Position numbers and translations under genes: made by a program. From Lepisosteus oculatus (lineage: Eukaryota > Chordata > Actinopteri > Semionotiformes > Lepisosteidae): 64,000 nt of DNA. The notes under the pieces are model-generated. The model was not told the DNA's origin. It ran no database searches and saw nothing but the letters and a program-made list of their open reading frames with translations. The stretch's first letter is position 1; each line of letters starts with the position of its first letter. The stretch spans positions 38,746,776 to 38,810,775 of the forward strand of contig NC_090709.1 of NCBI RefSeq assembly GCF_040954835.1. The letters run 5' to 3'. This document shows positions 1 to 64,000 of this stretch, piece after piece.

Positions 1-144
1 CAGTGTCTGTTTGTGCTGCTCTCTTCCCACCCCACCCCCGGTCAGCAGGGACCCCTCGCGCTGGGTGGGCTGGTGTGGGGTGTCCCGACGTCCTCCTGGG
101 GGGGCAGGGCGCCGAGCGGTCAGGGTTTGTCCGAGAAGGAAACT
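1..144. other. Short GC-rich non-repeat segment at window start
   Basis: GC-rich sequence before the first array. I see no recognisable exon. It could be intron 1 or 5' flank of BRD2. Confidence 0.4.
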
Positions 145-3100
145 CCCCCGTCCTGTGTGAACACTGGACAGTGCCCACTGTGGATACACTCACTGTGTGA
201 ACACTGGATAGTGCCCACTGTGGATACACTCACTGTGTGAACACTGGACAGTGCCCACTGTGGATACACTCACTGTGTGAACACTGGATAGTGCCCACTG
301 TGGATACACTCACTGTGTGAACACTGGACAGTGCCCACTGTGGATACACTCAATGTATGAACACTGGATAGCGCCCACTGTGGATACACTCACTGTGTGA
401 ACACTGGACAGTGCCCACTGTGGATACACTCACTGTGTGAACACTGGATAGTGAACACTGTGGATACACTCACTGTGTGAACACTGGATAGCGCCCACTG
501 TGGATACACTCACTGTGTGAACACTGGACAGTGCCCACTGTGGATACACTCACTGTGTGAACACTGGATAGTGAACACTGTGGATACACTCACTGTGTGA
601 ACACTGGATAGCGCCCACTGTGGATACACTCACTGTGTGAACACTGGATAGTGCCCAGTGTGGATACACTCACTGTGTGAACACTGGATAGTGAACACTG
701 TGGATACACTCACTGTGTGAACACTGGATAGTGCCCAGTGTGGATACACTCACTGTGTGAACACTGGACAGTGCCCACTGTGGATACACTCACTGTGTGA
801 ACACTGGATAGTGAACACTGTGGATACACACACTGTGTGAACACTGGATAGTGAACACTGTGGATACACTCACTGTGTGAACACTGGATAGTGCCCAGTG
901 TGGATACACTCACTGTGTGAACACTGGACAGTGCCCACTGTGGATACACTCACTGTGTGAACACTGGATAGTGCCCACTGTGGATACACTCACTGTGTGA
1001 ACACTGGATAGTGAACACTGTGGATACACACACTGTGTGAACACTGGATAGCGCCCACTGTGGATACACTCACTGTGTGAACACTGGATAGTGAACACTG
1101 TGGATACACACACTGTGTGAACACTGGATAGTGAACACTGTGGATACACACACTGTGTGAACACTGGATAGTGAACACTGTGGATACACTCACTGTGTGA
1201 ACACTGGATAGTGCCCAGTGTGGATACACTCACTGTGTGAACACTGGATAGTGAACACTGTGGATACACACACTGTGTGAACACTGGATAGTGCCCACTG
1301 TGGATACACTCACTGTGTGAACACTGGATAGTGAACACTGTGGATACACTCACTGTGTGAACACTGGACAGTGCCCACTGTGGATACACTCACTGTGTGA
1401 ACACTGGATAGTGAACACTGTGGATACACTCACTGTGTGAACACTGGACAGTGCCCACTGTGGATACACTCACTGTGTGAACACTGGACAGTGCCCACTG
1501 TGGATACACTCACTGTGTGAACACTGGATAGTGCCCACTGTGGATACACTCACTGTGTGAACACTGGACAGTGCCCACTGTGGATACACTCACTGTGTGA
1601 ACACTGGACAGTGCCCACTGTGGATACACTCACTGTGTGAACACTGGATAGTGAACACTGTGGATACACTCACTGTGTGAACACTGGATAGCGCCCACTG
1701 TGGATACACTCACTGTGTGAACACTGGACAGTGCCCACTGTGGATACACTCACTGTGTGAACACTGGACAGTGCCCACTGTGGATACACTCACTGTGTGA
1801 ACACTGGACAGTGCCCACTGTGGATACACTCACTGTGTGAACACTGGACAGTGCCCACTGTGGATACACTCACTGTGTGAACACTGGATAGTGCCCACTG
1901 TGGATACACTCACTGTGTGAACACTGGACAGTGCCCACTGTGGATACACTCACTGTGTGAACACTGGACAGTGCCCACTGTGGATACACTCACTGTGTGA
2001 ACACTGGATAGTGAACACTGTGGATACACTCACTGTGTGAACACTGGATAGCGCCCACTGTGGATACACTCACTGTGTGAACACTGGATAGCGCCCACTG
2101 TGGATACACTCACTGTGGATACACTCACTGTGTGAACACTGGACAGTGCCCACTGTGGATACACTCACTGTGTGAACACTGGATAGTGCCCACTGTGGAT
2201 ACACTCACTGTGTGAACACTGGATAGTGCCCACTGTGGATACACTCACTGTGTGAACACTGGATAGTGAACACTGTGGATACACACACTGTGTGAACACT
2301 GGATAGTGAACACTGTGGATACACTCACTGTGTGAACACTGGATAGCGCCCACTGTGGATACACTCACTGTGTGAACACTGGATAGTGCCCACTGTGGAT
2401 ACACGCACTCTGGATACACGCACTGTGTGAACACTGGATAGTGAACACTGTGGATACACTCACTGTGTGAACACTGGATAGCGCCCACTGTGGATACACT
2501 CACTGTGGATACACTCACTGTGTGAACACTGGACAGTGCCCACTGTGGATACACTCACTGTGTGAACACTGGATAGCGCCCACTGTGGATACACTCACTG
2601 TGTGAACACTGGATAGCGCCCACTGTGGATACACTCACTGTGGATACACTCACTGTGTGAACACTGGACAGTGCCCACTGTGGATACACTCACTGTGTGA
2701 ACACTGGATAGTGAACACTGTGGATACACACACTGTGTGAACACTGGATAGTGAACACTGTGGATACACACACTGTGTGAACACTGGATAGTGAACACTG
2801 TGGATACACTCACTGTGTGAACACTGGATAGTGCCCAGTGTGGATACACTCACTGTGTGAACACTGGATAGCGCCCACTGTGGATACACTCACTGTGTGA
2901 ACACTGGATAGTGAACACTGTGGATACACTCACTGTGTGAACACTGGATAGCGCCCACTGTGGATACACTCACTGTGTGAACACTGGACAGTGCCCACTG
3001 TGGATACACTCACTGTGTGAACACTGGATAGTGAACACTGTGGATACACTCACTGTGTGAACACTGGACAGTGCCCACTGTGGATACACTCACTGTGTGA

Positions 3101-4510
3101 ACACTGGATAGTGAACACTGTGGATACACACACTGTGTGAACACTGGATAGTGCCCACTGTGGATACACTCACTGTGTGAACACTGGATAGTGAACACTG
3201 TGGATACACTCACTGTGTGAACACTGGACAGTGCCCACTGTGGATACACTCACTGTGTGAACACTGGATAGTGAACACTGTGGATACACTCACTGTGTGA
3301 ACACTGGACAGTGCCCACTGTGGATACACTCACTGTGTGAACACTGGACAGTGCCCACTGTGGATACACTCACTGTGTGAACACTGGATAGTGCCCACTG
3401 TGGATACACTCACTGTGTGAACACTGGACAGTGCCCACTGTGGATACACTCACTGTGTGAACACTGGACAGTGCCCACTGTGGATACACTCACTGTGTGA
3501 ACACTGGATAGTGAACACTGTGGATACACTCACTGTGTGAACACTGGATAGCGCCCACTGTGGATACACTCACTGTGTGAACACTGGACAGTGCCCACTG
3601 TGGATACACTCACTGTGTGAACACTGGACAGTGCCCACTGTGGATACACTCACTGTGTGAACACTGGATAGTGCCCACTGTGGATACACTCACTGTGTGA
3701 ACACTGGACAGTGCCCACTGTGGATACACTCACTGTGTGAACACTGGATAGTGAACACTGTGGATACACACACTGTGTGAACACTGGATAGTGAACACTG
3801 TGGATACACTCACTGTGTGAACACTGGATAGCGCCCACTGTGGATACACTCACTGTGTGAACACTGGATAGTGCCCACTGTGGATACACGCACTCTGGAT
3901 ACACGCACTGTGTGAACACTGGATAGTGAACACTGTGGATACACTCACTGTGTGAACACTGGATAGCGCCCACTGTGGATACACTCACTGTGGATACACT
4001 CACTGTGTGAACACTGGACAGTGCCCACTGTGGATACACTCACTGTGTGAACACTGGATAGCGCCCACTGTGGATACACTCACTGTGTGAACACTGGATA
4101 GCGCCCACTGTGGATACACTCACTGTGGATACACTCACTGTGTGAACACTGGACAGTGCCCACTGTGGATACACTCACTGTGTGAACACTGGATAGTGAA
4201 CACTGTGGATACACACACTGTGTGAACACTGGATAGTGAACACTGTGGATACACTCACTGTGTGAACACTGGATAGTGCCCACTGTGGATACACTCACTG
4301 TGTGAACACTGGATAGTGAACACTGTGGATACACACACTGTGTGAACACTGGATAGTGAACACTGTGGATACACTCACTGTGTGAACACTGGATAGCGCC
4401 CACTGTGGATACACTCACTGTGTGAACACTGGATAGTGCCCACTGTGGATACACGCACTCTGGATACACGCACTGTGTGAACACTGTGGATACACTCACT
4501 GTTTGAACAC
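145..4510 (+). repeat. 40 bp minisatellite, about 108 units
   Basis: The unit is tggatacactcactgtgtga followed by acactggatagtgcccactg. Variants are ata/aca, tgccc/cgccc/tgaac and act/aca. A few units carry a 15 bp internal duplication (near 2116, 2500, 2640, 3990, 4125) or a gcactctggatacac insertion (2404, 3893, 4454). The His/Cys/Ser/Val-rich minus-strand ORFs are readings of this array. Confidence 0.97.
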
Positions 4511-4990
4511 TGTAGGTGAACTGTATGAACACTGTGTGAACACTCACTGTGGATACACGCTCTGTATAAACACTGTGTGAACACGCACTGTATAAACACT
4601 GTGAACACGCACTGTAGATACACGCACTGTATAAACACTGTGTGAAAACGCACTGTGGATACATGCTCTGTATAAACACTGTGAACACGCACTGTAGATA
4701 CACGCACTGTATAAACACTGTGTGAAAACGCACTGTGGATACATGCTCTGTATAAACACTGTGAACACGCACTGTGTGAACACTCACTGTAGATACACGC
4801 ACTGTATAAACACTGTGTGAAAACGCACTGTGGATACATGCTCTGTATAAACACTGTGTGAACACGCACTGTGTGAACACTCACTGTAGATACACGCACT
4901 GTGTGAGTCCTGGAACCTGCACGTGCTTGCTGTGTTGACAGTGTGTCCTCGCTGTACACACCCATTGTATATAAACACTGCGCACTGACT
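4511..4990 (+). repeat. Degenerate edge of the 40 bp minisatellite
   Basis: Shorter decayed units related to the main array (gcactgtataaacactgtg, gtggatacatgctctgta). They merge into unique sequence by about 5000. Confidence 0.85.
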
Positions 4991-5044
4991 GCGTACACAC
5001 GAGCTACCCCTACTGCTCAGAGTGAAGACTGGCTACACTGGTCC

Positions 5045-5640
5045 TCAGAGCCCCGGTCCAGTTAGTACAGGGGTGTCTGGTCCCGTGAGCCCCGGTCCAG
5101 TTAGTACAGGGGTGTCCAGTACTGGTCCCCAGAGCCCCAGTCCAGTTAGTACAGGGGTGTCTCTCTGGTCCCCAGAGCCCCAGTCCAGTTAGTACAGGGG
5201 TGTCCAGTACTGGTCCCCAGAGCCCCAGTCCAGTTAGTACAGGGGTGTCTCTCTGGTCCCGTGAGCCCCGGTCCAGTTGGTACAGGGGTGTCCAGTACTG
5301 GTCCCCAGAGCCCCAGTCCAGTTAGTACAGGGGTGTCTCTCTGGTCCCCAGAGCCCCAGTCCAGTTAGTACAGGGGTGTCTCTCTGGTCCCGTGAGCCCC
5401 GGTCCAGTTAGTACAGGGGTGTCTCTCTGGTCCCGTGAGCCCCGGTCCAGTTGGTACAGGGGTGTCTGGTCCCCAGAGCCCCAGTCCAGTTGGTACAGGG
5501 GTGTCCGGTCCCCAGAGCCCCGGTCCAGTTAGTACAGGGGTGTCTCTCTGGTCCCGTGAGCCCCAGTCCAGTTAGTACAGGGGTGTCCGGTCCCCAGAGC
5601 CCCGGTCCAGTTGGTACAGGGGTGTCCGGTATTGGTTTGG
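5045..5640 (+). repeat. 43-45 bp minisatellite
   Basis: About 13 units of agccccagtccagttagtac followed by aggggtgtctctctggtccc. Some units have a ccagtactgg variant. Confidence 0.93.
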
Positions 5641-5900
5641 GGGAGCCCCCTGTCCGGTCGTGGGGTCCCAGAGAGGCCGGCAAGTTTGCCGCAGGGTTCA
5701 GTCCAGCCCGAGCTCGTTGCTGGCCCGGTACGAGCGGACCGGCCGATGACCCGCTCCGGGCCCGTCCTGCGGACACACTGACCGGCCCTCCGGACCTCCC
5801 TTCGGTACAGGGGTACACCCACCCCGCTGGGTCTGATACACCTTCTGGGGGGATCTTGCAGAGGGTGACCTCACTCCTTGAAGGGTCAGAGGTCAGAGTT
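5641..5900. other. Unique GC-rich stretch
   Basis: Non-repetitive GC-rich DNA between two arrays. An ORF spans it, but I recognise no protein and no exon. Confidence 0.4.
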
Positions 5901-6660
5901 CAGTGTGTGGGATCAGAGCTCACTATGAGGTGTGTTCACTGTCTACCCAGTCCAGTCCCTGAACACACTCACGGCCCTCCTCCAGGTGCCTGAACACAAG
6001 AAGATGTCAGCTCAGTGTGAGCCGTGTTCAGTGTCCCCCTAGTCCAGTCCCTGAACACACTCACAGCCCTCCTCCAGGTGCCTGAACACAAGAAGAGCTC
6101 AGCTCAGTGTGAGCCGTGTTCACTGTCTACCCAGTCCAGTCCCTGAACACACTCACAGCCCTCCTCCAGGTGCCTGAACACAAGAAGAGCTCAGCTCAGT
6201 GTGAGCCGTGTTCAGTGTCCCCCTAGTCCAGTCCCTGAGCACACTCACAGCCCTCCTCCAGGTGCCTGAACACAAGAAGAGCTCAGCTCAGTGTGAGCCG
6301 TGTTCACTGTCTACCCAGTCCAGTCCCTGAACACACTCAAAGCCCTCCTCCAGGTGCCTGAACACAAGAAGAGCTCAGCTCAGTGTGAGCCGTGTTCACT
6401 GTCTACCCAGTCCAGTCCCTGAACACACTCACAGCCCTCCTCCAGGTGCCTGAACACAAGAAGAGCTCAGCTCGGTGTGAGCCGTGTTCACTGTCCCCCC
6501 AGTCCAGTCCCTGAGCACACTCACAGCCCTCCTCCAGGTGCCTGAACACAAGAAGAGCTCAGCTCAGTGTGAGCCGTGTTCACTGTCTACCCAGTCCAGT
6601 CCCTGAGCACACTCACAGCCCTCCTCCAGGTGCCTGAACACAAGAAGAGCTCAGAGGGGC
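5900..6660 (+). repeat. 92 bp tandem repeat, about 8 units
   Basis: Each unit runs from gagccgtgttcactgtctac through cagccctcctccaggtgcct to gaacacaagaagagctcagc. Each contains an acceptor-like ctcctccag, so the array may derive from an intron-exon border upstream of the first recognisable BRD2 exon; no matching coding exon was recognised. Confidence 0.9.
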
Positions 6661-6992
6661 GCTCGGGGGACCCCCTGTTCCGGTGCTGCGATGTTCCAAC
6701 GCCCCCCCTCTCTCTGTGTCCCAGATGCGAGCGGGGCGCTCCGGGGACCCCCTGTTCCAACGCCCCCCCTCTCTCTCTGTGTGTGTCCCCCAGACGCGAG
6801 CGGGGCGCTCCGGGGACCCCCTGTTCCAACGCCCCCCCTCTCTCTCTGTGTGTGTCCCCCAGACGCGAGCGGGGCGCTCCGGGGACCCCCTGTTCCAACG
6901 CCCCCCCTCTCTCTCTGTGTGTGTCCCCCAGGCGCGAGCGGGGCGCTCCGGGGACCCCTGTTCCAACGTGCCCCCTCTCTCTCTGTGTCCCC
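6660..6992 (+). repeat. 69 bp tandem repeat abutting the first recognised BRD2 exon
   Basis: About five units of gagcggggcgctccggggac, ccctgttccaacgccccccc and tctctctctgtgtgtgtccc, each ending in a pyrimidine tract and CAG. The last unit supplies the acceptor of BRD2 exon a. Confidence 0.92.
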
Positions 6993-6994
6993 AG

Positions 6995-7286
6995 GCTGGT
7001 GCTGCAGGGCGGCGTCTCTGGCCCAGACCCGGGGGCGTCCGGCCCTGGCAAGCGCGTGCGCAAGCCCTCGCTGCTGTTCGAGGGGTTCGAGAGCGCCGCG
7101 CTGCCGCCGCCGGGGCCCCCCGCGGCCCCCCAGCCCCCGCAGCCCCCCGTGCGGGACCCCGGGAGGCCGGGCCGCGTCACCAACCAGCTGCAGTTCCTGC
7201 AGAAGGCCATGATGAAGGCGCTGTGGCGCCATCACTTCGCCTGGCCTTTCCACGAGCCCGTGGACGCCACCAAGCTCAACCTGCCC
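6995..7286 (+). CDS. brd2: BRD2 exon a: N-terminal segment and start of bromodomain 1
   Basis: The acceptor AG is at 6993-6994 and the donor GT at 7287-7288. The exon enters with one base of a split codon and ends in phase 0 at ...KLNLP. It holds KRVRKPSLL, a Pro-rich stretch, [12 protein letters not shown] and the WPF shelf of bromodomain 1. The exact 5' border is less sure, because other AG dinucleotides (for example inside ctgcag near 7010) also fit. The frame stays open upstream to 6576, but that stretch is low-complexity repeat. Confidence 0.9.
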
Positions 7287-10200
7287 GTGAGTGTACCCCC
7301 CTGTACCCCCTCTGTCACCCCCTGTACCCCCTGTACCCCTCTGTCCTCCCCTGTACCCCTCTGTCCTCCCCTGTACCCCACTTCGCCTGGCCCTTCCACG
7401 AGCCCGTGGACGCCACCAAGCTCAACCTGCCCGTGAGTGTACCCCTGTACCCCCCTGTACCCCTCTGTCCTCCCCTGTACCCCACTTCGCCTGGCCTTTC
7501 CACGAGCCTGTGGACGCCACCAAGCTCAACCTGCCCGTGAGTGTACCCCTGTACCCCCCTGTACCCCCTCTGTACCCCTCTGTACCTCCCCTGTACCCCA
7601 CTTCGCCTGGCCTTTCCACGAGCCCGTGGACGCCACCAAACTCAACCTGCCCGTGAGTGTACCCCTGTACCCCCTCTGTACCTCCCCTGTACCCCTCTGT
7701 CCTCCCCTGTACCCTCTGTCCTCCCCTGTACCCCACTTCGCCTGGCCCTTCCACGAGCCCGTGGACGCCACCAAGCTCAACCTGCCCGTGAGTGTACCCC
7801 TGTACCCCCCTGTACCCCCTCTGTCCTCCCCTGTACCCCCTCTGTGCCCCTCTGTACCTCCCCTGTGCCCCTCTGTACCTCCCTTGTACCCCTCTGTCCT
7901 CTCCTGTACCCCCTCTGTCCTCCCCTGTACCCCTCTGACTACCTCTGTCCTCCCCTGTCACCCCCTGTACCCCCTCTGTACCACCTTTGTCCTCTTCTGA
8001 CCACCTCTGTACCCCTCTGTCCTCCCCATCACCCTCTGTCCACATCTGTACCCCACCGTTCCTCCCTGTACCCCTCAGGTCACACACTGACAGTACAGTA
8101 CCTGTGTCTCAGTGTCTCAGGACACACACTGACAGTACAGTACCTGTGTCTCAGTGTCTCAGGACACACACTGACAGTACAGTACCTGTGTCTCAGTGTC
8201 TCAGGACACACACTGACAGTACAATACCTGTGTTTCTCTCTCAGGACACACACTGACAGTACAGTACCTGTGTTTCTCTCTCAGGGCACACACTGACAGT
8301 ACAGTACTTGTGTTTCTCTCTCAGGACACACACTGACAGTACAGTACCTGTGTCTCAGTGTCTCAGGACACAGACTGACAGTACAGTACCTGTGTTTCTC
8401 TCTCAGGGCACACACTGATAGTATAGTACCTGTGTCTCAGTGTCTCAGGACACACACTGATAGTATAGTACCTGTGTCTCAGTGTCTCAGGACACACACT
8501 GACAGTACAATACCTGTGTTTCTCTCTCAGGACACACACTGACAGTACAGTACCTGTGTTTCTCTCTCAGGACACACACTGACTGTACAGTACCTGTGTC
8601 TCAGTGTCTCAGGACACACACTGACTGTACAGTACCTGTGTCTCAGTGTCTCAGGACACACACTGACAGTACAGTACCTGTGTTTCTCTCTCAGGACACA
8701 CACTGACAGTACAGTACCTGTGTTTCTCTCTCAGGGCACACACTGACAGTACAGTACCTGTGTTTCTCTCTCAGGACACACACTGACAGTACAGTACCTG
8801 TGTTTCTCTCTCAGGACACACACTGACAGTACAGTACCTGTGTTTCTCTCTCAGGGCACACACTGACAGTACAGTACCTGTGTCTCAGTGTCTCAGGACA
8901 CACACTGACAGTACAATACCTGTGTTTCTCTCTCAGGACACACACTGACAGTACAGTACCTGTGTCTCAGTGTCTCAGGACACACACTGACAGTACAGTA
9001 CCTGTGTCTCAGTGTCTCAGGACACACACTGACAGTACAGTACCTGTGTTTCTCTCTCAGGACACACACTGACTGTACAGTACCTGTGTCTCAGTGTCTC
9101 AGGACACACACTGACAGTACAATACCTGTGTTTCTCTCTCAGGGCACACACTGATAGTATAGTACCTGTGTCTCAGTGTCTCAGGACACACACTGACAGT
9201 ACAATACCTGTGTTTCTCTCTCAGGACACACACTGACAGTACAGTACCTGTGTCTTGTAGGACTACCACAAGATCATCAAGCAGCCGATGGACATGGGCA
9301 CTATCAAGAAGAGGCTGGAGAACAACTACTATCGCAGCGCCAGTGAGTGTATGCAGGACTTCAACACCATGTTTACCAACTGCTACATCTACAACAAGGT
9401 AAGTACTGACACTGTCCCGACACCCTGACTCTCTGACTCTCGTCAGAGTATCGTTACTCTGGGGTATCAGTAGTATTGACTCAGTATAGTTTCGTTACTC
9501 TGGGGTATCGGTAGTATTGACTCAGTATAGTGACATTACTCTGGGGTATCGGAAGTATTTACTCAGTATAGTGACATAACTCTGGGGTATCAGTAGTATT
9601 GACTCAGTATAGTTTAGTTACTCTGGGTTATCGGAAGTATTTACTCAGTAGAGTGGCGTTACCCTGGGGTATTGGTAGTATTGACTCAGTATAGTTTCGT
9701 TACTCATATCGGTAGTATTGACTCAGTCTAGTGACATTACTCTTGGGTATTAGTAGTATTGACTCAGTATAGTTTCGTTACTCTGGGTTATTGGTAGTAT
9801 TGATTAAGTATAGTGACATTACTCTGGGGTGTCAGTAGTATTGACTCAGTAGAGTGGCGTTACCCTGGGGTATCAGTAGTATTGACTCAGTATAGTTTCG
9901 TTACTCATATCGGTAGTATTGAATCAGTTTAGTGACATTACTCTTGGGTATCAGTAGTATTGACTCAGTATAGTTTCGTTACTCTGGGTTATTGGTAGTA
10001 TTGATTAAGTATAGTGACATTACTCTGGGGTATCAATAGTTTTGACTCAATATAGTGGTGCTACTCTGGGGTATCAATAGTATTGACTCAATATAGTGGT
10101 GTTACTCTGGGGTATCGGTAGTATCGACTCGGTATGGTGTCTACTCTGGGTTATCAGTAGTATTGACTCAGTATATAGGTGTTTCTCTGGGGTATCGGTT

Positions 10201-13200
10201 GTATCGATTCAGTATAGTGTCTACTCTGGGGTATCGGTAGTATTGATTCAGTATAGTGGCGTTACTCTGGGGTATCAGTGGTATTGACTCAGTAGAGTGG
10301 CGTTACTCTGGGGTATCGGTGGTATTGATTCAGTAGAGTGGCGTTACTCTGGGGTATCGGTGGTATTGATTCAGTATAGTGGCGTTACTCTGGGGTATCA
10401 GTGGTATTGATTCAGTATAGTGGCGTTACTCTGGGGTATCAGTGGTATTGATTCAGTATAGTGGCGTTACTCTGGGGTATCAGAAGTATTGACTCAGTAG
10501 AGTGGCGTTACTCTGGGGTATCAATAGTATTGGCTCAGTATAGTAGCGTTACTCTGGAGTATCAGAAGTATTGACTCAGTAGAGTGGCGTTACTCTGGGG
10601 TTTCGGTAGTATTGACTCAGTAGAGTGACGTTACTCTGGGGGTATCAGTAGTATTGACTCAGTAGAGTGGCGTTACCCTGGGGTATCGGTAGTATTGACT
10701 CAGTATAGTGACATTACTCTGGGGTATCAGTAGTATTGACTCAGTAGAGTGGCGTTACCCTGGGGTATTGGTAGTATTGACTCAGTATAGTTTCGTTACT
10801 CTTGGGTATTAGTAGTATTGACTCAGTATAGTTTCGTTACTCTGGGTTATTGGTAGTATTGACTCAGTAGAGTGCGTTACTCTGGGGTATCGGTAGTATT
10901 GACTCAGTAGAGTGGTGTTACTCTGGGGTATCGGTAGTATTGACTCAGTAGAGTGGTGTTACTCTGGGGTATCGGTAGTATTGACTCAGTAGAGTGGTGT
11001 TACTCTGGGTTATCGGTAGTAATAATGCTCTTCCTCTCAGCCCACAGATGACATCGTGCTGATGGCTCAGTCCCTGGAGAAGGTCTTCCTCCAGAAAATT
11101 GCCCAGATGCCCCAGGAGGAGATAGAGCTGCCCCCTCCAGCCCCCAGGGGCAAACCGGGCAAGACGGGCAAGGGGCGCAAGCCTTCTGGTGAGCTGGGAC
11201 AGCAGAGGGGCAGATGGCACAAGGGGTCTTTCTTGGGGCAGATTGCTGGCCAGTGGGGCAGATGATTCAGGGGGGTATTCTGTGGGGCAGATGTCTGTTG
11301 TGCAGCAGTGTGTCAGTAATACCCCCCTCTCTCTCTGTACCCCAGTCTCAGGGGTATCTGCAGCAGTGTGTCAGTAATACCCCCCCTCTCTCTCTCTGTA
11401 CCCCAGTGCCCGGAGGAGTGACCACAGCTCACCAGGTCCCCGCTGTCTCCTCGGTGTCCCACTCCCTGTACTCGCCCCTGACCCCCGACACCCCCGACTC
11501 CGGCCTCTCCTGCCCCCCGCAGACCCTCATCGCCAAGAGCCTGGGGCCCCCGCACGCGCCGGGCCTGATGGGACTGCCTCCCACGCAGCCCACCGCCAAG
11601 GTAACGGGCCGCCGTCGTCGTGGTGACTTTAGGGTGTGTTGGGATGGCGCCGCCCTGCAGGAGGCTGCAGGTACTGGCCCGGGGCAAAGCAAGGCACCCT
11701 GGGATATCAGGCGCAGAGTTCTCCAGCCAGCACGGAGGGTGACAGGGGGCGCTCGGCGTGGGTTTGGGGGGGATGGACAGCGGCCCCCCTGGGTGAGGGT
11801 GGGTGTGTGACAGGACCGGCCCGGCCCGGGACAGGAGAGAGGGGGGAGGGTGACAGGACCGGCCCGGGGCTGGAGGGAGGAGGGGGGTGTGACAGGACCG
11901 GGGCAGGAGGGGGTGGGACAGGACTGGACCCGGGGCAGGAGGGAGGAGGGGGGTGTGACAGGACCGTCCCGGGGCAGGAGGGAGGAGGGGGGTGTGACAG
12001 GACCGGGCAGGAGGGGGTGGGACAGGACTGGACCCGGGACAGGAGAGAGGGGGGAGGGTGACAGGACCGGGGCAGGAGGGGGTGGGACAGGACTGGACCC
12101 GGAACAGGAGAGAGGGGGGAGGGTGACAGGACCGGCCCGGGGCAGGAGGGAGGAGGGGGGTGTGACAGAACCGGCCCGGGGCAGGAGGGAGGAGGGGGGT
12201 GTGACAGGACCGGGGCAGGAGGGGGTGGGACAGGACTGGACCCGGAACAGGAGAGAGGGGGGAGGGTGACAGGACCGGCCCGGGGCAGGAGGGAGGAGGG
12301 GGGTGTGACAGGACCGGGGCAGGAGGGGGTGGGACAGGACTGGACCCGGGACAGGAGAGAGGGGGGAGGGTGACAGGACCGGCCCGGGGCAGGAGGGAGG
12401 AGGGGGGTGTGACAGAACCGGGGCAGGAGGGGGTGGGACAGGACTGGACCCGGGGCAGGAGGGAGGAGGGGGGTGTGACAGAACCGGGGCAGGAGGGGGT
12501 GGGACAGGACTGGACCCGGGGCAGGAGGGAGGGGGGAGGGTGACAGGACCGGCCCGGGGCAGGAGGGAGGGAGGGACAGGACTGGGGCAGGAGGGAGGGA
12601 GGGGCAGGACCGGGGCAGGAGGGTGGGGGTGTCGTGGGCTAGGAGGTGACGGAATGGCGCCGTCCGGGTGTCTTGGTGTCCCGGTGTCCCAGTGTCCCAG
12701 TGTCCGGGTGTCCGGTGTCCCGGTGTCCGGGTGTCCCGGTGTCCTAGTGCCCCAGTGTTCCGGTGCCCCGGTGCCCTGGTGTCCCGGTGTCCAGGTGCCC
12801 GGTGTCCTGGTGTCCCGGTGCCCTGGTGTCCCGGTGCCCTGGTGTCCCGGTGTCCAGGTGCCCGGTGTCCTGGTGTCCGGGTGCCCTGGTGTCCGGGTGT
12901 CCGGGTGTCCTGGTGTCCTGGTGTCCGGGTGCCCTGTTGTCCTAGTGCCCCGGTGTCCCAGTGTCTGGGTGTCCGGTGTCCCGGTGTCCGGGTGTCCCGG
13001 TGTCCTAGTGCCCCAGTGTTCCGGTGCCCCGGTGCCCTGGTGTCCCGGTGTCCAGGTGCCCGGTGTCCTGGTGTCCCGGTGCCCTGGTGTCCCGGTGCCC
13101 TGGTGTCCCGGTGTCCAGGTGCCCGGTGTCCGGGTGCCCTGGTGTCCGGGTGTCCGGGTGTCCTGGTGTCCTGGTGTCCGGGTGCCCTGTTGTCCTAGTG

Positions 13201-16200
13201 CCCCGGTGTCCTGGTGTCCTAGTGTCCCGGTGCCCTGGTGCTCTGGTGTCCCGGTGTCCCGGTGCCCTGGTGTCCCGGTGTCCCGGTGCCCTGGTGCTCT
13301 GGTGTCCCGGTGTCCCGGTGCCCTGGTGTCCCGGTGCCCTGGTGCTCTGGTGTCCCGGTGTCCCGGTGCCCCGGCGCGAGCCCTGACCGGTCCCTCTCCC
13401 TCCGCAGAAGAAGGGCGTGAAGCGCAAGGCGGACACCACCACTCCCACCACGGTGGCCATGCCGCTGGCCGGCGCGGGCGGGGGCGGGGGGGACTCCCCG
13501 CCGGCCACGCCCCTCCCGCCCTGCCCCTCGGGGCCCGGCGGGCCTGGGGGGGCGGTGGCGGCGGCCAAGCTGCCGGCCCGGCGGCGCGAGAGCGGCCGGC
13601 CCATCAAGCCGCCGCGGAAGGACCTGCCGGACTCGCCGCAGCAGCACCAGCCCTCGCGGCGCGGCCGGCTCAGCGCCCCCCTGCGCTGCTGCAGCAGCCT
13701 GCTCAAGGAGCTGCTGTCCAAGAAGCACGCCGCCTACGCCTGGCCCTTCTACAAGCCCGTGGACGCCTCGGCCCTCAGCCTGCACGACTACCACGACATC
13801 ATCAAGCACCCCATGGACCTGAGCACCATCAAGGTGACACACACACACTGACACCACGACATCATCAAGCACCCCATGGACCTGAGCACCATCAAGGTGA
13901 CACACACACACTGACACCACGACATCATCAAGCACCCCATGGACCTGAGCACCATCAAGGTGACACACACACACACACTGACACCACGACATCATCAAGC
14001 ACCCCATGGACCTGAGCACCATCAAGGTGACACACACACACACTGACACCACGACATCATCAAGCACCCCATGGACCTGAGCACCATCAAGGTGACACAC
14101 ACACACACACTGACACCACGACATCATCAAGCACCCCATGGACCTGAGCACCATCAAGGTGACACACACACACACTGACACCACGACATCATCAAGCACC
14201 CCATGGACCTGAGCACCATCAAGGTGACACACACACACTGACACCACGACATCATCAAGCACCCCATGGACCTGAGCACCATCAAGGTGACACACTGACA
14301 CACACTGACACCACGACATCATCAAGCACCCCATGGACCTGAGCACCATCAAGGTGACGCACACACACACACTGACACCACGACATCATCAAGCACCCCA
14401 TGGACCTGAGCACCATCAAGGTGACACACACACACACACTGACACCACGACATCATCAAGCACCCCATGGACCTGAGCACCATCAAGGTGACACACACAC
14501 ACACTGACACCACGACATCATCAAGCACCCCATGGACCTGAGCACCATCAAGGTGACGCACTGACACACACACACACACACTGACACCACGACATCATCA
14601 AGCACCCCATGGACCTGAGCACCATCAAGGTGACACACACACACACACTGACACCACGACATCATCAAGCACCCCATGGACCTGAGCACCATCAAGGTGA
14701 CGCACTGACACACTGACACCACGACATCATCAAGCACCCCATGGACCTGAGCACCATCAAGGTGACACACACACACACACTGACACCACGACATCATCAA
14801 GCACCCCATGGACCTGAGCACCATCAAGGTGACACACACACACTGACACCACGACATCATCAAGCACCCCATGGACCTGAGCACCATCAAGGTGACACAC
14901 TGACACACACTGACACCACGACATCATCAAGCACCCCATGGACCTGAGCACCATCAAGGTGACGCACACACACACACTGACACCACGACATCATCAAGCA
15001 CCCCATGGACCTGAGCACCATCAAGGTGACACACACACACACTGACACCACGACATCATCAAGCACCCCATGGACCTGAGCACCATCAAGGTGACGCACT
15101 GACACACACACACACACACTGACACCACGACATCATCAAGCACCCCATGGACCTGAGCACCATCAAGGTGACACACACACACACACTGACACCACGACAT
15201 CATCAAGCACCCCATGGACCTGAGCACCATCAAGGTGACGCACTGACACACTGACACCACGACATCATCAAGCACCCCATGGACCTGAGCACCATCAAGG
15301 TGACACACACACACACACACACACACTGACACCACGACATCATCAAGCACCCCATGGACCTGAGCACCATCAAGGTGACACACACACACACACTGACACC
15401 ACGACATCATCAAGCACCCCATGGACCTGAGCACCATCAAGGTGACACACTGACACACACACTGACACCACGACATCATCAAGCACCCCATGGACCTGAG
15501 CACCATCAAGGTGACACACTGACACACTGACACCACGACATCCTCAAGCACCCCATGGACCTGAGCACCATCAAGGTGACACACTGACACACTGACACCA
15601 CGACATCATCAAGCACCCCATGGACCTGAGCACCATCAAGGTGACACACTGACACACTGACACCACGACATCCTCAAGCACCCCATGGACCTGAGCACCA
15701 TCAAGGTGACACACTGACACACACACTGACACCACGACATCATCAAGCACCCCATGGACCTGAGCACCATCAAGGTGACACACTGACACACTGACACCAC
15801 GACATCCTCAAGCACCCCATGGACCTGAGCACCATCAAGGTGACGCACTGACACACACACACACACTGACACCACGACATCATCAAGCACCCCATGGACC
15901 TGAGCACCATCAAGGTGACGCACACACACACACTGACACCACGACATCATCAAGCACCCCATGGACCTGAGCACCATCAAGGTGACGCACTGACACACAC
16001 ACACACTGACACCACGACATCATCAAGCACCCCATGGACCTGAGCACCATCAAGGTGACGCACACACACTGACACCACGACATCATCAAGCACCCCATGG
16101 ACCTGAGCACCATCAAGGTGACACACTGACACACACACACTGACACCACGACATCCTCAAGCACCCCATGGACCTGAGCACCATCAAGGTGACGCACTGA

Positions 16201-19200
16201 CACCACGACATCATCAAGCACCCCATGGACCTGAGCACCATCAAGGTGACGCACACACACACACACACACTGACACCACGACATCATCAAGCACCCCATG
16301 GACCTGAGCACCATCAAGGTGACGCACTGACGCACTGACACCACGACATCATCAAGCACCCCATGGACCTGAGCACCATCAAGGTGACGCACTGACACAC
16401 ACACACACTGACACCACGACATCATCAAGCACCCCATGGACCTGAGCACCATCAAGGTGACACACTGACACACACACTGACACCACGACATCATCAAGCA
16501 CCCCATGGACCTGAGCACCATCAAGGTGACACACTGACACACACACACACTGACACCACGACATCATCAAGCACCCCATGGACCTGAGCACCATCAAGGT
16601 GACACACTGACACACACTGACACCACGACATCATCAAGCACCCCATGGACCTGAGCACCATCAAGGTGACACACTGACACACACACACACTGACACCACG
16701 ACATCATCAAGCACCCCATGGACCTGAGCACCATCAAGGTGACACACTGACACACACTGACACCACGACATCATCAAGCACCCCATGGACCTGAGCACCA
16801 TCAAGGTGACGCACACACACACACACTGACACCACGACATCATCAAGCACCCCATGGACCTGAGCACCATCAAAGTGACACACTGACACCACGACATCAT
16901 CAAGCACCCCATGGACCTGAGCACCATCAAGGTGACACACACACACTGACACCACGACATCATCAAGCACCCCATGGACCTGAGCACCATCAAGGTGACG
17001 CACTGACACACACTGACACCACGACATCATCAAGCACCCCATGGACCTGAGCACCATCAAGGTGACGCACTGACACACTGACACCACGACATCATCAGGC
17101 ACCCCATGGACCTGAGCACCATCAAGGTGACGCACTGACACACACACACACACACTGACACCACGACATCATCAAGCACCCCATGGACCTGAGCACCATC
17201 AAGGTGACACACACACACACTGACACCACGACATCATCAAGCACCCCATGGACCTGAGCACCATCAAGGTGACGCACACACACACACTGACACCACGACA
17301 TCATCAAGCACCCCATGGACCTGAGCACCATCAAGGTGACACACACACACACTGACACCACGACATCATCAAGCACCCCATGGACCTGAGCACCATCAAG
17401 GTGACACACTGACACACACACACTGACACCACGACATCCTCAAGCACCCCATGGACCTGAGCACCATCAAGGTGACACACACACACACTGACACCACGAC
17501 ATCATCAAGCACCCCATGGACCTGAGCACCATCAAGGTGACACACTGACACACACTGACACCACGACATCATCAAGCACCCCATGGACCTGAGCACCATC
17601 AAGGTGACGCACACACACACTGACACCACGACATCCTCAAGCACCCCATGGACCTGAGCACCATCAAGGTGACGCACTGACACACACTGACACCACGACA
17701 TCATCAAGCACCCCATGGACCTGAGCACCATCAAGGTGACGCACTGACACACACACACTGAGAGAGTCGCACTGTCACACACACTGAGAGAGTCGCACAC
17801 ACTGTCACACACACTGTCAGAGTCGCACACACTGTCACACACACTGACACAGTCGCACACACTGTCACACACACTGACACTGTCGCACACACTGACACAG
17901 TCGCACTGTCGCACACACTGACACAGTCGCACTGTCCCACACTGACCGGTTGTCCCCTGTGTCCCCCAGAGGAAGATGGACGGCCGGGAGTACCGGGACT
18001 CTCAGCAGTTTGCGGCCGACGTCAGGCTCATGTTCTCCAACTGCTACAAGTACAACCCCCCCGACCACGACGTCGTCGCCATGGCCAGGAAACTGCAGGT
18101 GTGTGCAGAGACGGGGGGGGGCATGGGAGGGGCTGGCAGGGGTACGACGTGGGTCGCTCCCACAGGAGGTGGTGGTCGGGAGGGATATGAAGGGAAGATT
18201 GTGTTGAAGACTTCCCTGTAGGTGTGTGGGTCTGTAATGGACTTCAGGTGTGTGTGGCTGTAATTGACTGCTGTAGGTGTGTGTGGTTATAATGGACTAT
18301 GCTGTAGGTGTGTGTGGTTATAATGGACTATGCTGTAGGTGTGTGCGTCTGTAATGCACTTTACTGCAGGTGTGTGAGTCTGTACTGGATTTTGCTGTAG
18401 GTGTGTGGGTCTGTAATGGACTTTGCTGTAGGTGTGTGTGGCTGTAATGGACTTTACTGCAGGTGAGTGTGTGGATAATTGACTTTCCTGTAGGTGTGCA
18501 TTTGTAATGGACTTCAGGTGTGTGTGTGTGTCTGTAATGCACTTTGCTGCAGGTGTGTGTGTCTGTAATGGACTTTACTGCAGGTGTGTGGGTCTGTAAT
18601 GCACTTTGCTGCAGGTGTGTTGGTCTGTAATGGACTTTGCTGCAGGTGTGTGAGTCTGTAATGGACTTTACTGCAGGTGTGTGAGTCTGTAATGGACTTT
18701 ACTGCAGGTGTGTGGGTCTGTAATGCACTTTACTGCAGGTGTGTGTGAGTCTGTAATGCACTTTACTGCAGGTGTGTGAGTCTGTAATGCACTTTACTGC
18801 AGGTGTGTGTGAGTCTGTAATGCACTTTACTGCAGGTGTGTGGGTCTGTAATGCACTTTACTGCAGGTGTGTGCAGAGACGGGGGGGGCATGGGAGGGGC
18901 TGGCAGGGGTACGACGTGGGTCGCTCCCACAGGAGGTGGTGGTCGGGAGGGATATGAAGGGAAGATTGTGTTGAAGACTTCCCTGTAGGTGTGTGGGTCT
19001 GTAATGGATTTCCCTGTAGGTGAGTGTGTGGATAATTGACTTTACTGCAGGTGTGTGGGTCTGTAATGCACTTTACTGTAGGTGTGTGGGTCTGTAATGG
19101 ACTTCAGGTGTGTGTGGCTGTAATTGATTGCTGTAGGTGTGTGTGTCTGTAATGGACTTTCCTGTAGGTTAGTGTGGATAATTGACTTTGCTGTTGGTGT

Positions 19201-22200
19201 GCGTTTGTAATGGACTTCAGGTGTGTGTGGCTGAAATTGACTACTGTAGGTGTGTGTGGTTATAATGGACTACGCTGTAGGTGTGTGCGTCTGTAATGCA
19301 CTTTACTGCAGGTGTGGGCATCTGTAATGGACTTCGCTGTAGGTGTGTGTGGCTGTAATGGACTTCCCTGTAGATGTGTGGATCTGTAATGGACTTTACT
19401 GCAGGTGTGTGGGTCTGTAATGGACTTTACTGCAGGTGTGTGGGTCCGTAATGGACTTTGCTGCAGGTGTGTGAGTCTGTAATTGACTTTGCTGCAGGTG
19501 TGTGGGTCTGTAATGCACTTTGCTGCAGGTGTGTGGGTCTGTAATGCACTTTGCTGCAGGTATGTGTGTCTGTAATGCACTTTGCTGCAGGTGTGTGAGT
19601 CTGTAATTGACTATACTGTAGGTGTGTGGGTCTGTAATGCACTTTGCTGCAGGTGTGTGAGTCTGTAATGGACTTTACTGCAGGTGTGTGGGTCTGTACT
19701 GGACTTTACTGCAGGTGTGTGGGTCTGTAATGGACTTTGCTGCAGGTGTGTGAGTCTGTAATGGACTTTACTGCAGGTGTGTGGGTCTGTAATGGACTTT
19801 ACTGCAGGTGTGTGGGTCTGTAATGCACTTTACTGCAGGTGTGTGGGTCTGTAATGGACTTTACTGCAGGTGTGTGGGTCTGTAATGCACTTTGCTGCAG
19901 GTGTGTGAGTCTAATGGACTTTGCTGCAGGTGTGTGAGTCTGTAATGGACTTTACTGCAGGTGTGTGGGTCTGTACTGCACTTTACTGCAGGTGTGTGAG
20001 TCTGTAATGGACTTTACTCCAGGTGTGTGAGTCTGTACTGGACTTTACTGCAGGTGTGTGGGTCTGTACTGCACTTTGCTGCAGGTGTGTGAGTCTAATG
20101 GACTTTGCTGCAGGTGTGTGAGTCTGTAATGGACTTTGCTGCAGGTGTGTGGGTCTGTAATGCACTTTACTGCAGGTGTGTGGGTCTGTAATGCACTTTA
20201 CTGCAGGTGTGTGGGTCTGTACTGCACTTTGCTGCAGGTGTGTGGGTCTGTACTGGACTGTGCTGCAGGTGTGTAGGTCTGTACTGGACTGTGCTGCAGG
20301 TGTGTGAGTCTGTACTGGACTTTACTGCAGGTGTGTGGGTCTGTACTGGACTGTGCTGCAGGTGTGTGGGTCTGTACTGGACTGTGCTGCAGGTGTGTGA
20401 GTCTGTAATGCACTTTGCTGCAGGTGTGTGGGTCTGTAATGGACTTTACTGCAGGTGTGTGAGTCTGTACTGGACTGTGCTGCAGGTGTGTGGGTCTGTA
20501 CTGGACTGTGCTGCAGGTGTGTGAGTCTGTAATGGACTTTACTGCAGGTGTGTGTGTCTGTACTGGACTGTGCTGCAGGTGTGTGAGTCTGTACTGGACT
20601 GTGCTGCAGGTGTGTGAGTCTGTACTGGACTGTGCTGCAGGTGTGTGTTTCTGTACTGGACTGTGCTGCAGGTGTGTGAGTCTGTACTGGACTGTGCTGC
20701 AGGTGTGTGGGTCTGTACTGGACTGTGCTGCAGGTGTGTGTGTGTCTGTACTGGAATGTGCTGCAGGTGTGTGTGTCTGTACTGGACTGTGCTGCAGGTG
20801 TGTGAGTCTGTACTGGACTGTGCTGCAGGTGAGTGTGTCTGTACTGGACTGTGCTGCAGGTGTGTGAGTCTGTACTGGACTGTGCTGCAGGTGTGTGGGT
20901 CTGTACTGGACTGTGCTGCAGGTGTGTGGGTCTGTACTGGACTGTGCTGCAGGTGTGTGTGAGTCTGTACTGGACTGTGCTGCAGGTGTGTGAGTCTGTA
21001 CTGGACTGTGCTGCAGGTGTGTGGGTCTGTACTGGACTGTGCTGCAGGTGTGTGTGAGTCTGTACTGGACTGTGCTGCAGGTGTGTGAGTCTGTACTGGA
21101 CTGTGCTGCAGGTGAGTGAGTCTGTACTGGACTGTGCTGCAGGTGTGTGAGTCTGTACTGGACTGTGCTGCAGGTGTGTGAGTCTGTACTGGACTTTACT
21201 GCAGGTGTGTGAGTCTGTACTGGACTGTGCTGCAGGTGTGTGGGTCTGTACTGGACTTTGCTGCAGGTGTGTGTGAGTCTGTACTGGACTGTGCTGCAGG
21301 TGTGTGAGTCTGTACTGGACTGTGCTGCAGGTGTGTGGGTCTGTAATGGACTTTACTGCAGGTGTGTGTGTCTGTACTGGACTGTGCTGCAGGTGTGTGA
21401 GTCTGTACTGGACTGTGCTGCAGGTGAGTGAGTCTGTACTGGACTGTGCTGCAGGTGTGTGAGTCTGTACTGGACTGTGCTGCAGGTGTGTGGGTCTGTA
21501 ATGGACTTTACTGCAGGTGTGTGTGTCTGTACTGGACTGTGCTGCAGGTGTGTGAGTCTGTACTGGACTGTGCTGCAGGTGTGTGAGTCTGTACTGGACT
21601 GTGCTGCAGGTGAGTGAGTCTGTACTGGACTGTGCTGCAGGTGTGTGAGTCTGTACTGGACTGTGCTGCAGGTGTGTGAGTCTGTACTGGACTGTGCTGC
21701 AGGTGAGTGAGTCTGTACTGGACTGTGCTGCAGGTGTGTGGGTCTGTACTGGACTGTGCTGCAGGTGTGTGAGTCTGTACTGGACTGTGCTGCAGGTGTG
21801 TGAGTCTGTACTGGACTGTGCTGCAGGTGTGTGGGTCTGTACTGGACTGTGCTGCAGGTGAGTGGGTCTGTACTGGACTGTGCTGCAGGTGAGTCTGTAC
21901 TGGACTGTGCTGCAGGTGAGTCTGTACTGGACTGTGCTGCAGGTGTGTGTGTCTGTACTGGACTGTGCTGCAGGTGTGTGGGTCTGTACTGGACTGTGCT
22001 GCAGGTGTGTATGTCTGTACTGGACTGTGCTGCAGGTGTGTGTGTCTGTACTGGACTGTGCTGCAGGTGTGTGGGTCTGTACTGGACTGTGCTGCAGGTG
22101 AGTCTGTACTGGACTGTGCTGCAGGTGTGTGGGTCTGTACTGGACTGTGCTGCAGGTGTGTGTGTCTGTACTGGACTGTGCTGCAGGTGTGTGGGTCTGT

Positions 22201-25200
22201 ACTGGACTGTGCTGCAGGTGAGTGGGTCTGTACTGGACTGTGCTGCAGGTGTGTGAGTCTGTACTGGACTGTGCTGCAGGTGTGTGTGTCTGTACTGGAC
22301 TGTGCTGCAGGTGTGTGTGTCTGTACTGGACTGTGCTGCAGGTGTGTGGGTCTGTACTGGACTGTGCTGCAGGTGTGTGGGTCTGTACTGGACTGTGCTG
22401 CAGGTGTGTGAGTCTGTACTGGACTGTGCTGCAGGTGTGTGGGTCTGTACTGGACTGTGCTGCAGGTGTGTGAGTCTACTGGACTGTGCTGCAGGTGTGT
22501 GTGTCTGTACTGGACTGTGCTGCAGGTGTGTGAGTCTGTACTGGACTGTGCTGCAGGTGTGTGGGTCTGTACTGGACTGTGCTGCAGGTGTATGAGTCTG
22601 TACTGGACTGTGCTGCAGGTGTGTGAGTCTGTACTGGACTGTGCTGCAGGTGTGTGGGTCTGTACTGGACTGTGCTGCAGGTGTGTGAGTCTGTACTGGA
22701 CTGTGCTGCAGGTGTGTGAGTCTGTACTGGACTGTGCTGCAGGTGTGTGTGAGTCTGTACTGGACTGTGCTGCAGGTGTGTGAGTCTGTACTGGACTGTG
22801 CTGCAGGTGTGTGGGTCTGTACTGGACTTTACTGCAGGTGTGTGGGTCTGTACTGGACTGTGCTGCAGGTGTGTGGGTCTGTACTGGACTGTGCTGCAGG
22901 TGTGTGAGTCTGTACTGGACTGTGCTGCAGGTGAGTGGGTCTGTACTGGACTGTGCTGCAGGTGAGTGTGGAGCAGCAGTCCGGCTGTCCAGTCAGGCAG
23001 GCCCCAGCGGGGTGCGGTCCGGTTGTGTCCGGCGGCCTCTCTCAGCGGCTGCGTTCCCCCCCAGGACGTGTTCGAGTTCCGGTTCGCCAAGATGCCGGAC
23101 GAGCCCCTGGAGGCGCCGCCCCCCACGCCGCTGGGCGCGCCCGCCGGGCCGGGGGGGTCGTCCTCGTCCTCGGAGAGCGAGCCGAGCAGCGAGACGGAGA
23201 GCCGGAGCAGCCCCAGCTCGGACAGCGAGGAGGAGCGGGCTCACAGGCTGGCCGAGCTGCAGGAGCAGGTGCTGCCCCCCTCCCTCTCTCTCTGTGTGTG
23301 TGTGTTAACACCCCCCTCTCTCTCTGTGTGTGTGTTAACACCCCTCTCTGTGTGTGTGTGTGTTAACACCCCTCTCTGTGTGTGTGTTAACACCCCTCTC
23401 TGTGTGTGTGTTAACACCCCTCTCTGTGTGTGTGTTAACACCCCTCTCTGTGTGTGTGTGTGTTAACACCCCCCTCTCTCTCTCTGTGTGTATTAACCCC
23501 TCTCTCTCTCTCAGTGTATTAACCCCTCTGTCTCTCTCTCTCTCAGTGTGTATTAACCCCCCCTCTCTCAGTGTGTGTTAACCCCTCTGTCTCTCTCTCT
23601 CAGTGTATTAACCCCTCTCTGTGTCTATTAACCTCTGTCTCTCTCTCTCAGTGTATTAACCCCTCTCTCTCTCAGTGTGTATTAACCCCTCTGTCTCTCT
23701 CTCTCAGTGTGTATTAACCCCTCTCTCTCTCTCAGTGTATTAACCCCTCTCTCTCTCAGTGTGTATTAACCCTTCTGTCTCTCTCTCTCAGTGTATTAAC
23801 CCCTCTCTCTCTCTCAGTGTATTAACCCCTCTCTCTCTCAGTGTGTATTAACACCTCTGTCTCTCTCTCTCAGTGTGTATTAACCCCTCTCTCTCTGTGT
23901 GAATTAACCCCTCTCAGTGTGTATTAACCCCTCTCTCTCTCAGTGTGTATTAACCCCCCTCTCTCTCTCTCTCAGCTGAGGGCGGTGCACGAGCAGCTCG
24001 CCGCTCTGTCCCAGGGTCCGATCTCCAAGCCCAAGAAGAAGAGGGAGAGGAAGGAGAAGAGGAAGAGGAAGAAGCCCGAGAAGCACCGCGGGGGCCGGGG
24101 GGGTGACGACGACGGGGACAGGCCCCCCAAGACCCCCAAGACCTCCAAGGCCAGCAGGGCGGCGCCCTCCTCCACGCAGGGCAAGAAGAGCAGCGCGGGC
24201 CGGAGGAGCAGCAAGAGCAGCAAGTGAGTCCTGTCTGTCTCTCTGGGCTCTCAGCCTGCCCGTCTCCCTCTCTCTGGGCTCTCAGCCTGCCCGTCTCCCT
24301 CTCTCTGGGCTCTCAGCCTGCCCGTCTCCCTCTCTCTGGGCTCTCAGCCTGCCCGTCTCCCTCTCTCTGGGCTCTCAGACTGCCCGTCTCCCTCTCTCTG
24401 GGCTCTCAGCCTGCCCGTCTCCCTCTCTCTGGGCTCTCAGACCGCCTGTCTGTCTCTCTGGGCTCTCAGACCGCCCGTCTCCCTCTCTCTGGGCTCTCAG
24501 CCTGCCCGTCTGTCTCTCTCTGGGCTCTCAGACTGCCCGTCTGTCTCTCTGGGCTCTCAGACCGCCCGTCTCCCTCTCTCTGGGCTCTCAGACTGCCCGT
24601 CTGTCTCTCTGGGCTCTCAGACCCCCCGTCTCCCTCTCTCTGGGCTCTCAGCCTGCCTGTGTCTCAGTGTGGCACCTCAGTGACCCCCTCTCCCCTGCGC
24701 CCCAGTGACCCCCCTCTCTCTCTCCCCCAGGTCCTCGAAGAAGCCCGCGGCGCCCCCGGCCCCGCCCCCGGCCCCGCCCGCCCCGCCGCCGCCGCCGCAC
24801 TACGACTCGGAGGAGGAGGAGGAGGAGGGGGGCGGCCGGCCCATGAGCTACGACGAGAAGCGGCAGCTCAGCCTGGACATCAACAAGCTGCCGGGCGAGA
24901 AGCTGGGCCGCGTGGTGCACATCATCCAGGCGCGCGAGCCGGCGCTGCGCGACTCCAACCCCGAGGAGATCGAGATCGACTTCGAGACGCTCAAGCCCTC
25001 CACGCTGCGCGAGCTGGAGCGCTACGTCATGGGCTGCCTGCGGAGGAAGCCCCGCCGGCCCTGCGGTGAGGGACTGGGGGGACTGGGGGGACTGGGAGGG
25101 ACTGGGAGAGAGACACACGCTGGGGGAGAGACTGGGAGGGACTGGGAGGGACTGGGAGAGAGACACACGCTCAAGCCCTCCACGCTGCGCGAGCTGGAGC

Positions 25201-28200
25201 GCTACGTCATGGGCTGCCTGCGGAGGAAGGCCCGCCGGCCCTGCGGTGAGGGACTGGGGGGACTGGGAGGGACTGGGAGAGAGACACACGCTGGGGGAGA
25301 GACTGGGAGGGACTGGGAGGGACTGGGAGAGAGACACACGCTCAAGCCCTCCACGCTGCGCGAGCTGGAGCGCTACGTCATGGGCTGCCTGCGGAGGAAG
25401 CCCCGCCGGCCCTGCGGTGAGGGACTGGGGGGACTGGGGGGACTGGGAGGGACTGGGAGAGAGACACACACTGGGGGAGGGACTGGGAGGGACTGGGAGA
25501 GGGACACACGCTCAAGCCCTCCACGCTGCGCGAGCTGGAGCGCTACGTCATGGGCTGCCTGCAGAGGAAGGCCCGCCGGCCCTGCGGTGAGGGACTGGGG
25601 GGACTGGGAGGGACTGGGAGAGAGACACACACTGGGGGAGAGACTGGGAGGGACTGGGAGAGAGACACACGCTCAAGCCCTCCACGCTGCGCGAGCTGGA
25701 GCGCTACGTCATGGGCTGCCTGCAGAGGAAGGCCCGCCGGCCCTGCGGTGAGGGACTGGGGGGACTGGGAGGGACTGGGAGAGAGACACACACTGGGGGA
25801 GAGACTGGGAGGGACTGGGAGAGAGACACACGCTCAAGCCCTCCACGCTGCGCGAGCTGGAGCGCTACGTCATGGGCTGCCTGCAGAGGAAGGCCCGCCG
25901 GCCCTGCGGTGAGGGACTGGGGGGACTGGGAGGGACTGGGAGAGAGACACACACTGGGGGAGAGACTGGGAGAGACTGGGAGGGACTGGGAGAGAGACAC
26001 ACGCTCAAGCCCTCCACGCTGCGCGAGCTGGAGCGCTACGTCATGGGCTGCCTGCAGAGGAAGGCCCGCCGGCCCTGCGGTGAGGGACTGGGGGGACTGG
26101 GAGGGACTGGGAGAGAGACACACACTGGGGGAGAGACTGGGAGGGACTGGGAGAGAGACACACGCTCAAGCCCTCCACGCTGCGCGAGCTGGAGCGCTAC
26201 GTCATGGGCTGCCTGCGGAGGAAGCCCCGCCGGCCCTGCGGTGAGGGACTGGGGGGACTGGGAGGGACTGGGAGGGACTGGGAGAGAGACACACGCTCAA
26301 GCCCTCCACGCTGCGCGAGCTGGAGCGCTACGTCATGGGCTGCCTGCGGAGGAAGCCCCGCCGGCCCTGCGGTGAGGGACTGGGGGGACTGGGAGGGACT
26401 GGGAGAGAGACACACGCTGGGGGAGGGACTGGGAGGGACTGGGAGGGACTGGGAGAGAGACACACACTGGGGGAGAGACTGGGAGGGACTGGGAGAGAGA
26501 CACACGCTGGGGGAGGGACTGGGAGGGACTGGGAGAGAGACACACGCTCAAGCCCTCCACGCTGCGCGAGCTGGAGCGCTACGTCATGGGCTGCCTGCGG
26601 AGGAAGCCCCGCCGGCCCTGCGGTGAGGGACTGGGGGGACTGGGAGGGACTGGGAGGGACTGGGAGAGAGACACACACTGGGGGAGAGACTGGGAGGGAC
26701 TGGGAGAGAGACACACGCTCAAGCCCTCCACGCTGCGCGAGCTGGAGCGCTACGTCATGGGCTGCCTGCGGAGGAAGCCCCGCCGGCCCTGCGGTGAGGG
26801 ACTGGGGGGACTGGGAGAGAGACACACACTGGGGGAGAGACTGGGAGGGACTGGGAGAGAGACACACTTGGGGAGAGACTGGGGCCGCTGGGAGGGACTG
26901 GGAGAGAGACACACTGGGGGAGAGACTGGGGCCGCTGGGGTCACTGGGAGGGACTGGGGCCGCTGGGGGGGACTGGGGCCGCTGGGGTCACTGGGGCCGC
27001 TGGGAGGGACTGGGGGGGACTGGGGCCGCTGGGGTCACTGGGAGGGACTGGGGCCGCTGGGGGAGAGACTGGGGAGTTCGTACAGACACATTGAGAGACA
27101 GGGGGGTTCATACAGACACACTGGACACACTGGGAGAGACTGGGGGGTCACTGGACACACTGGGAGAGACTGGGGGGTCACTGGACACAGTGGGACACAC
27201 TGGGAGACGGGGGGAGACACACTGGGAGACGGGGGTGGTGGTAGTGATGTCTGAAGCCCTGTCCCTCCCGCAGTGGTGAAGAAGTCCGGCTCGGGGAAGT
27301 TCTCACAGACACACTGGGGGGAGACACTGGGGAAGACACACTGGGGGAGACACACTGGGAGACGGGGGTGGTGGTAGTGGCGGTGATGTCTGAAGCCCTG
27401 TCCCTCCCGCAGTGGTGAAGAAGTCCGGCTCGGGGAAGTTCTCACAGACACACTGGGACACACTGGGAGACACACTGGGAGACGGGGGTGGTGGTAGTGG
27501 CGGTGATGTCTGAAGCCCTGTCCTCCCGCAGTGGTGAAGAAGTCCGGCTCGGGGAAGTTCTCACAGACACACTGGGGGGAGACACTGGGGAAGACACACT
27601 GGGGGAGACACACTGGGAGACACTGGGAGACTGGGGGAGACACACTGGGAGACGGGGGGAGACACACTGGGAGACACTGGGAGACGGGGGTGGTGGTAGT
27701 GATGTCTGAAGCCCTGTCCTCCCGCAGTGGTGAAGAAGTCCGGCTCGGGGAAGTTCTCACAGACACACTGGGGGGAGACACTGGGGAAGACACACTGGGG
27801 GAGACACACTGGGAGACACTGGGAGACTGGGGGAGACACACTGGGAGACGGGGGGAGACACACTGGGAGACGGGGGTGGTGGCGGTGATGTCTGAAGCCC
27901 TGTCCCTCCCGCAGTGGTGAAGAAGTCCGGCTCGGGGAAGTTCTCACAGACACACTGGGGGGAGACACACTGGGAGACACACTGGGAGACGGGGGTGGTG
28001 GTAGTGATGTCTGAAGCCCTGTCCCTCCCGCAGTGGTGAAGAAGTCCGGCTCGGGGAAGTTCTCACAGACACACTGGGGGGAGACACTGGGGGAGACACT
28101 GGGAGACGGGGGTGGTGGTAGTGATGTCTGAAGCCCTGTCCCTCCCGCAGTGGTGAAGAAGTCCGGCTCGGGGAAGTTCTCACAGACACACTGGGGGGAG

Positions 28201-28994
28201 ACACTGGGGGAGACACACTGGGAGACGGGGGTGGTGGTAGTGATGTCTGAAGCCCTGTCCTCCCGCAGTGGTGAAGAAGTCCGGCTCGGGGAAGTTCTCA
28301 CAGACACACTGGGGGGAGACACTGGGGGAGACACACTGGGAGACACTGGGAGACGGGGGTGGTGGTAGTGATGTCTGAAGCCCTGTCCTCCCGCAGTGGT
28401 GAAGAAGTCCGGCTCGGGGAAGTTCTCACAGACACACTGGGGGAGACACACTGGGAGACACACTGGGAGACGGGGGTGGTGGTGGTGGTAGTGGCGGTGA
28501 TGTCTGAAGCCCTGTCCCTCCCGCAGTGGTGAAGAAGTCCGGCTCGGGGAAGTTCTCACAGACACACTGGGACACACTGGGAGACACACTGGGAGACGGG
28601 GGTGGTGGTAGTGATGTCTGAAGCCCTGTCCCTCCCGCAGTGGTGAAGAAGTCCGGCTCGGGGAAGTCCCGGGAGGAGCTGGCGCTGGAGAAGAAGAGGG
28701 AGCTGGAGAAGAGGCTGCAGGACGTCAGCGGCCAGCTCAACTCCGCCAAGAGGCCCCCCAAGACCAAGGGTGAGCGGGGGGGTGACCGGGCGGCGGCCGC
28801 GCGCCCCCTGGTGTCCGGCCCGAGCGCCGCGCTGACCCGTCTCTCTCTCTGTCTCTCTCGCAGCGGAGAAGCCCGGCCCGGTCCAGCCCCACGCCGCCGT
28901 GTCCCGGCTCAGCGCCAGCAGCTCCAGCTCGGACTCCTCCTCCTCCTCCTCCTCGTCCTCCTCCTCCGACACCAGCGACTCCGACTCGGGGTGA
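6995..28994 (+). CDS. brd2: BRD2, bromodomain-containing protein 2 (BET family), 11 coding exons, N-terminus missing
   Basis: BRD2 is a nuclear BET protein that binds acetylated histone tails and recruits transcription machinery. Joined exons: 6995-7286, 9261-9398, 11041-11188, 11407-11600, 13408-13833, 17970-18098, 23065-23268, 23976-24223, 24731-25065, 28641-28769, 28864-28994. All junctions are GT-AG and phases agree, giving 791 residues and a TGA. The order is the BET order: RVRKPSLL near the start, bromodomain 1 (about 62-170, WPF shelf, acetyl-lysine Asn 143), a linker with [13 protein letters not shown], bromodomain 2 (about 340-443, WPF shelf, Asn 429), an acidic Ser stretch, a Lys/Arg-rich nuclear signal, the ET domain (about 632-700) and a Ser-rich C-terminus ending SDSDSG. 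Human BRD2 is about 801 residues, so roughly 10-20 residues are missing. The linker and C-terminus match BRD2 rather than BRD3, BRD4 or BRDT. Confidence 0.96.
7229..7790 (+). repeat. Amplified BRD2 exon-a tail with splice donor, 5 copies
   Basis: The segment cacttcgcctggcctttcca through aacctgcccgtgagtgtacc (the last 54 exon bases plus donor) recurs at about 7233 (genuine), 7379, 7484, 7594 and 7734. The copies are separated by ctgtaccccctctgt repeats. Confidence 0.95.
7791..8085 (+). repeat. C/T-rich ctgtacccctctgtcctccc repeats in BRD2 intron
   Basis: Simple degenerate repeats continue from the exon-tail array. They are pyrimidine-rich on the + strand, with no gene. Confidence 0.85.
8085..9256 (+). 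repeat. 40/42 bp minisatellite with acceptor-like ends
   Basis: About 29 units of gacacacactgacagtacag followed by tacctgtgtttctctctcag, or the variant ending tgtctcagtgtctcag. The last unit leads into the real acceptor cttgtag|gactac of BRD2 exon b, so every unit ends like a 3' splice site. Confidence 0.95.
9261..9398 (+). CDS. brd2: BRD2 exon b: core of bromodomain 1
   Basis: Phase 0 to phase 0, 46 codons, from [13 protein letters not shown] to FTNCYIYNK. It contains the BC-loop Asn of the NCYIYN motif that hydrogen-bonds acetyl-lysine. The acceptor is ttgtag and the donor gtaagt. The exon is nearly identical in protein sequence to other vertebrate BRD2. Confidence 0.96.
9420..11035 (+). 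repeat. 41 bp minisatellite in BRD2 intron b-c
   Basis: About 38 units of ggtatcggtagtattgactc followed by agtatagtgacattactctgg. It fills the intron from 20 bases after the donor to a few bases before the polypyrimidine tract of exon c. Confidence 0.95.
11041..11188 (+). CDS. brd2: BRD2 exon c: end of bromodomain 1
   Basis: Starts in phase 0 with [14 protein letters not shown], continues through the last helix ([12 protein letters not shown]) into a basic Pro/Gly/Lys linker, and ends in phase 1 before gtgagc. Confidence 0.94.
11280..11406 (+). repeat. Duplicated polypyrimidine tract and acceptor before BRD2 exon d
   Basis: Two copies of gcagcagtgtgtcagtaata followed by a CT tract and gtaccccag. 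The second provides the acceptor of exon d. Confidence 0.9.
11407..11600 (+). CDS. brd2: BRD2 exon d: inter-bromodomain linker
   Basis: Phase 1 to phase 0. The conserved segment [19 protein letters not shown] is followed by a less conserved Pro-rich linker ending PTAK before gtaacg. A 60-70 bp upstream duplication gives a second acceptor-like site near 11346; the one at 11405-11406 keeps the phase and the homology. Confidence 0.92.
11800..12650 (+). repeat. G-rich minisatellite in BRD2 intron d-e
   Basis: Mixed units of gtgacaggaccggcccgggg, caggagggaggaggggggtg and gggtgggacaggactggacc. The + strand has many runs of three or more G, so it is a candidate G-quadruplex region. Confidence 0.93.
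12660..13380 (+). repeat. 9-10 bp repeat (gtgtcccgg / gtgccctgg) with a higher-order period of about 260 bp
   Basis: Short units ccggtgtcc, cctggtgtc and ccggtgccc. A block near 12702-12960 is repeated almost intact from about 12966. The 491-residue ORF here is a reading of this repeat. Confidence 0.93.
13408..13833 (+). CDS. brd2: BRD2 exon e: linker and first half of bromodomain 2
   Basis: 142 codons, phase 0 to 0. It begins [15 protein letters not shown] and passes a Gly/Pro/Ala-rich insert. The conserved [17 protein letters not shown] follows, then [16 protein letters not shown], and it ends HPMDLSTIK before gtgaca. The last 45 or so bases are the seed of the large array that follows. 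Confidence 0.95.
13784..17752 (+). repeat. BRD2 exon-e tail plus splice donor amplified about 59 times
   Basis: Each 57-78 bp unit has about 45 bases of the end of exon e (caccacgacatcatcaagca, ccccatggacctgagcacca, tcaag) joined to gtgacacacacacactgaca. Copy 1 is the real exon end. Later copies keep the coding bases almost unchanged apart from an atcatc/atcctc variant and rare single changes; the (CA)n part varies in length. A TGA lies in frame six codons after the first donor. Confidence 0.97.
17753..17945 (+). repeat. cacactgacacagtcgca repeats
   Basis: A short degenerate array between the exon-tail array and the acceptor of BRD2 exon f. Confidence 0.85.
17970..18098 (+). CDS. brd2: BRD2 exon f: second half of bromodomain 2
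   Basis: 43 codons, phase 0 to 0, from [14 protein letters not shown] to MARKLQ. It contains [13 protein letters not shown] with the acetyl-lysine-binding Asn. The donor is ctgcag|gtgtgt, and this sequence recurs in every unit of the next array. Confidence 0.96.
18092..22968 (+). repeat. 31 bp minisatellite carrying the exon-f donor sequence, about 150 units
   Basis: The unit is ctgcaggtgtgtgagtctgt followed by actggactgtg. Each begins with ctgcag|gtgtgtg, identical to the real donor of exon f at 18093-18105. The left half is more variable (aatggacttt), the right half very homogeneous. Confidence 0.96.
18866..18990 (+). repeat. Second copy of the sequence just inside the exon-f intron
   Basis: Matches 18093-18222 (ctgcaggtgtgtgcagagac through the gaagacttccctgtag region) and lies within the 31 bp array. 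Confidence 0.9.
23065..23268 (+). CDS. brd2: BRD2 exon g: end of bromodomain 2 and acidic Ser-rich linker
   Basis: 68 codons, phase 0 to 0. It starts [16 protein letters not shown], continues through a Pro/Gly and Ser/Glu-rich stretch with many casein-kinase-2-type serines, and ends [14 protein letters not shown]. Confidence 0.95.
23270..23972 (+). repeat. ctctctctgtgtgtgttaac and ctctctctcagtgtattaac repeats in BRD2 intron g-h
   Basis: Tandem 23-33 bp units. The later ones contain ctctctctcag, like the real acceptor of exon h at 23975. Confidence 0.92.
23976..24223 (+). CDS. brd2: BRD2 exon h: coiled segment and nuclear localisation signal
   Basis: Phase 0 to phase 2. [20 protein letters not shown] is followed by a dense Lys/Arg run (nuclear signal), then a Lys/Ser/Pro-rich tail. 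The donor is caa|gtgagt. Confidence 0.94.
24232..24660 (+). repeat. 31 bp minisatellite in BRD2 intron h-i
   Basis: About 14 units of ctctctgggctctcagcctg followed by cccgtctccct, starting directly after the donor of exon h. Confidence 0.94.
24731..25065 (+). CDS. brd2: BRD2 exon i: extra-terminal (ET) domain
   Basis: Phase 2 to phase 1. A Pro/Ala-rich lead and an acidic run precede the complete ET domain, [20 protein letters not shown] through [16 protein letters not shown], with RRKPRRPC at the end. The donor is ctgcg|gtgagg. The exon tail is the seed of a following array with ten more copies, the first two in frame. Confidence 0.95.
24987..26830 (+). repeat. BRD2 ET-domain exon tail plus donor amplified, 11 copies
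   Basis: Each unit has about 76 bases of exon i (acgctcaagccctccacgct to ccgccggccctgcg) joined to gtgagggactggggggactg and gggagagagacacac spacers. Copies start near 24990 (genuine), 25170, 25341, 25511, 25673, 25833, 26004, 26166, 26296, 26547 and 26717. The first three are in one reading frame. Confidence 0.96.
26831..27262 (+). repeat. gactgggagggactgggg repeats
   Basis: G-rich degenerate repeats linking the donor array to the acceptor array of the same BRD2 intron. No gene. Confidence 0.85.
27240..28660 (+). repeat. BRD2 exon-j acceptor amplified, 11 copies
   Basis: Each 117-198 bp unit has gtgatgtctgaagccctgtc, cctcccgcag and then tggtgaagaagtccggctcg gggaag. The first ten copies run into ttctcacagacacactgggg. 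Only the last, at 28641, continues into conserved coding sequence. Confidence 0.96.
28641..28769 (+). CDS. brd2: BRD2 exon j: coiled coil after ET domain
   Basis: Phase 1 to phase 1. [20 protein letters not shown] runs into the conserved [14 protein letters not shown] helix. Of eleven copies of this acceptor between 27262 and 28641, only this last one continues into the conserved coding sequence (GKSREEL rather than GKFSQTH). Confidence 0.94.
28864..28994 (+). CDS. brd2: BRD2 exon k: Ser-rich C-terminus and stop
   Basis: Enters in phase 1 (AEKPGPVQ...), then [13 protein letters not shown], a poly-Ser run, and DTSDSDSG followed by TGA at 28992-28994. This is the standard BET C-terminal tail. 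Confidence 0.95.
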
Positions 28995-29439
28995 TCCCGC
29001 TAGAGACCGGGGGGGGGCGGGGGCTGGAGAGCCGTCCCCACACCCCCCCCCCAACGAGACAGAGAGACAGACGGGTGGACTGCTGGTTCGGTCGGACCTT
29101 CGGCGCCGGGACTGGTGGCGCCGGTGAGGGGGTGGGGCGGAGTCTGTGTGTGTCAGCCCTTCTCCCCGTGCATGATGGGATAGGGGGCGGGGCCCTTGTG
29201 TGACTCCTCCCACGGAGGGCGGTGTCTCCGCCCCCCCCCGGTGGAAAGGCGGGAGAGAGATTCGGGCTCCAGAGCGGAGCGGACCGGACTGGACCGAGCC
29301 CTGGGCCTTGCGTGGACTCTGGGGGTGCGGGAGGGAGGGAGGGGTACCTCTGCGCCCACACCCCCCTCTTCCCCTGTTCTCCCGGGCCCCTCCGCAGACC
29401 TGCTGGCTCATACAGGAGGCGTTCGAACGGACAGGCGCC

Positions 29440-29830
29440 ACGTCTCTGCAGCCGGAGAGAGAGGAGGCACAGAGGAGGAGATACTGAGGCCCGGAGACAG
29501 AAGAGGAGGCACAGGCACTGGGGGAGAGTGGAGGAGGCACAGACACTGGGGGAGAGAAAGGAGGAGGAAAGGGAGGAGATACTGAGGCCCAGAGACAGAA
29601 GAGGAGGCACAGGCACTGGGGGAGAGTGGAGGAGGCAAAGACACTGGGGGAGAGAAAGGAGGAGGAAAGGGAGGAGATACTGAGGCCCAGAGACAGAAGA
29701 GGAGGCACAGACACTGGGGGAGAGAGGAGGAGGAGGAGATACTGAGGCCCGGAGACAGATGGGGAGGCACAGAGCCTGGGGGAGAGAGAGGAGGAGGAGC
29801 AGGAGAGGAGACACAGAGGCCGGGAGAGCA
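29440..29830 (+). repeat. Purine-rich repeats in the BRD2 3'UTR
   Basis: Irregular tandem units built from gaggaggcacagacactggg, ggagagaaaggaggaggaaa and gatactgaggcccagagaca. They are almost free of pyrimidine runs on the + strand. Confidence 0.8.
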
Positions 29831-30349
29831 GACTCGCCCAGCGAGAGGAATGGTGTCGTCGTTTTTGGAGCGTCTCGGTCACCCTCCCTCCCGGGACCTC
29901 CTGACCCCTGACCTCCGACCTCTGGTCCCTGGACTGGGCTGGCTGCCTGTGGCGGGGGCGGGCGGGCGGGTGGGTTTATTTATTGCCCCCAGCGGGGGGC
30001 GCGGCGGTGTGGATGGTGTACAGACCGGGGCGGCGGGGCTGGTGTTTATAGGAGATGTACAGTTTAAAGACAGAGGTTTTATCGGTGTAAATAGTCCAGC
30101 AGCATGTCTCTGACCCCCCTTCGCAGTCCCTCTTCTTGTCCGTGTCCTTGTTTTTTACACTCGCGGCTCTCCTCTCCTGTCCTGTCCCGCGCCGTCCTCC
30201 GCGGGTTTTTCTATTCCCCTCGGGAGGAGAGGGCGGGGTGCGCGTGCTGGGGGGGGGCAGGTCGGGTCGGGGGTCAGGCCCGTGTTGCAGCGTCGTGCCC
30301 CGTGTGTGTGTGTGTGTGCGTGTGTGTGTGGGGCGGGGGGACCCCTGTA

Positions 30350-30355
30350 AATAAA
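30350..30355 (+). promoter_or_regulatory. Polyadenylation signal of BRD2
   Basis: AATAAA within tgtaaataaagagac, 1.36 kb after the stop codon and followed by T/GT-rich sequence. It is the only such hexamer I noticed in the 3'UTR. Confidence 0.75.
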
Positions 30356-30399
30356 GAGACTTGTTCTGTAGAGACGGCGTCTGTGGTCTTCATTCACTG

Positions 30400-31078
30400 G
30401 GGGGCGGGGTTAATGGGGGTGTGATGATGGGGTGGGTGGGAGTGGTTAAGGGGCTGGGTGGGTGTGGTTGGTCAGGTAGGTGGGGTTAGGGGTGTGGTGG
30501 AGTTGAGTGGGTGGGTGTGGTTAATGGGGGTGTGGTTATCTGGTGGGTGGGGCGGATGATGATTGGGTGTGGTTGGCTGGGGGGTGGGACAGAGTTGATT
30601 GTGTGGGGAGGAGTGGGTGGGTGTGGTTAAGGGGCTGGGTGGGTGTGGTTGGTCAGGTAGGTGGGGTTGATTGGGTGGGGAGGAGGGGGTGGGTGTGGCT
30701 AATGGGGGCGTGGTGATTGGGTGTGGTTGTCTGCGGGGTGGGGCGGATGATGATTGGGTGTGGTTGGCTGGGGGGTGGGACAGAGTTGATTGTGTGGGGA
30801 GGAGTGGGTGGGTGTGGTTAAGGGGGAGGGGCTGACTGGTGGGAAGGGGTGGGTGTGGCTGGTCAGGTAGGTGGGGGTGTGGCTGAGTGGGTGGGTGTGG
30901 CTAAGGGGGAGGGGCTGACTGGTGGGAAGGGGTGGGTGTGGTGGGGTTGGGGGTGTGGCTGAGTGGGTGGGTGTGGCTAAGGGGGAGGGGCTGACTGGTG
31001 GGAAGGGGTGGGTGTGGTGGGGTTGGGGGTGTGGCTGAGTGGGTGGGTGTGGCTAAGGGGGAGGGGCTGACTGGTGCC
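30400..31078 (+). repeat. G/T-rich gtgggtgtggttaagggg repeats
   Basis: Irregular tandem blocks of gggtgggtgtggctaagggg and gaggggctgactggtgggaa downstream of BRD2. They are not telomeric (no TTAGGG array). Confidence 0.9.
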
Positions 31079-31149
31079 TGCATGCCTGATGACTCATGAT
31101 AATGATATGGCTACTGTGGGGTGCAGAGTCTTCAAGGGAGGAGGACCCT

Positions 31150-31500
31150 GGGGAGTCAGTAAAATATACAGGACTGGGGCTCCCCAGAACCCCAGGATCG
31201 CACAGGTACGATTTCAGGGTGACCAGTGACACCTGCTGGAGTGGGGCTCCCCAGAACCCCAGGATTGCACAGGTATGATTTCAGGGTGACCAGCGACACC
31301 TGCTGGACTGTGGCTCCCCAGAACCCCAGGATTGCACAGGTACGATTTCAGGGTGACCAGTGACACCTGCTGGAGGGGGGCTCCCCAGAACCCCAAGAGA
31401 TCGCACAGGTACGATTTCAGGGTGACCAGCGACACCTGCTGGACTGTGGCTCCCCAGAACCTCAGGATTGTACAGGTATAATTTCAGGGTGACCAGTCAG
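31150..31500 (+). repeat. 60-66 bp tandem repeat
   Basis: About five to six units of cagtgacacctgctggactg, tggctccccagaaccccagg and attgcacaggtacgatttca gggtgac. Confidence 0.93.
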
Positions 31501-32460
31501 TGAGACTTCCCCAGAACCCCAGGACACCCCAGGATTACACAGGTATGACTTCAGCACCTGTGGGTGAGCATGTCAGCTTCTCTGCTCCTGTCCCTGCCGA
31601 TAAGCCCACAAGGTGGCGCCACTGCGCTGTCGTGTCTGTGTACCAGCTGCGAAGATTATTTTCCGAGAGCCGAAAACCGGGCGTTTCCTCCCCTGAAATG
31701 GGTCACCGATCCGGTTCTTTTCATTCCCCTGGCAGGGAAGTCGTCTGGCCACACGGTGGCGCCCGAGCACCGTGCGTTGGGACCCGTGTCTGGGCGACAC
31801 TCCTCTGTGTTTCTCAACCGCAGGCGCTGTATCGGCACGGCCGCTGGGTACGAGCCGGGCCGCCACGGCACATTACAATAATAAAATTAACCGGAAATAA
31901 AATCTACAGACACATTACAGGCATTTACGGATCATAACGTATGTGCATCTGCTGTAAACACTGACGCTCGGCTCAGTCCAGTCCAGTTCAAGGCGCTTTA
32001 CTGGTGTGAAGTCAGTACAGTCGGTGTTGCCGAAGCAAATAACAATAATGAAACAAACACGAAACAAAAAGTAAAATAAAATCTACAGACGTATTACAGG
32101 CATTTCCGACCGAGACCTCTCATATCATGTTGACATCCACCGTAAACTCGGCCGCCGGCCGGCTCTCTCGGCTCCCATGTCGTAGAAAGCCGAGACTCCA
32201 GGCGCGGCGCTGCGAACACCCTGCAGCCGCTGCAGCGCGGTGCGATGTCCGCACGGTGGCGCTCCCACACAGCCGCTTCGTGGCGTGTCCCGCTGGCCGT
32301 GTGGCGCCGCTTGTGCGCCAGAGATCGGTTCACAGCTCGCGGTCCGAGCTGTGTCGTTAACGGCCGCGTGGGGCCTTATTGGTGGGAATTTTAAAGATCC
32401 ATCTTCTTTAACCCCGGAAGCAGTTCTAACTGAGGCTCCCTGACAGCCCGGCTCACTCCA
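31500..32460. other. Mostly unique intergenic DNA
   Basis: Moderate-GC sequence with a diverged internal duplication (aaaatctacagacacattac near 31900, and aaaatctacagacgtattac near 32080). There are several CTCF-like cores and no recognisable exon. Confidence 0.5.
31605..31620 (+). promoter_or_regulatory. CTCF-like motif
   Basis: cccacaaggtggcgcc resembles the CTCF core. Similar cores lie at 31749-31763 (ccacacggtggcgcc) and near 32248 (tccgcacggtggcgctc). Motif match only. Confidence 0.4.
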
Positions 32461-34130
32461 GGAGCTCGTCCAGCTGTGTCTGGAGAGAAGCCAGGGTATC
32501 GGCTTCAGCCACAGGGCTGGGCAGCCTGTTCCCCACCCCCACCCCCCTCTGTGTACAGAAGAGCCTCCTGTCCTGACTGGAGGAGCTCACCCAGCTGTGT
32601 CTGGAGAGAAGCCGGGGTATCGGCTTCAGCCACAGGGCTGGGCAGCCTGTTCCCCACCCCCACCCCCCTCTGTGTACAGCAGAGCCTCCTGTCCTGACTG
32701 GAGGAGCTCACCCAGCTGTGTCTGGAGAGAAGCCAGGGTATCGGCTTCAACCACAGGGCTGGGCAGCCTGTTCCCCACCCCCGCCCCCCTCTGTGTACAG
32801 TAGAGCCTCCTGTCCTGACTGGAGGAGCTCACCCAGGTGTGTCTGGAGAGAAGCCAGGGTATCGGCTTCAACCACAGGGCTGGGCAGCCTGTTCCCCACC
32901 CCCACCCCCCTCTGTGTACAGCAGAGCCTCCTGTCCTGACCGGAGGAGCTCACCCAGCTGTGTCTGGAGAGAAGCCGGGGTATCGGCCTCAACCACAGGG
33001 CTGGGCAGCCTGTTCCCCACCCCCACCCCCCTCTGTGTACAGCAGAGCCTCCTGTCCTGACTGGAGGAGCTCACCCAGCTGTGTCTGGAGAGAAGCCAGG
33101 GTATCGGCTTCAACCACAGGGCTGGGCAGCTTGTTCCCCACCCCCACCCCCCTCTGTGTACAGCAGAGCCTCCTGTCCTGACTGGAGGAGCTCACCCAGC
33201 TGTGTCTGGAGAGAAGCCAGGGTATCGGCTTCAACCACAGGGCTGGGCAGCCTGTTCCCCACCCCCGCCCCCCTCTGTGTACAGTAGAGCCTCCTGTCCT
33301 GACTGGAGGAGCTCACCCAGCTGTGTCTGGAGAGAAGCCGGGGTATCGGCTTCAACCACAGGGCTGGGCAGCTTGTTCACCACCCCCACCCCCCTCTGTG
33401 TACAGCAGAGCCTCCTGTCCTGACTGGAGGAGCTCACCCAGCTGTGTCTGGAGAGAGGCCAGGGTATCGGCTTCAACCACAGGGCTGGGCAGCCTGTTCC
33501 CCACCCCCGCCCCCCTCTGTGTACAGTAGAGCCTCCTGTCCTGACTGGAGGAGCTCACCCAGCTGTGTCTGGAGAGAAGCCAGGGTATCGGCTTCAACCA
33601 CAGGGCTGGGCAGCTTGTTCACCACCCCCACCCCCCTCTGTGTACAGCAGAGCCTCCTGTCCTGACTGGAGGAGCTCACCCAGCTGTGTCTGGAGAGAGG
33701 CCAGGGTATCGGCTTCAACCACAGGGCTGGGCAGCCTGTTCCCCACCTCCACCCCCCTCTGTGTACAGAAGAGCCTCCTGTCCTGACTGGAGGAGCTCAC
33801 CCAGCTGTGTCTGGAGAGAAGCCAGGGTATCGGCTTCAACCACAGGGCTGGGCAGCCTGTTCCCCACCCCCACCCCCCTCTGTGTACAGTAGAGCCTCCT
33901 GTCCTGACTGGAGGAGCTCACCCAGCTGTGTCTGGAGAGAAGCCAGGGTATCGGCTTCAACCACAGGGCTGGGCAGCCTGTTCCCCACCCCCGCCCCCCT
34001 CTGTGTACAGTAGAGCCTCCTGTCCTGACTGGAGGAGCTCACCCAGCTGTGTCTGGAGAGAAGCCAGGGTATCGGCTTCAACCACAGAGCTGGGCAGCCT
34101 GTTCCCCTCCTCCACCACTCTCTGTGTACA
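32455..34130 (+). repeat. 121 bp tandem repeat, block 1, about 14 units
   Basis: The unit runs ggagctcacccagctgtgtc, tggagagaagccagggtatc, ggcttcaaccacagggctgg, gcagcctgttccccaccccc, acccccctctgtgtacagta and gagcctcctgtcctgactgg. The minus strand reads FFTQR...NKLP..VVEADTL, resembling the C-terminal end of CR1/L2-type LINE reverse-transcriptase ORFs. Confidence 0.95.
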
Positions 34131-34600
34131 GAAAAGTGGCGCAAACGAACCGTGTCGTGGAAGCCGTTTCACTCTGATCCTTCGGGAGGCAGACGGGTGA
34201 TCTGCGGATCATCGATCCACTAACGAATCCGGCGATCACGGTATGGGGCAGGCGGGGTCTCCTCTCGTTTGTGACCGGTCTTCTGCCAGCGTCATGTGAC
34301 AGGCCCCGGACGGCCGCTCCTGCCTGGCGACAGGTGATGTCAGAGCAGGGGCTGCAGCTGATTGGTGGGGACGGCGGGGGCTCGGGGTCTGTGTGAGACT
34401 CCCCCGGTGTGCGTCTGTCTTTCCTGTGTGACTGAGCCCCAGCGGTTTCCACAGCCCCCCTGGCGCCAGGGGGAATCTGAGGGGCTTTTCTTGAAGAGGC
34501 GCAGCTGGAGTCACGACGCTGTGGAGCCGGTCCGGCTCAGACAGGACCCAGTATTTCTCTGCAGCACAGTACTGTACATCCCAGCCTGCAGCTCCCAGCT
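34131..34600. other. Intergenic stretch with a dispersed repeat copy
   Basis: About 34255-34450 (ctcgtttgtgaccggtcttc, catgtgacaggccccggacg) recurs at about 55537-55725. The rest looks unique, with no exon. Confidence 0.7.
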
Positions 34601-35035
34601 GGCTGCCCACTGGCCAGTGCCTGGAGGGGAGACTCCTGGGAGAGGTGTGAGTGGGGCCAGCAGGGGGCGCTCTCACCCAGCTCACAGCCCCACTGGAGCC
34701 CAGCAGGGGGCGCTCTCACCCAGCTCACAGCCCCACTGGAGCCCAGCAGGGGGAGCCTGGCCAGTACCTGGAGGGGAGACTCCTGGGAGAGGTGTGAGTG
34801 GGGCCAGCAGGGGGCGCTCTCACCCAGCTCACAGCCCACTGGAGCCCAGCAGGGGGAGCCTGGCCAGTACCTGGAGGGGAGACTCCTGGGAGAGGTGTGA
34901 GTGGGGCCAGCAGGGGGCGCTCTCACCCAGCTCACAGCCCCACTGGAGCCCAGCAGGGGGAGCCTGGTCAGTACCTGGAGGGGAGACTCCTGGGAGAGGT
35001 GTGAGTGGGGCCAGCAGGGGGCGCTCTCACCCTGC
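34600..35035 (+). repeat. About 104 bp tandem repeat carrying CTCF-type motifs
   Basis: Units of ctggccagtacctggagggg, agactcctgggagaggtgtg, agtggggccagcagggggcg and ctctcacccagctcacagcc. The perfect motif ccagcagggggcgctc occurs five times on the + strand, starting near 34657, 34700, 34804, 34907 and 35011. Degenerate cagcagggggagcc copies lie between. Confidence 0.9.
34657..35026 (+). promoter_or_regulatory. Cluster of five same-orientation CTCF consensus motifs
   Basis: ccagcagggggcgctc fits the vertebrate CTCF core closely. The sites lie 43-107 bases apart between BRD2 and the class II genes, which suggests a boundary or loop anchor. Binding is inferred from motif alone. Confidence 0.55.
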
Positions 35036-35310
35036 AGTCTGTGTGGTCTCTCAGTGTGTCCAGTGACCCCCAGTCTCTCTCTCTCAGTGTGTCTGGATGA
35101 ACCCCCGTCTCTCAGTGTGTCCAGGGCCCCCCCTGTCTCTCTTCTTACTGCGCCTTCTGGGGCCCAGTAAGATGTCCTTATTTCAAGTGCGGAAGCCATT
35201 GTTTGTGATTTAAGAGAAGCGGAGTTTCTGAGGGAGTAAGAGAGTTATCTGTGCGCATGGGCCTGGTACAGAATATGTGGTGTTTTCAAAAATCCATCTG
35301 GCTTCTCAGC
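35036..35310. other. Intergenic DNA, no gene seen
   Basis: A short tctctctctcagtgtgtcc repeat, then unique sequence. Confidence 0.5.
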
Positions 35311-35560
35311 TTTGTCCAGTTCAGGCTCACCAGGGGAGCTGGAGTCTGTCCCAGCAGGCACTGGGCACTGGGCACTGGGCACTGGGCACTGGGCTGTTTT
35401 TGTTCCTCCCCACTGAGAGCTGGTGTGTGTGGGGGCAGTGTACTGGTGCATCATCCAGGTGGGGCTGCACACTGGTGGATCCCCATGACCTGGAAAGAGC
35501 TGTGAGTTGGGATGTCCAGGTAAACGCTATATAAGTGCAGGTAATTATTAATTAATTGTT
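35310..35560. repeat. Fragments of dispersed fish repeats
   Basis: Contains ggggagctggagtctgtccc, a (gcactgg)n run at about 35345-35395, and catcatccaggtggggctgc with ctatataagtgcagg. The last resembles the segment at about 55805-55900. These look like tails of older SINE-type elements. Confidence 0.6.
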
Positions 35561-35774
35561 AAGGCAGGGTACAGCCTGGACAGGACACACACACAGATAC
35601 ACACATTGTGAGCATTTCGATCAGTGCCAAGAGCAGAGGGCCGTGATTGTGACGCACTGTCAGTGATGCGCCCTGAATGACACTGTGAGGTCTGAAAAGA
35701 TCCGTATACGCGAACAGACGTCTGCTGAACAAGACTGTTTTCAGAAAACAAAAGTTTCCTTAAAAGATATTTTG

Positions 35775-36045
35775 CTCCAGAAAACTCTGGGACTCAGGAT
35801 CTGAGCCTGTGGCTGGGAGGTTGTCGGTTCGAATCCCACAGCAGGCAGAGGAATCCTACTCCGCTGGGCCCCTGAGCGAGGCCCTTCACCCCAGCTGCTC
35901 CAGGGGCGCTGTACAATGGCTGACCCTGTGCTCTGACCCCCAGCTTCTCTCTCCCTGTCTGTGTGTTTCACGGAGAGCAAGCTGGGGTCTGTGAAAAAAT
36001 GAATTTGTATAGGGCCAATAAAGCAACATTATCATTATTATCATT
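35775..36045 (+). mobile_element. tRNA-derived SINE, copy 1
   Basis: The tRNA-like head has ggttcgaatccc (B box) near 35824. It is followed by the conserved body gcccctgagcgaggcccttc, ccagctgctccaggggcgct and gtacaatggctgaccctg, and a tail with ggccaataaagcaacattatc. The same family occurs at 45125-45390 and, inverted, 54890-55140. Not an active tRNA gene. Confidence 0.85.
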
Positions 36046-36360
36046 ATCACTGTACAGAGTTTCAGTTAGTGCCACGTTACTCTCAGTGGTCTCCAGAATA
36101 CACCGTCTGCATCAGAAAGCCTGTCTGCATTGCACAGGAGGACTTTTTCTCTAAACGTGTTCGTGAGGAAGAGATCAGGAGCCGAGACAGTTCTGTGGTC
36201 AACAGGCTCAGCACGGAGCAGGGGGAGGGGTTTCGGGTGCAAACCGGTTTTAGAAAATATTAATCGACATGAAAGAAGCAAACGGCAACGTTCTGCTAAA
36301 TCTCTCGTGCTTCTTCCTCTTTTTAAACTCTTGATAGGTGATAAAAAGTCTGTCGCCTAC
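36046..36360. other. Unique intergenic DNA
   Basis: AT-richer sequence. It would be the start of intron 1 if the minus-strand leader exon at 36361-36427 is real. I found no MHC domain exon here or further left. Confidence 0.45.
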
Positions 36361-36427
36361 TTTTGAGAGCCCGGGCGCCGGCCAGCGCTGCAGCCAGGGG
36401 GACGAGCAGCAGGACGAGGGGCTTCAT
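36361..36427 (-). pseudogene. Orphan leader-peptide exon, MHC-like (minus strand)
   Basis: From the ATG at 36427 the minus strand encodes MKPLVLLLVPLAAALAGARA then LK, a clean signal peptide with a Leu-rich core and an Ala-rich cleavage region. A GT follows on the minus strand at 36360-36359. The exon is 67 bases ending in phase 1, as in MHC class I and II leader exons. No alpha1/beta1 or Ig-domain exon was found to its left as far as BRD2, so it is probably a relic or one end of a deleted gene. It could be a non-MHC secreted protein or chance; the call is an inference. Confidence 0.4.
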
Positions 36428-36469
36428 CTTCCAGCGGAGAGGCGCGGCTGCAGTGGGAACAGTGACCAG

Positions 36470-36970
36470 TCGGGCTCGGGGTGGGAGTGAGGTCTCTCTC
36501 GGCTCAGCTCAGCGCTCTGCAGGGCTCGGGGTGGGAGTGAGGTCTCTCTCGGCTCAGCTCAGCGCTCTGCAGGGCTCGGGGTGGGAGTGAGGTCTCTCTC
36601 GGCTCAGCTCAGCGCTCTGCAGGGCTCGGGGTGGGAGTGAGGTCTCTCTCGGCTCAGCTCAGCGCTCTGCAGGGCTCGGGGTGGGAGTGAGGTCTCTCTC
36701 GGCTCAGCTCAGCGCTCTGCGGGGCTCGGGGTGGGAGTGAGGTCTCTCTCGGCTCAGCTCAGCGCTCTGCAGGGCTCGGGGTGGGAGTGAGGTCTCTCTC
36801 GGCTCAGCTCAGCGCTCTGCGGGGCTCGGGGTGGGAGTGAGGTCTCTCTCGGCTCAGCTCAACGCTCTGCGGGGCTCGGGGTGGGAGTGAGGTCTCTCTC
36901 GGCTCAGCTCAGCGCTCTGCAGGGCTCGGGGTGGGAGTGAGGTCTCTCTCGGCTCGGCTCAGCGCTCTGC
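36470..36970 (-). repeat. 50 bp tandem repeat upstream of the orphan leader exon
   Basis: Ten nearly identical units of gggctcggggtgggagtgag, gtctctctcggctcagctca and gcgctctgca (+ strand). A CCAAT element (ccaccaatcac, reading gtgattggtgg on the minus strand) lies just outside at about 36997-37007. The array therefore sits between a possible Y-box and the leader ATG. Confidence 0.92.
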
Positions 36971-37890
36971 AGTTTAACTGTGGGCCGCCTGCCCTCCACC
37001 AATCACAGAATTCACTGGCTGTCTCCTCTCCTGAGCTCCAGCTGAGACGCTGAACTGACATCAGGGCCACTTGGTCATGAAAGATCCCAGAGCTGTTTGG
37101 AAGAGTTTGTTAACCTCTGCGTACAGGCTAAAAAAGCAGGATGTCATTTTGTTTATGGAAACAAAACTATAAAGTGCATTATAAAAGGCTACTCTTATAG
37201 GCGTTTATATATATATACGTTCTGGGTTTTAACTGCACTTTCTGTGATTCAGGAGTAGAGATGGTTCTCTAATATAATGGAACAGTGTACACTTTGTTCA
37301 AGTGATAACGGCTTCTTCGGTAGTATTTTAATGACCTTTTAGGGCTGCTGTATGGATGTGTATCGTCTGTTTTATATTGAGTTTATTTTTTTCTATATTT
37401 TCACATGGTCCAAACAGCATTTGTGAAAAGTGTGTGTGTCTCAAACCGTCCTGCGGTGGGGGTCTGGGACGCTTGGCGCAGTGCTGTGTGGCTGTGAGGT
37501 CAGAGCTGCCCCTGACTGACTGTGGGTTAGAGATGGACGCAGATAAACGCATCTCCCTGCTTGTCCTCTGATCTGGTGAGTGAATAGTTTGCACTGCATG
37601 TCACTGAAGGACCCAGATGAGCCAGCGTTCCCCCTCTGATGAGCGGAGTGTATTCTGGTCGGCGAAGCCTGACCTGTGGTGTTTAGACGCTGCTGGTTGT
37701 GGTGTTTTCACTCGGAGCAGAAGCCACGCTCTTTCTCTCTCTCTCTCTCTGGACCCGCGCCAGGGACTTCCCAGCCTCCCTCGGAGAACCGGGAGAACCG
37801 GACCGCAGCCCGGCCCGGTACCGCCACGAGGAAGTGAAACCGGGACAGGGGCATGCTGGGAGGGCAGGGGCTTTCCTTGAGGGACTGTGA
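36971..37890. other. Intergenic DNA without recognised genes
   Basis: Mixed composition with AT-rich patches (tatatatatacg near 37206) and a (CT)n run near 37730. ORFs in both directions lack homology. Confidence 0.5.
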
Positions 37891-38115
37891 GGGACTGGTG
37901 AGGGGCTGACTGGTGTGTCCAGTGAGGGGCTGGCTGGTGTGAGTGTGTGTGTGTCCAGTGAGGGTCTGGTGTCCAGTGAGGGGCTGACTGGTGTGTCCAG
38001 TGAGGGGCTGGCTGGTGTGAGTGTGTGTGTGTCCTGTGTGGGGCTGGTGTCCAGTGAGGGGCTGAGATAGACTCCAGCTCCCCCAACAACCCTATACTGG
38101 ATAAAACGTATCCAC
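37885..38115 (+). repeat. gtgtccagtgaggggctg repeats ending in a SINE-tail-like segment
   Basis: Tandem gtgtgtccagtgaggggctg units followed by gatagactccagctccccca, a motif common at the 3' part of V-SINE-like fish repeats. A related segment is at 52545-52690. Confidence 0.65.
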
Positions 38116-38665
38116 ATGCCACAGAAAATTAAACTGGGATTAGTTTTTGATGGCACCTTCAGCTCCCACCTGAATGACTTCTGATTGACTGGAGCTCCTG
38201 ACTCCAATTACCCCCTCGATGGAGGTCATTATCCTAGAGGTTCACACGCTTTTCCCCAGCATCGACAGTGCATGTTCAATATAGACATGAGAAATGACAG
38301 TTGTTTTTGCGTTATTTGTTTAATCTAATCGTGTTTATCTCTTATTGAAACAGAGGTGAAGATCAGATCACACTTAAGGAGCAATTAATGCAGGAATACA
38401 GGAACTTATACTTACTACACTCGAACCACCCCATGCATACATCTGGGCTCGATTTGGCCTGGCATCAGGCCGTTTCTCACGGACGCCTGGGTCCATGTTC
38501 TGTCCTGAGGTAGTGGGCCGTGTTTCCTAGACACCTCACTGTCCAGATACTCCCACATGGATTCTGTGGAGTCGGAGCTCTGTGGGAACTCTTCTTTCCT
38601 AATTCCACATTGCGGATGTCTCGGCTGTGTAGAGTTAGCACTGCCTTCCTCGAAGGTTTGAGAAG
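38116..38665. other. Unique intergenic DNA
   Basis: AT-rich non-repetitive sequence. Nothing recognisable. Confidence 0.45.
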
Positions 38666-38674
38666 CATGAGGAG

Positions 38675-39475
38675 CCAGTCCCGGTGACCTTTAACCCGTG
38701 ACTGAAGACCCCCAGAGCCCCTGAAGGACTGGGGTCTCGGGGACTGAACTGAGCCAGGTACTGTCTTCATGAGTCCAGAGTCCCGGTGACCTTTAACCCG
38801 TGACTGAAGACCCCCAGAGCCCCTGAAGGACTGGGGTCTCGGGGACTGAACTGAGCCAGGTACTGTCTTCATGAGTCCAGAGTCCCGGTGACCTTTAACC
38901 CGTGACTGAAGACCCCCAGAGCCCCTGAAGGACTGGGGTCTCAGGGACTGAACTGAGCCAAGTACTGTCTTCATGAGTCCAGAGTCCCGGTGACCTTTAA
39001 CCCGTGACTGAAGACCCCCAGAGCCCCTGAAGGACTGGGGTCTCAGGGACTGAACTGAGCCAAGTACTGTCTTCATGAGTCCAGAGTCCCGGTGACCTTT
39101 AACCCGTGACTGAAGACCCCCAGAGCCCCTGAAGGACTGGGGTCTCAGGGACTGAACTGAGCCAAGTACTGTCTTCATGAGTCCAGAGTCCCGGTGACCT
39201 TTAACCCGTGACTGAAGACCCCAGAGCCCCTGAAGGACTGGGGTCTCAGGGACTGAACTGAGCCAAGTACTGTCTTCATGAGTCCAGAGTCCCGGTGACC
39301 TTTAACCCGTGACTGAAGACCCCCAGAGCCCCTGAAGGACTGGGGTCTCAGGGACTGAACTGAGCCAGGTACTGTCTTCATGAGTCCAGAGTCCCAGTGA
39401 CCTTTTACCCCTGACTGAAGACCCCCAGAGCCCCTGAAGGACTGGGGTCTCAGGGACTGAACTGAGCCAGATTTA
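38675..39475 (+). repeat. 102 bp tandem repeat, about 8 units
   Basis: The unit runs gtcccggtgacctttaaccc, gtgactgaagacccccagag, cccctgaaggactggggtct, cagggactgaactgagccaa and gtactgtcttcatgagtcca ga. Because 102 is a multiple of three it yields an open minus-strand frame of 233 codons, which is not a gene. Confidence 0.95.
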
Positions 39476-39905
39476 CTGTGATGTGTATTTCATGCCATCT
39501 CAGTATTTTAAATATAGATCGTTATGGTAAAATCGAAGATGCAAGAACATCAATGATGTCCCCCTCCTGCCACCAGAGGGATCCACAGACAATTTTAGAA
39601 ATTATTTGACACGCACATAATTATTCTTTCGTGTGGCACTTGACGGAAATTAAAAAAAAATGTTTTCAAACTAAAAAAAAACTTCTCTCTTAGATCAGAG
39701 AACTGCCCGACGACAGCAGTTCATGATGAATTGTACAAAGTTTTACACTTTGTAAAGTGGAATGTAGAATAGGTGGACTAAAGACCCGTAATGTCACTGA
39801 AGTCTTTTTATATCAGGGTCTGAAGGCAGTACCGATGATAACTGCGTCTTGGGCTGCGTGGGTAGAGTTCTGCAGACGGATATTGGCTCGGTTAGCTCAC
39901 AGCCC
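39476..39905. other. Unique DNA upstream of alpha gene 1
   Basis: AT-rich sequence leading to the class II promoter. No other feature seen. Confidence 0.5.
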
Positions 39906-39908
39906 CTG

Positions 39909-39956
39909 TACCTAGTAACTGTCGGTCCGTGCCTGAGGAATTGTCTGATTGGCTGT
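39909..39956 (+). promoter_or_regulatory. X-box and Y-box of class II alpha gene 1
   Basis: cctagtaactg at 39911-39921 matches the X1 box bound by RFX. ctgattggct at 39945-39954 is an inverted CCAAT (Y box, NF-Y). Start-to-start spacing is about 34 bases, and the pair lies about 160-205 bases before the ATG. An S/W box could not be assigned with confidence. Confidence 0.75.
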
Positions 39957-40114
39957 AAGGGAAGTAGGGGTGTTTCAAAAGTGCAGCAGGCAGCCCTGTC
40001 GAGCCACTGCTCCGGAGTGCTGCTGGCCTGGGGGGGTGCTCTGCTCGGGTCCCACACACTCGCCTGTGGATTCGCTGGAAAGCCGGGGCCGTGTCTTCCT
40101 TCACCGCGTGCAGG

Positions 40115-40178
40115 ATGCTGTGCGCGTTCCTCACCGCAGTGCTGCTAGGAGCTAGCGGTGTCCTCTCGCAAGCTCAGA
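40115..40178 (+). CDS. Class II alpha 1, exon 1 (leader)
   Basis: The ATG starts a 21-codon hydrophobic leader. It ends a|gtaagt in phase 1, the same 64-base length as exon 1 of alpha gene 2. Confidence 0.9.
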
Positions 40179-43100
40179 GTAAGTCATGCTTCCTTCATTA
40201 ACGTTATACTTGCCATTGTTTTCAAACCTGAATAGTGAGACTTCAAAAGAGCAAAATCGGGCGCTCTGGAGCACCACACCTTCTCTGCATGTCCCTTTTT
40301 AAACATTTTTAATCTGACGAAGTTCGCAACACTAAATATCCTGAGTATCCAAAGAGACTCCCCACACTCATCATGCTTGGATGATTTTAGAGAGAAAAAA
40401 AAAAAGGAATTCCATTTTTTGATAAATAACATTTTCACTGATCCTTCGTGACTAACCCCAGGTCATCGCGTCCCTGAGCGAACCGACAGGGGGCCGGAGA
40501 GGAGGCGATGAGCCACAAAGACCGACCGGCTCAGATTCTGTGCTGAGGTCGGAAGATCAGTGGTTGTAGCTACACCAGTGCTACGTTTAGTTGCAGTTAG
40601 GAGTCTGATGTTTTCTTCTGTTTACCCAAGACTGAATGCAGCCAGTCCAGTGAAAAGATGTTCCCATGAGAGAAGGTTCATGGTCCAGAATTTCCCTCAT
40701 GCCCAGCGGGTCAGAGCTTCTGCCACATGATCTCGGAGTTGGCTCCTGACTCCAGTCCTTCCCCGTGTGAAGACGTGTCTCCTGTTGTCTGTCCTGGATG
40801 TGCTCCCAGTCCTGTTTTCCACCTGTGTCCCTGGGTCCCAGTGTCACGGAGGATCTTGAAGACATTTCCTGAGCTGTCTTGGTCACTGCCTGTCAGACCT
40901 GAATCGAGTCCTCTCACAGTCTTCTCTGTTCCTGACCGAAGAGATTCAGTTCTTTAACGGAGTCTGGAAGTAAATCTCGTTGCACCTCGCTATGTTGCCT
41001 CTAGAGCACAGGTGTCCTTTTGGTAGTGACCTGAACACAGCTGAGGTCTAACTGTTGCAGAAAACCATTTTTACATGACTGACAAAATATTAAACAAATA
41101 GCAAACAAAATGGACATTTCCCATACTGGTGTTTTGTGTTGCTTCTCAGGGATCTCGCTTTGAATAAAGGGATCAACGTAAATTTGCTGACCTTTCTCAT
41201 GTTCCTTTTTCAGATCAATACCAAAACCAATACCACCATGCACACATCTCTTGTTAAATTTAATCTTCAAGGAAATCTCTCCTTCACAGCCACACGTTTT
41301 GTGTGAATGATCTTGTATTTGTTTTTCTGCCGTTGTTAAACCTGGTTTTTTATCACGTGTGAATGTGCCAGTTTTACTCACTAGACCAGAGTCTAGATGG
41401 GGAAACGCTGAGCTAGATGAGGCTGCTGATAAAAGAGATAGTGTTCATGCTGTCATGTTTACATCATCTGGAAATAAAGACAGTCAGGACACAGAGATAC
41501 TAGTGTAGAACTGAAATCAAGGGCTGTTGTTACAACTGTGTGCTTCACGAGTAAGGCCTCGTTTAGAGTATGAATTATGATTTGATAATGACAGCCAGGT
41601 AGATTCTGAAGGAACTGGCTATTTGACTATTTAGTCTTGAGGACTGTGAGGGGACCCGATGCGAGTTTCCACATGAACGATGGAGGAGTTTTGAGGAAAC
41701 GGCTGTCTCGCTGCCTCTTCTGCTTCAAATGTTTCTTCTTAATGTTCTCCACCCACTAACATGACATCGGTACAATCATTTGCTGTTCCGCACATCGGAG
41801 GTTTTTGCGTCAAATAAATTCATTGTGACCAGTGAAATCGATTGATTCTGGATTCTTTTTTTGTTTCAGTTAGACATCTAGACAGACGTTTGACGTTCTG
41901 CGCGTCTAATTCCACCGAAGCGGAGTTTGAGATAGAGCACGATGAAGATGAGATATTGTATGTTGATTTGGTGGCGAAGAAGACAGTGCTGAGGATCCCA
42001 GAGTTTGCTGAGGAATGGCACCCTTATCCGGAACAGCCTTCATTCGCACAGCAGGAAGTAGAAACCTGCCGACACAATGTGGCAGTGAGCGCTAAAGGAG
42101 AAGGATTCCCTGAAGAGAAACTAGGTGAGGCTCCGATTCTACCAGCTATTTTTGTGCTGCGACACTGTTGATTTATTTACTTTATAAATCTGGGAAGTGT
42201 TACTGTGCACGTTGTCACAAATACAGTGAAGAACAACTTAAATAATTCCAAACTTTCAGGATAAAATAAAAGTGAGAGGCTTTAAACCACAGGATCTACA
42301 AACTGGTGTTTGGTTGTTGTTGTGAAGAACATGAGTGCAGAATGGCGTATAGGCCATTGGAAATAAAAGACTGAGACAATGACAAAACTGTCAAAAGGTT
42401 CTCCAGCTAGAATCAGGCTCAGTGCAAATAATTGAAATTTCCTTGTGATTTACTCCCAGAAGTGTTTCGGCTTTGGTGGATCAATTGTGGAAGAAATAAA
42501 GTAAAATATTAACTGGAGGTTTATGTACAAAATCTCTTTGCAGATCCCCCGATTTCCCGATTGTACTCGGAGAACGAGGTGGAGCTGGGGGTCCCCAACG
42601 CTCTGATCTGCTTCATCACTGACTTCCACCCTGCACCCGTTAAGGTGTCCTGGACCAGGAACACGGAGCGGGTGACACAGGGGTTCAACGTCACCCAGTA
42701 CTACTCCAATAAAGACTACAGCTTGCGCCTGTTCTCCTACCTGAGCTTCACGCCCCAGGCTGGCGACGTGTACTCCTGCAGTGTGGAGCACCGCGCCCTG
42801 CAGGAGCCCCTCACACGCCTCTGGGGTGAGTACGCTGACGCAAGACCACCTGCGCATCCCCTCACTGCAGAGGAACGGGTGAACATGGTTTCCTCCTGCT
42901 GAAAAGAGACGAAAGGAAACGCAGGTGTGAGCTCACACCTGAAGAAGGCTCCACCGCCGAAACGTTGTGTTTCCTTTCTTCTCTTTTCAGCAGGAATAAA
43001 CCCGTTGCCTGTTCCTCTGCAGCCTGTGCATGCTGACGCAGGTCCCACCTACCAAGGGGCAACATGTCAATACTAAAAGATCTGGTCAAATACCACAACT

Positions 43101-44068
43101 GCAGGTTCAGCACTTTCACTGGTCTGTTTGATCTTAAGATACGGACAGACAGAATTTTCTTAATCAATCTTTGTTTTGTCACAGTTTTATGCTCACAGGC
43201 TTCCGACATTATCTTCATCTTAGAGTTTATGACTTCAGAAATGTTGGTGTTGTAGTTGCTGAAATTAAAACCTAACTGAAGTTAGAAGCCTCCCTGTGCA
43301 GTGTGCAGTCGTGGGGTTCATAGAGACATAAAAACACACAGCTGGCTGTTCCAGATCTGCTGGGAATAAGAAACAAGGTGGGTTTAATATTACAAAAAGA
43401 AAAGAAGAACGATATGTGGTTGTCTCATCTGAGAACTGGAGGTGTAAGTATAAGACCTATCCTAGGATGACAGGGGAGCTGGAGTCTTTCCCAGCAAGCA
43501 CTGGGCACAGGGCAAGGTACAGCCTGGACAGGACACCAGTCCAACACAGGACACACACACACACACCCTGGACAGGACACCAGTCCATCACAGGACACAC
43601 ACACACACCCACCCACTCACCCACCAGGGCCAGTTTTCCCAGAAGCCCATTAACCCCCCAGCCAGTCTGTGGACTGTGGGAGGAAACCGGAGCTCCTGGA
43701 GGAAACCCACAGGAACACAGAGAGAACATGCAGACTCCACACAGACAGCACCCCCCCCAGGAACTGAACCCAGGGCCCCAGTCCTGTGAGGCATAAATGA
43801 TGACCACTGTGCCCCCCTGCGCCACCAGTATATTATCCATTTTATAAGATATGAAATGACATAAAGGCTCCGTCGGTTTGGTGACATGCGTGTGTTTAGT
43901 AGTATACTAGTGTTTAGTAGCATGGTTGCTGGTGTCTCCTCAGAGGTGGAGGTGCAGTCGGACTCGGAGGCGGCGGAGACAGCCGTGTGCGGGGTGGGCC
44001 TGACCCTGGGGCTGCTGGGAGTGGCAGCCGGAACCTTCTTCCTCATCAAGGGCAACAAGTGCAACTGA
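40115..44068 (+). CDS. MHC class II alpha chain, gene 1 (divergent, possibly non-classical)
   Basis: Type I membrane chain that would pair with a class II beta chain. Exons: 40115-40178 (leader), 41870-42124 (alpha1), 42544-42825 (alpha2 Ig), 43944-44068 (connecting peptide, TM, tail); all junctions phase 1, 241 residues. The leader is MLCAFLTAVLLGASGVLSQA. Alpha1 carries a Cys pair (TFCAS, ETCRHN) as in ray-finned fish and an NST glycosylation site. Alpha2 has the Ig cysteines (LICF, YSCSVEH). The TM contains GLTLGLLGVAAG, the GxxxGxxGxxxG alpha-chain pairing motif. In alpha1 the conserved groove Asn at position 62 is Glu when aligned by the Cys, while Asn69 is kept. This suggests altered peptide binding. 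Orthology to teleost DA, DB or DE or to DM cannot be settled by eye. Confidence 0.93.
40179..41869 (+). other. Intron 1 of alpha gene 1
   Basis: Contains a dispersed repeat at about 40700-40960 that recurs at 44705-44955. The rest is unique AT-rich DNA. Confidence 0.7.
40700..40960 (+). repeat. Dispersed repeat, copy 1
   Basis: ttctgccacatgatctcgga, cttccccgtgtgaagacgtg, tgtcctggatgtgctcccag and aagacatttcctgagctgtc occur here and in copy 2 at 44705-44955, same order and about 97% identical by eye. Family not identified. Confidence 0.85.
41870..42124 (+). CDS. Class II alpha 1, exon 2 (alpha1 domain)
   Basis: 255 bases between tttcag and gtgagg. Contains FCASNSTEAEFEIEHDEDEI and ILYVDLVAKKTVLRIPEF, the floor strands and loop typical of class II alpha1. 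Confidence 0.93.
42544..42825 (+). CDS. Class II alpha 1, exon 3 (alpha2 Ig domain)
   Basis: 282 bases. DPPISRLYSENEVELGVPNA to YSCSVEHRALQEP. C1-set Ig fold with both cysteines and an FNVT glycosylation site. Confidence 0.95.
42864..43023 (+). repeat. Fold-back element with a hammerhead-ribozyme-like core
   Basis: Arms 42895-42920 and 42969-42994 are complementary at 25 of 26 positions, and outer ctgcagaggaac/gttcctctgcag also pair. Inside are a hairpin (ggtgtgagctcacacc), ctgaaga, a ggc/gcc stem and gaaac, in the order of a hammerhead core. The cleavage triplet position reads GCA instead of NUH, so it is probably inactive. Gctgacgca direct repeats (42834, 43032) flank it. Confidence 0.6.
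43465..43840 (-). mobile_element. V-SINE (DANA/mermaid-like) copy, inverted
   Basis: Read on the minus strand it has the tRNA-like gcctcacaggactggggccc and gggttcag part, then tgtgtggagtctgcatgttc and gtttcctccaggagctccgg, and the tail with actggtgtcctgtcc. This pattern is widespread in fish genomes. It contains a short internal duplication. Confidence 0.7.
43944..44068 (+). CDS. Class II alpha 1, exon 4 (connecting peptide, TM, tail)
   Basis: EVEVQSDSEAAETAVCGVGL leads into the TM helix, then IKGNKCN and TGA. The stretch 43988-44058 is identical to 60144-60214 in alpha gene 2. Confidence 0.94.
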
Positions 44069-44490
44069 GAGCACAGGCTGCCATCAAGAGACAAGTCCCT
44101 TTTCACAGCAGCTGCAGCACATCCGCTTCACACAGTGAACTTCGTTCTGATCATCAAGGAAAAGAGTGAAATTCTCCTGTTGTTTTCTCCGCTGGTACAC
44201 CATGAAAATGAGTGTTAGAATCATTAGAAACTTGTAGATGGATTTCTGAACTGCTTAGCTTTTTACTGGGTTTGAGATTTTTCATCTCTTATGTGTAATA
44301 GATATGAGATGGCTTTGTATACAGTATTTTTCAAATGAGATGTTCCTATGTTTTGAATGGGGATTTCTGGATGAGTTCTTAAAATTGTATGATGGTCACA
44401 CTTATTCTTTCTCTCATTTCATTGCAATTGAAATAATATTCTTTCATTTATATTAAAATTACTGTTAATAAAACTTGCTCAATTCTTGAT
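44069..44490 (+). other. 3'UTR of class II alpha gene 1
   Basis: AT-rich untranslated sequence ending at AATAAA (44467-44472) and a T-rich stretch after it. Confidence 0.75.
44467..44472 (+). promoter_or_regulatory. Polyadenylation signal of class II alpha gene 1
   Basis: AATAAA within ctgttaataaaacttgctc, about 400 bases past the stop. Confidence 0.75.
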
Positions 44491-44699
44491 ATTGTTGTTT
44501 TTTTTCTAAGACCAAAAGGAAGTAAAATGTATTGTTCAGAAGTAAGTCCTGATCTATCCACTTTTCCACACCCAGAGCAGTAAAATCTGAATTTATCTCA
44601 GCGCCTGGGAAAGATGCGATACAGGGGATAAAAACTGTCTCTGAGTCTGGTAGTCCGGCCCGAATGCTCCGGTACCGTTTTCCAGATGGTAGCAGATCA

Positions 44700-44955
44700 T
44701 AGGGTCAGTGCTTCTGCCACATGATCTCGGAGTTGGCTCCTGACTCCAGTCCTTCCCCGTGTGAAGACGTGTCTCCTGTTGTCTGTCCTGGATGTGCTCC
44801 CAGTCCTGTTTTCCACCTGTGTCCCTGGGTCCCAGTGTCACGAAGGATCTTGAAGACGTTTCCTGAGCTGTCTTGGTCACTGCCTGTCAGACCAGAATCA
44901 AGTCCTCTCGCAGTCTTCTCTGTTCCTGACCGAAGAGATTCAGTTCTTTAGTCTC
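44700..44955 (+). repeat. Dispersed repeat, copy 2
   Basis: Nearly identical to 40700-40960, ending at gaagagattcagttcttta in both. It lies just past the polyadenylation site of alpha gene 1. Confidence 0.85.
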
Positions 44956-45079
44956 TTGATGCGAAATGACCTGTTTTGAGTGATCACAATAATAATAGTA
45001 ATAATACATTATATTTATAATGCACTTCATCAATCTCAAAGTGCAGTACAATACTAATAAATATGTGCAACTGAAATTA

Positions 45080-45580
45080 ATAAACAAAATGAAATATAGA
45101 ATAAATTCAAGCACCACCATAACAAGGAGTGGTGGCTCAGCGTCTGCGCCTGTGGTTGGAAGTTTGCCACTTCAAATCTCACAGCAGGCAGAGGAATCCT
45201 ACTGCGTTGGGCCCCTGAGCGAGGCCCTTCACCCCAGCTGCTCCAGGGGCGCTGTACAATGGCTGACCCTGCACTCTGACCCCCAGCTTCTCTCTCCCTG
45301 TCTGTGTGTCTCAAGGAGAGCAGGCTGGGCTTTGTGAAAAGACACACTCCTAATACTCAGAAATGGTGTTGGGCTGATAAAGAGATCTGATCTTATACAG
45401 CTTTTAAAATGAGGCAGCACCAAAAGCTTTCTTATATAGATTTGTCCTCAGTGATTTAAATGATGCCAAGGACTGGCATCATTTAAATCATAGTGAAGAC
45501 AAATTTTACATAATTTTACAAGCTGTATTGTTTCGGATATGATGGTGCTTGAACTTATTCTATATTTCATTTTGTCTTTG
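45080..45580. repeat. Fold-back repeat enclosing SINE copy 2
   Basis: Sequence at 45083-45118 (aaaatgaaatatagaataaa...) is matched as its reverse complement at 45541-45576. A near-central hairpin has 17-base perfect arms tgatttaaatgatgcca and tggcatcatttaaatca around 45453-45491. A SINE lies in the left half. Confidence 0.8.
45125..45390 (+). mobile_element. tRNA-derived SINE, copy 2
   Basis: tggctcagcgtctgcgcctg (A-box region), a degraded B box (cacttcaaatctc), then the same body as copy 1 and the tail gggctgataaagagatctga. Confidence 0.85.
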
Positions 45581-46080
45581 TATGGGTGGGCTCCACATGA
45601 GCAGTTTTCCAGTCCCTTCAGTGACAGGACAGGCACGTCTCTGTCCTGTCGTGGACTGTGTCTGAACCCAGGGCCTCAGCACATAGTAATGCTCACTACT
45701 GTATCTCTGTGCCTCCCAAATAATCTACTCTTCAGGGTTGAATCAATAATCAGTAATTATATTGAACTTGCAGCTCATACTGTAAGTACATCTGTTTATC
45801 TGTTAACTGTAAGTGAAAAATGGTTATGGATGAAGATCCCACGAGGAGAGAAGGTATAGTGAATCCTTCTTTGAAAGATGGTATCCTGAACATGCTGAAC
45901 ATGGAGTGTTAAGGACAGAGTTTTGTTTTGCACATTTATCAGTGAGAATTTTACTGTCACTACAATCACCAGTCACATAACGCTTTCTCTGTGCCCTGGA
46001 CGCAGATGATAGAAACAGAATACAAACAGAATAAGGCTATTTAGTGGTGGATGTTGAGAGTGTGGAGGAGACTTGTGCTC
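45581..46080. other. Unique DNA upstream of the beta gene
   Basis: AT-rich intergenic sequence. Short ORFs only. Confidence 0.5.
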
Positions 46081-46082
46081 TG

Positions 46083-46125
46083 CTGAGGAACAGGTGATGC
46101 CATTGCAGGAGGCTGGTGATTGGTG
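46083..46125 (+). promoter_or_regulatory. X-box and Y-box of the class II beta gene
   Basis: ctgaggaacaggtgatgcc at 46083-46101 resembles X1 plus X2. gtgattggtg at 46116-46125 is a Y box. The pair is about 95-137 bases before the ATG. Confidence 0.65.
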
Positions 46126-46219
46126 CAGGTCCCAGCTGACAGCGCTCGGGGAGGAGACGAGTCGGTTTCCTGCACTGGGCTGCTGCCACAGCGCTGCTCC
46201 TCTCACAGCCTGCTGCACC

Positions 46220-46292
46220 ATGGACACCCCTCTGCATCGCCTCGCCGTCGCCGTGCTCGTCCTGGGCTGCACCGGGTCCAGGCGCTCAGTGG
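46220..46292 (+). CDS. Class II beta, exon 1 (leader)
   Basis: MDTPLHRLAVAVLVLGCTGS then RRSV, ending in phase 1 before gtaagt. A preceding cacc gives a good initiation context. Confidence 0.88.
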
Positions 46293-49200
46293 GTAAGTGA
46301 TCCCACCTCATCCCTTGTGCACACAGCTTTTCAGTGAGTGTGCTGGTGGCTTCGGTTAGAAAGTCATTTCAATGTACATTTCAGTGCCTGGACTCAGCAG
46401 AGCAGATGTCCCAGTGATCATTCATTGGAGATCTGATCTGATCTGATCTGAATGACATTAGAATTTTTCATACTTGTCAATACATTTCAGATCCTCTTTT
46501 ATCATTTTAATTAAGGACAAGAACTCTAAAGGAGCTCACTGTCTTAATGTGACTCTCAAGATATACAGTACAGCCCATCAGTTGTCTACTGACCCGAACA
46601 CCCTTTTTCATTTCTTGTATAGTACTGTGATAGATTAGTATATTAAAATAAAATATTATATTTTGATCAATTGAAAAGACAACAATTGATCGATCGCACC
46701 ACATGGTCTGCGTTATATAGGGTTATATCACACTGATTGAGCAATAGATTTTGTATCTTATTGGATGTTGTAGATGATCACACATCTTTTTTTTATATGA
46801 ATCCCAGAGAACCCTGCCTTGAGTGTTTTATCTGTTAACATTTTTCTTCCAGATGGGTATATGTACCAGTTCATTTCTGACTGTGAGTACAATGATCATC
46901 TGGAGGATTTTCTCTACACAAGGAGGAACATTTTTAACAAGATTGAGATTTATCGTTACGACTCGAATATCCAGAAGTTTGTTGGCTACACACCACATGG
47001 GATCAAAAATGCAGAGAGATTCAACCAGGATAAAGAATACCTAGCAGGACTCAAGGATGACCTGGATAATTATTGTAAACACAACGCAGGGGTCTACAAG
47101 AGCACCATGACGGACAGGAAGGGTGAGTTAACCCAAGCCCTCAGTCACACTGACGTTAAACACCTTTGATATTGTATACACTCGTGAGACACATTTTTAT
47201 TATAATATAGTAATCCTCGTGCCTTCAAGACACTGCTAGATAACTGAATATCAGTCTAGCTCTAATTACGGGATATTCATTTGAATACTTTAAATAGTTT
47301 TATTACTCTTACATTTCATTCCTTCACATTGTATTGAGAACTCTTTATGATTTTCTCTGTTCGACTGTTGTTTGTTACAATGTCAACTTAATTAACCGTC
47401 TGATTCTGGGACCTTGTGAATTGATTATCTTACCCTGATAAGAGGAAGTGATACTGAAATAAATACAATTTTTAGATTAATTAACTATGTTAATTTATTC
47501 TCTGAAACTATGTGTGCATTATTAAAACCAATTCCTTTTATAACATACAACACAAAATAAATGTTGTTAAGTTTGTAATTATATAATTCTAACTTATATA
47601 TATATAACTAGATATAAGTACTCCTGCCACCCTCTGTGTACAGTAGAGCCTCCTGTCCTGACTGGAGGAGCTCACCCAGCTGTGTCTGGAGAGAAGCCAG
47701 GGTATCGGCTTCAACCACAGGGCTGGGCAGCTTGTTCCCCACCCCCACCCCCCTCTGTGTACAGAAGAGCCTCCTGTCCTGACTGGAGGAGCTCACCCAG
47801 CTGTGTCTGGAGAGAAGCCAGGGTATCGGCTTCAACCACAGGGCTGGGCAGCTTGTTCCCCACCCCCACCCCCCTCTGTGTACAGTAGAGCCTCCTGTCC
47901 TGACTGGAGGAGCTCACCCAGCTGTGTCTGGAGAGAAGCCAGGGTATCGGCTTCAACCACAGGGCTGGGCAGCCTGTTCCCCACCCCCACCCCCCTCTGT
48001 GTACAGTAGAGCCTCCTGTCCTGACTGGAGGAGCTCACCCAGTTGTGTCTGGAGAGAAGCCAGGGTATCGGCTTCAACAACAGGGCTGGGCAGCCTGTTC
48101 CCCACCCCCACCCCTCTCTGTGTACAGAAGAGCCTCCTGTCCTGACTGGAGGAGCTCACCCAGCTGTGTCTGGAGAGAAGCCAGGGTATCGGCTTCAACC
48201 ACAGGGCTGGGCAGCCTGTTCCCCACCCCCACCCCCCTCTGCGTACAGAATAGAAAAGCCAGGCTACCTGTGTATCAGATAATGAAGGCACATTGAGGTT
48301 CATGCTCTAGCAATCTCATATACACTCATCTGTCTGTTGTGTTTAGAGGAGTCAACCCAGCTTCAGGGTCCTGTGTAATGCTGCTGTGCGCTGCCTGTCT
48401 TCCAGTTCCCCCCTCGGTCAAGGTGAGCGCCACCAAGCTGCTCAGCTCCAAGCACCCCACCATGCTGGTGTGCCATGTGACTGGCTTCTACCCCCAGCGC
48501 ATCAGGGTCACCTGGCTGAGGGACGGGCTGGAGACCAAGACCGACGTCACCTCCACCGACCTGCTGGCCAACGGGGACTGGACCTACCAGGTGCACTCTC
48601 ACCTGGAGCTGACCCCCCGCGCCGGGGAGACCGTCGCCTGCAGAGTGGAGCACAGCAGCCTGGAGCGCCCCCTGGAGGTCACCTGGGGTGAGGCATCTAC
48701 TGTCCTACTGCTCAAGCTTTTAAAGATGTATGAATTCCCCAAAGAGTGTATTGTTTCTTGTAACCTTGACTCTCAGTTGTGTGCTAAAACATAACATAAA
48801 TACGCACGGATTGTAATAATTTTTTCAAAACATTTAAAAAAAATGTTTTAGTGTCTGAATCCCATAGGATGATTTCACTGGCACTACCATCATAATCCCA
48901 GATGATTATTTATCTGGCAAAAGAAGAATGCTGACAGATGTTTCTGTTGGGCCTGTATTATGACAAGTACATTATTTGCACGTACTGTAAGATGGGTTAC
49001 AATTGAGAGGAAACCTTTTCAGCCCATACAGCTTATTTGGTTGGTTGCTAGACACAGTTCCAGCTGTGTCTGGAGAGAAGCCAGGGTATCGGCTTCAACA
49101 ACAGAGCTGGGCAGCTTGTTCCCCACCCCCACCCCCCTCTGTGTACAGTAGAGCCTCCTATCCTGACTGGAGGAGCTCACCCAGCTGTGTCTGGAGAGAA

Positions 49201-49860
49201 GCCAGGGTATCGGCTTCAACAACAGAGCTGGGCAGCTTGTTCCACACTCCCCATAGTCCAACATGAGAAGACTGTACTCCAACTAAAATATTTCTTCTCC
49301 CCCAGACCCCTCGATGCCGGAGTCTAAGAAGAACAAGATTGTCATTGGGGTGTCTGGACTCATCCTGGGGCTCATCATCACCGCTGCTGGGGTGATTTAC
49401 TACAAGAAGAAATCTAGCGGTAAGAGGCTGGGGTCACAAACACGTTTCCTCAGCTGGTCCTGTAACAGTAAGACCAAGGACTGTACGAGCATGAAAATCT
49501 TTCCTATGTTATTTAACATTCTGTAAGAAAGAACATGTACAGGTGAACTCTACACTGAAAAGCCTAAATCACATTTCCTGCAGGTTTCTGTAGGACAGAG
49601 AGGAGACAGCAGGCCAGAAGGAGACGTGTGAGAGATTTGAATGGGGTTTATTTTGAATTAAGGGTGAATTAAGGAAAAAAGTGTCAAGTTTACTGTAAAA
49701 TTGAAGCACCTACATGAATTGCATTTATCATCGGCACTGGAAGCTTTCTTCCTTACATGCTGATGCTTACAGGTGTTGGTCACTTTGATCTTTTGGAAGA
49801 ATAAATTTCGTCTCCTCTTATTTCTCTGTTTCAGGCCGCATCCTGGTGCCGTCAGACTGA
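46220..49860 (+). CDS. MHC class II beta chain
   Basis: Type I membrane chain that pairs with class II alpha. Exons: 46220-46292 (leader), 46853-47122 (beta1), 48406-48687 (beta2 Ig), 49306-49419 (connecting peptide and TM), 49835-49860 (tail); all junctions phase 1, 254 residues. Beta1 has the disulphide cysteines (SDCEY, NYCKHN), the FVGYTPHGIKNAE floor strand, and keeps the His81-Asn82 pair that binds the peptide backbone. The position equivalent to Trp61 is Phe (AERFN), and no Asn19-type glycosylation site is seen. Beta2 is canonical (LVCHVTGFYP, VACRVEHSS). The TM has GVSGLILGLIITAAG, matching the beta-chain GxxGxxxGxxxxxxG motif. The tail is YYKKKSSGRILVPSD. It lies about 2.1 kb after alpha gene 1 in the same direction. 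Confidence 0.94.
46293..46852 (+). other. Beta gene intron 1
   Basis: AT-rich unique sequence with a short gatctgatctgatctga repeat near 46432. Confidence 0.7.
46853..47122 (+). CDS. Class II beta, exon 2 (beta1 domain)
   Basis: 270 bases, DGYMYQFISDCEYNDHLEDF to VYKSTMTDRK. This is normally the most polymorphic exon. Confidence 0.94.
47123..48405 (+). other. Beta gene intron 2
   Basis: AT-rich DNA, a short tatatata run near 47600 and a block of the 121 bp repeat (47630-48250). Confidence 0.8.
47630..48250 (+). repeat. 121 bp tandem repeat, block 2, about 5 units
   Basis: Same unit and orientation as 32455-34130. It lies inside beta intron 2. Confidence 0.95.
48406..48687 (+). CDS. Class II beta, exon 3 (beta2 Ig domain)
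   Basis: 282 bases, VPPSVKVSATKLLSSKHPTM to LERPLEVTW. C1-set Ig domain with both cysteines and GFYP. Confidence 0.95.
49058..49250 (+). repeat. 121 bp repeat, block 3, about 1.5 units
   Basis: Partial block in beta intron 3. The units carry caacaacagagctgggcagc variants. Confidence 0.92.
49306..49419 (+). CDS. Class II beta, exon 4 (connecting peptide and TM)
   Basis: DPSMPESKKNKIVIGVSGLI then a TM helix and YYKKKSS. The donor is gtaaga. Confidence 0.93.
49835..49860 (+). CDS. Class II beta, exon 5 (cytoplasmic tail)
   Basis: GRILVPSD and TGA after tttcag. A possible donor (gtgaga at 49862) right after the stop suggests a further intron in the 3'UTR. Confidence 0.85.
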
Positions 49861-50853
49861 GGTGAGAGCTTTTTCAGTCCAGTCAGACTCTCTGGGCTCC
49901 AAACCTCAGACTGTAATCAGAGCCCGAGCCCAAGTCAACTCCTCCTCTTCGTCACTTTGACTTCTCCTGGTTTAGAGACTGAGACCCATCTCACTTTTTA
50001 CACAGTGATGCAGGTCACAGGTTTATCATGGCATCAGTTAATCAGCTCAAGGAAGAAATCCAGGACCCTTCTTTAATCTTTGACAACAGGAAGTGTCCTC
50101 CCTGTACAGAGAGGTGCGCTAGTATTCAGCTTCGGAACGGTACTGTCGTTTCAAACGTTGTGCTCATCGCTGGTGTTTGTACTTCCAGAGCGCTGCGGAC
50201 TGGACTGGAGAGACTTCGTTTCTCTCCACAAGAACAGGAGCAGGACGCTCATGCACCGACAGCTTACAGAAATCACTTCAAGACTGATTCATTTCTCACT
50301 GTTTAATTTACTCGCTCAAAACTGGCTTTTTGCAGAACAACATTTCTTCCTGGTGTCGATATACACCCAGTGCAGACCCCATGTTTACACTCCCTGTATA
50401 AAGAGCTCCACTGACCCTACAGTAGTGCATTTAATGAAACTGACATGAAGAGATTCACTGTAGAGAAACAAGACTCTAAATGGCAGAACTGTGACTCTGA
50501 GAGCAATACAGATGTGCAGAGTGAGAGTATTTTTTCATACTTTCATTCTGCCAAATATCACTAGCAATGCAAACTGCCAGTTCTAATTCTGTCTTGTCCC
50601 AAACCAGACCTGTGAATATTTCTCTAGATATCTGAGCACCATCATTCACTGCCCCACTGCACTGCTGAATAGCCAATAGGTCATTAACATAGCCAGAGAT
50701 TATTGTTTTATGATATGTTCTGTAAATATTATATGTTTCATGGGAAGAGGTCTATTTTTATTATGATAAAGACATCTTTTTTTTATCAAGATTTTGAAAG
50801 CTGTTCATCCAAATATCTGTCCTTCTAGAACTAATCAAAACAATACAAATAAA
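49861..50853 (+). other. Probable 3' region of the class II beta gene
   Basis: Unique sequence after the stop up to AATAAA at 50848-50853. A 92-codon ORF at 50028-50306 lacks homology and is taken as UTR. The exact end is uncertain. Confidence 0.5.
50848..50853 (+). promoter_or_regulatory. Possible polyadenylation signal of the beta gene
   Basis: AATAAA in caatacaaataaaattc, nearly 1 kb past the stop. Plausible, but I did not exclude earlier variant signals. Confidence 0.45.
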
Positions 50854-51009
50854 ATTCTTCTTTCTCAAATCTGTAGCCTCTTTTCTTTAGCCTGGTTAAC
50901 AGCCTTACTTTACATGAACAGAGCTGTGCCCAATCAGTTTAATACCCAGGGAAACACAAACCAGAGAACAGAGGTGGAAACTACAGGGAACAGCTTTTAA
51001 AAACAAGAA

Positions 51010-52420
51010 CAGATGGCTCTTCTTTACACAGAGGGGGGTGGGGGTGGGGAACAGGCTGCCCGATACCCTGGCTTCTCTCCAGACACAGCTGGGTGAGCTC
51101 CTCCAGTCAGGACAGGGGGCTCTTCTTTACACAGAGGGGGGTGGGGGTGTGGAACAAGCTGCCCAGCCCTGTGGTTGAAGCCGATACCCCGGCTTCTCTC
51201 CAGACACAGCTGGGTGAGCTCCTCCAGTCAGGACAGGAGGCTCTTCTGTACACAGAGAGGGGTGGAGGTGGGGAACAAGCTGCCCAGCCCTGTGGTTGAA
51301 GCCGATACCCTGGCTTCTCTCCAGACACAGCTGGGTGAGCTCCTCCAGTCAGGACAGGAGGCTCTACTGTACACAGAGGGGGGTGGGGGTGGGGAACAAG
51401 CTGCCCAGCCCTGTTGTTGAAGCCGATACCCTGGCTTCTCTCCAGATACAGCTGGGTGAGCTCCTCCAGTCAGGACAGGAGGCTCTTCTGTACACAGAGG
51501 GGGGTGGGGGTGGGGAACAGGCTGCCCAGCCCTGTGGTTGAAGCCGATACCCTGGCTTCTCTCCAGACACAGCTGGGTGAGCTCCTCCAGTCAGGGCAGG
51601 AGGCTCTTCTGTACACAGAGGGGGGTGGGGGTGGGGAACAGGCTGCCCAGCCCTGTGGTTGAACCCGATACCCTGGCTTCTCTCCAGACACAGCTGGGTG
51701 AGCTCCTCCAGTCAGGACAGGAGGCTCTTCTGTACACAGAGGGGGGTGGGGGTGGGGAACAGGCTGCCCAGCCCTGTGGTTGAAGCCGATACCCTGGCTT
51801 CTCTCCAGACACAGCTGGGTGAGCTCCTCCAGTCAGGACAGGAGGCTCTTCTGTACACAGAGGGGGGTGGGGGTGGGGAACAGGCTGGCTGAGCTCTTCC
51901 AGTCAGGACAGGAGGCTCTTCTGTACACAGAGAGGGGTGGGGGTGGGGAACAAGCTGCACAGCACTGTGGTTGAAGCCGATACCCTGGCTTCTCTCCAGA
52001 CACAGCTGGGTGAGCTCCTCCAGTCAGGACAGGGGGGCTCTTCTGTACACAGAGAGGGGTGGGGGTGGGGAACAAGCTGCACAGCACTGTGGTTGAAGCC
52101 GATACCCTGGCTTCTCTCCAGACACAGCTGGGTGAGCTCCTCCAGTCAGGACAAGAGGCTCTGCTGTACACAGAGGGAGGTGGGGGTGGGGAACAGGCTG
52201 CCCAGCCCTGTGGTTGAAGCCGATACCCTGGCTTCTCTCCAGACACAGCTGGGTGAGCTCCTCCAGTCAGGACAGGAGGCTCTACTGTACACAGAGAGGG
52301 GTGGGGGTGGGGAACAGGCTGCCCAGCCCTGTGGTTGAAGCCGATACCCTGGCTTCTCTCCAGACACAGCTGGGTGAGCTCCTCCAGTCAGGACAGAAGG
52401 CTCTTCTGTACACAAGTTTT
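51010..52420 (-). repeat. 121 bp tandem repeat, block 4, about 11.5 units, inverted
   Basis: Same unit as 32455-34130 but in opposite orientation (gaagccgataccctggcttc on the + strand). The left copy reads FFTQRGVGVWNKLPSPVVEA on the + strand. One unit near 51890 is truncated. Confidence 0.95.
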
Positions 52421-53230
52421 TCAAAGTGCTTTATAACACCAGTACGAGTAAATTCAGAAGGGAAAACATGAAACATTAGGGTGTCACTGTGCTCAGCACT
52501 GCTTTCTCACACCACTGGGGCCCTGGGGTCATCTCCTGGAGTGCTATCTGTGTGTGTTGGACAGGTGTCCAGTGAGGGACTGGTGTCCAGGGAGGGACTG
52601 GTGTCCTGTCCAGGCTGTACCCTGCCTTGTGCCCAGTGCTTGCTGGGATAGACTCCAGCTCCCTTGTGAACTTGTACTGGGTACAGCAGTGATGGACACA
52701 ACACAACTGTTTTCGCACAACGCTGGAACACATCAATGAAAGATTGATAGTAATTAAGATCTGTAAACGAAACAGAGAGCAAGCACTGACACCCAGCTAC
52801 TGGTGACACTAGCAGCAGTGAGATTTTCAACTGGCTGCACTGTCAGACTGCAGTTCCTGTATCACCCTGGGACTTTCCAGCTGTCTGTCTGTTCAACCCC
52901 AGCACTGCAGACTGTGTGCTACACACACACAATAATCTAACACATGACTTATTCGCTTGTTCATAATGTGCATGGGATTTCATAAACACGGCCTTGTCTG
53001 TGATTTAAATCTCAGGTATTCGAAGCTCCTTTGCCAGGCGGAAGGTTTTGGCGAGTGTTGCTGGTGTTTCTACCGGTCCGATCCCTCTCTCACACTGCAG
53101 CAGGCTCTGGAAAGTCCCTGCAGGGAGACTTCGAGCAGCGAATCAGCACACAGTGCTGGTGCCGAGTCATCAGGTGTGAGGGAGAGGGCACAGAGTCTGA
53201 CACTGCAGTGCTGTTCAGCAGCTCTCTGTC
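52421..53230. other. Intergenic DNA with a SINE-tail fragment
   Basis: 52545-52690 (ggtgtccagtgagggactgg, gggatagactccagctccct) resembles the 3' part of a V-SINE. The rest is unique and no gene was seen. Confidence 0.6.
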
Positions 53231-53239
53231 CATAGTCTT

Positions 53240-53960
53240 CAGACTGGGCTTCAACCGCAGGGCTGGGCAGCTTGTTCCCCGCCCCCACCCCTCTCTGTGT
53301 ACAGCAGAGCCTCCTGTCCTGACTGGAGGAGCTCACCCAGCTGTGTCTGGAGAGAAGCCAGGGTATCGGCTTCAACAGCAGGGCTGGGCAGCCTGTTCCA
53401 CACCTCCACCACCCTCTGTGTACAGCAGAGCCTCCTGTCCTGACTGGAGGAGCTCACCCAGCTGTGTCTGGAGAGAAGCCAGGGTATCGCCTTCAACCAC
53501 AGGGCTGGGCAGCCTGTTCCCCACCCCCACCCCCCTCTGTGTACAGTAGAGCCTCCTGTCCTGACTGGAGGAGCTCACCCAGCTGTGTCTGGAGAGAAGC
53601 CAGGGTATCGGCTTCAACCACAGGGCTGGGCAGCCTGTTCCCCACCCCCACCTCCCTCTGTGTACAGAAGAGCCTCCTGTCCTGACTGGAGGAGCTCACC
53701 CAGCTGTGTCTGGAGAGAAGCCAGGGTATCGCCTTCAACCACAGGGCTGGGCAGCCTGTTCCCCACCCCCACCCCCCTCTGTGTACAGTAGAGCCTCCTG
53801 TCCTGACTGGAGGAGCTCACCCAGCTGTGTCTGGAGAGAAGCCAGGGTATCGGCTTCAACAGCAGGGCTGGGCACCTTGTTCCCCACCTCCACCACTCTC
53901 AATGTAAAGAAGAGCCTCCTGTCCTGACTGGAGGAGCTCACCCAGCTGTGTCTGGGGAGT
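53240..53960 (+). repeat. 121 bp tandem repeat, block 5, about 6 units
   Basis: Same unit, + orientation. The last copy ends in gtgaataaaactgttataga, which looks like the natural 3' end of the parent LINE. Confidence 0.94.
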
Positions 53961-54395
53961 GAATAAAACTGTTATAGAATAGATGGATGGAAAATAAGTC
54001 CTTATTCAGACAGCTGCCTTCAGAGGTTTCAGGGGTGCTGCTCACACACCTGATACAGCCTCGCTGTGTGAATCACACCGTGGGATCAGACTGCTGGAAG
54101 TGTCCCGTCCTGTGTCAGCCATTCACCCTCACAGCACCATCGCGAAGCTGCTTCCCAGCACGAGCCCCACTGGGGCGACTTCGCATCTCCAGCAGAGGAA
54201 ACTGTCACAGAGACCCCCACAGCACCTCCATAGCTCTCGAGAGAGAGACCCACCAGCAGCCGGTGGAGATCACAAGCGCATTTAATCTGAGCAGCGCTGT
54301 TTCAAAGAGGACATTAAAGACAACTCTCAGGGTCAAGACCTGAAGGGCTCTGCTCCTCTCTTTCACCCAGTGAGCTGTAGTCGGTGTGATATCAA
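53961..54395. other. Unique DNA, no gene recognised
   Basis: ORFs on both strands were read and match no family I know. Confidence 0.45.
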
Positions 54396-54397
54396 TT

Positions 54398-54413
54398 CCA
54401 CTAGGGGGCGCTC
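54398..54413 (+). promoter_or_regulatory. CTCF consensus motif
   Basis: ccactagggggcgctc is a near-perfect CTCF core. A second related site, ccacaagggggcg, lies at 54468-54480. They sit between the beta gene and alpha gene 2. Motif only. Confidence 0.55.
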
Positions 54414-54480
54414 TTCCTGTGCTCGGTGTCCAGATGGACGAGGTGCCGGCCGGCCCCTGTGGTTGTGCCACAAGGGGGCG

Positions 54481-54890
54481 TAAGAGGTAGTGGCGCTGGC
54501 GCTGGGAGCTGCATTCCTCACATTCTCAGGAGGAAATCGCTGAACTGGCTGCACCTGGGATCTCCTGCTCCCTATGAAAGCAGTTCCTGAGGAGGGCAGG
54601 GGTTGCCCTGCTGTTCAGCAGAATAGTGAGTGTGTAGAAGGTGGTCTGGAGGTGAGAGGTTTCTTCTGGCCCACCAGTGCTCAGAAGTGTTATAATGGGG
54701 TGATATTAGTAGCAGCCTCGGTTGTTTTCCGGGTTGGGACACCGGTACACAAGAAGTTGGTCCATGAGTGCACCTGGCCAGCTGGATTTGACTGAGTAAG
54801 TTCTTGCCACTGCTATCAGGGGAAGTATCTGGTTATGGTTCATGTGGAAAAACCTTTTAAATATATTTTTTATATAGTACCTTTTTAAAA
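54481..54890. other. Unique intergenic DNA
   Basis: No recognisable feature beyond a T/A-rich stretch near 54860. Confidence 0.45.
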
Positions 54891-55140
54891 TAGCATCTTC
54901 AAGCACTTTACACACAGACCCCAGCTTGCTCTCCATGAGACACACAGACAGGGAGAGAGAAGCTGGGGGTCAGAGCGCAGGGTCAGCCATTGTACAGCGC
55001 CCCTGGAGCAGCTGGGGTGAAGGGCCTCCCTCAGGGGCCCAACGCAGTAGGATTCCTCTGCCAGCTGTGGGATTTGAACCGGCAACCTCCCAGCCACAGG
55101 CTCAGACCCTGAGCCACAGAGCCACAGCTCCGCCCGGAGC
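54890..55140 (-). mobile_element. tRNA-derived SINE, copy 3, inverted
   Basis: On the minus strand: gtggctctgtggctcagggt (A box), ccggttcaaatccc (B box), then the body gcccctgagggaggcccttc and gctgtacaatggctgaccct. Confidence 0.85.
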
Positions 55141-55530
55141 AGACAGACAAAGTAAAAGTTAAGTAATCAAGTAAAATTCAGTTTTGAGACTGGATTTGAA
55201 GGCATTTAGAGGCATTTACAACAGGAAGCCAGTGCAGGGACTCCAGGACAGGAGTGAGGGGATCTCTTGCACGAGACCTGATCAGGATTCTGGCTGCCGG
55301 ATTCTCGAGCTCCAGACTGGAGTCTGTTCGGTGTGGGTTTAGATACTCCAGTGAGCAGGGCGTTGCAGTAATCAATTCAAGACAAACCTCAAATTCTAAT
55401 TCAAGTTCAAACTAGTATTGAGGTAGGAACTGTCTCCCCCTGCTGCTGGGGCTCTTTCTCTGGGACCCACCAGGAAGCTGCTGGCTGAGGTCTCTGGCTC
55501 CTGACTGACCAGGCCAACAGGATGGGCTGC
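55141..55530. other. Intergenic DNA, no gene
   Basis: The segment near 55195-55375 (ggaagccagtgcagggactc, cgagctccagactggagtct) reads like an old dispersed repeat. I cannot name the family. Confidence 0.4.
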
Positions 55531-55745
55531 CTGGTCTCCTCTCGTTTGTGACCGGTCTTCTGCCCGTGTCATGTGACAGGCCCCGGACGGCCGCTCCTGC
55601 CTGGCGACAGGTGATGTCAGAGCAGGGGCTGCAGTGGATTGGTGGGGGCTCGGGGTCTGTGTGAGACTCCCCCGGTGTGTGTCTGTCTTTCCTGTGTGAC
55701 TGTGAGCCCCAGTGGTTCCACTTCCCCGTTTCTCCAGCACCTCTG
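55530..55745. repeat. Second copy of the dispersed repeat at 34255-34450
   Basis: Shares ctcctctcgtttgtgaccgg, tgtcatgtgacaggccccgg, gacaggtgatgtcagagcag and ctcggggtctgtgtgagact in the same order and orientation. Family unknown. Confidence 0.8.
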
Positions 55746-56335
55746 ATGCCAGCTCTCACCCGCCAGGTTCTTCAACACCTGGAAGTCCTGTGTTTTATAA
55801 CCATTCATTGTTCATCCAGGTGGGGCTGCACACTGTGGTGGTGGAGGGGAGTTCCCATTACCTGTGAAGCGCTCTGAGTGGAGTGTCCAGTGACTGCTTC
55901 ATTTTTTTCCAAAATAATGATCAATCAGAGCTGTAGGTTCCAGGAGTGTGCAAGAATTAGGAGCTCTTTGCTTTTTAGAAAAGCCAGACTGTGAAAGCAC
56001 GTCTCTAAAATCTAGATTGAAGAGCTGGTCCTGTTGCTCCAGGTCAGGACAGGTGTCCCTCACTCCCCTGCGTACCTGAATTCCCTGGTAGGGTACAGGT
56101 CACTACATCAGGTTTTAGGGAGCTTTTCTGCATTTGAGTGATCTGCGTTACTGACTGGGTGAAAATCAATACATCTTTTTGCCAAGGGACCTTATTAATA
56201 ATGATTAATAATACTCCTGATGTCAATCTGATATTTCATGCAGTTAAATATTTTCACATTTCTCTGGGAAATCTAAAAATTTAGATTTACCTTATTCAAA
56301 TGAAAATGTTTCAGTAGTGAACGCTTACACCAAGT
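55746..56335. other. Intergenic DNA upstream of alpha gene 2
   Basis: Includes a repeat fragment at 55805-55900 (catccaggtggggctgcaca, gtgaagcgctctgagtggag) shared with about 35450-35540. The rest is AT-rich and unique. Confidence 0.5.
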
Positions 56336-56341
56336 GTCTCT

Positions 56342-56390
56342 CCATAGCAACAGCGCTGCGATGCATTTCAGAATTTTTTGATTGGCTGAT
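56342..56390 (+). promoter_or_regulatory. X-box and Y-box of class II alpha gene 2
   Basis: ccatagcaacag at 56342-56353 is an excellent X1 box, followed by gctgcgatgc in the X2 position. tgattggctg at 56379-56388 is the Y box. The pair is 115-160 bases before the ATG. Confidence 0.8.
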
Positions 56391-56502
56391 AAACAATCTA
56401 TTAAAGAGAAGGAGGAGTTTTGCTTTTGTCCTTAAACTCCTGGGTCAGTTTTCAGTTTGTCAGATCTGCTGTGGGGGAGTTGGTGAGCACCTGAGGAACA
56501 GG

Positions 56503-56566
56503 ATGAACCATTTGCTATTTCTAAGTGTCTTTCTGGCAGCTGTCTGGACAGGAGTCTATTCTAGTG
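56503..56566 (+). CDS. Class II alpha 2, exon 1 (leader)
   Basis: 21-codon hydrophobic leader. The donor is gtg|gtacgt, phase 1. Confidence 0.88.
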
Positions 56567-59500
56567 GTACGTATTATCTTATCTAAAATTAAAGCAATAT
56601 TACTTTTGTCACAGTTGACTTCTGTTAATATAAAGCAATATTTTTATTGGTTGGGAACGTCAGTACCATTTTCAAATCTTTGATCTGTAAAAAAAGTTTC
56701 AGACACAAGGTGGTACAATCATAATTTAACAACTTTTTGACTCTTTTCGTGTTTTAATGTGATTGGATTTTAAAGTTTTTATCACCACCTTTGCTCTGTC
56801 ATTTGTCTCCACTGTGTGAAAAGAATTTGCCACATTGTTAAAAGTTATTTGTGTAGCAAATTTACCGTGTTGCGTGCTAAGTGCGACTGTCACTCATGCT
56901 GATCTGACACGGTCTCTCTGGAAACAGCGTTGTCTTCTTTTACAGACTCCAGGTGCTTTAAATACAGCATCTTATTTTATCATATGAGCATCAGAGAGAG
57001 TTACAGAACTTAGTAGATGTGGATTTTTAACTGACAACTGCAGAAGACTTTCAAAGATGCAGTATGTTTATTCCTTAGAAAAAAATATATTTTTGAAATA
57101 TTAGAATGTTATCTGAAATGCAACTAATTTGTATTAATAAAGCACCTTTTCAAACCCAAAACATTGTCCATACTGAGAAAGGAATGGATGAAGAAAGTAC
57201 AATATATTATACACTAAGTAGACTGTGGTTTCCTCTCACTATACAGTCTATAATTGTTTTTCATTCAGGTGCCCTTACTGAACAGTGTTACCAATAGCAG
57301 GCAGTGAAGACATCAGGATGTTTCAGTTTTTAGAGGACAGTACTTGAAATATTTGGCCCCTTAGGGAGTTTGTAGTTAACTGTTCCCAGGAGCTCGTCCA
57401 GCTGTGTCTGGAGAGAAGCCAGGGTATCGGCTTCAACAGCAGGGCTGGGCAGCTTGTTCCCCACCCCCACCCCCCTCTGTGTACAGAAGAGCCTCCTGTC
57501 CTGACTGGAGGAGCTCACCCAGCTGTGTCTGGAGAGAAGCCAGGGTATCGGCTTCAACCACAGGGCTGGGCAGTTTGTTCCCCACTCCCACCCCCCTCTG
57601 TGTACAGAAGAGCCTCCTGTCCTCTGTTTTAACTGCTCTTCCTTGTCGTATCTGCCTCTGTCCTCTGGTTTATGTTTCACTGTTGATGCTGAAGAATCCC
57701 AGTAGGTTGACTTTGTCATTAATGTCATTAAGGATTCTGAATACTGGTATGAGGGCCTCTCTAATTCTCCTGATGCTATTTGTTATTGTGATCCCAGAAA
57801 GGGTTCTGGTGGATTTGCAGCTGGGACACAGATTACAGCTGAGAAGGGCTGTATACAGGCACTATTCCTAGGGCCTATGAAAACTAAAAGGCTGTATTTA
57901 TTTTATTTTTTTCTTTGTATGATATAAACTGTAAAAGAGAGCTCTTCTTGTTTAAATATAGCAGAGTTAGGATGACTGAAAAAATATTTCAGGTCATTTT
58001 GATCTTGAAAATGGGAAGGGAAAGAGAAGTGCTGAAGACACAGTGGCCCTGTGGCTGAGACATGTAAGGAACAGATGATAATAGACTGTTTAGACCCCCT
58101 GACTAATTGTTCATATCAGCCCCATCGGATGAAGTTACTTCAAAAAGGAATCCATCATATGAGCAAGCAATTTGAATGAGGAATTGCTTTCCGGTATTAT
58201 ACAGAATGAATCTTTGTAGCGTCTCGTGTGTTTGTTCCTATGCAAAGTAATACAATACCTCTTAGAGGCAATTTATCCCCAAATCAGTCAATTGTGAAAC
58301 CCAGTCCATCTGTATGAAATAAACAGTTGTGCTCTTTGTGGTGTGAACTGTGTCAGCTATAAGGTGATCGATGTGTGTTGACGCACCTCTTTGATCTCTT
58401 GCAGCTTCACACATTGACATAAATGTCATTGGCTGCAAGTCGGATGACCCAGTGGCACAAGATGAGGCTCAGCTGGACGGAGACGAGATGTTTTATGCCG
58501 ATTTTGACAAGAAGGAAATGATACTGACACTGCCGGCGTTTGCTGACTCCTTTGGTGTAGATCCAGGATGGGTACAGGGCGCAATAGCAAATCGACAGAT
58601 CTGCATCAACAATTTGGAAGTTGCTATCAAAGCTGAGAACAACCCTCCAGAAAACACAGGTAAATAGTTTCACCTGTAACTTTGTATATAATATATTTGG
58701 ATTGATTTTCATGATTTTTTAAAAACATTTTGTGTGTATTTCTTAATTATGGAATATATGCCTCAACAGCCAATGCAAACAGTTTAGGTTTTTGTTCTTA
58801 CTGAATATAAAATTATTAAAATGAATAGCTGCAAAGACAACACTAAATTGTGGATGGATTAATAAAAGCTGCATCTGAGATTTTGTATTATGTTTTTGTA
58901 TTTTCAGACTTGTAGCTTGCGTCTTGTGTGGTGACTGGTGTGGGTGTGATTGTTGTGTTGTATTCCCCCAGATGCTCCTGTCAACACTATCTACCCCAGG
59001 GATGAAGTGGAGCTCGGGAAGCCCAACACCCTCATCTGTCTTGCCAACAACTTTTTTCCCCCTCCGGTCAAAGTGAGGTGGACCAAGAACGATGTGGATG
59101 TGAGCGAGCAGGCCACCCTCAGCCGCTACTACCCCAACAGCGACGCCACCTTCTACCAGTTCTCCACCCTGAGCTTCACGCCGCAGCTGGGCGACGTGTA
59201 CTCCTGCAGCGTGGAGCACAAGGCCCTCCCGGAGCCCAAAACCAGGATCTGGGGTGAGGAAAGATCTGCCTGTTGCTGTTGCACCTGAATTGTTCTGTTA
59301 AAAGCTGACATGCCATACATATAAGTAAGTGTGAATGTGAGTCAGACAAATATAAGCTATATAAATATTTTATATGAATATAATTATAATCATGTCCTTG
59401 TCCATTAATGTGATGTGTTTTCTTTACTGACATGAGAAGGCCAGTGCCTGTGTGTCAGTACAAGTCATGCTATATTTCTGCTTTATAGAGCGTTATAAGG

Positions 59501-60224
59501 ATAATCGTGTAATCAGAAACAGTCCCTTGGTATCTTTGACTGACTGTTGATTTAATCTCAAAACTGATGTCCATTGTTAATAGTAAGGTGACAGTGAAAA
59601 CAGTGAGAGGTCAGAGACATGACTGTTCAATAATCTCTATTTCAGTAGTGCAGTTAGATCCTTATGACTGTGACAGAGGGAGGAGGTGTGTGGAGGGTAT
59701 TTGTGTGACTCCTAGCTGAGGGAGTGAGTATCGGAGAGGATAAGGGCTCTGTACTCCACAAGGGTGTAGATGTGGTGGTAGGAGGGATGCAATAGAGATA
59801 CATGGTGTGATTAGAAGTTTGCAACATGCATATCTGTTAACAACTCAAGTAGTAATGACTGCTATATGAGCTGTATATATTTGCATAAAAGAAACTGCTT
59901 TTGTTTCCAGACAAAATGTCTTACTTGCTAAGAGAGTGAGTTTTCTGCCCTGTATTAATTTAGAAAATGTATGTTTTTTTGTAGTTCAATTAATTTTGCT
60001 TTAGTTCACTTTAAAACTCAAACACGTTATGTTACAGAAAGTATGAACATTATTGTGTACAGAAAAATAAATTATTTGATAAACCACATCTCCACACAGA
60101 GCCTGAAGTAAACGCACAATCTGACATCGGGCCGACAGCGTTCTGCGGGGTGGGCCTGACCCTGGGGCTGCTGGGAGTGGCAGCCGGAACCTTCTTCCTC
60201 ATCAAGGGCAACAACTGCAACTGA
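56503..60224 (+). CDS. MHC class II alpha chain, gene 2 (closer to classical)
   Basis: Exons: 56503-56566 (leader), 58405-58659 (alpha1), 58972-59253 (alpha2 Ig), 60100-60224 (connecting peptide, TM, tail). Exon lengths are identical to alpha gene 1 (64, 255, 282, 125), all phase 1, 241 residues. The leader is MNHLLFLSVFLAAVWTGVYS. Alpha1 has the LDGDEMFYADFDKKE strand, a Cys pair (IGCKS, RQICI) and AIANRQICINNLE, which retains both groove asparagines equivalent to 62 and 69. Alpha2 has LICLANNFFPPPVKV and YSCSVEH. The TM contains GLTLGLLGVAAG. I see no N-X-S/T glycosylation sequon, which is unusual for a class II alpha chain. It lies about 6.6 kb after the beta gene; which alpha pairs with that beta is unknown. 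Confidence 0.95.
56567..58404 (+). other. Intron 1 of alpha gene 2
   Basis: AT-rich unique sequence with two units of the 121 bp repeat (57385-57630). Confidence 0.75.
57385..57630 (+). repeat. 121 bp tandem repeat, block 6, 2 units
   Basis: Same unit and orientation as block 1, lying inside intron 1 of alpha gene 2. Confidence 0.93.
58405..58659 (+). CDS. Class II alpha 2, exon 2 (alpha1 domain)
   Basis: ASHIDINVIGCKSDDPVAQD to AIKAENNPPENT. Acceptor cttgcag, donor gtaaat. Confidence 0.95.
58660..58971 (+). other. Intron 2 of alpha gene 2
   Basis: AT-rich, unique. Nothing else seen. Confidence 0.7.
58972..59253 (+). CDS. Class II alpha 2, exon 3 (alpha2 Ig domain)
   Basis: DAPVNTIYPRDEVELGKPNT to PEPKTRIW. 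C1-set Ig domain with paired cysteines. Confidence 0.96.
59254..60099 (+). other. Intron 3 of alpha gene 2
   Basis: AT-rich unique sequence with no repeat array, unlike the BRD2 introns. Confidence 0.7.
60100..60224 (+). CDS. Class II alpha 2, exon 4 (connecting peptide, TM, tail)
   Basis: EPEVNAQSDIGPTAFCGVGL, TM, IKGNNCN, TGA at 60222-60224. gacag|gtgaga straight after the stop could be the donor of a 3'UTR intron. Confidence 0.95.
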
Positions 60225-63200
60225 GACAGGTGAGACAATACAGCCCTGATCATACTGACACAGGTACAGAGCTCACACACACTGTACTGAGACAGGAGAG
60301 ACACACTGTACTACCAACACCACACTGATCACACTGACACAGGTACAGAGCTCACACACACTGTACTGAGACAGGAGAGACACACTGTACTACCAACACC
60401 ACACTGATCACACTGACACAGGTACAGAGCCACACACACTGTACTGAGACAGGAGAGACACACTGTACTACCAACACCACACTGATCACACTGACACAGG
60501 TACAGAGCTCACACACACTGTACTGAGACAGGAGAGACACACTGTACTACCAACACCACACTGATCACACTGACACAGGTACAGAGCTCACACACACTGT
60601 ACTGAGACAGGAGAGACACACTGTACTACCAACACCACACTGATCACACTGACACAGGTACAGAGCTCACACACACTGTACTGAGACAGGAGAGACACAC
60701 TGTACTACCAACACCACACTGATCACACTGACACAGGTACAGAGCTCACACACACTGTACTGAGACAGGAGAGACACACTGTACTACCAACACCACACTG
60801 GTCACACTGACACAGGTACAGAGCCACACACACTGTACTGAGACAGGAGAGACACACTGTACTACCAACACCACACTGATCACACTGACACAGGTACAGA
60901 GCTCACACACACTGTACTGAGACAGGAGAGACACACTGTACTACCAACACCACACTGATCATACTGACGCAGGTACAGAGCTCACACACACTGTACTGAG
61001 ACAGGAGAGACACACTGTACTACCAACACCACACTGATCACACTGACACAGGTACAGAGCTCACACACACTGTACTGAGACAGGAGAGACACACTGTACT
61101 ACCAACACCACACTGATCACACTGACACAGGTACAGAGCCACACACACTGTACTGAGACAGGAGAGACACACTGTACTACCAACACCACACTGATCACAC
61201 TGACACAGGTACAGAGCTCACACACACTGTACTGAGACAGGAGAGACACACTGTACTACCAACACCACACTGATCACACTGACACAGGTACAGAGCTCAC
61301 ACACACTGTACTGAGACAGGAGAGACACACTGTACTACCAACACCACACTGATCACACTGACACAGGTACAGAGCTCACACACACTATACTGAGACAGGA
61401 GAGACACACTGTACTACCAACACCACACTGATCACACTGACACAGGTACAGAGCTCACACACACTGTACTGAGACAGGAGAGACACACTGTACTACCAAC
61501 ACCACACTGATCACACTGACACAGGTACAGAGCTCACACACACTGTACTGAGACAGGAGAGACACACTGTACTACCAACACCACACTGATCACACTGACA
61601 CAGGTACAGAGCTCACACACACTGTACTGAGACAGGAGAGACACACTGTACTACCAACACCACACTGATCACACTGACACAGGTACAGAGCTCACACACA
61701 CTGTACTGAGACAGGAGAGACACACTGTACTACCAACACCACACTGATCACACTGACACAGGTACAGAGCCACACACACTGTACTGAGACAGGAGAGACA
61801 CACTGTACTACCAACACCACACTGATCACACTGACACAGGTACAGAGCTCACACACACTGTACTGAGACAGGAGAGACACACTGTACTACCAACACCACA
61901 CTGATCACACTGACACAGGTACAGAGCCACACACACTGTACTGAGACAGGAGAGACACACTGTACTACCAACACCACACTGATCACACTGACACAGGTAC
62001 AGAGCTCACACACACTGTACTGAGACAGGAGAGACACACTGTACTACCAACACCACACTGATCACACTGACACAGGTACAGAGCTCACACACACTGTACT
62101 GAGACAGGAGAGACACACTGTACTACCAACACCACACTGATCACACTGACACAGGTACAGAGCTCACACACACTGTACTGAGACAGGAGAGACACACTGT
62201 ACTACCAACACCACACTGATCACACTGACACAGGTACAGAGCCACACACACTGTACTGAGACAGGAGAGACACACTGTACTACCAACACCACACTGATCA
62301 CACTGACACAGGTACAGAGCTCACACACACTGTACTGAGACAGGAGAGACACACTGTACTACCAACACCACACTGATCACACTGACACAGGTACAGAGCT
62401 CACACACACTGTACTGAGACAGGAGAGACACACTGTACTACCAACACCACACTGATCACACTGACACAGGTACAGAGCTCACACACACTGTACTGAGACA
62501 GGAGAGACACACTGTACTACCAACACCACACTGATCACACTGACACAGGTACAGAGCTCACACACACTGTACTGAGACAGGAGAGACACACTGTACTACC
62601 AACACCACACTGATCACACTGACACAGGTACAGAGCTCACACACACTGTACTGAGACAGGAGAGACACACTGTACTACCAACACCACACTGATCACACTG
62701 ACACAGGTACAGAGCTCACACACACTGTACTGAGACAGGAGAGACACACTGTACTACCAACACCACACTGATCACACTGACACAGGTACAGAGCTCACAC
62801 ACACTGTACTGAGACAGGAGAGACACACTGTACTACCAACACCACACTGACACAGGTACAGAGCTCACACACACTGTACTGAGACAGGAGAGACACACTG
62901 TACTACCAACACCACACTGATCATACTGACACAGGTACAGAGCTCACACACACTGTACTGAGACAGGAGAGACACACTGTATTACCAACACCACACTGAT
63001 CATACTGACACAGGTACAGAGCTCACACACACTGTACTGAGACAGGAGAGACACACTGTACTACCAACACCACACTGATCATACTGACACAGGTACAGAG
63101 CTCACACACACTGTACTGAGACAGGAGAGACACACTGTACTACCAACACCACACTGATCACACTGACACAGGTACAGAGCTCACACACACTGTACTGAGA

Positions 63201-64000
63201 CAGGAGAGACACACTGTACTACCAACACCACACTGATCACACTGACACAGGTACAGAGCTCACACACACTGTACTGAGACAGGAGAGACACACTGTACTA
63301 CCAACACCACACTGATCACACTGACACAGGTACAGAGCTCACACACACTGTACTGAGACAGGAGAGACACACTGTACTACCAACACCACACTGATCACAC
63401 TGACACAGGTACAGAGCTCACACACACTGTACTGAGACAGGAGAGACACACTGTACTACCAACACCACACTGATCACACTGACACAGGTACAGAGCTCAC
63501 ACACACTGTACTGAGACAGGAGAGACACACTGTACTACCAACACCACACTGATCACACTGACACAGGTACAGAGCTCACACACACTGTACTGAGACAGGA
63601 GAGACACACTGTACTACCAACACCACACTGGTCACACTGACACAGGTACAGAGCCACACACACTGTACTGAGACAGGAGAGACACACTGTACTACCAACA
63701 CCACACTGATCACACTGACACAGGTACAGAGCTCACACACACTGTACTGAGACAGGAGAGACACACTGTACTACCAACACCACACTGATCATACTGACGC
63801 AGGTACAGAGCTCACACACACTGTACTGAGACAGGAGAGACACACTGTACTACCAACACCACACTGATCACACTGACACAGGTACAGAGCTCACACACAC
63901 TGTACTGAGACAGGAGAGACACACTGTACTACCAACACCACACTGATCACACTGACACAGGTACAGAGCCACACACACTGTACTGAGACAGGAGAGACAC
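60222..64000 (+). repeat. 79 bp satellite starting at the stop codon of alpha gene 2, about 48 units
   Basis: The unit runs tactgagacaggagagacac, actgtactaccaacaccaca, ctgatcacactgacacaggt and acagagctcacacacactg (77 bp variants lack ct). It is very homogeneous and continues past the window end. The first unit overlaps the coding end (aactgagacaggtgagac). The repeated 62-codon minus-strand ORFs are readings of this array. Confidence 0.97.

Follow-up and report, generated by a model that had tools for sequence, protein, structure and literature searches.

Tandem arrays that copy the edge of an exon are known under two names. As mirage minisatellites they were described in lancelet Adh, TnC and PGBD5 and in the lancelet globin genes BflGb6 and BflGb9 (PMC3087553, PMC3902484), and as exon stuttering they were described on the dot chromosomes of chicken (Hron et al. 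2026, PMC12954441). In the available text of the latter report the link with dot chromosomes is an association that stands outside the three main features of exon stuttering, and the phenomenon is said not to have been found in other vertebrates except in gerbil genes (data not shown). In the intron gain by tandem genomic duplication of potato RdRp, the duplication is, in the part of that paper available, likewise thought to supply the splice signals (PMC4974935); unlike in that case no new intron or exon has arisen here, the copies lying inside an existing intron.

The arrays described below occupy introns of BRD2 of Lepisosteus oculatus, within a window (the whole stretch of DNA analysed) of 64,000 nucleotides. 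The phenomenon is thus a known one; what is new is the host, a non-teleost fish, and the location on a 60-Mb contig. The dot-chromosome association does not hold, as the host contig counts 60,006,905 bases and the window lies at 38.7 Mb. Eleven coding exons were mapped:

6995..7286, forward strand: exon a, the first exon mapped
9261..9398, forward strand: exon b
11041..11188, forward strand: exon c
11407..11600, forward strand: exon d
13408..13833, forward strand: exon e, containing the start of the second bromodomain
17970..18098, forward strand: exon f
23065..23268, forward strand: exon g
23976..24223, forward strand: exon h
24731..25065, forward strand: exon i, ET domain
28641..28769, forward strand: exon j
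28864..28994, forward strand: exon k, with the stop codon

Spliced together at the exon-proximal sites they yield a single open frame of 790 residues that runs to the stop, in agreement with a preliminary description in which the coding exons had been called intact and in phase. The spliced exons match what we take to be the human BRD2 sequence over most of the gene's length, and no split exon was seen in that comparison.

Arrays in the BRD2 introns

The BRD2 arrays were confirmed to be real. At four exon edges, in three introns, the end of the exon including its splice site has been copied in tandem:

7233..7787, forward strand: at the exon a donor, the terminal 54 bp of the exon followed by GTGAGT, present 5 times at a spacing of 104-146 bp (blastn-short screen and ungapped scan)
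13790..17756, forward strand: at the exon e donor, the terminal 44 bp of the exon followed by GTGAC[A/G], present 59 times at a spacing of 57-77 bp (ungapped scan)
24987..26793, forward strand: at the exon i donor, the terminal 79 bp of the exon followed by GTGAGG, present 11 times (blastn-short screen and ungapped scan)
27274..28667, forward strand: at the exon j acceptor, TCCCGCAG followed by the initial 27 bp of the exon, present 11 times (blastn-short screen and ungapped scan)

The copy numbers, which include the authentic copy and derive from an ungapped scan allowing at most 20% mismatch, reproduce those given earlier. The four arrays had been assigned to at least four introns; they occupy three, with those of the exon i donor and the exon j acceptor both lying within intron i (25066-28640). 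In the exon j array the authentic copy is the last one. The GT or AG is kept in all 86 junction-array copies, and 51 of the 59 copies in the exon e array are identical to the exon. Under the published criteria for exon stuttering (blastn-short, length at least 20, at least 42.1 bits) 4, 58, 10 and 10 extra copies were recovered for a, e, i and j, respectively. Two distal matches of exon e in intron a were left out, being taken as similarity between the two bromodomains. In 20 shuffles of the BRD2 introns the best match reached 26.3 bits and none attained 42.1, so the proximal introns hold exon copies above the level of shuffled introns. The alignment of units to the adjacent exon ends, suggested at the outset, bore out that the exon parts run to the border in all four cases (239-292 of 292 in exon a, 383-426 of 426 in e, 257-335 of 335 in i and 1-27 of 129 in j).

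The unit therefore spans the exon-intron boundary, as in mirages, and either boundary can be involved (donors of a, e and i, acceptor of j; in TAP2, the exon 7 donor and the exon 9 acceptor). As far as the available text of the chicken report goes, there too local arrays fill introns and a subset contains a lateral exon part with the donor or acceptor; the exon part measures 20-187 bp in chicken and 27-79 bp in BRD2, and unlike in chicken the host is a fish and the extra copies number up to 58 instead of 1-44 (PMC12954441). In the portions available on lancelet, BflGb6 haplotypes have 6 and 3 units, compared with 59 and 55 copies here; the present case further differs from the lancelet mirages in its vertebrate host, in the involvement of several junctions of one gene and in a region that is nearly half tandem repeat (PMC3087553, PMC3902484).

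Arrays make up 94% of the 19,626 mapped intronic bases of BRD2, so that its introns are highly repetitive, as in exon stuttering. TRF breaks the gene's arrays into 23 rows and itself stops the exon a array short of the exon. The remaining arrays are:

8074..9255, forward strand: intron a, 40-bp array whose unit has the acceptor-like end TCTCAG|GAC
9452..11021, forward strand: intron b, 41-bp array
11795..13374, forward strand: intron d, arrays of 104-bp units (11795-12627) and 8-bp units (12662-13374)
18209..22968, forward strand: intron f, 31-bp array with 151 YAG|GT units
23286..23970, forward strand: intron g, CT-rich array of 24-28-bp units with CTCTCAG ends, reaching to 6 bp from the acceptor
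24238..24657, forward strand: intron h, 31-bp array with GGGCTCTCAG

The blastn-short screen found no exon copy in the arrays of introns b and d, and none that passed at the acceptor-like ends of b, g and h. The acceptor-like unit ends reported at exons b and h thus exist as AG motifs, but they are on the intron side and carry no exon copy. Likewise, about 150 units had been said to contain the exon f donor: the 151 YAG|GT units are there, but their relation to that donor was not established. The array begins some 110 bp past it, and 11 of the 29 units in the first fifth read TAG, not CAG. At the exon d acceptor, at the end of intron c, a two-copy repeat can be seen by eye (around 11302-11407), which is absent from the TRF output.

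That each intron has its own unrelated unit holds for most introns, the units being local within the 264 kb searched, but not for intron g, whose CT-rich unit has three other clusters in the 264 kb, or for intron i, whose G-rich arrays match one another, one of them also at 35068-35141. With these few exceptions the units are mutually unrelated and local within that distance, and the earlier statement that no single satellite has spread can be retained.

The surrounding region and related genes

The process is regional and reaches beyond BRD2. Upstream lies a near-identical pair of TAP2 genes, x and z, both with exon-edge arrays. Their exons are 96.6-100% identical over the aligned parts, 7 of the 8 introns differ by at least 100 bp, and the arrays differ in length (55 and 42 copies at the exon 7 donor, 3 and 7 at the exon 9 acceptor), which may serve as a proxy, drawn from one assembly, for haplotype instability. 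Tandem repeats constitute 48% of a 264-kb region, compared with fractions between 0.00 and 0.07 in nine stretches from other places, of which six belong to the three BET loci.

A fish host, probably a non-teleost, fits the domain counts: FISNA (PF14484), typical of fish, gave 33 matches, and feather keratin (PF02422), numerous in birds, gave 0, although its controls were silent too, so that this does not prove absence. Four places with an ET domain (BET) were found; teleosts have additional BET copies. On a different contig, a donor array with 12 copies occurs in a BRD4-like gene, and the BRD3-like and BRDT-like genes showed stuttering at none of 34 edges, in a screen in which some borders were rough and one lacked a GT; related genes elsewhere are likewise clean in the available account of chicken (PMC12954441). 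TAP1 stutters at none of its 18 edges despite a similar repeat load and an exon GC content like that of TAP2 (0.62 and 0.61); none of its 13 TRF arrays includes 20 bp or more of exon, two reaching 12 and 14 bp into one. The two genes thus differ without explanation. For MHC class I, none of 5 segments had an array match in a screen of codon-score-trimmed segments (0 of 41 overall) that also missed the TAP2 edges.

A common core motif was considered and rejected: by shared 16-mers the 174 arrays in the 264 kb fall into 106 families, and no shared 7- to 10-mer rose above the highest value in 100 dinucleotide shuffles (k = 10 equals that value), the commonest being mostly low-complexity CA and GA.

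Origin and consequences of the arrays

We consider it very probable that the arrays are mirage minisatellites, alias exon stuttering, which arose by arbitrary local duplication followed by expansion and selection on the reading frame. The setting would be a region around the MHC genes that is prone to tandem repeats, where single local tandem duplications, in some cases with short direct repeats at their ends, may fall anywhere in short introns, and some would by chance span an exon edge. The unit-boundary bases are the same in all extra BRD2 copies (4/4, 58/58, 10/10 and 10/10 for a, e, i and j), and such a single breakpoint inside the exon per array fits one founding duplication per junction. 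The exon 7 arrays of TAP2 also have one breakpoint, with the same bases in 54/54 and 40/41 copies, the odd copy having one base different nearby; here 8 bp, CTGCGCTG, are common to the exon and the intron end. At the BRD2 boundaries the common sequence amounts, by eye, to about 1-5 bp, and homology this short could be of chance origin.

The arrays would then expand and homogenise, presumably by slippage, unequal exchange or gene conversion, and frame-breaking ones would be purged by selection, so that survivors keep the copy adjoining the exon body intact. With that copy intact the exon itself stays as it was, and the additional splice sites amount to decoys within the intron. A correct mRNA would require the exon-proximal copy, i.e. 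the first donor or the last acceptor, and exon definition might select it. Of the 17 changes relative to the exon in arrays e and i, 16 are nonsynonymous (4 of the 5 distinct ones), and this majority gives no sign of coding constraint. In the exon a array all 4 differences (3 distinct) are synonymous, which could hint at constraint or at exchange with the exon.

More tentatively, and on balance doubtfully, the MHC-linked BRD2/TAP2 segment may be an island of repeat birth that stutters whatever the size of its chromosome, dot status not being causal, with a polar, exon-proximal turnover. In the unit maps of TAP2 exon 7, 18 of 20 units agree at the acceptor end, and at the donor end the alignment is not improved over that of shuffled arrays (a fraction of 0.146 of 500 reached the score, in one array pair), which would fit polar turnover concentrated exon-proximally.

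The preliminary description had proposed that the arrays were seeded at exon borders, as by a process that targets splice junctions (e.g. R-loops or co-transcriptional breaks). The number of exon-edge arrays, however, lies in the range expected from random placement in short introns, which lends no support to such seeding: four are seen in BRD2 versus 2.2-4.7 expected with the observed unit lengths (4.7 for collapsed introns, 2.7 for doubled ones, 4.0 for 500 bp and 2.2 for 1 kb), with P(>=4) of 0.17-0.76. The excess is significant under no assumption, P being 0.17 at 1 kb and higher otherwise, although ancestral intron lengths are assumed in this test and long ancestral introns would leave room for seeding. 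Stuttering affects 8 of 88 edges in BRD2, TAP1, TAP2 and MHC II (nine were flagged, and the exon 4 acceptor of TAP2z, whose border had been placed 56 bp too early and was shifted by 51 bp in the placement test, was left out; that of TAP2z exon 2 is probably too early as well, 117 vs 68 bp) and, among the BET paralogs, 1 of 48, which speaks for targeting. So do the BRD4-like gene, where the main array contains the donor and only two other short TRF arrays (1.9 and 2.5 copies) occur in 15 kb, the additional TAP1 and TAP2 arrays that enter exons by 5-16 bp, under the screen threshold, and TAP2z, with 5 arrays versus 2.0 expected (P 0.026) when a 5-bp overlap is accepted and introns are assumed to be 1 kb long. 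The TAP2z expectation is itself inflated by two arrays overlapping in intron 6, with the collapsed length floored at 30. Against targeting, TAP1 falls below expectation at 20 bp, donors and acceptors are both affected, and the GC skew of the BRD2 arrays takes both signs (-0.54 to +0.56), by which a common R-loop polarity was rejected as a general cause. Targeting of splice junctions thus appears quite unlikely.

That the transcript would be loaded with decoys, i.e. sites whose score equals or exceeds that of the authentic one by approximate splice-site weights, is borne out for donors (207 intronic GT sites versus 18 in shuffles); acceptors show no clear excess (39 versus 28), intron a as a whole having 29 versus 15. 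Use of a decoy is predicted to lead to a premature stop in 4/4 copies for a, 58/58 for e, 8/10 for i and 10/10 for j. This, the complete retention of GT or AG and the 151 sites in intron f, which we take to be of the recursive-splicing type, would suit arrays that tune BRD2 or TAP2 output through unproductive or recursive splicing. Such a function is nevertheless highly improbable: the exon parts are on average 98.5-100% identical, so that retention of splice sites is expected without selection, no core motif shared by the 106 families rises above the highest shuffled value, and lancelet mirages are reported, in the text available, to leave splicing undisturbed (PMC3087553, PMC3902484).

Least credible of all is an assembly artefact with collapsed or inflated repeats, since variant units occur within arrays, the TAP2 exon 7 maps match at one end and the same structure recurs in BRD2, TAP2 and the BRD4-like gene, although in the available accounts a draft genome misassembled one lancelet mirage locus (PMC3087553) and chicken copy numbers stay below the largest ones here (PMC12954441), the TAP2 pair might conceivably stem from duplication in the assembly, and the exact copy numbers may be wrong.

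Duplication, expansion and selection on the frame thus remain the preferred reading, and stuttering extends from lancelets and chicken dot chromosomes to a fish chromosome of ordinary size, for which explanations that depend on dot chromosomes are too narrow. The near-identical TAP2 x and z, with their unequal arrays, offer a test of array growth, and how the spliceosome chooses its site can be tested on naturally occurring genes in which 5 to 59 nearly identical sites compete.

Exon-edge arrays in BRD2

The gene with 11 mapped coding exons (a to k; introns carry the name of the preceding exon) is taken to be BRD2; its spliced protein matches human BRD2 across most of its length. The exons join into one open frame of 790 residues, which agrees with the preliminary description of intact, in-phase exons; exon mapping of the window located no initiator exon. 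TRF arrays constitute 94% of the 19,626 bp of intron between the mapped exons, covering 83-99% of 8 of the 10 introns and none of introns c and j. At four edges the array unit includes the exon end and its splice site ('stuttering'):

Window 6995-28994, + strand: BRD2, 11 mapped coding exons
Exon a donor array: 5 copies, 54 bp of exon per copy
Exon e donor array: 59 copies, 44 bp of exon per copy
Exon i donor array: 11 copies, 79 bp of exon per copy
Exon j acceptor array: 11 copies, 27 bp of exon per copy

These counts, which include the authentic copy, equal those first described, although the arrays lie in three introns and not in four. Using the criteria of the chicken study (PMC12954441), we found 4, 58, 10 and 10 extra copies at a, e, i and j, while 20 shuffles gave 0 above threshold. 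The copies are faithful, with 4/270, 8/2596, 9/869 and 0/297 mismatched bases to the reference exon part, respectively, and GT or AG intact in 86 of 86. Within e and i, 16 of the 17 differences are nonsynonymous (5 distinct changes, 4 of them nonsynonymous), and thus coding constraint is not evident there. The exon a copies show a small signal in the opposite direction, all 4 differences (3 distinct) being synonymous. More arrays occur 5' of exon a (window 153-4903 and 5037-6994; units of 40, 43, 92 and 69 bp), the 69-bp unit having an acceptor-like CCCCAG end adjoining that exon.

The MHC neighbourhood and the rest of the genome

Tandem repeat makes up 48% of the 264 kb formed by the window and 100 kb on either side, and exons of MHC class I and class II genes occur all along this region. 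Upstream of BRD2, TAP1 is flanked by two oppositely oriented TAP2 genes (the TAP and MHC names are our assignments by protein family). These genes, in stretches L006-L011 of the window's contig (C14; kb from window base 1), and the one further array found elsewhere are:

About -80.6 to -69.9 kb, - strand: TAP2x
About -65.7 to -52.3 kb, + strand: TAP1
About -47.3 to -37.0 kb, + strand: TAP2z
Contig C11, ~14.24 Mb (L027/L028), - strand: BRD4-like exon g donor array, 12 units, GT in 12/12

BRD2, TAP1, TAP2x, TAP2z and eight MHC II genes together offered 88 exon edges to screen; 8 of them stutter (BRD2 4, TAP2x 2, TAP2z 2), and none among the 18 of TAP1 or the 18 of MHC II. A ninth flagged edge was discarded, its exon border having been mis-set. 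The TAP2 exon 7 donor array (89-bp unit) numbers 55 copies in TAP2x, with GT intact in 55/55, and 42 in TAP2z, with GT intact in 42/42; the exon 9 acceptor array numbers 3 and 7, respectively. Since the TAP2 exons are 96.6-100% identical across aligned parts while intron lengths are at least 100 bp apart in 7 of 8 (two z borders being set early), the comparison points to rapid turnover of the arrays. In the exon 7 unit maps 18 of 20 units match at the acceptor end; alignment of the donor-proximal parts is not above shuffles (0.146 reach the score).

MHC class II alpha/beta genes adjoin BRD2 (window 41896-44065, 46801-48683 and 58395-60221); no exon-edge copies were found in them, and repeat cover within 1.5 kb of their exons is mostly low (0.03-0.20, one exon 0.48). 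A 121-bp minisatellite is dispersed, in the window at 32460-34131, 47630-48250, 51006-52414, 53247-53959 and 57388-57623 and also elsewhere in L005-L024; the 264 kb contain at least twelve other clusters of it. The BRD2 arrays, in contrast, are local. A 79-bp array runs from 60246 to 64000 and on to ~69600, around 9 kb in total and 98% homogeneous.

Among three BET paralogs on other contigs, 1 of 48 edges stutters, namely the BRD4-like exon g donor, whose copies diverge more than those of BRD2 (2-6 of 32 bases). Repeat cover was 0.00-0.07 in nine stretches from elsewhere, six of them taken from these BET loci, against 0.76 in a 4-kb stretch (including 200 N) at C14:39.2 Mb. On these few samples, the block around BRD2 and the MHC genes thus looks like an island rich in repeats. 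The exons have a GC content of 0.70 (BRD2), 0.61 (TAP2) and 0.62 (TAP1), so GC alone does not set the stuttering genes apart from TAP1. On contig C18, ~3-19 Mb holds 27 of the 33 FISNA (fish-type NLR) matches, among the matches listed. An uncontrolled search for feather keratin gave no match in this genome, and on these two results the host is taken to be a fish rather than a bird.

Founding and placement of the arrays

Within each BRD2 array, the exon/linker junction falls at the identical base in all extra copies (a 4/4, e 58/58, i 10/10, j 10/10). One breakpoint per array is what would be expected if each junction array began as a single duplication that was then amplified; recurrent copying of exon sequence fits less well. 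Sequence shared at the BRD2 breakpoints is short by eye (a ~1, e ~2, i ~2-5, j ~3 bp) and could be chance; TAP2 exon 7 and its intron end have CTGCGCTG (8 bp) in common there.

The arrays had been proposed to be seeded at exon borders. In our placement null, duplications as long as the observed units were positioned at random, one per unit, and counted when they took in at least 20 bp of exon, with introns assumed array-collapsed, doubled, 500 bp or 1 kb long. For BRD2 this predicts 4.7, 2.7, 4.0 and 2.2 arrays, respectively, and the screen observed 4 (P(>=4) = 0.17-0.76), which does not bear the proposal out; TRF alone carries 3 of 23 BRD2 rows into an exon. At the same cut-off TAP2x has 2 (0.9-3.2 expected), TAP2z 2 (1.7-5.9, the top of this range being too high because one intron length was set to a floor) and TAP1 0 (0.9-2.9). 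Lowering the overlap to 5 bp lets more arrays reach exons (TAP2x 3, TAP2z 5, TAP1 2, BRD2 3), the sole excess being TAP2z with assumed 1-kb introns (P 0.026, 1 of 16 comparisons). Border seeding is not needed to explain array placement, under a null that relies on assumed ancestral lengths and TRF segmentation. The recurrence across junctions looks like regional repeat birth rather than splice-site targeting.

Splicing and relation to known systems

When splice sites are scored with approximate weights, BRD2 introns contain 207 GT sites that equal or exceed their own intron's authentic donor, versus 18 in shuffled sequence, and 133 of these decoys sit in intron f; high-scoring acceptors number 39 versus 28, no clear excess. 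The suggested decoy load of the transcript thus holds for donors. Use of a decoy is predicted to give a premature stop in 4/4 (a), 58/58 (e), 8/10 (i) and 10/10 (j) cases, the remaining 2 of exon i preserving frame, so productive BRD2 mRNA would generally require the copy nearest the exon body, which exon definition may select. In lancelets, mirages reportedly leave splicing undisturbed (PMC3087553 and PMC3902484).

Lancelet 'mirages' (PMC3087553) and chicken 'exon stuttering' (PMC12954441) share their structure with the BRD2 arrays. In the chicken study, 190 of 236 stuttering introns are on dot chromosomes, unlike the present case on an ordinary-sized chromosome, and its authors report that, gerbil genes aside, they found none in other vertebrates. 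Among the titles listed by our search of the open-access literature, none reports stuttering or mirages in a fish; holostean TAP genes are treated in PMC12983459. The BRD2 exon-edge arrays are real and striking, and of a kind already known; what is taken as new is the host lineage (fish), and the chromosome is of ordinary size. TAP2x and TAP2z, near-identical with exon 7 donor arrays of 55 and 42 units, form a natural pair to study array turnover.
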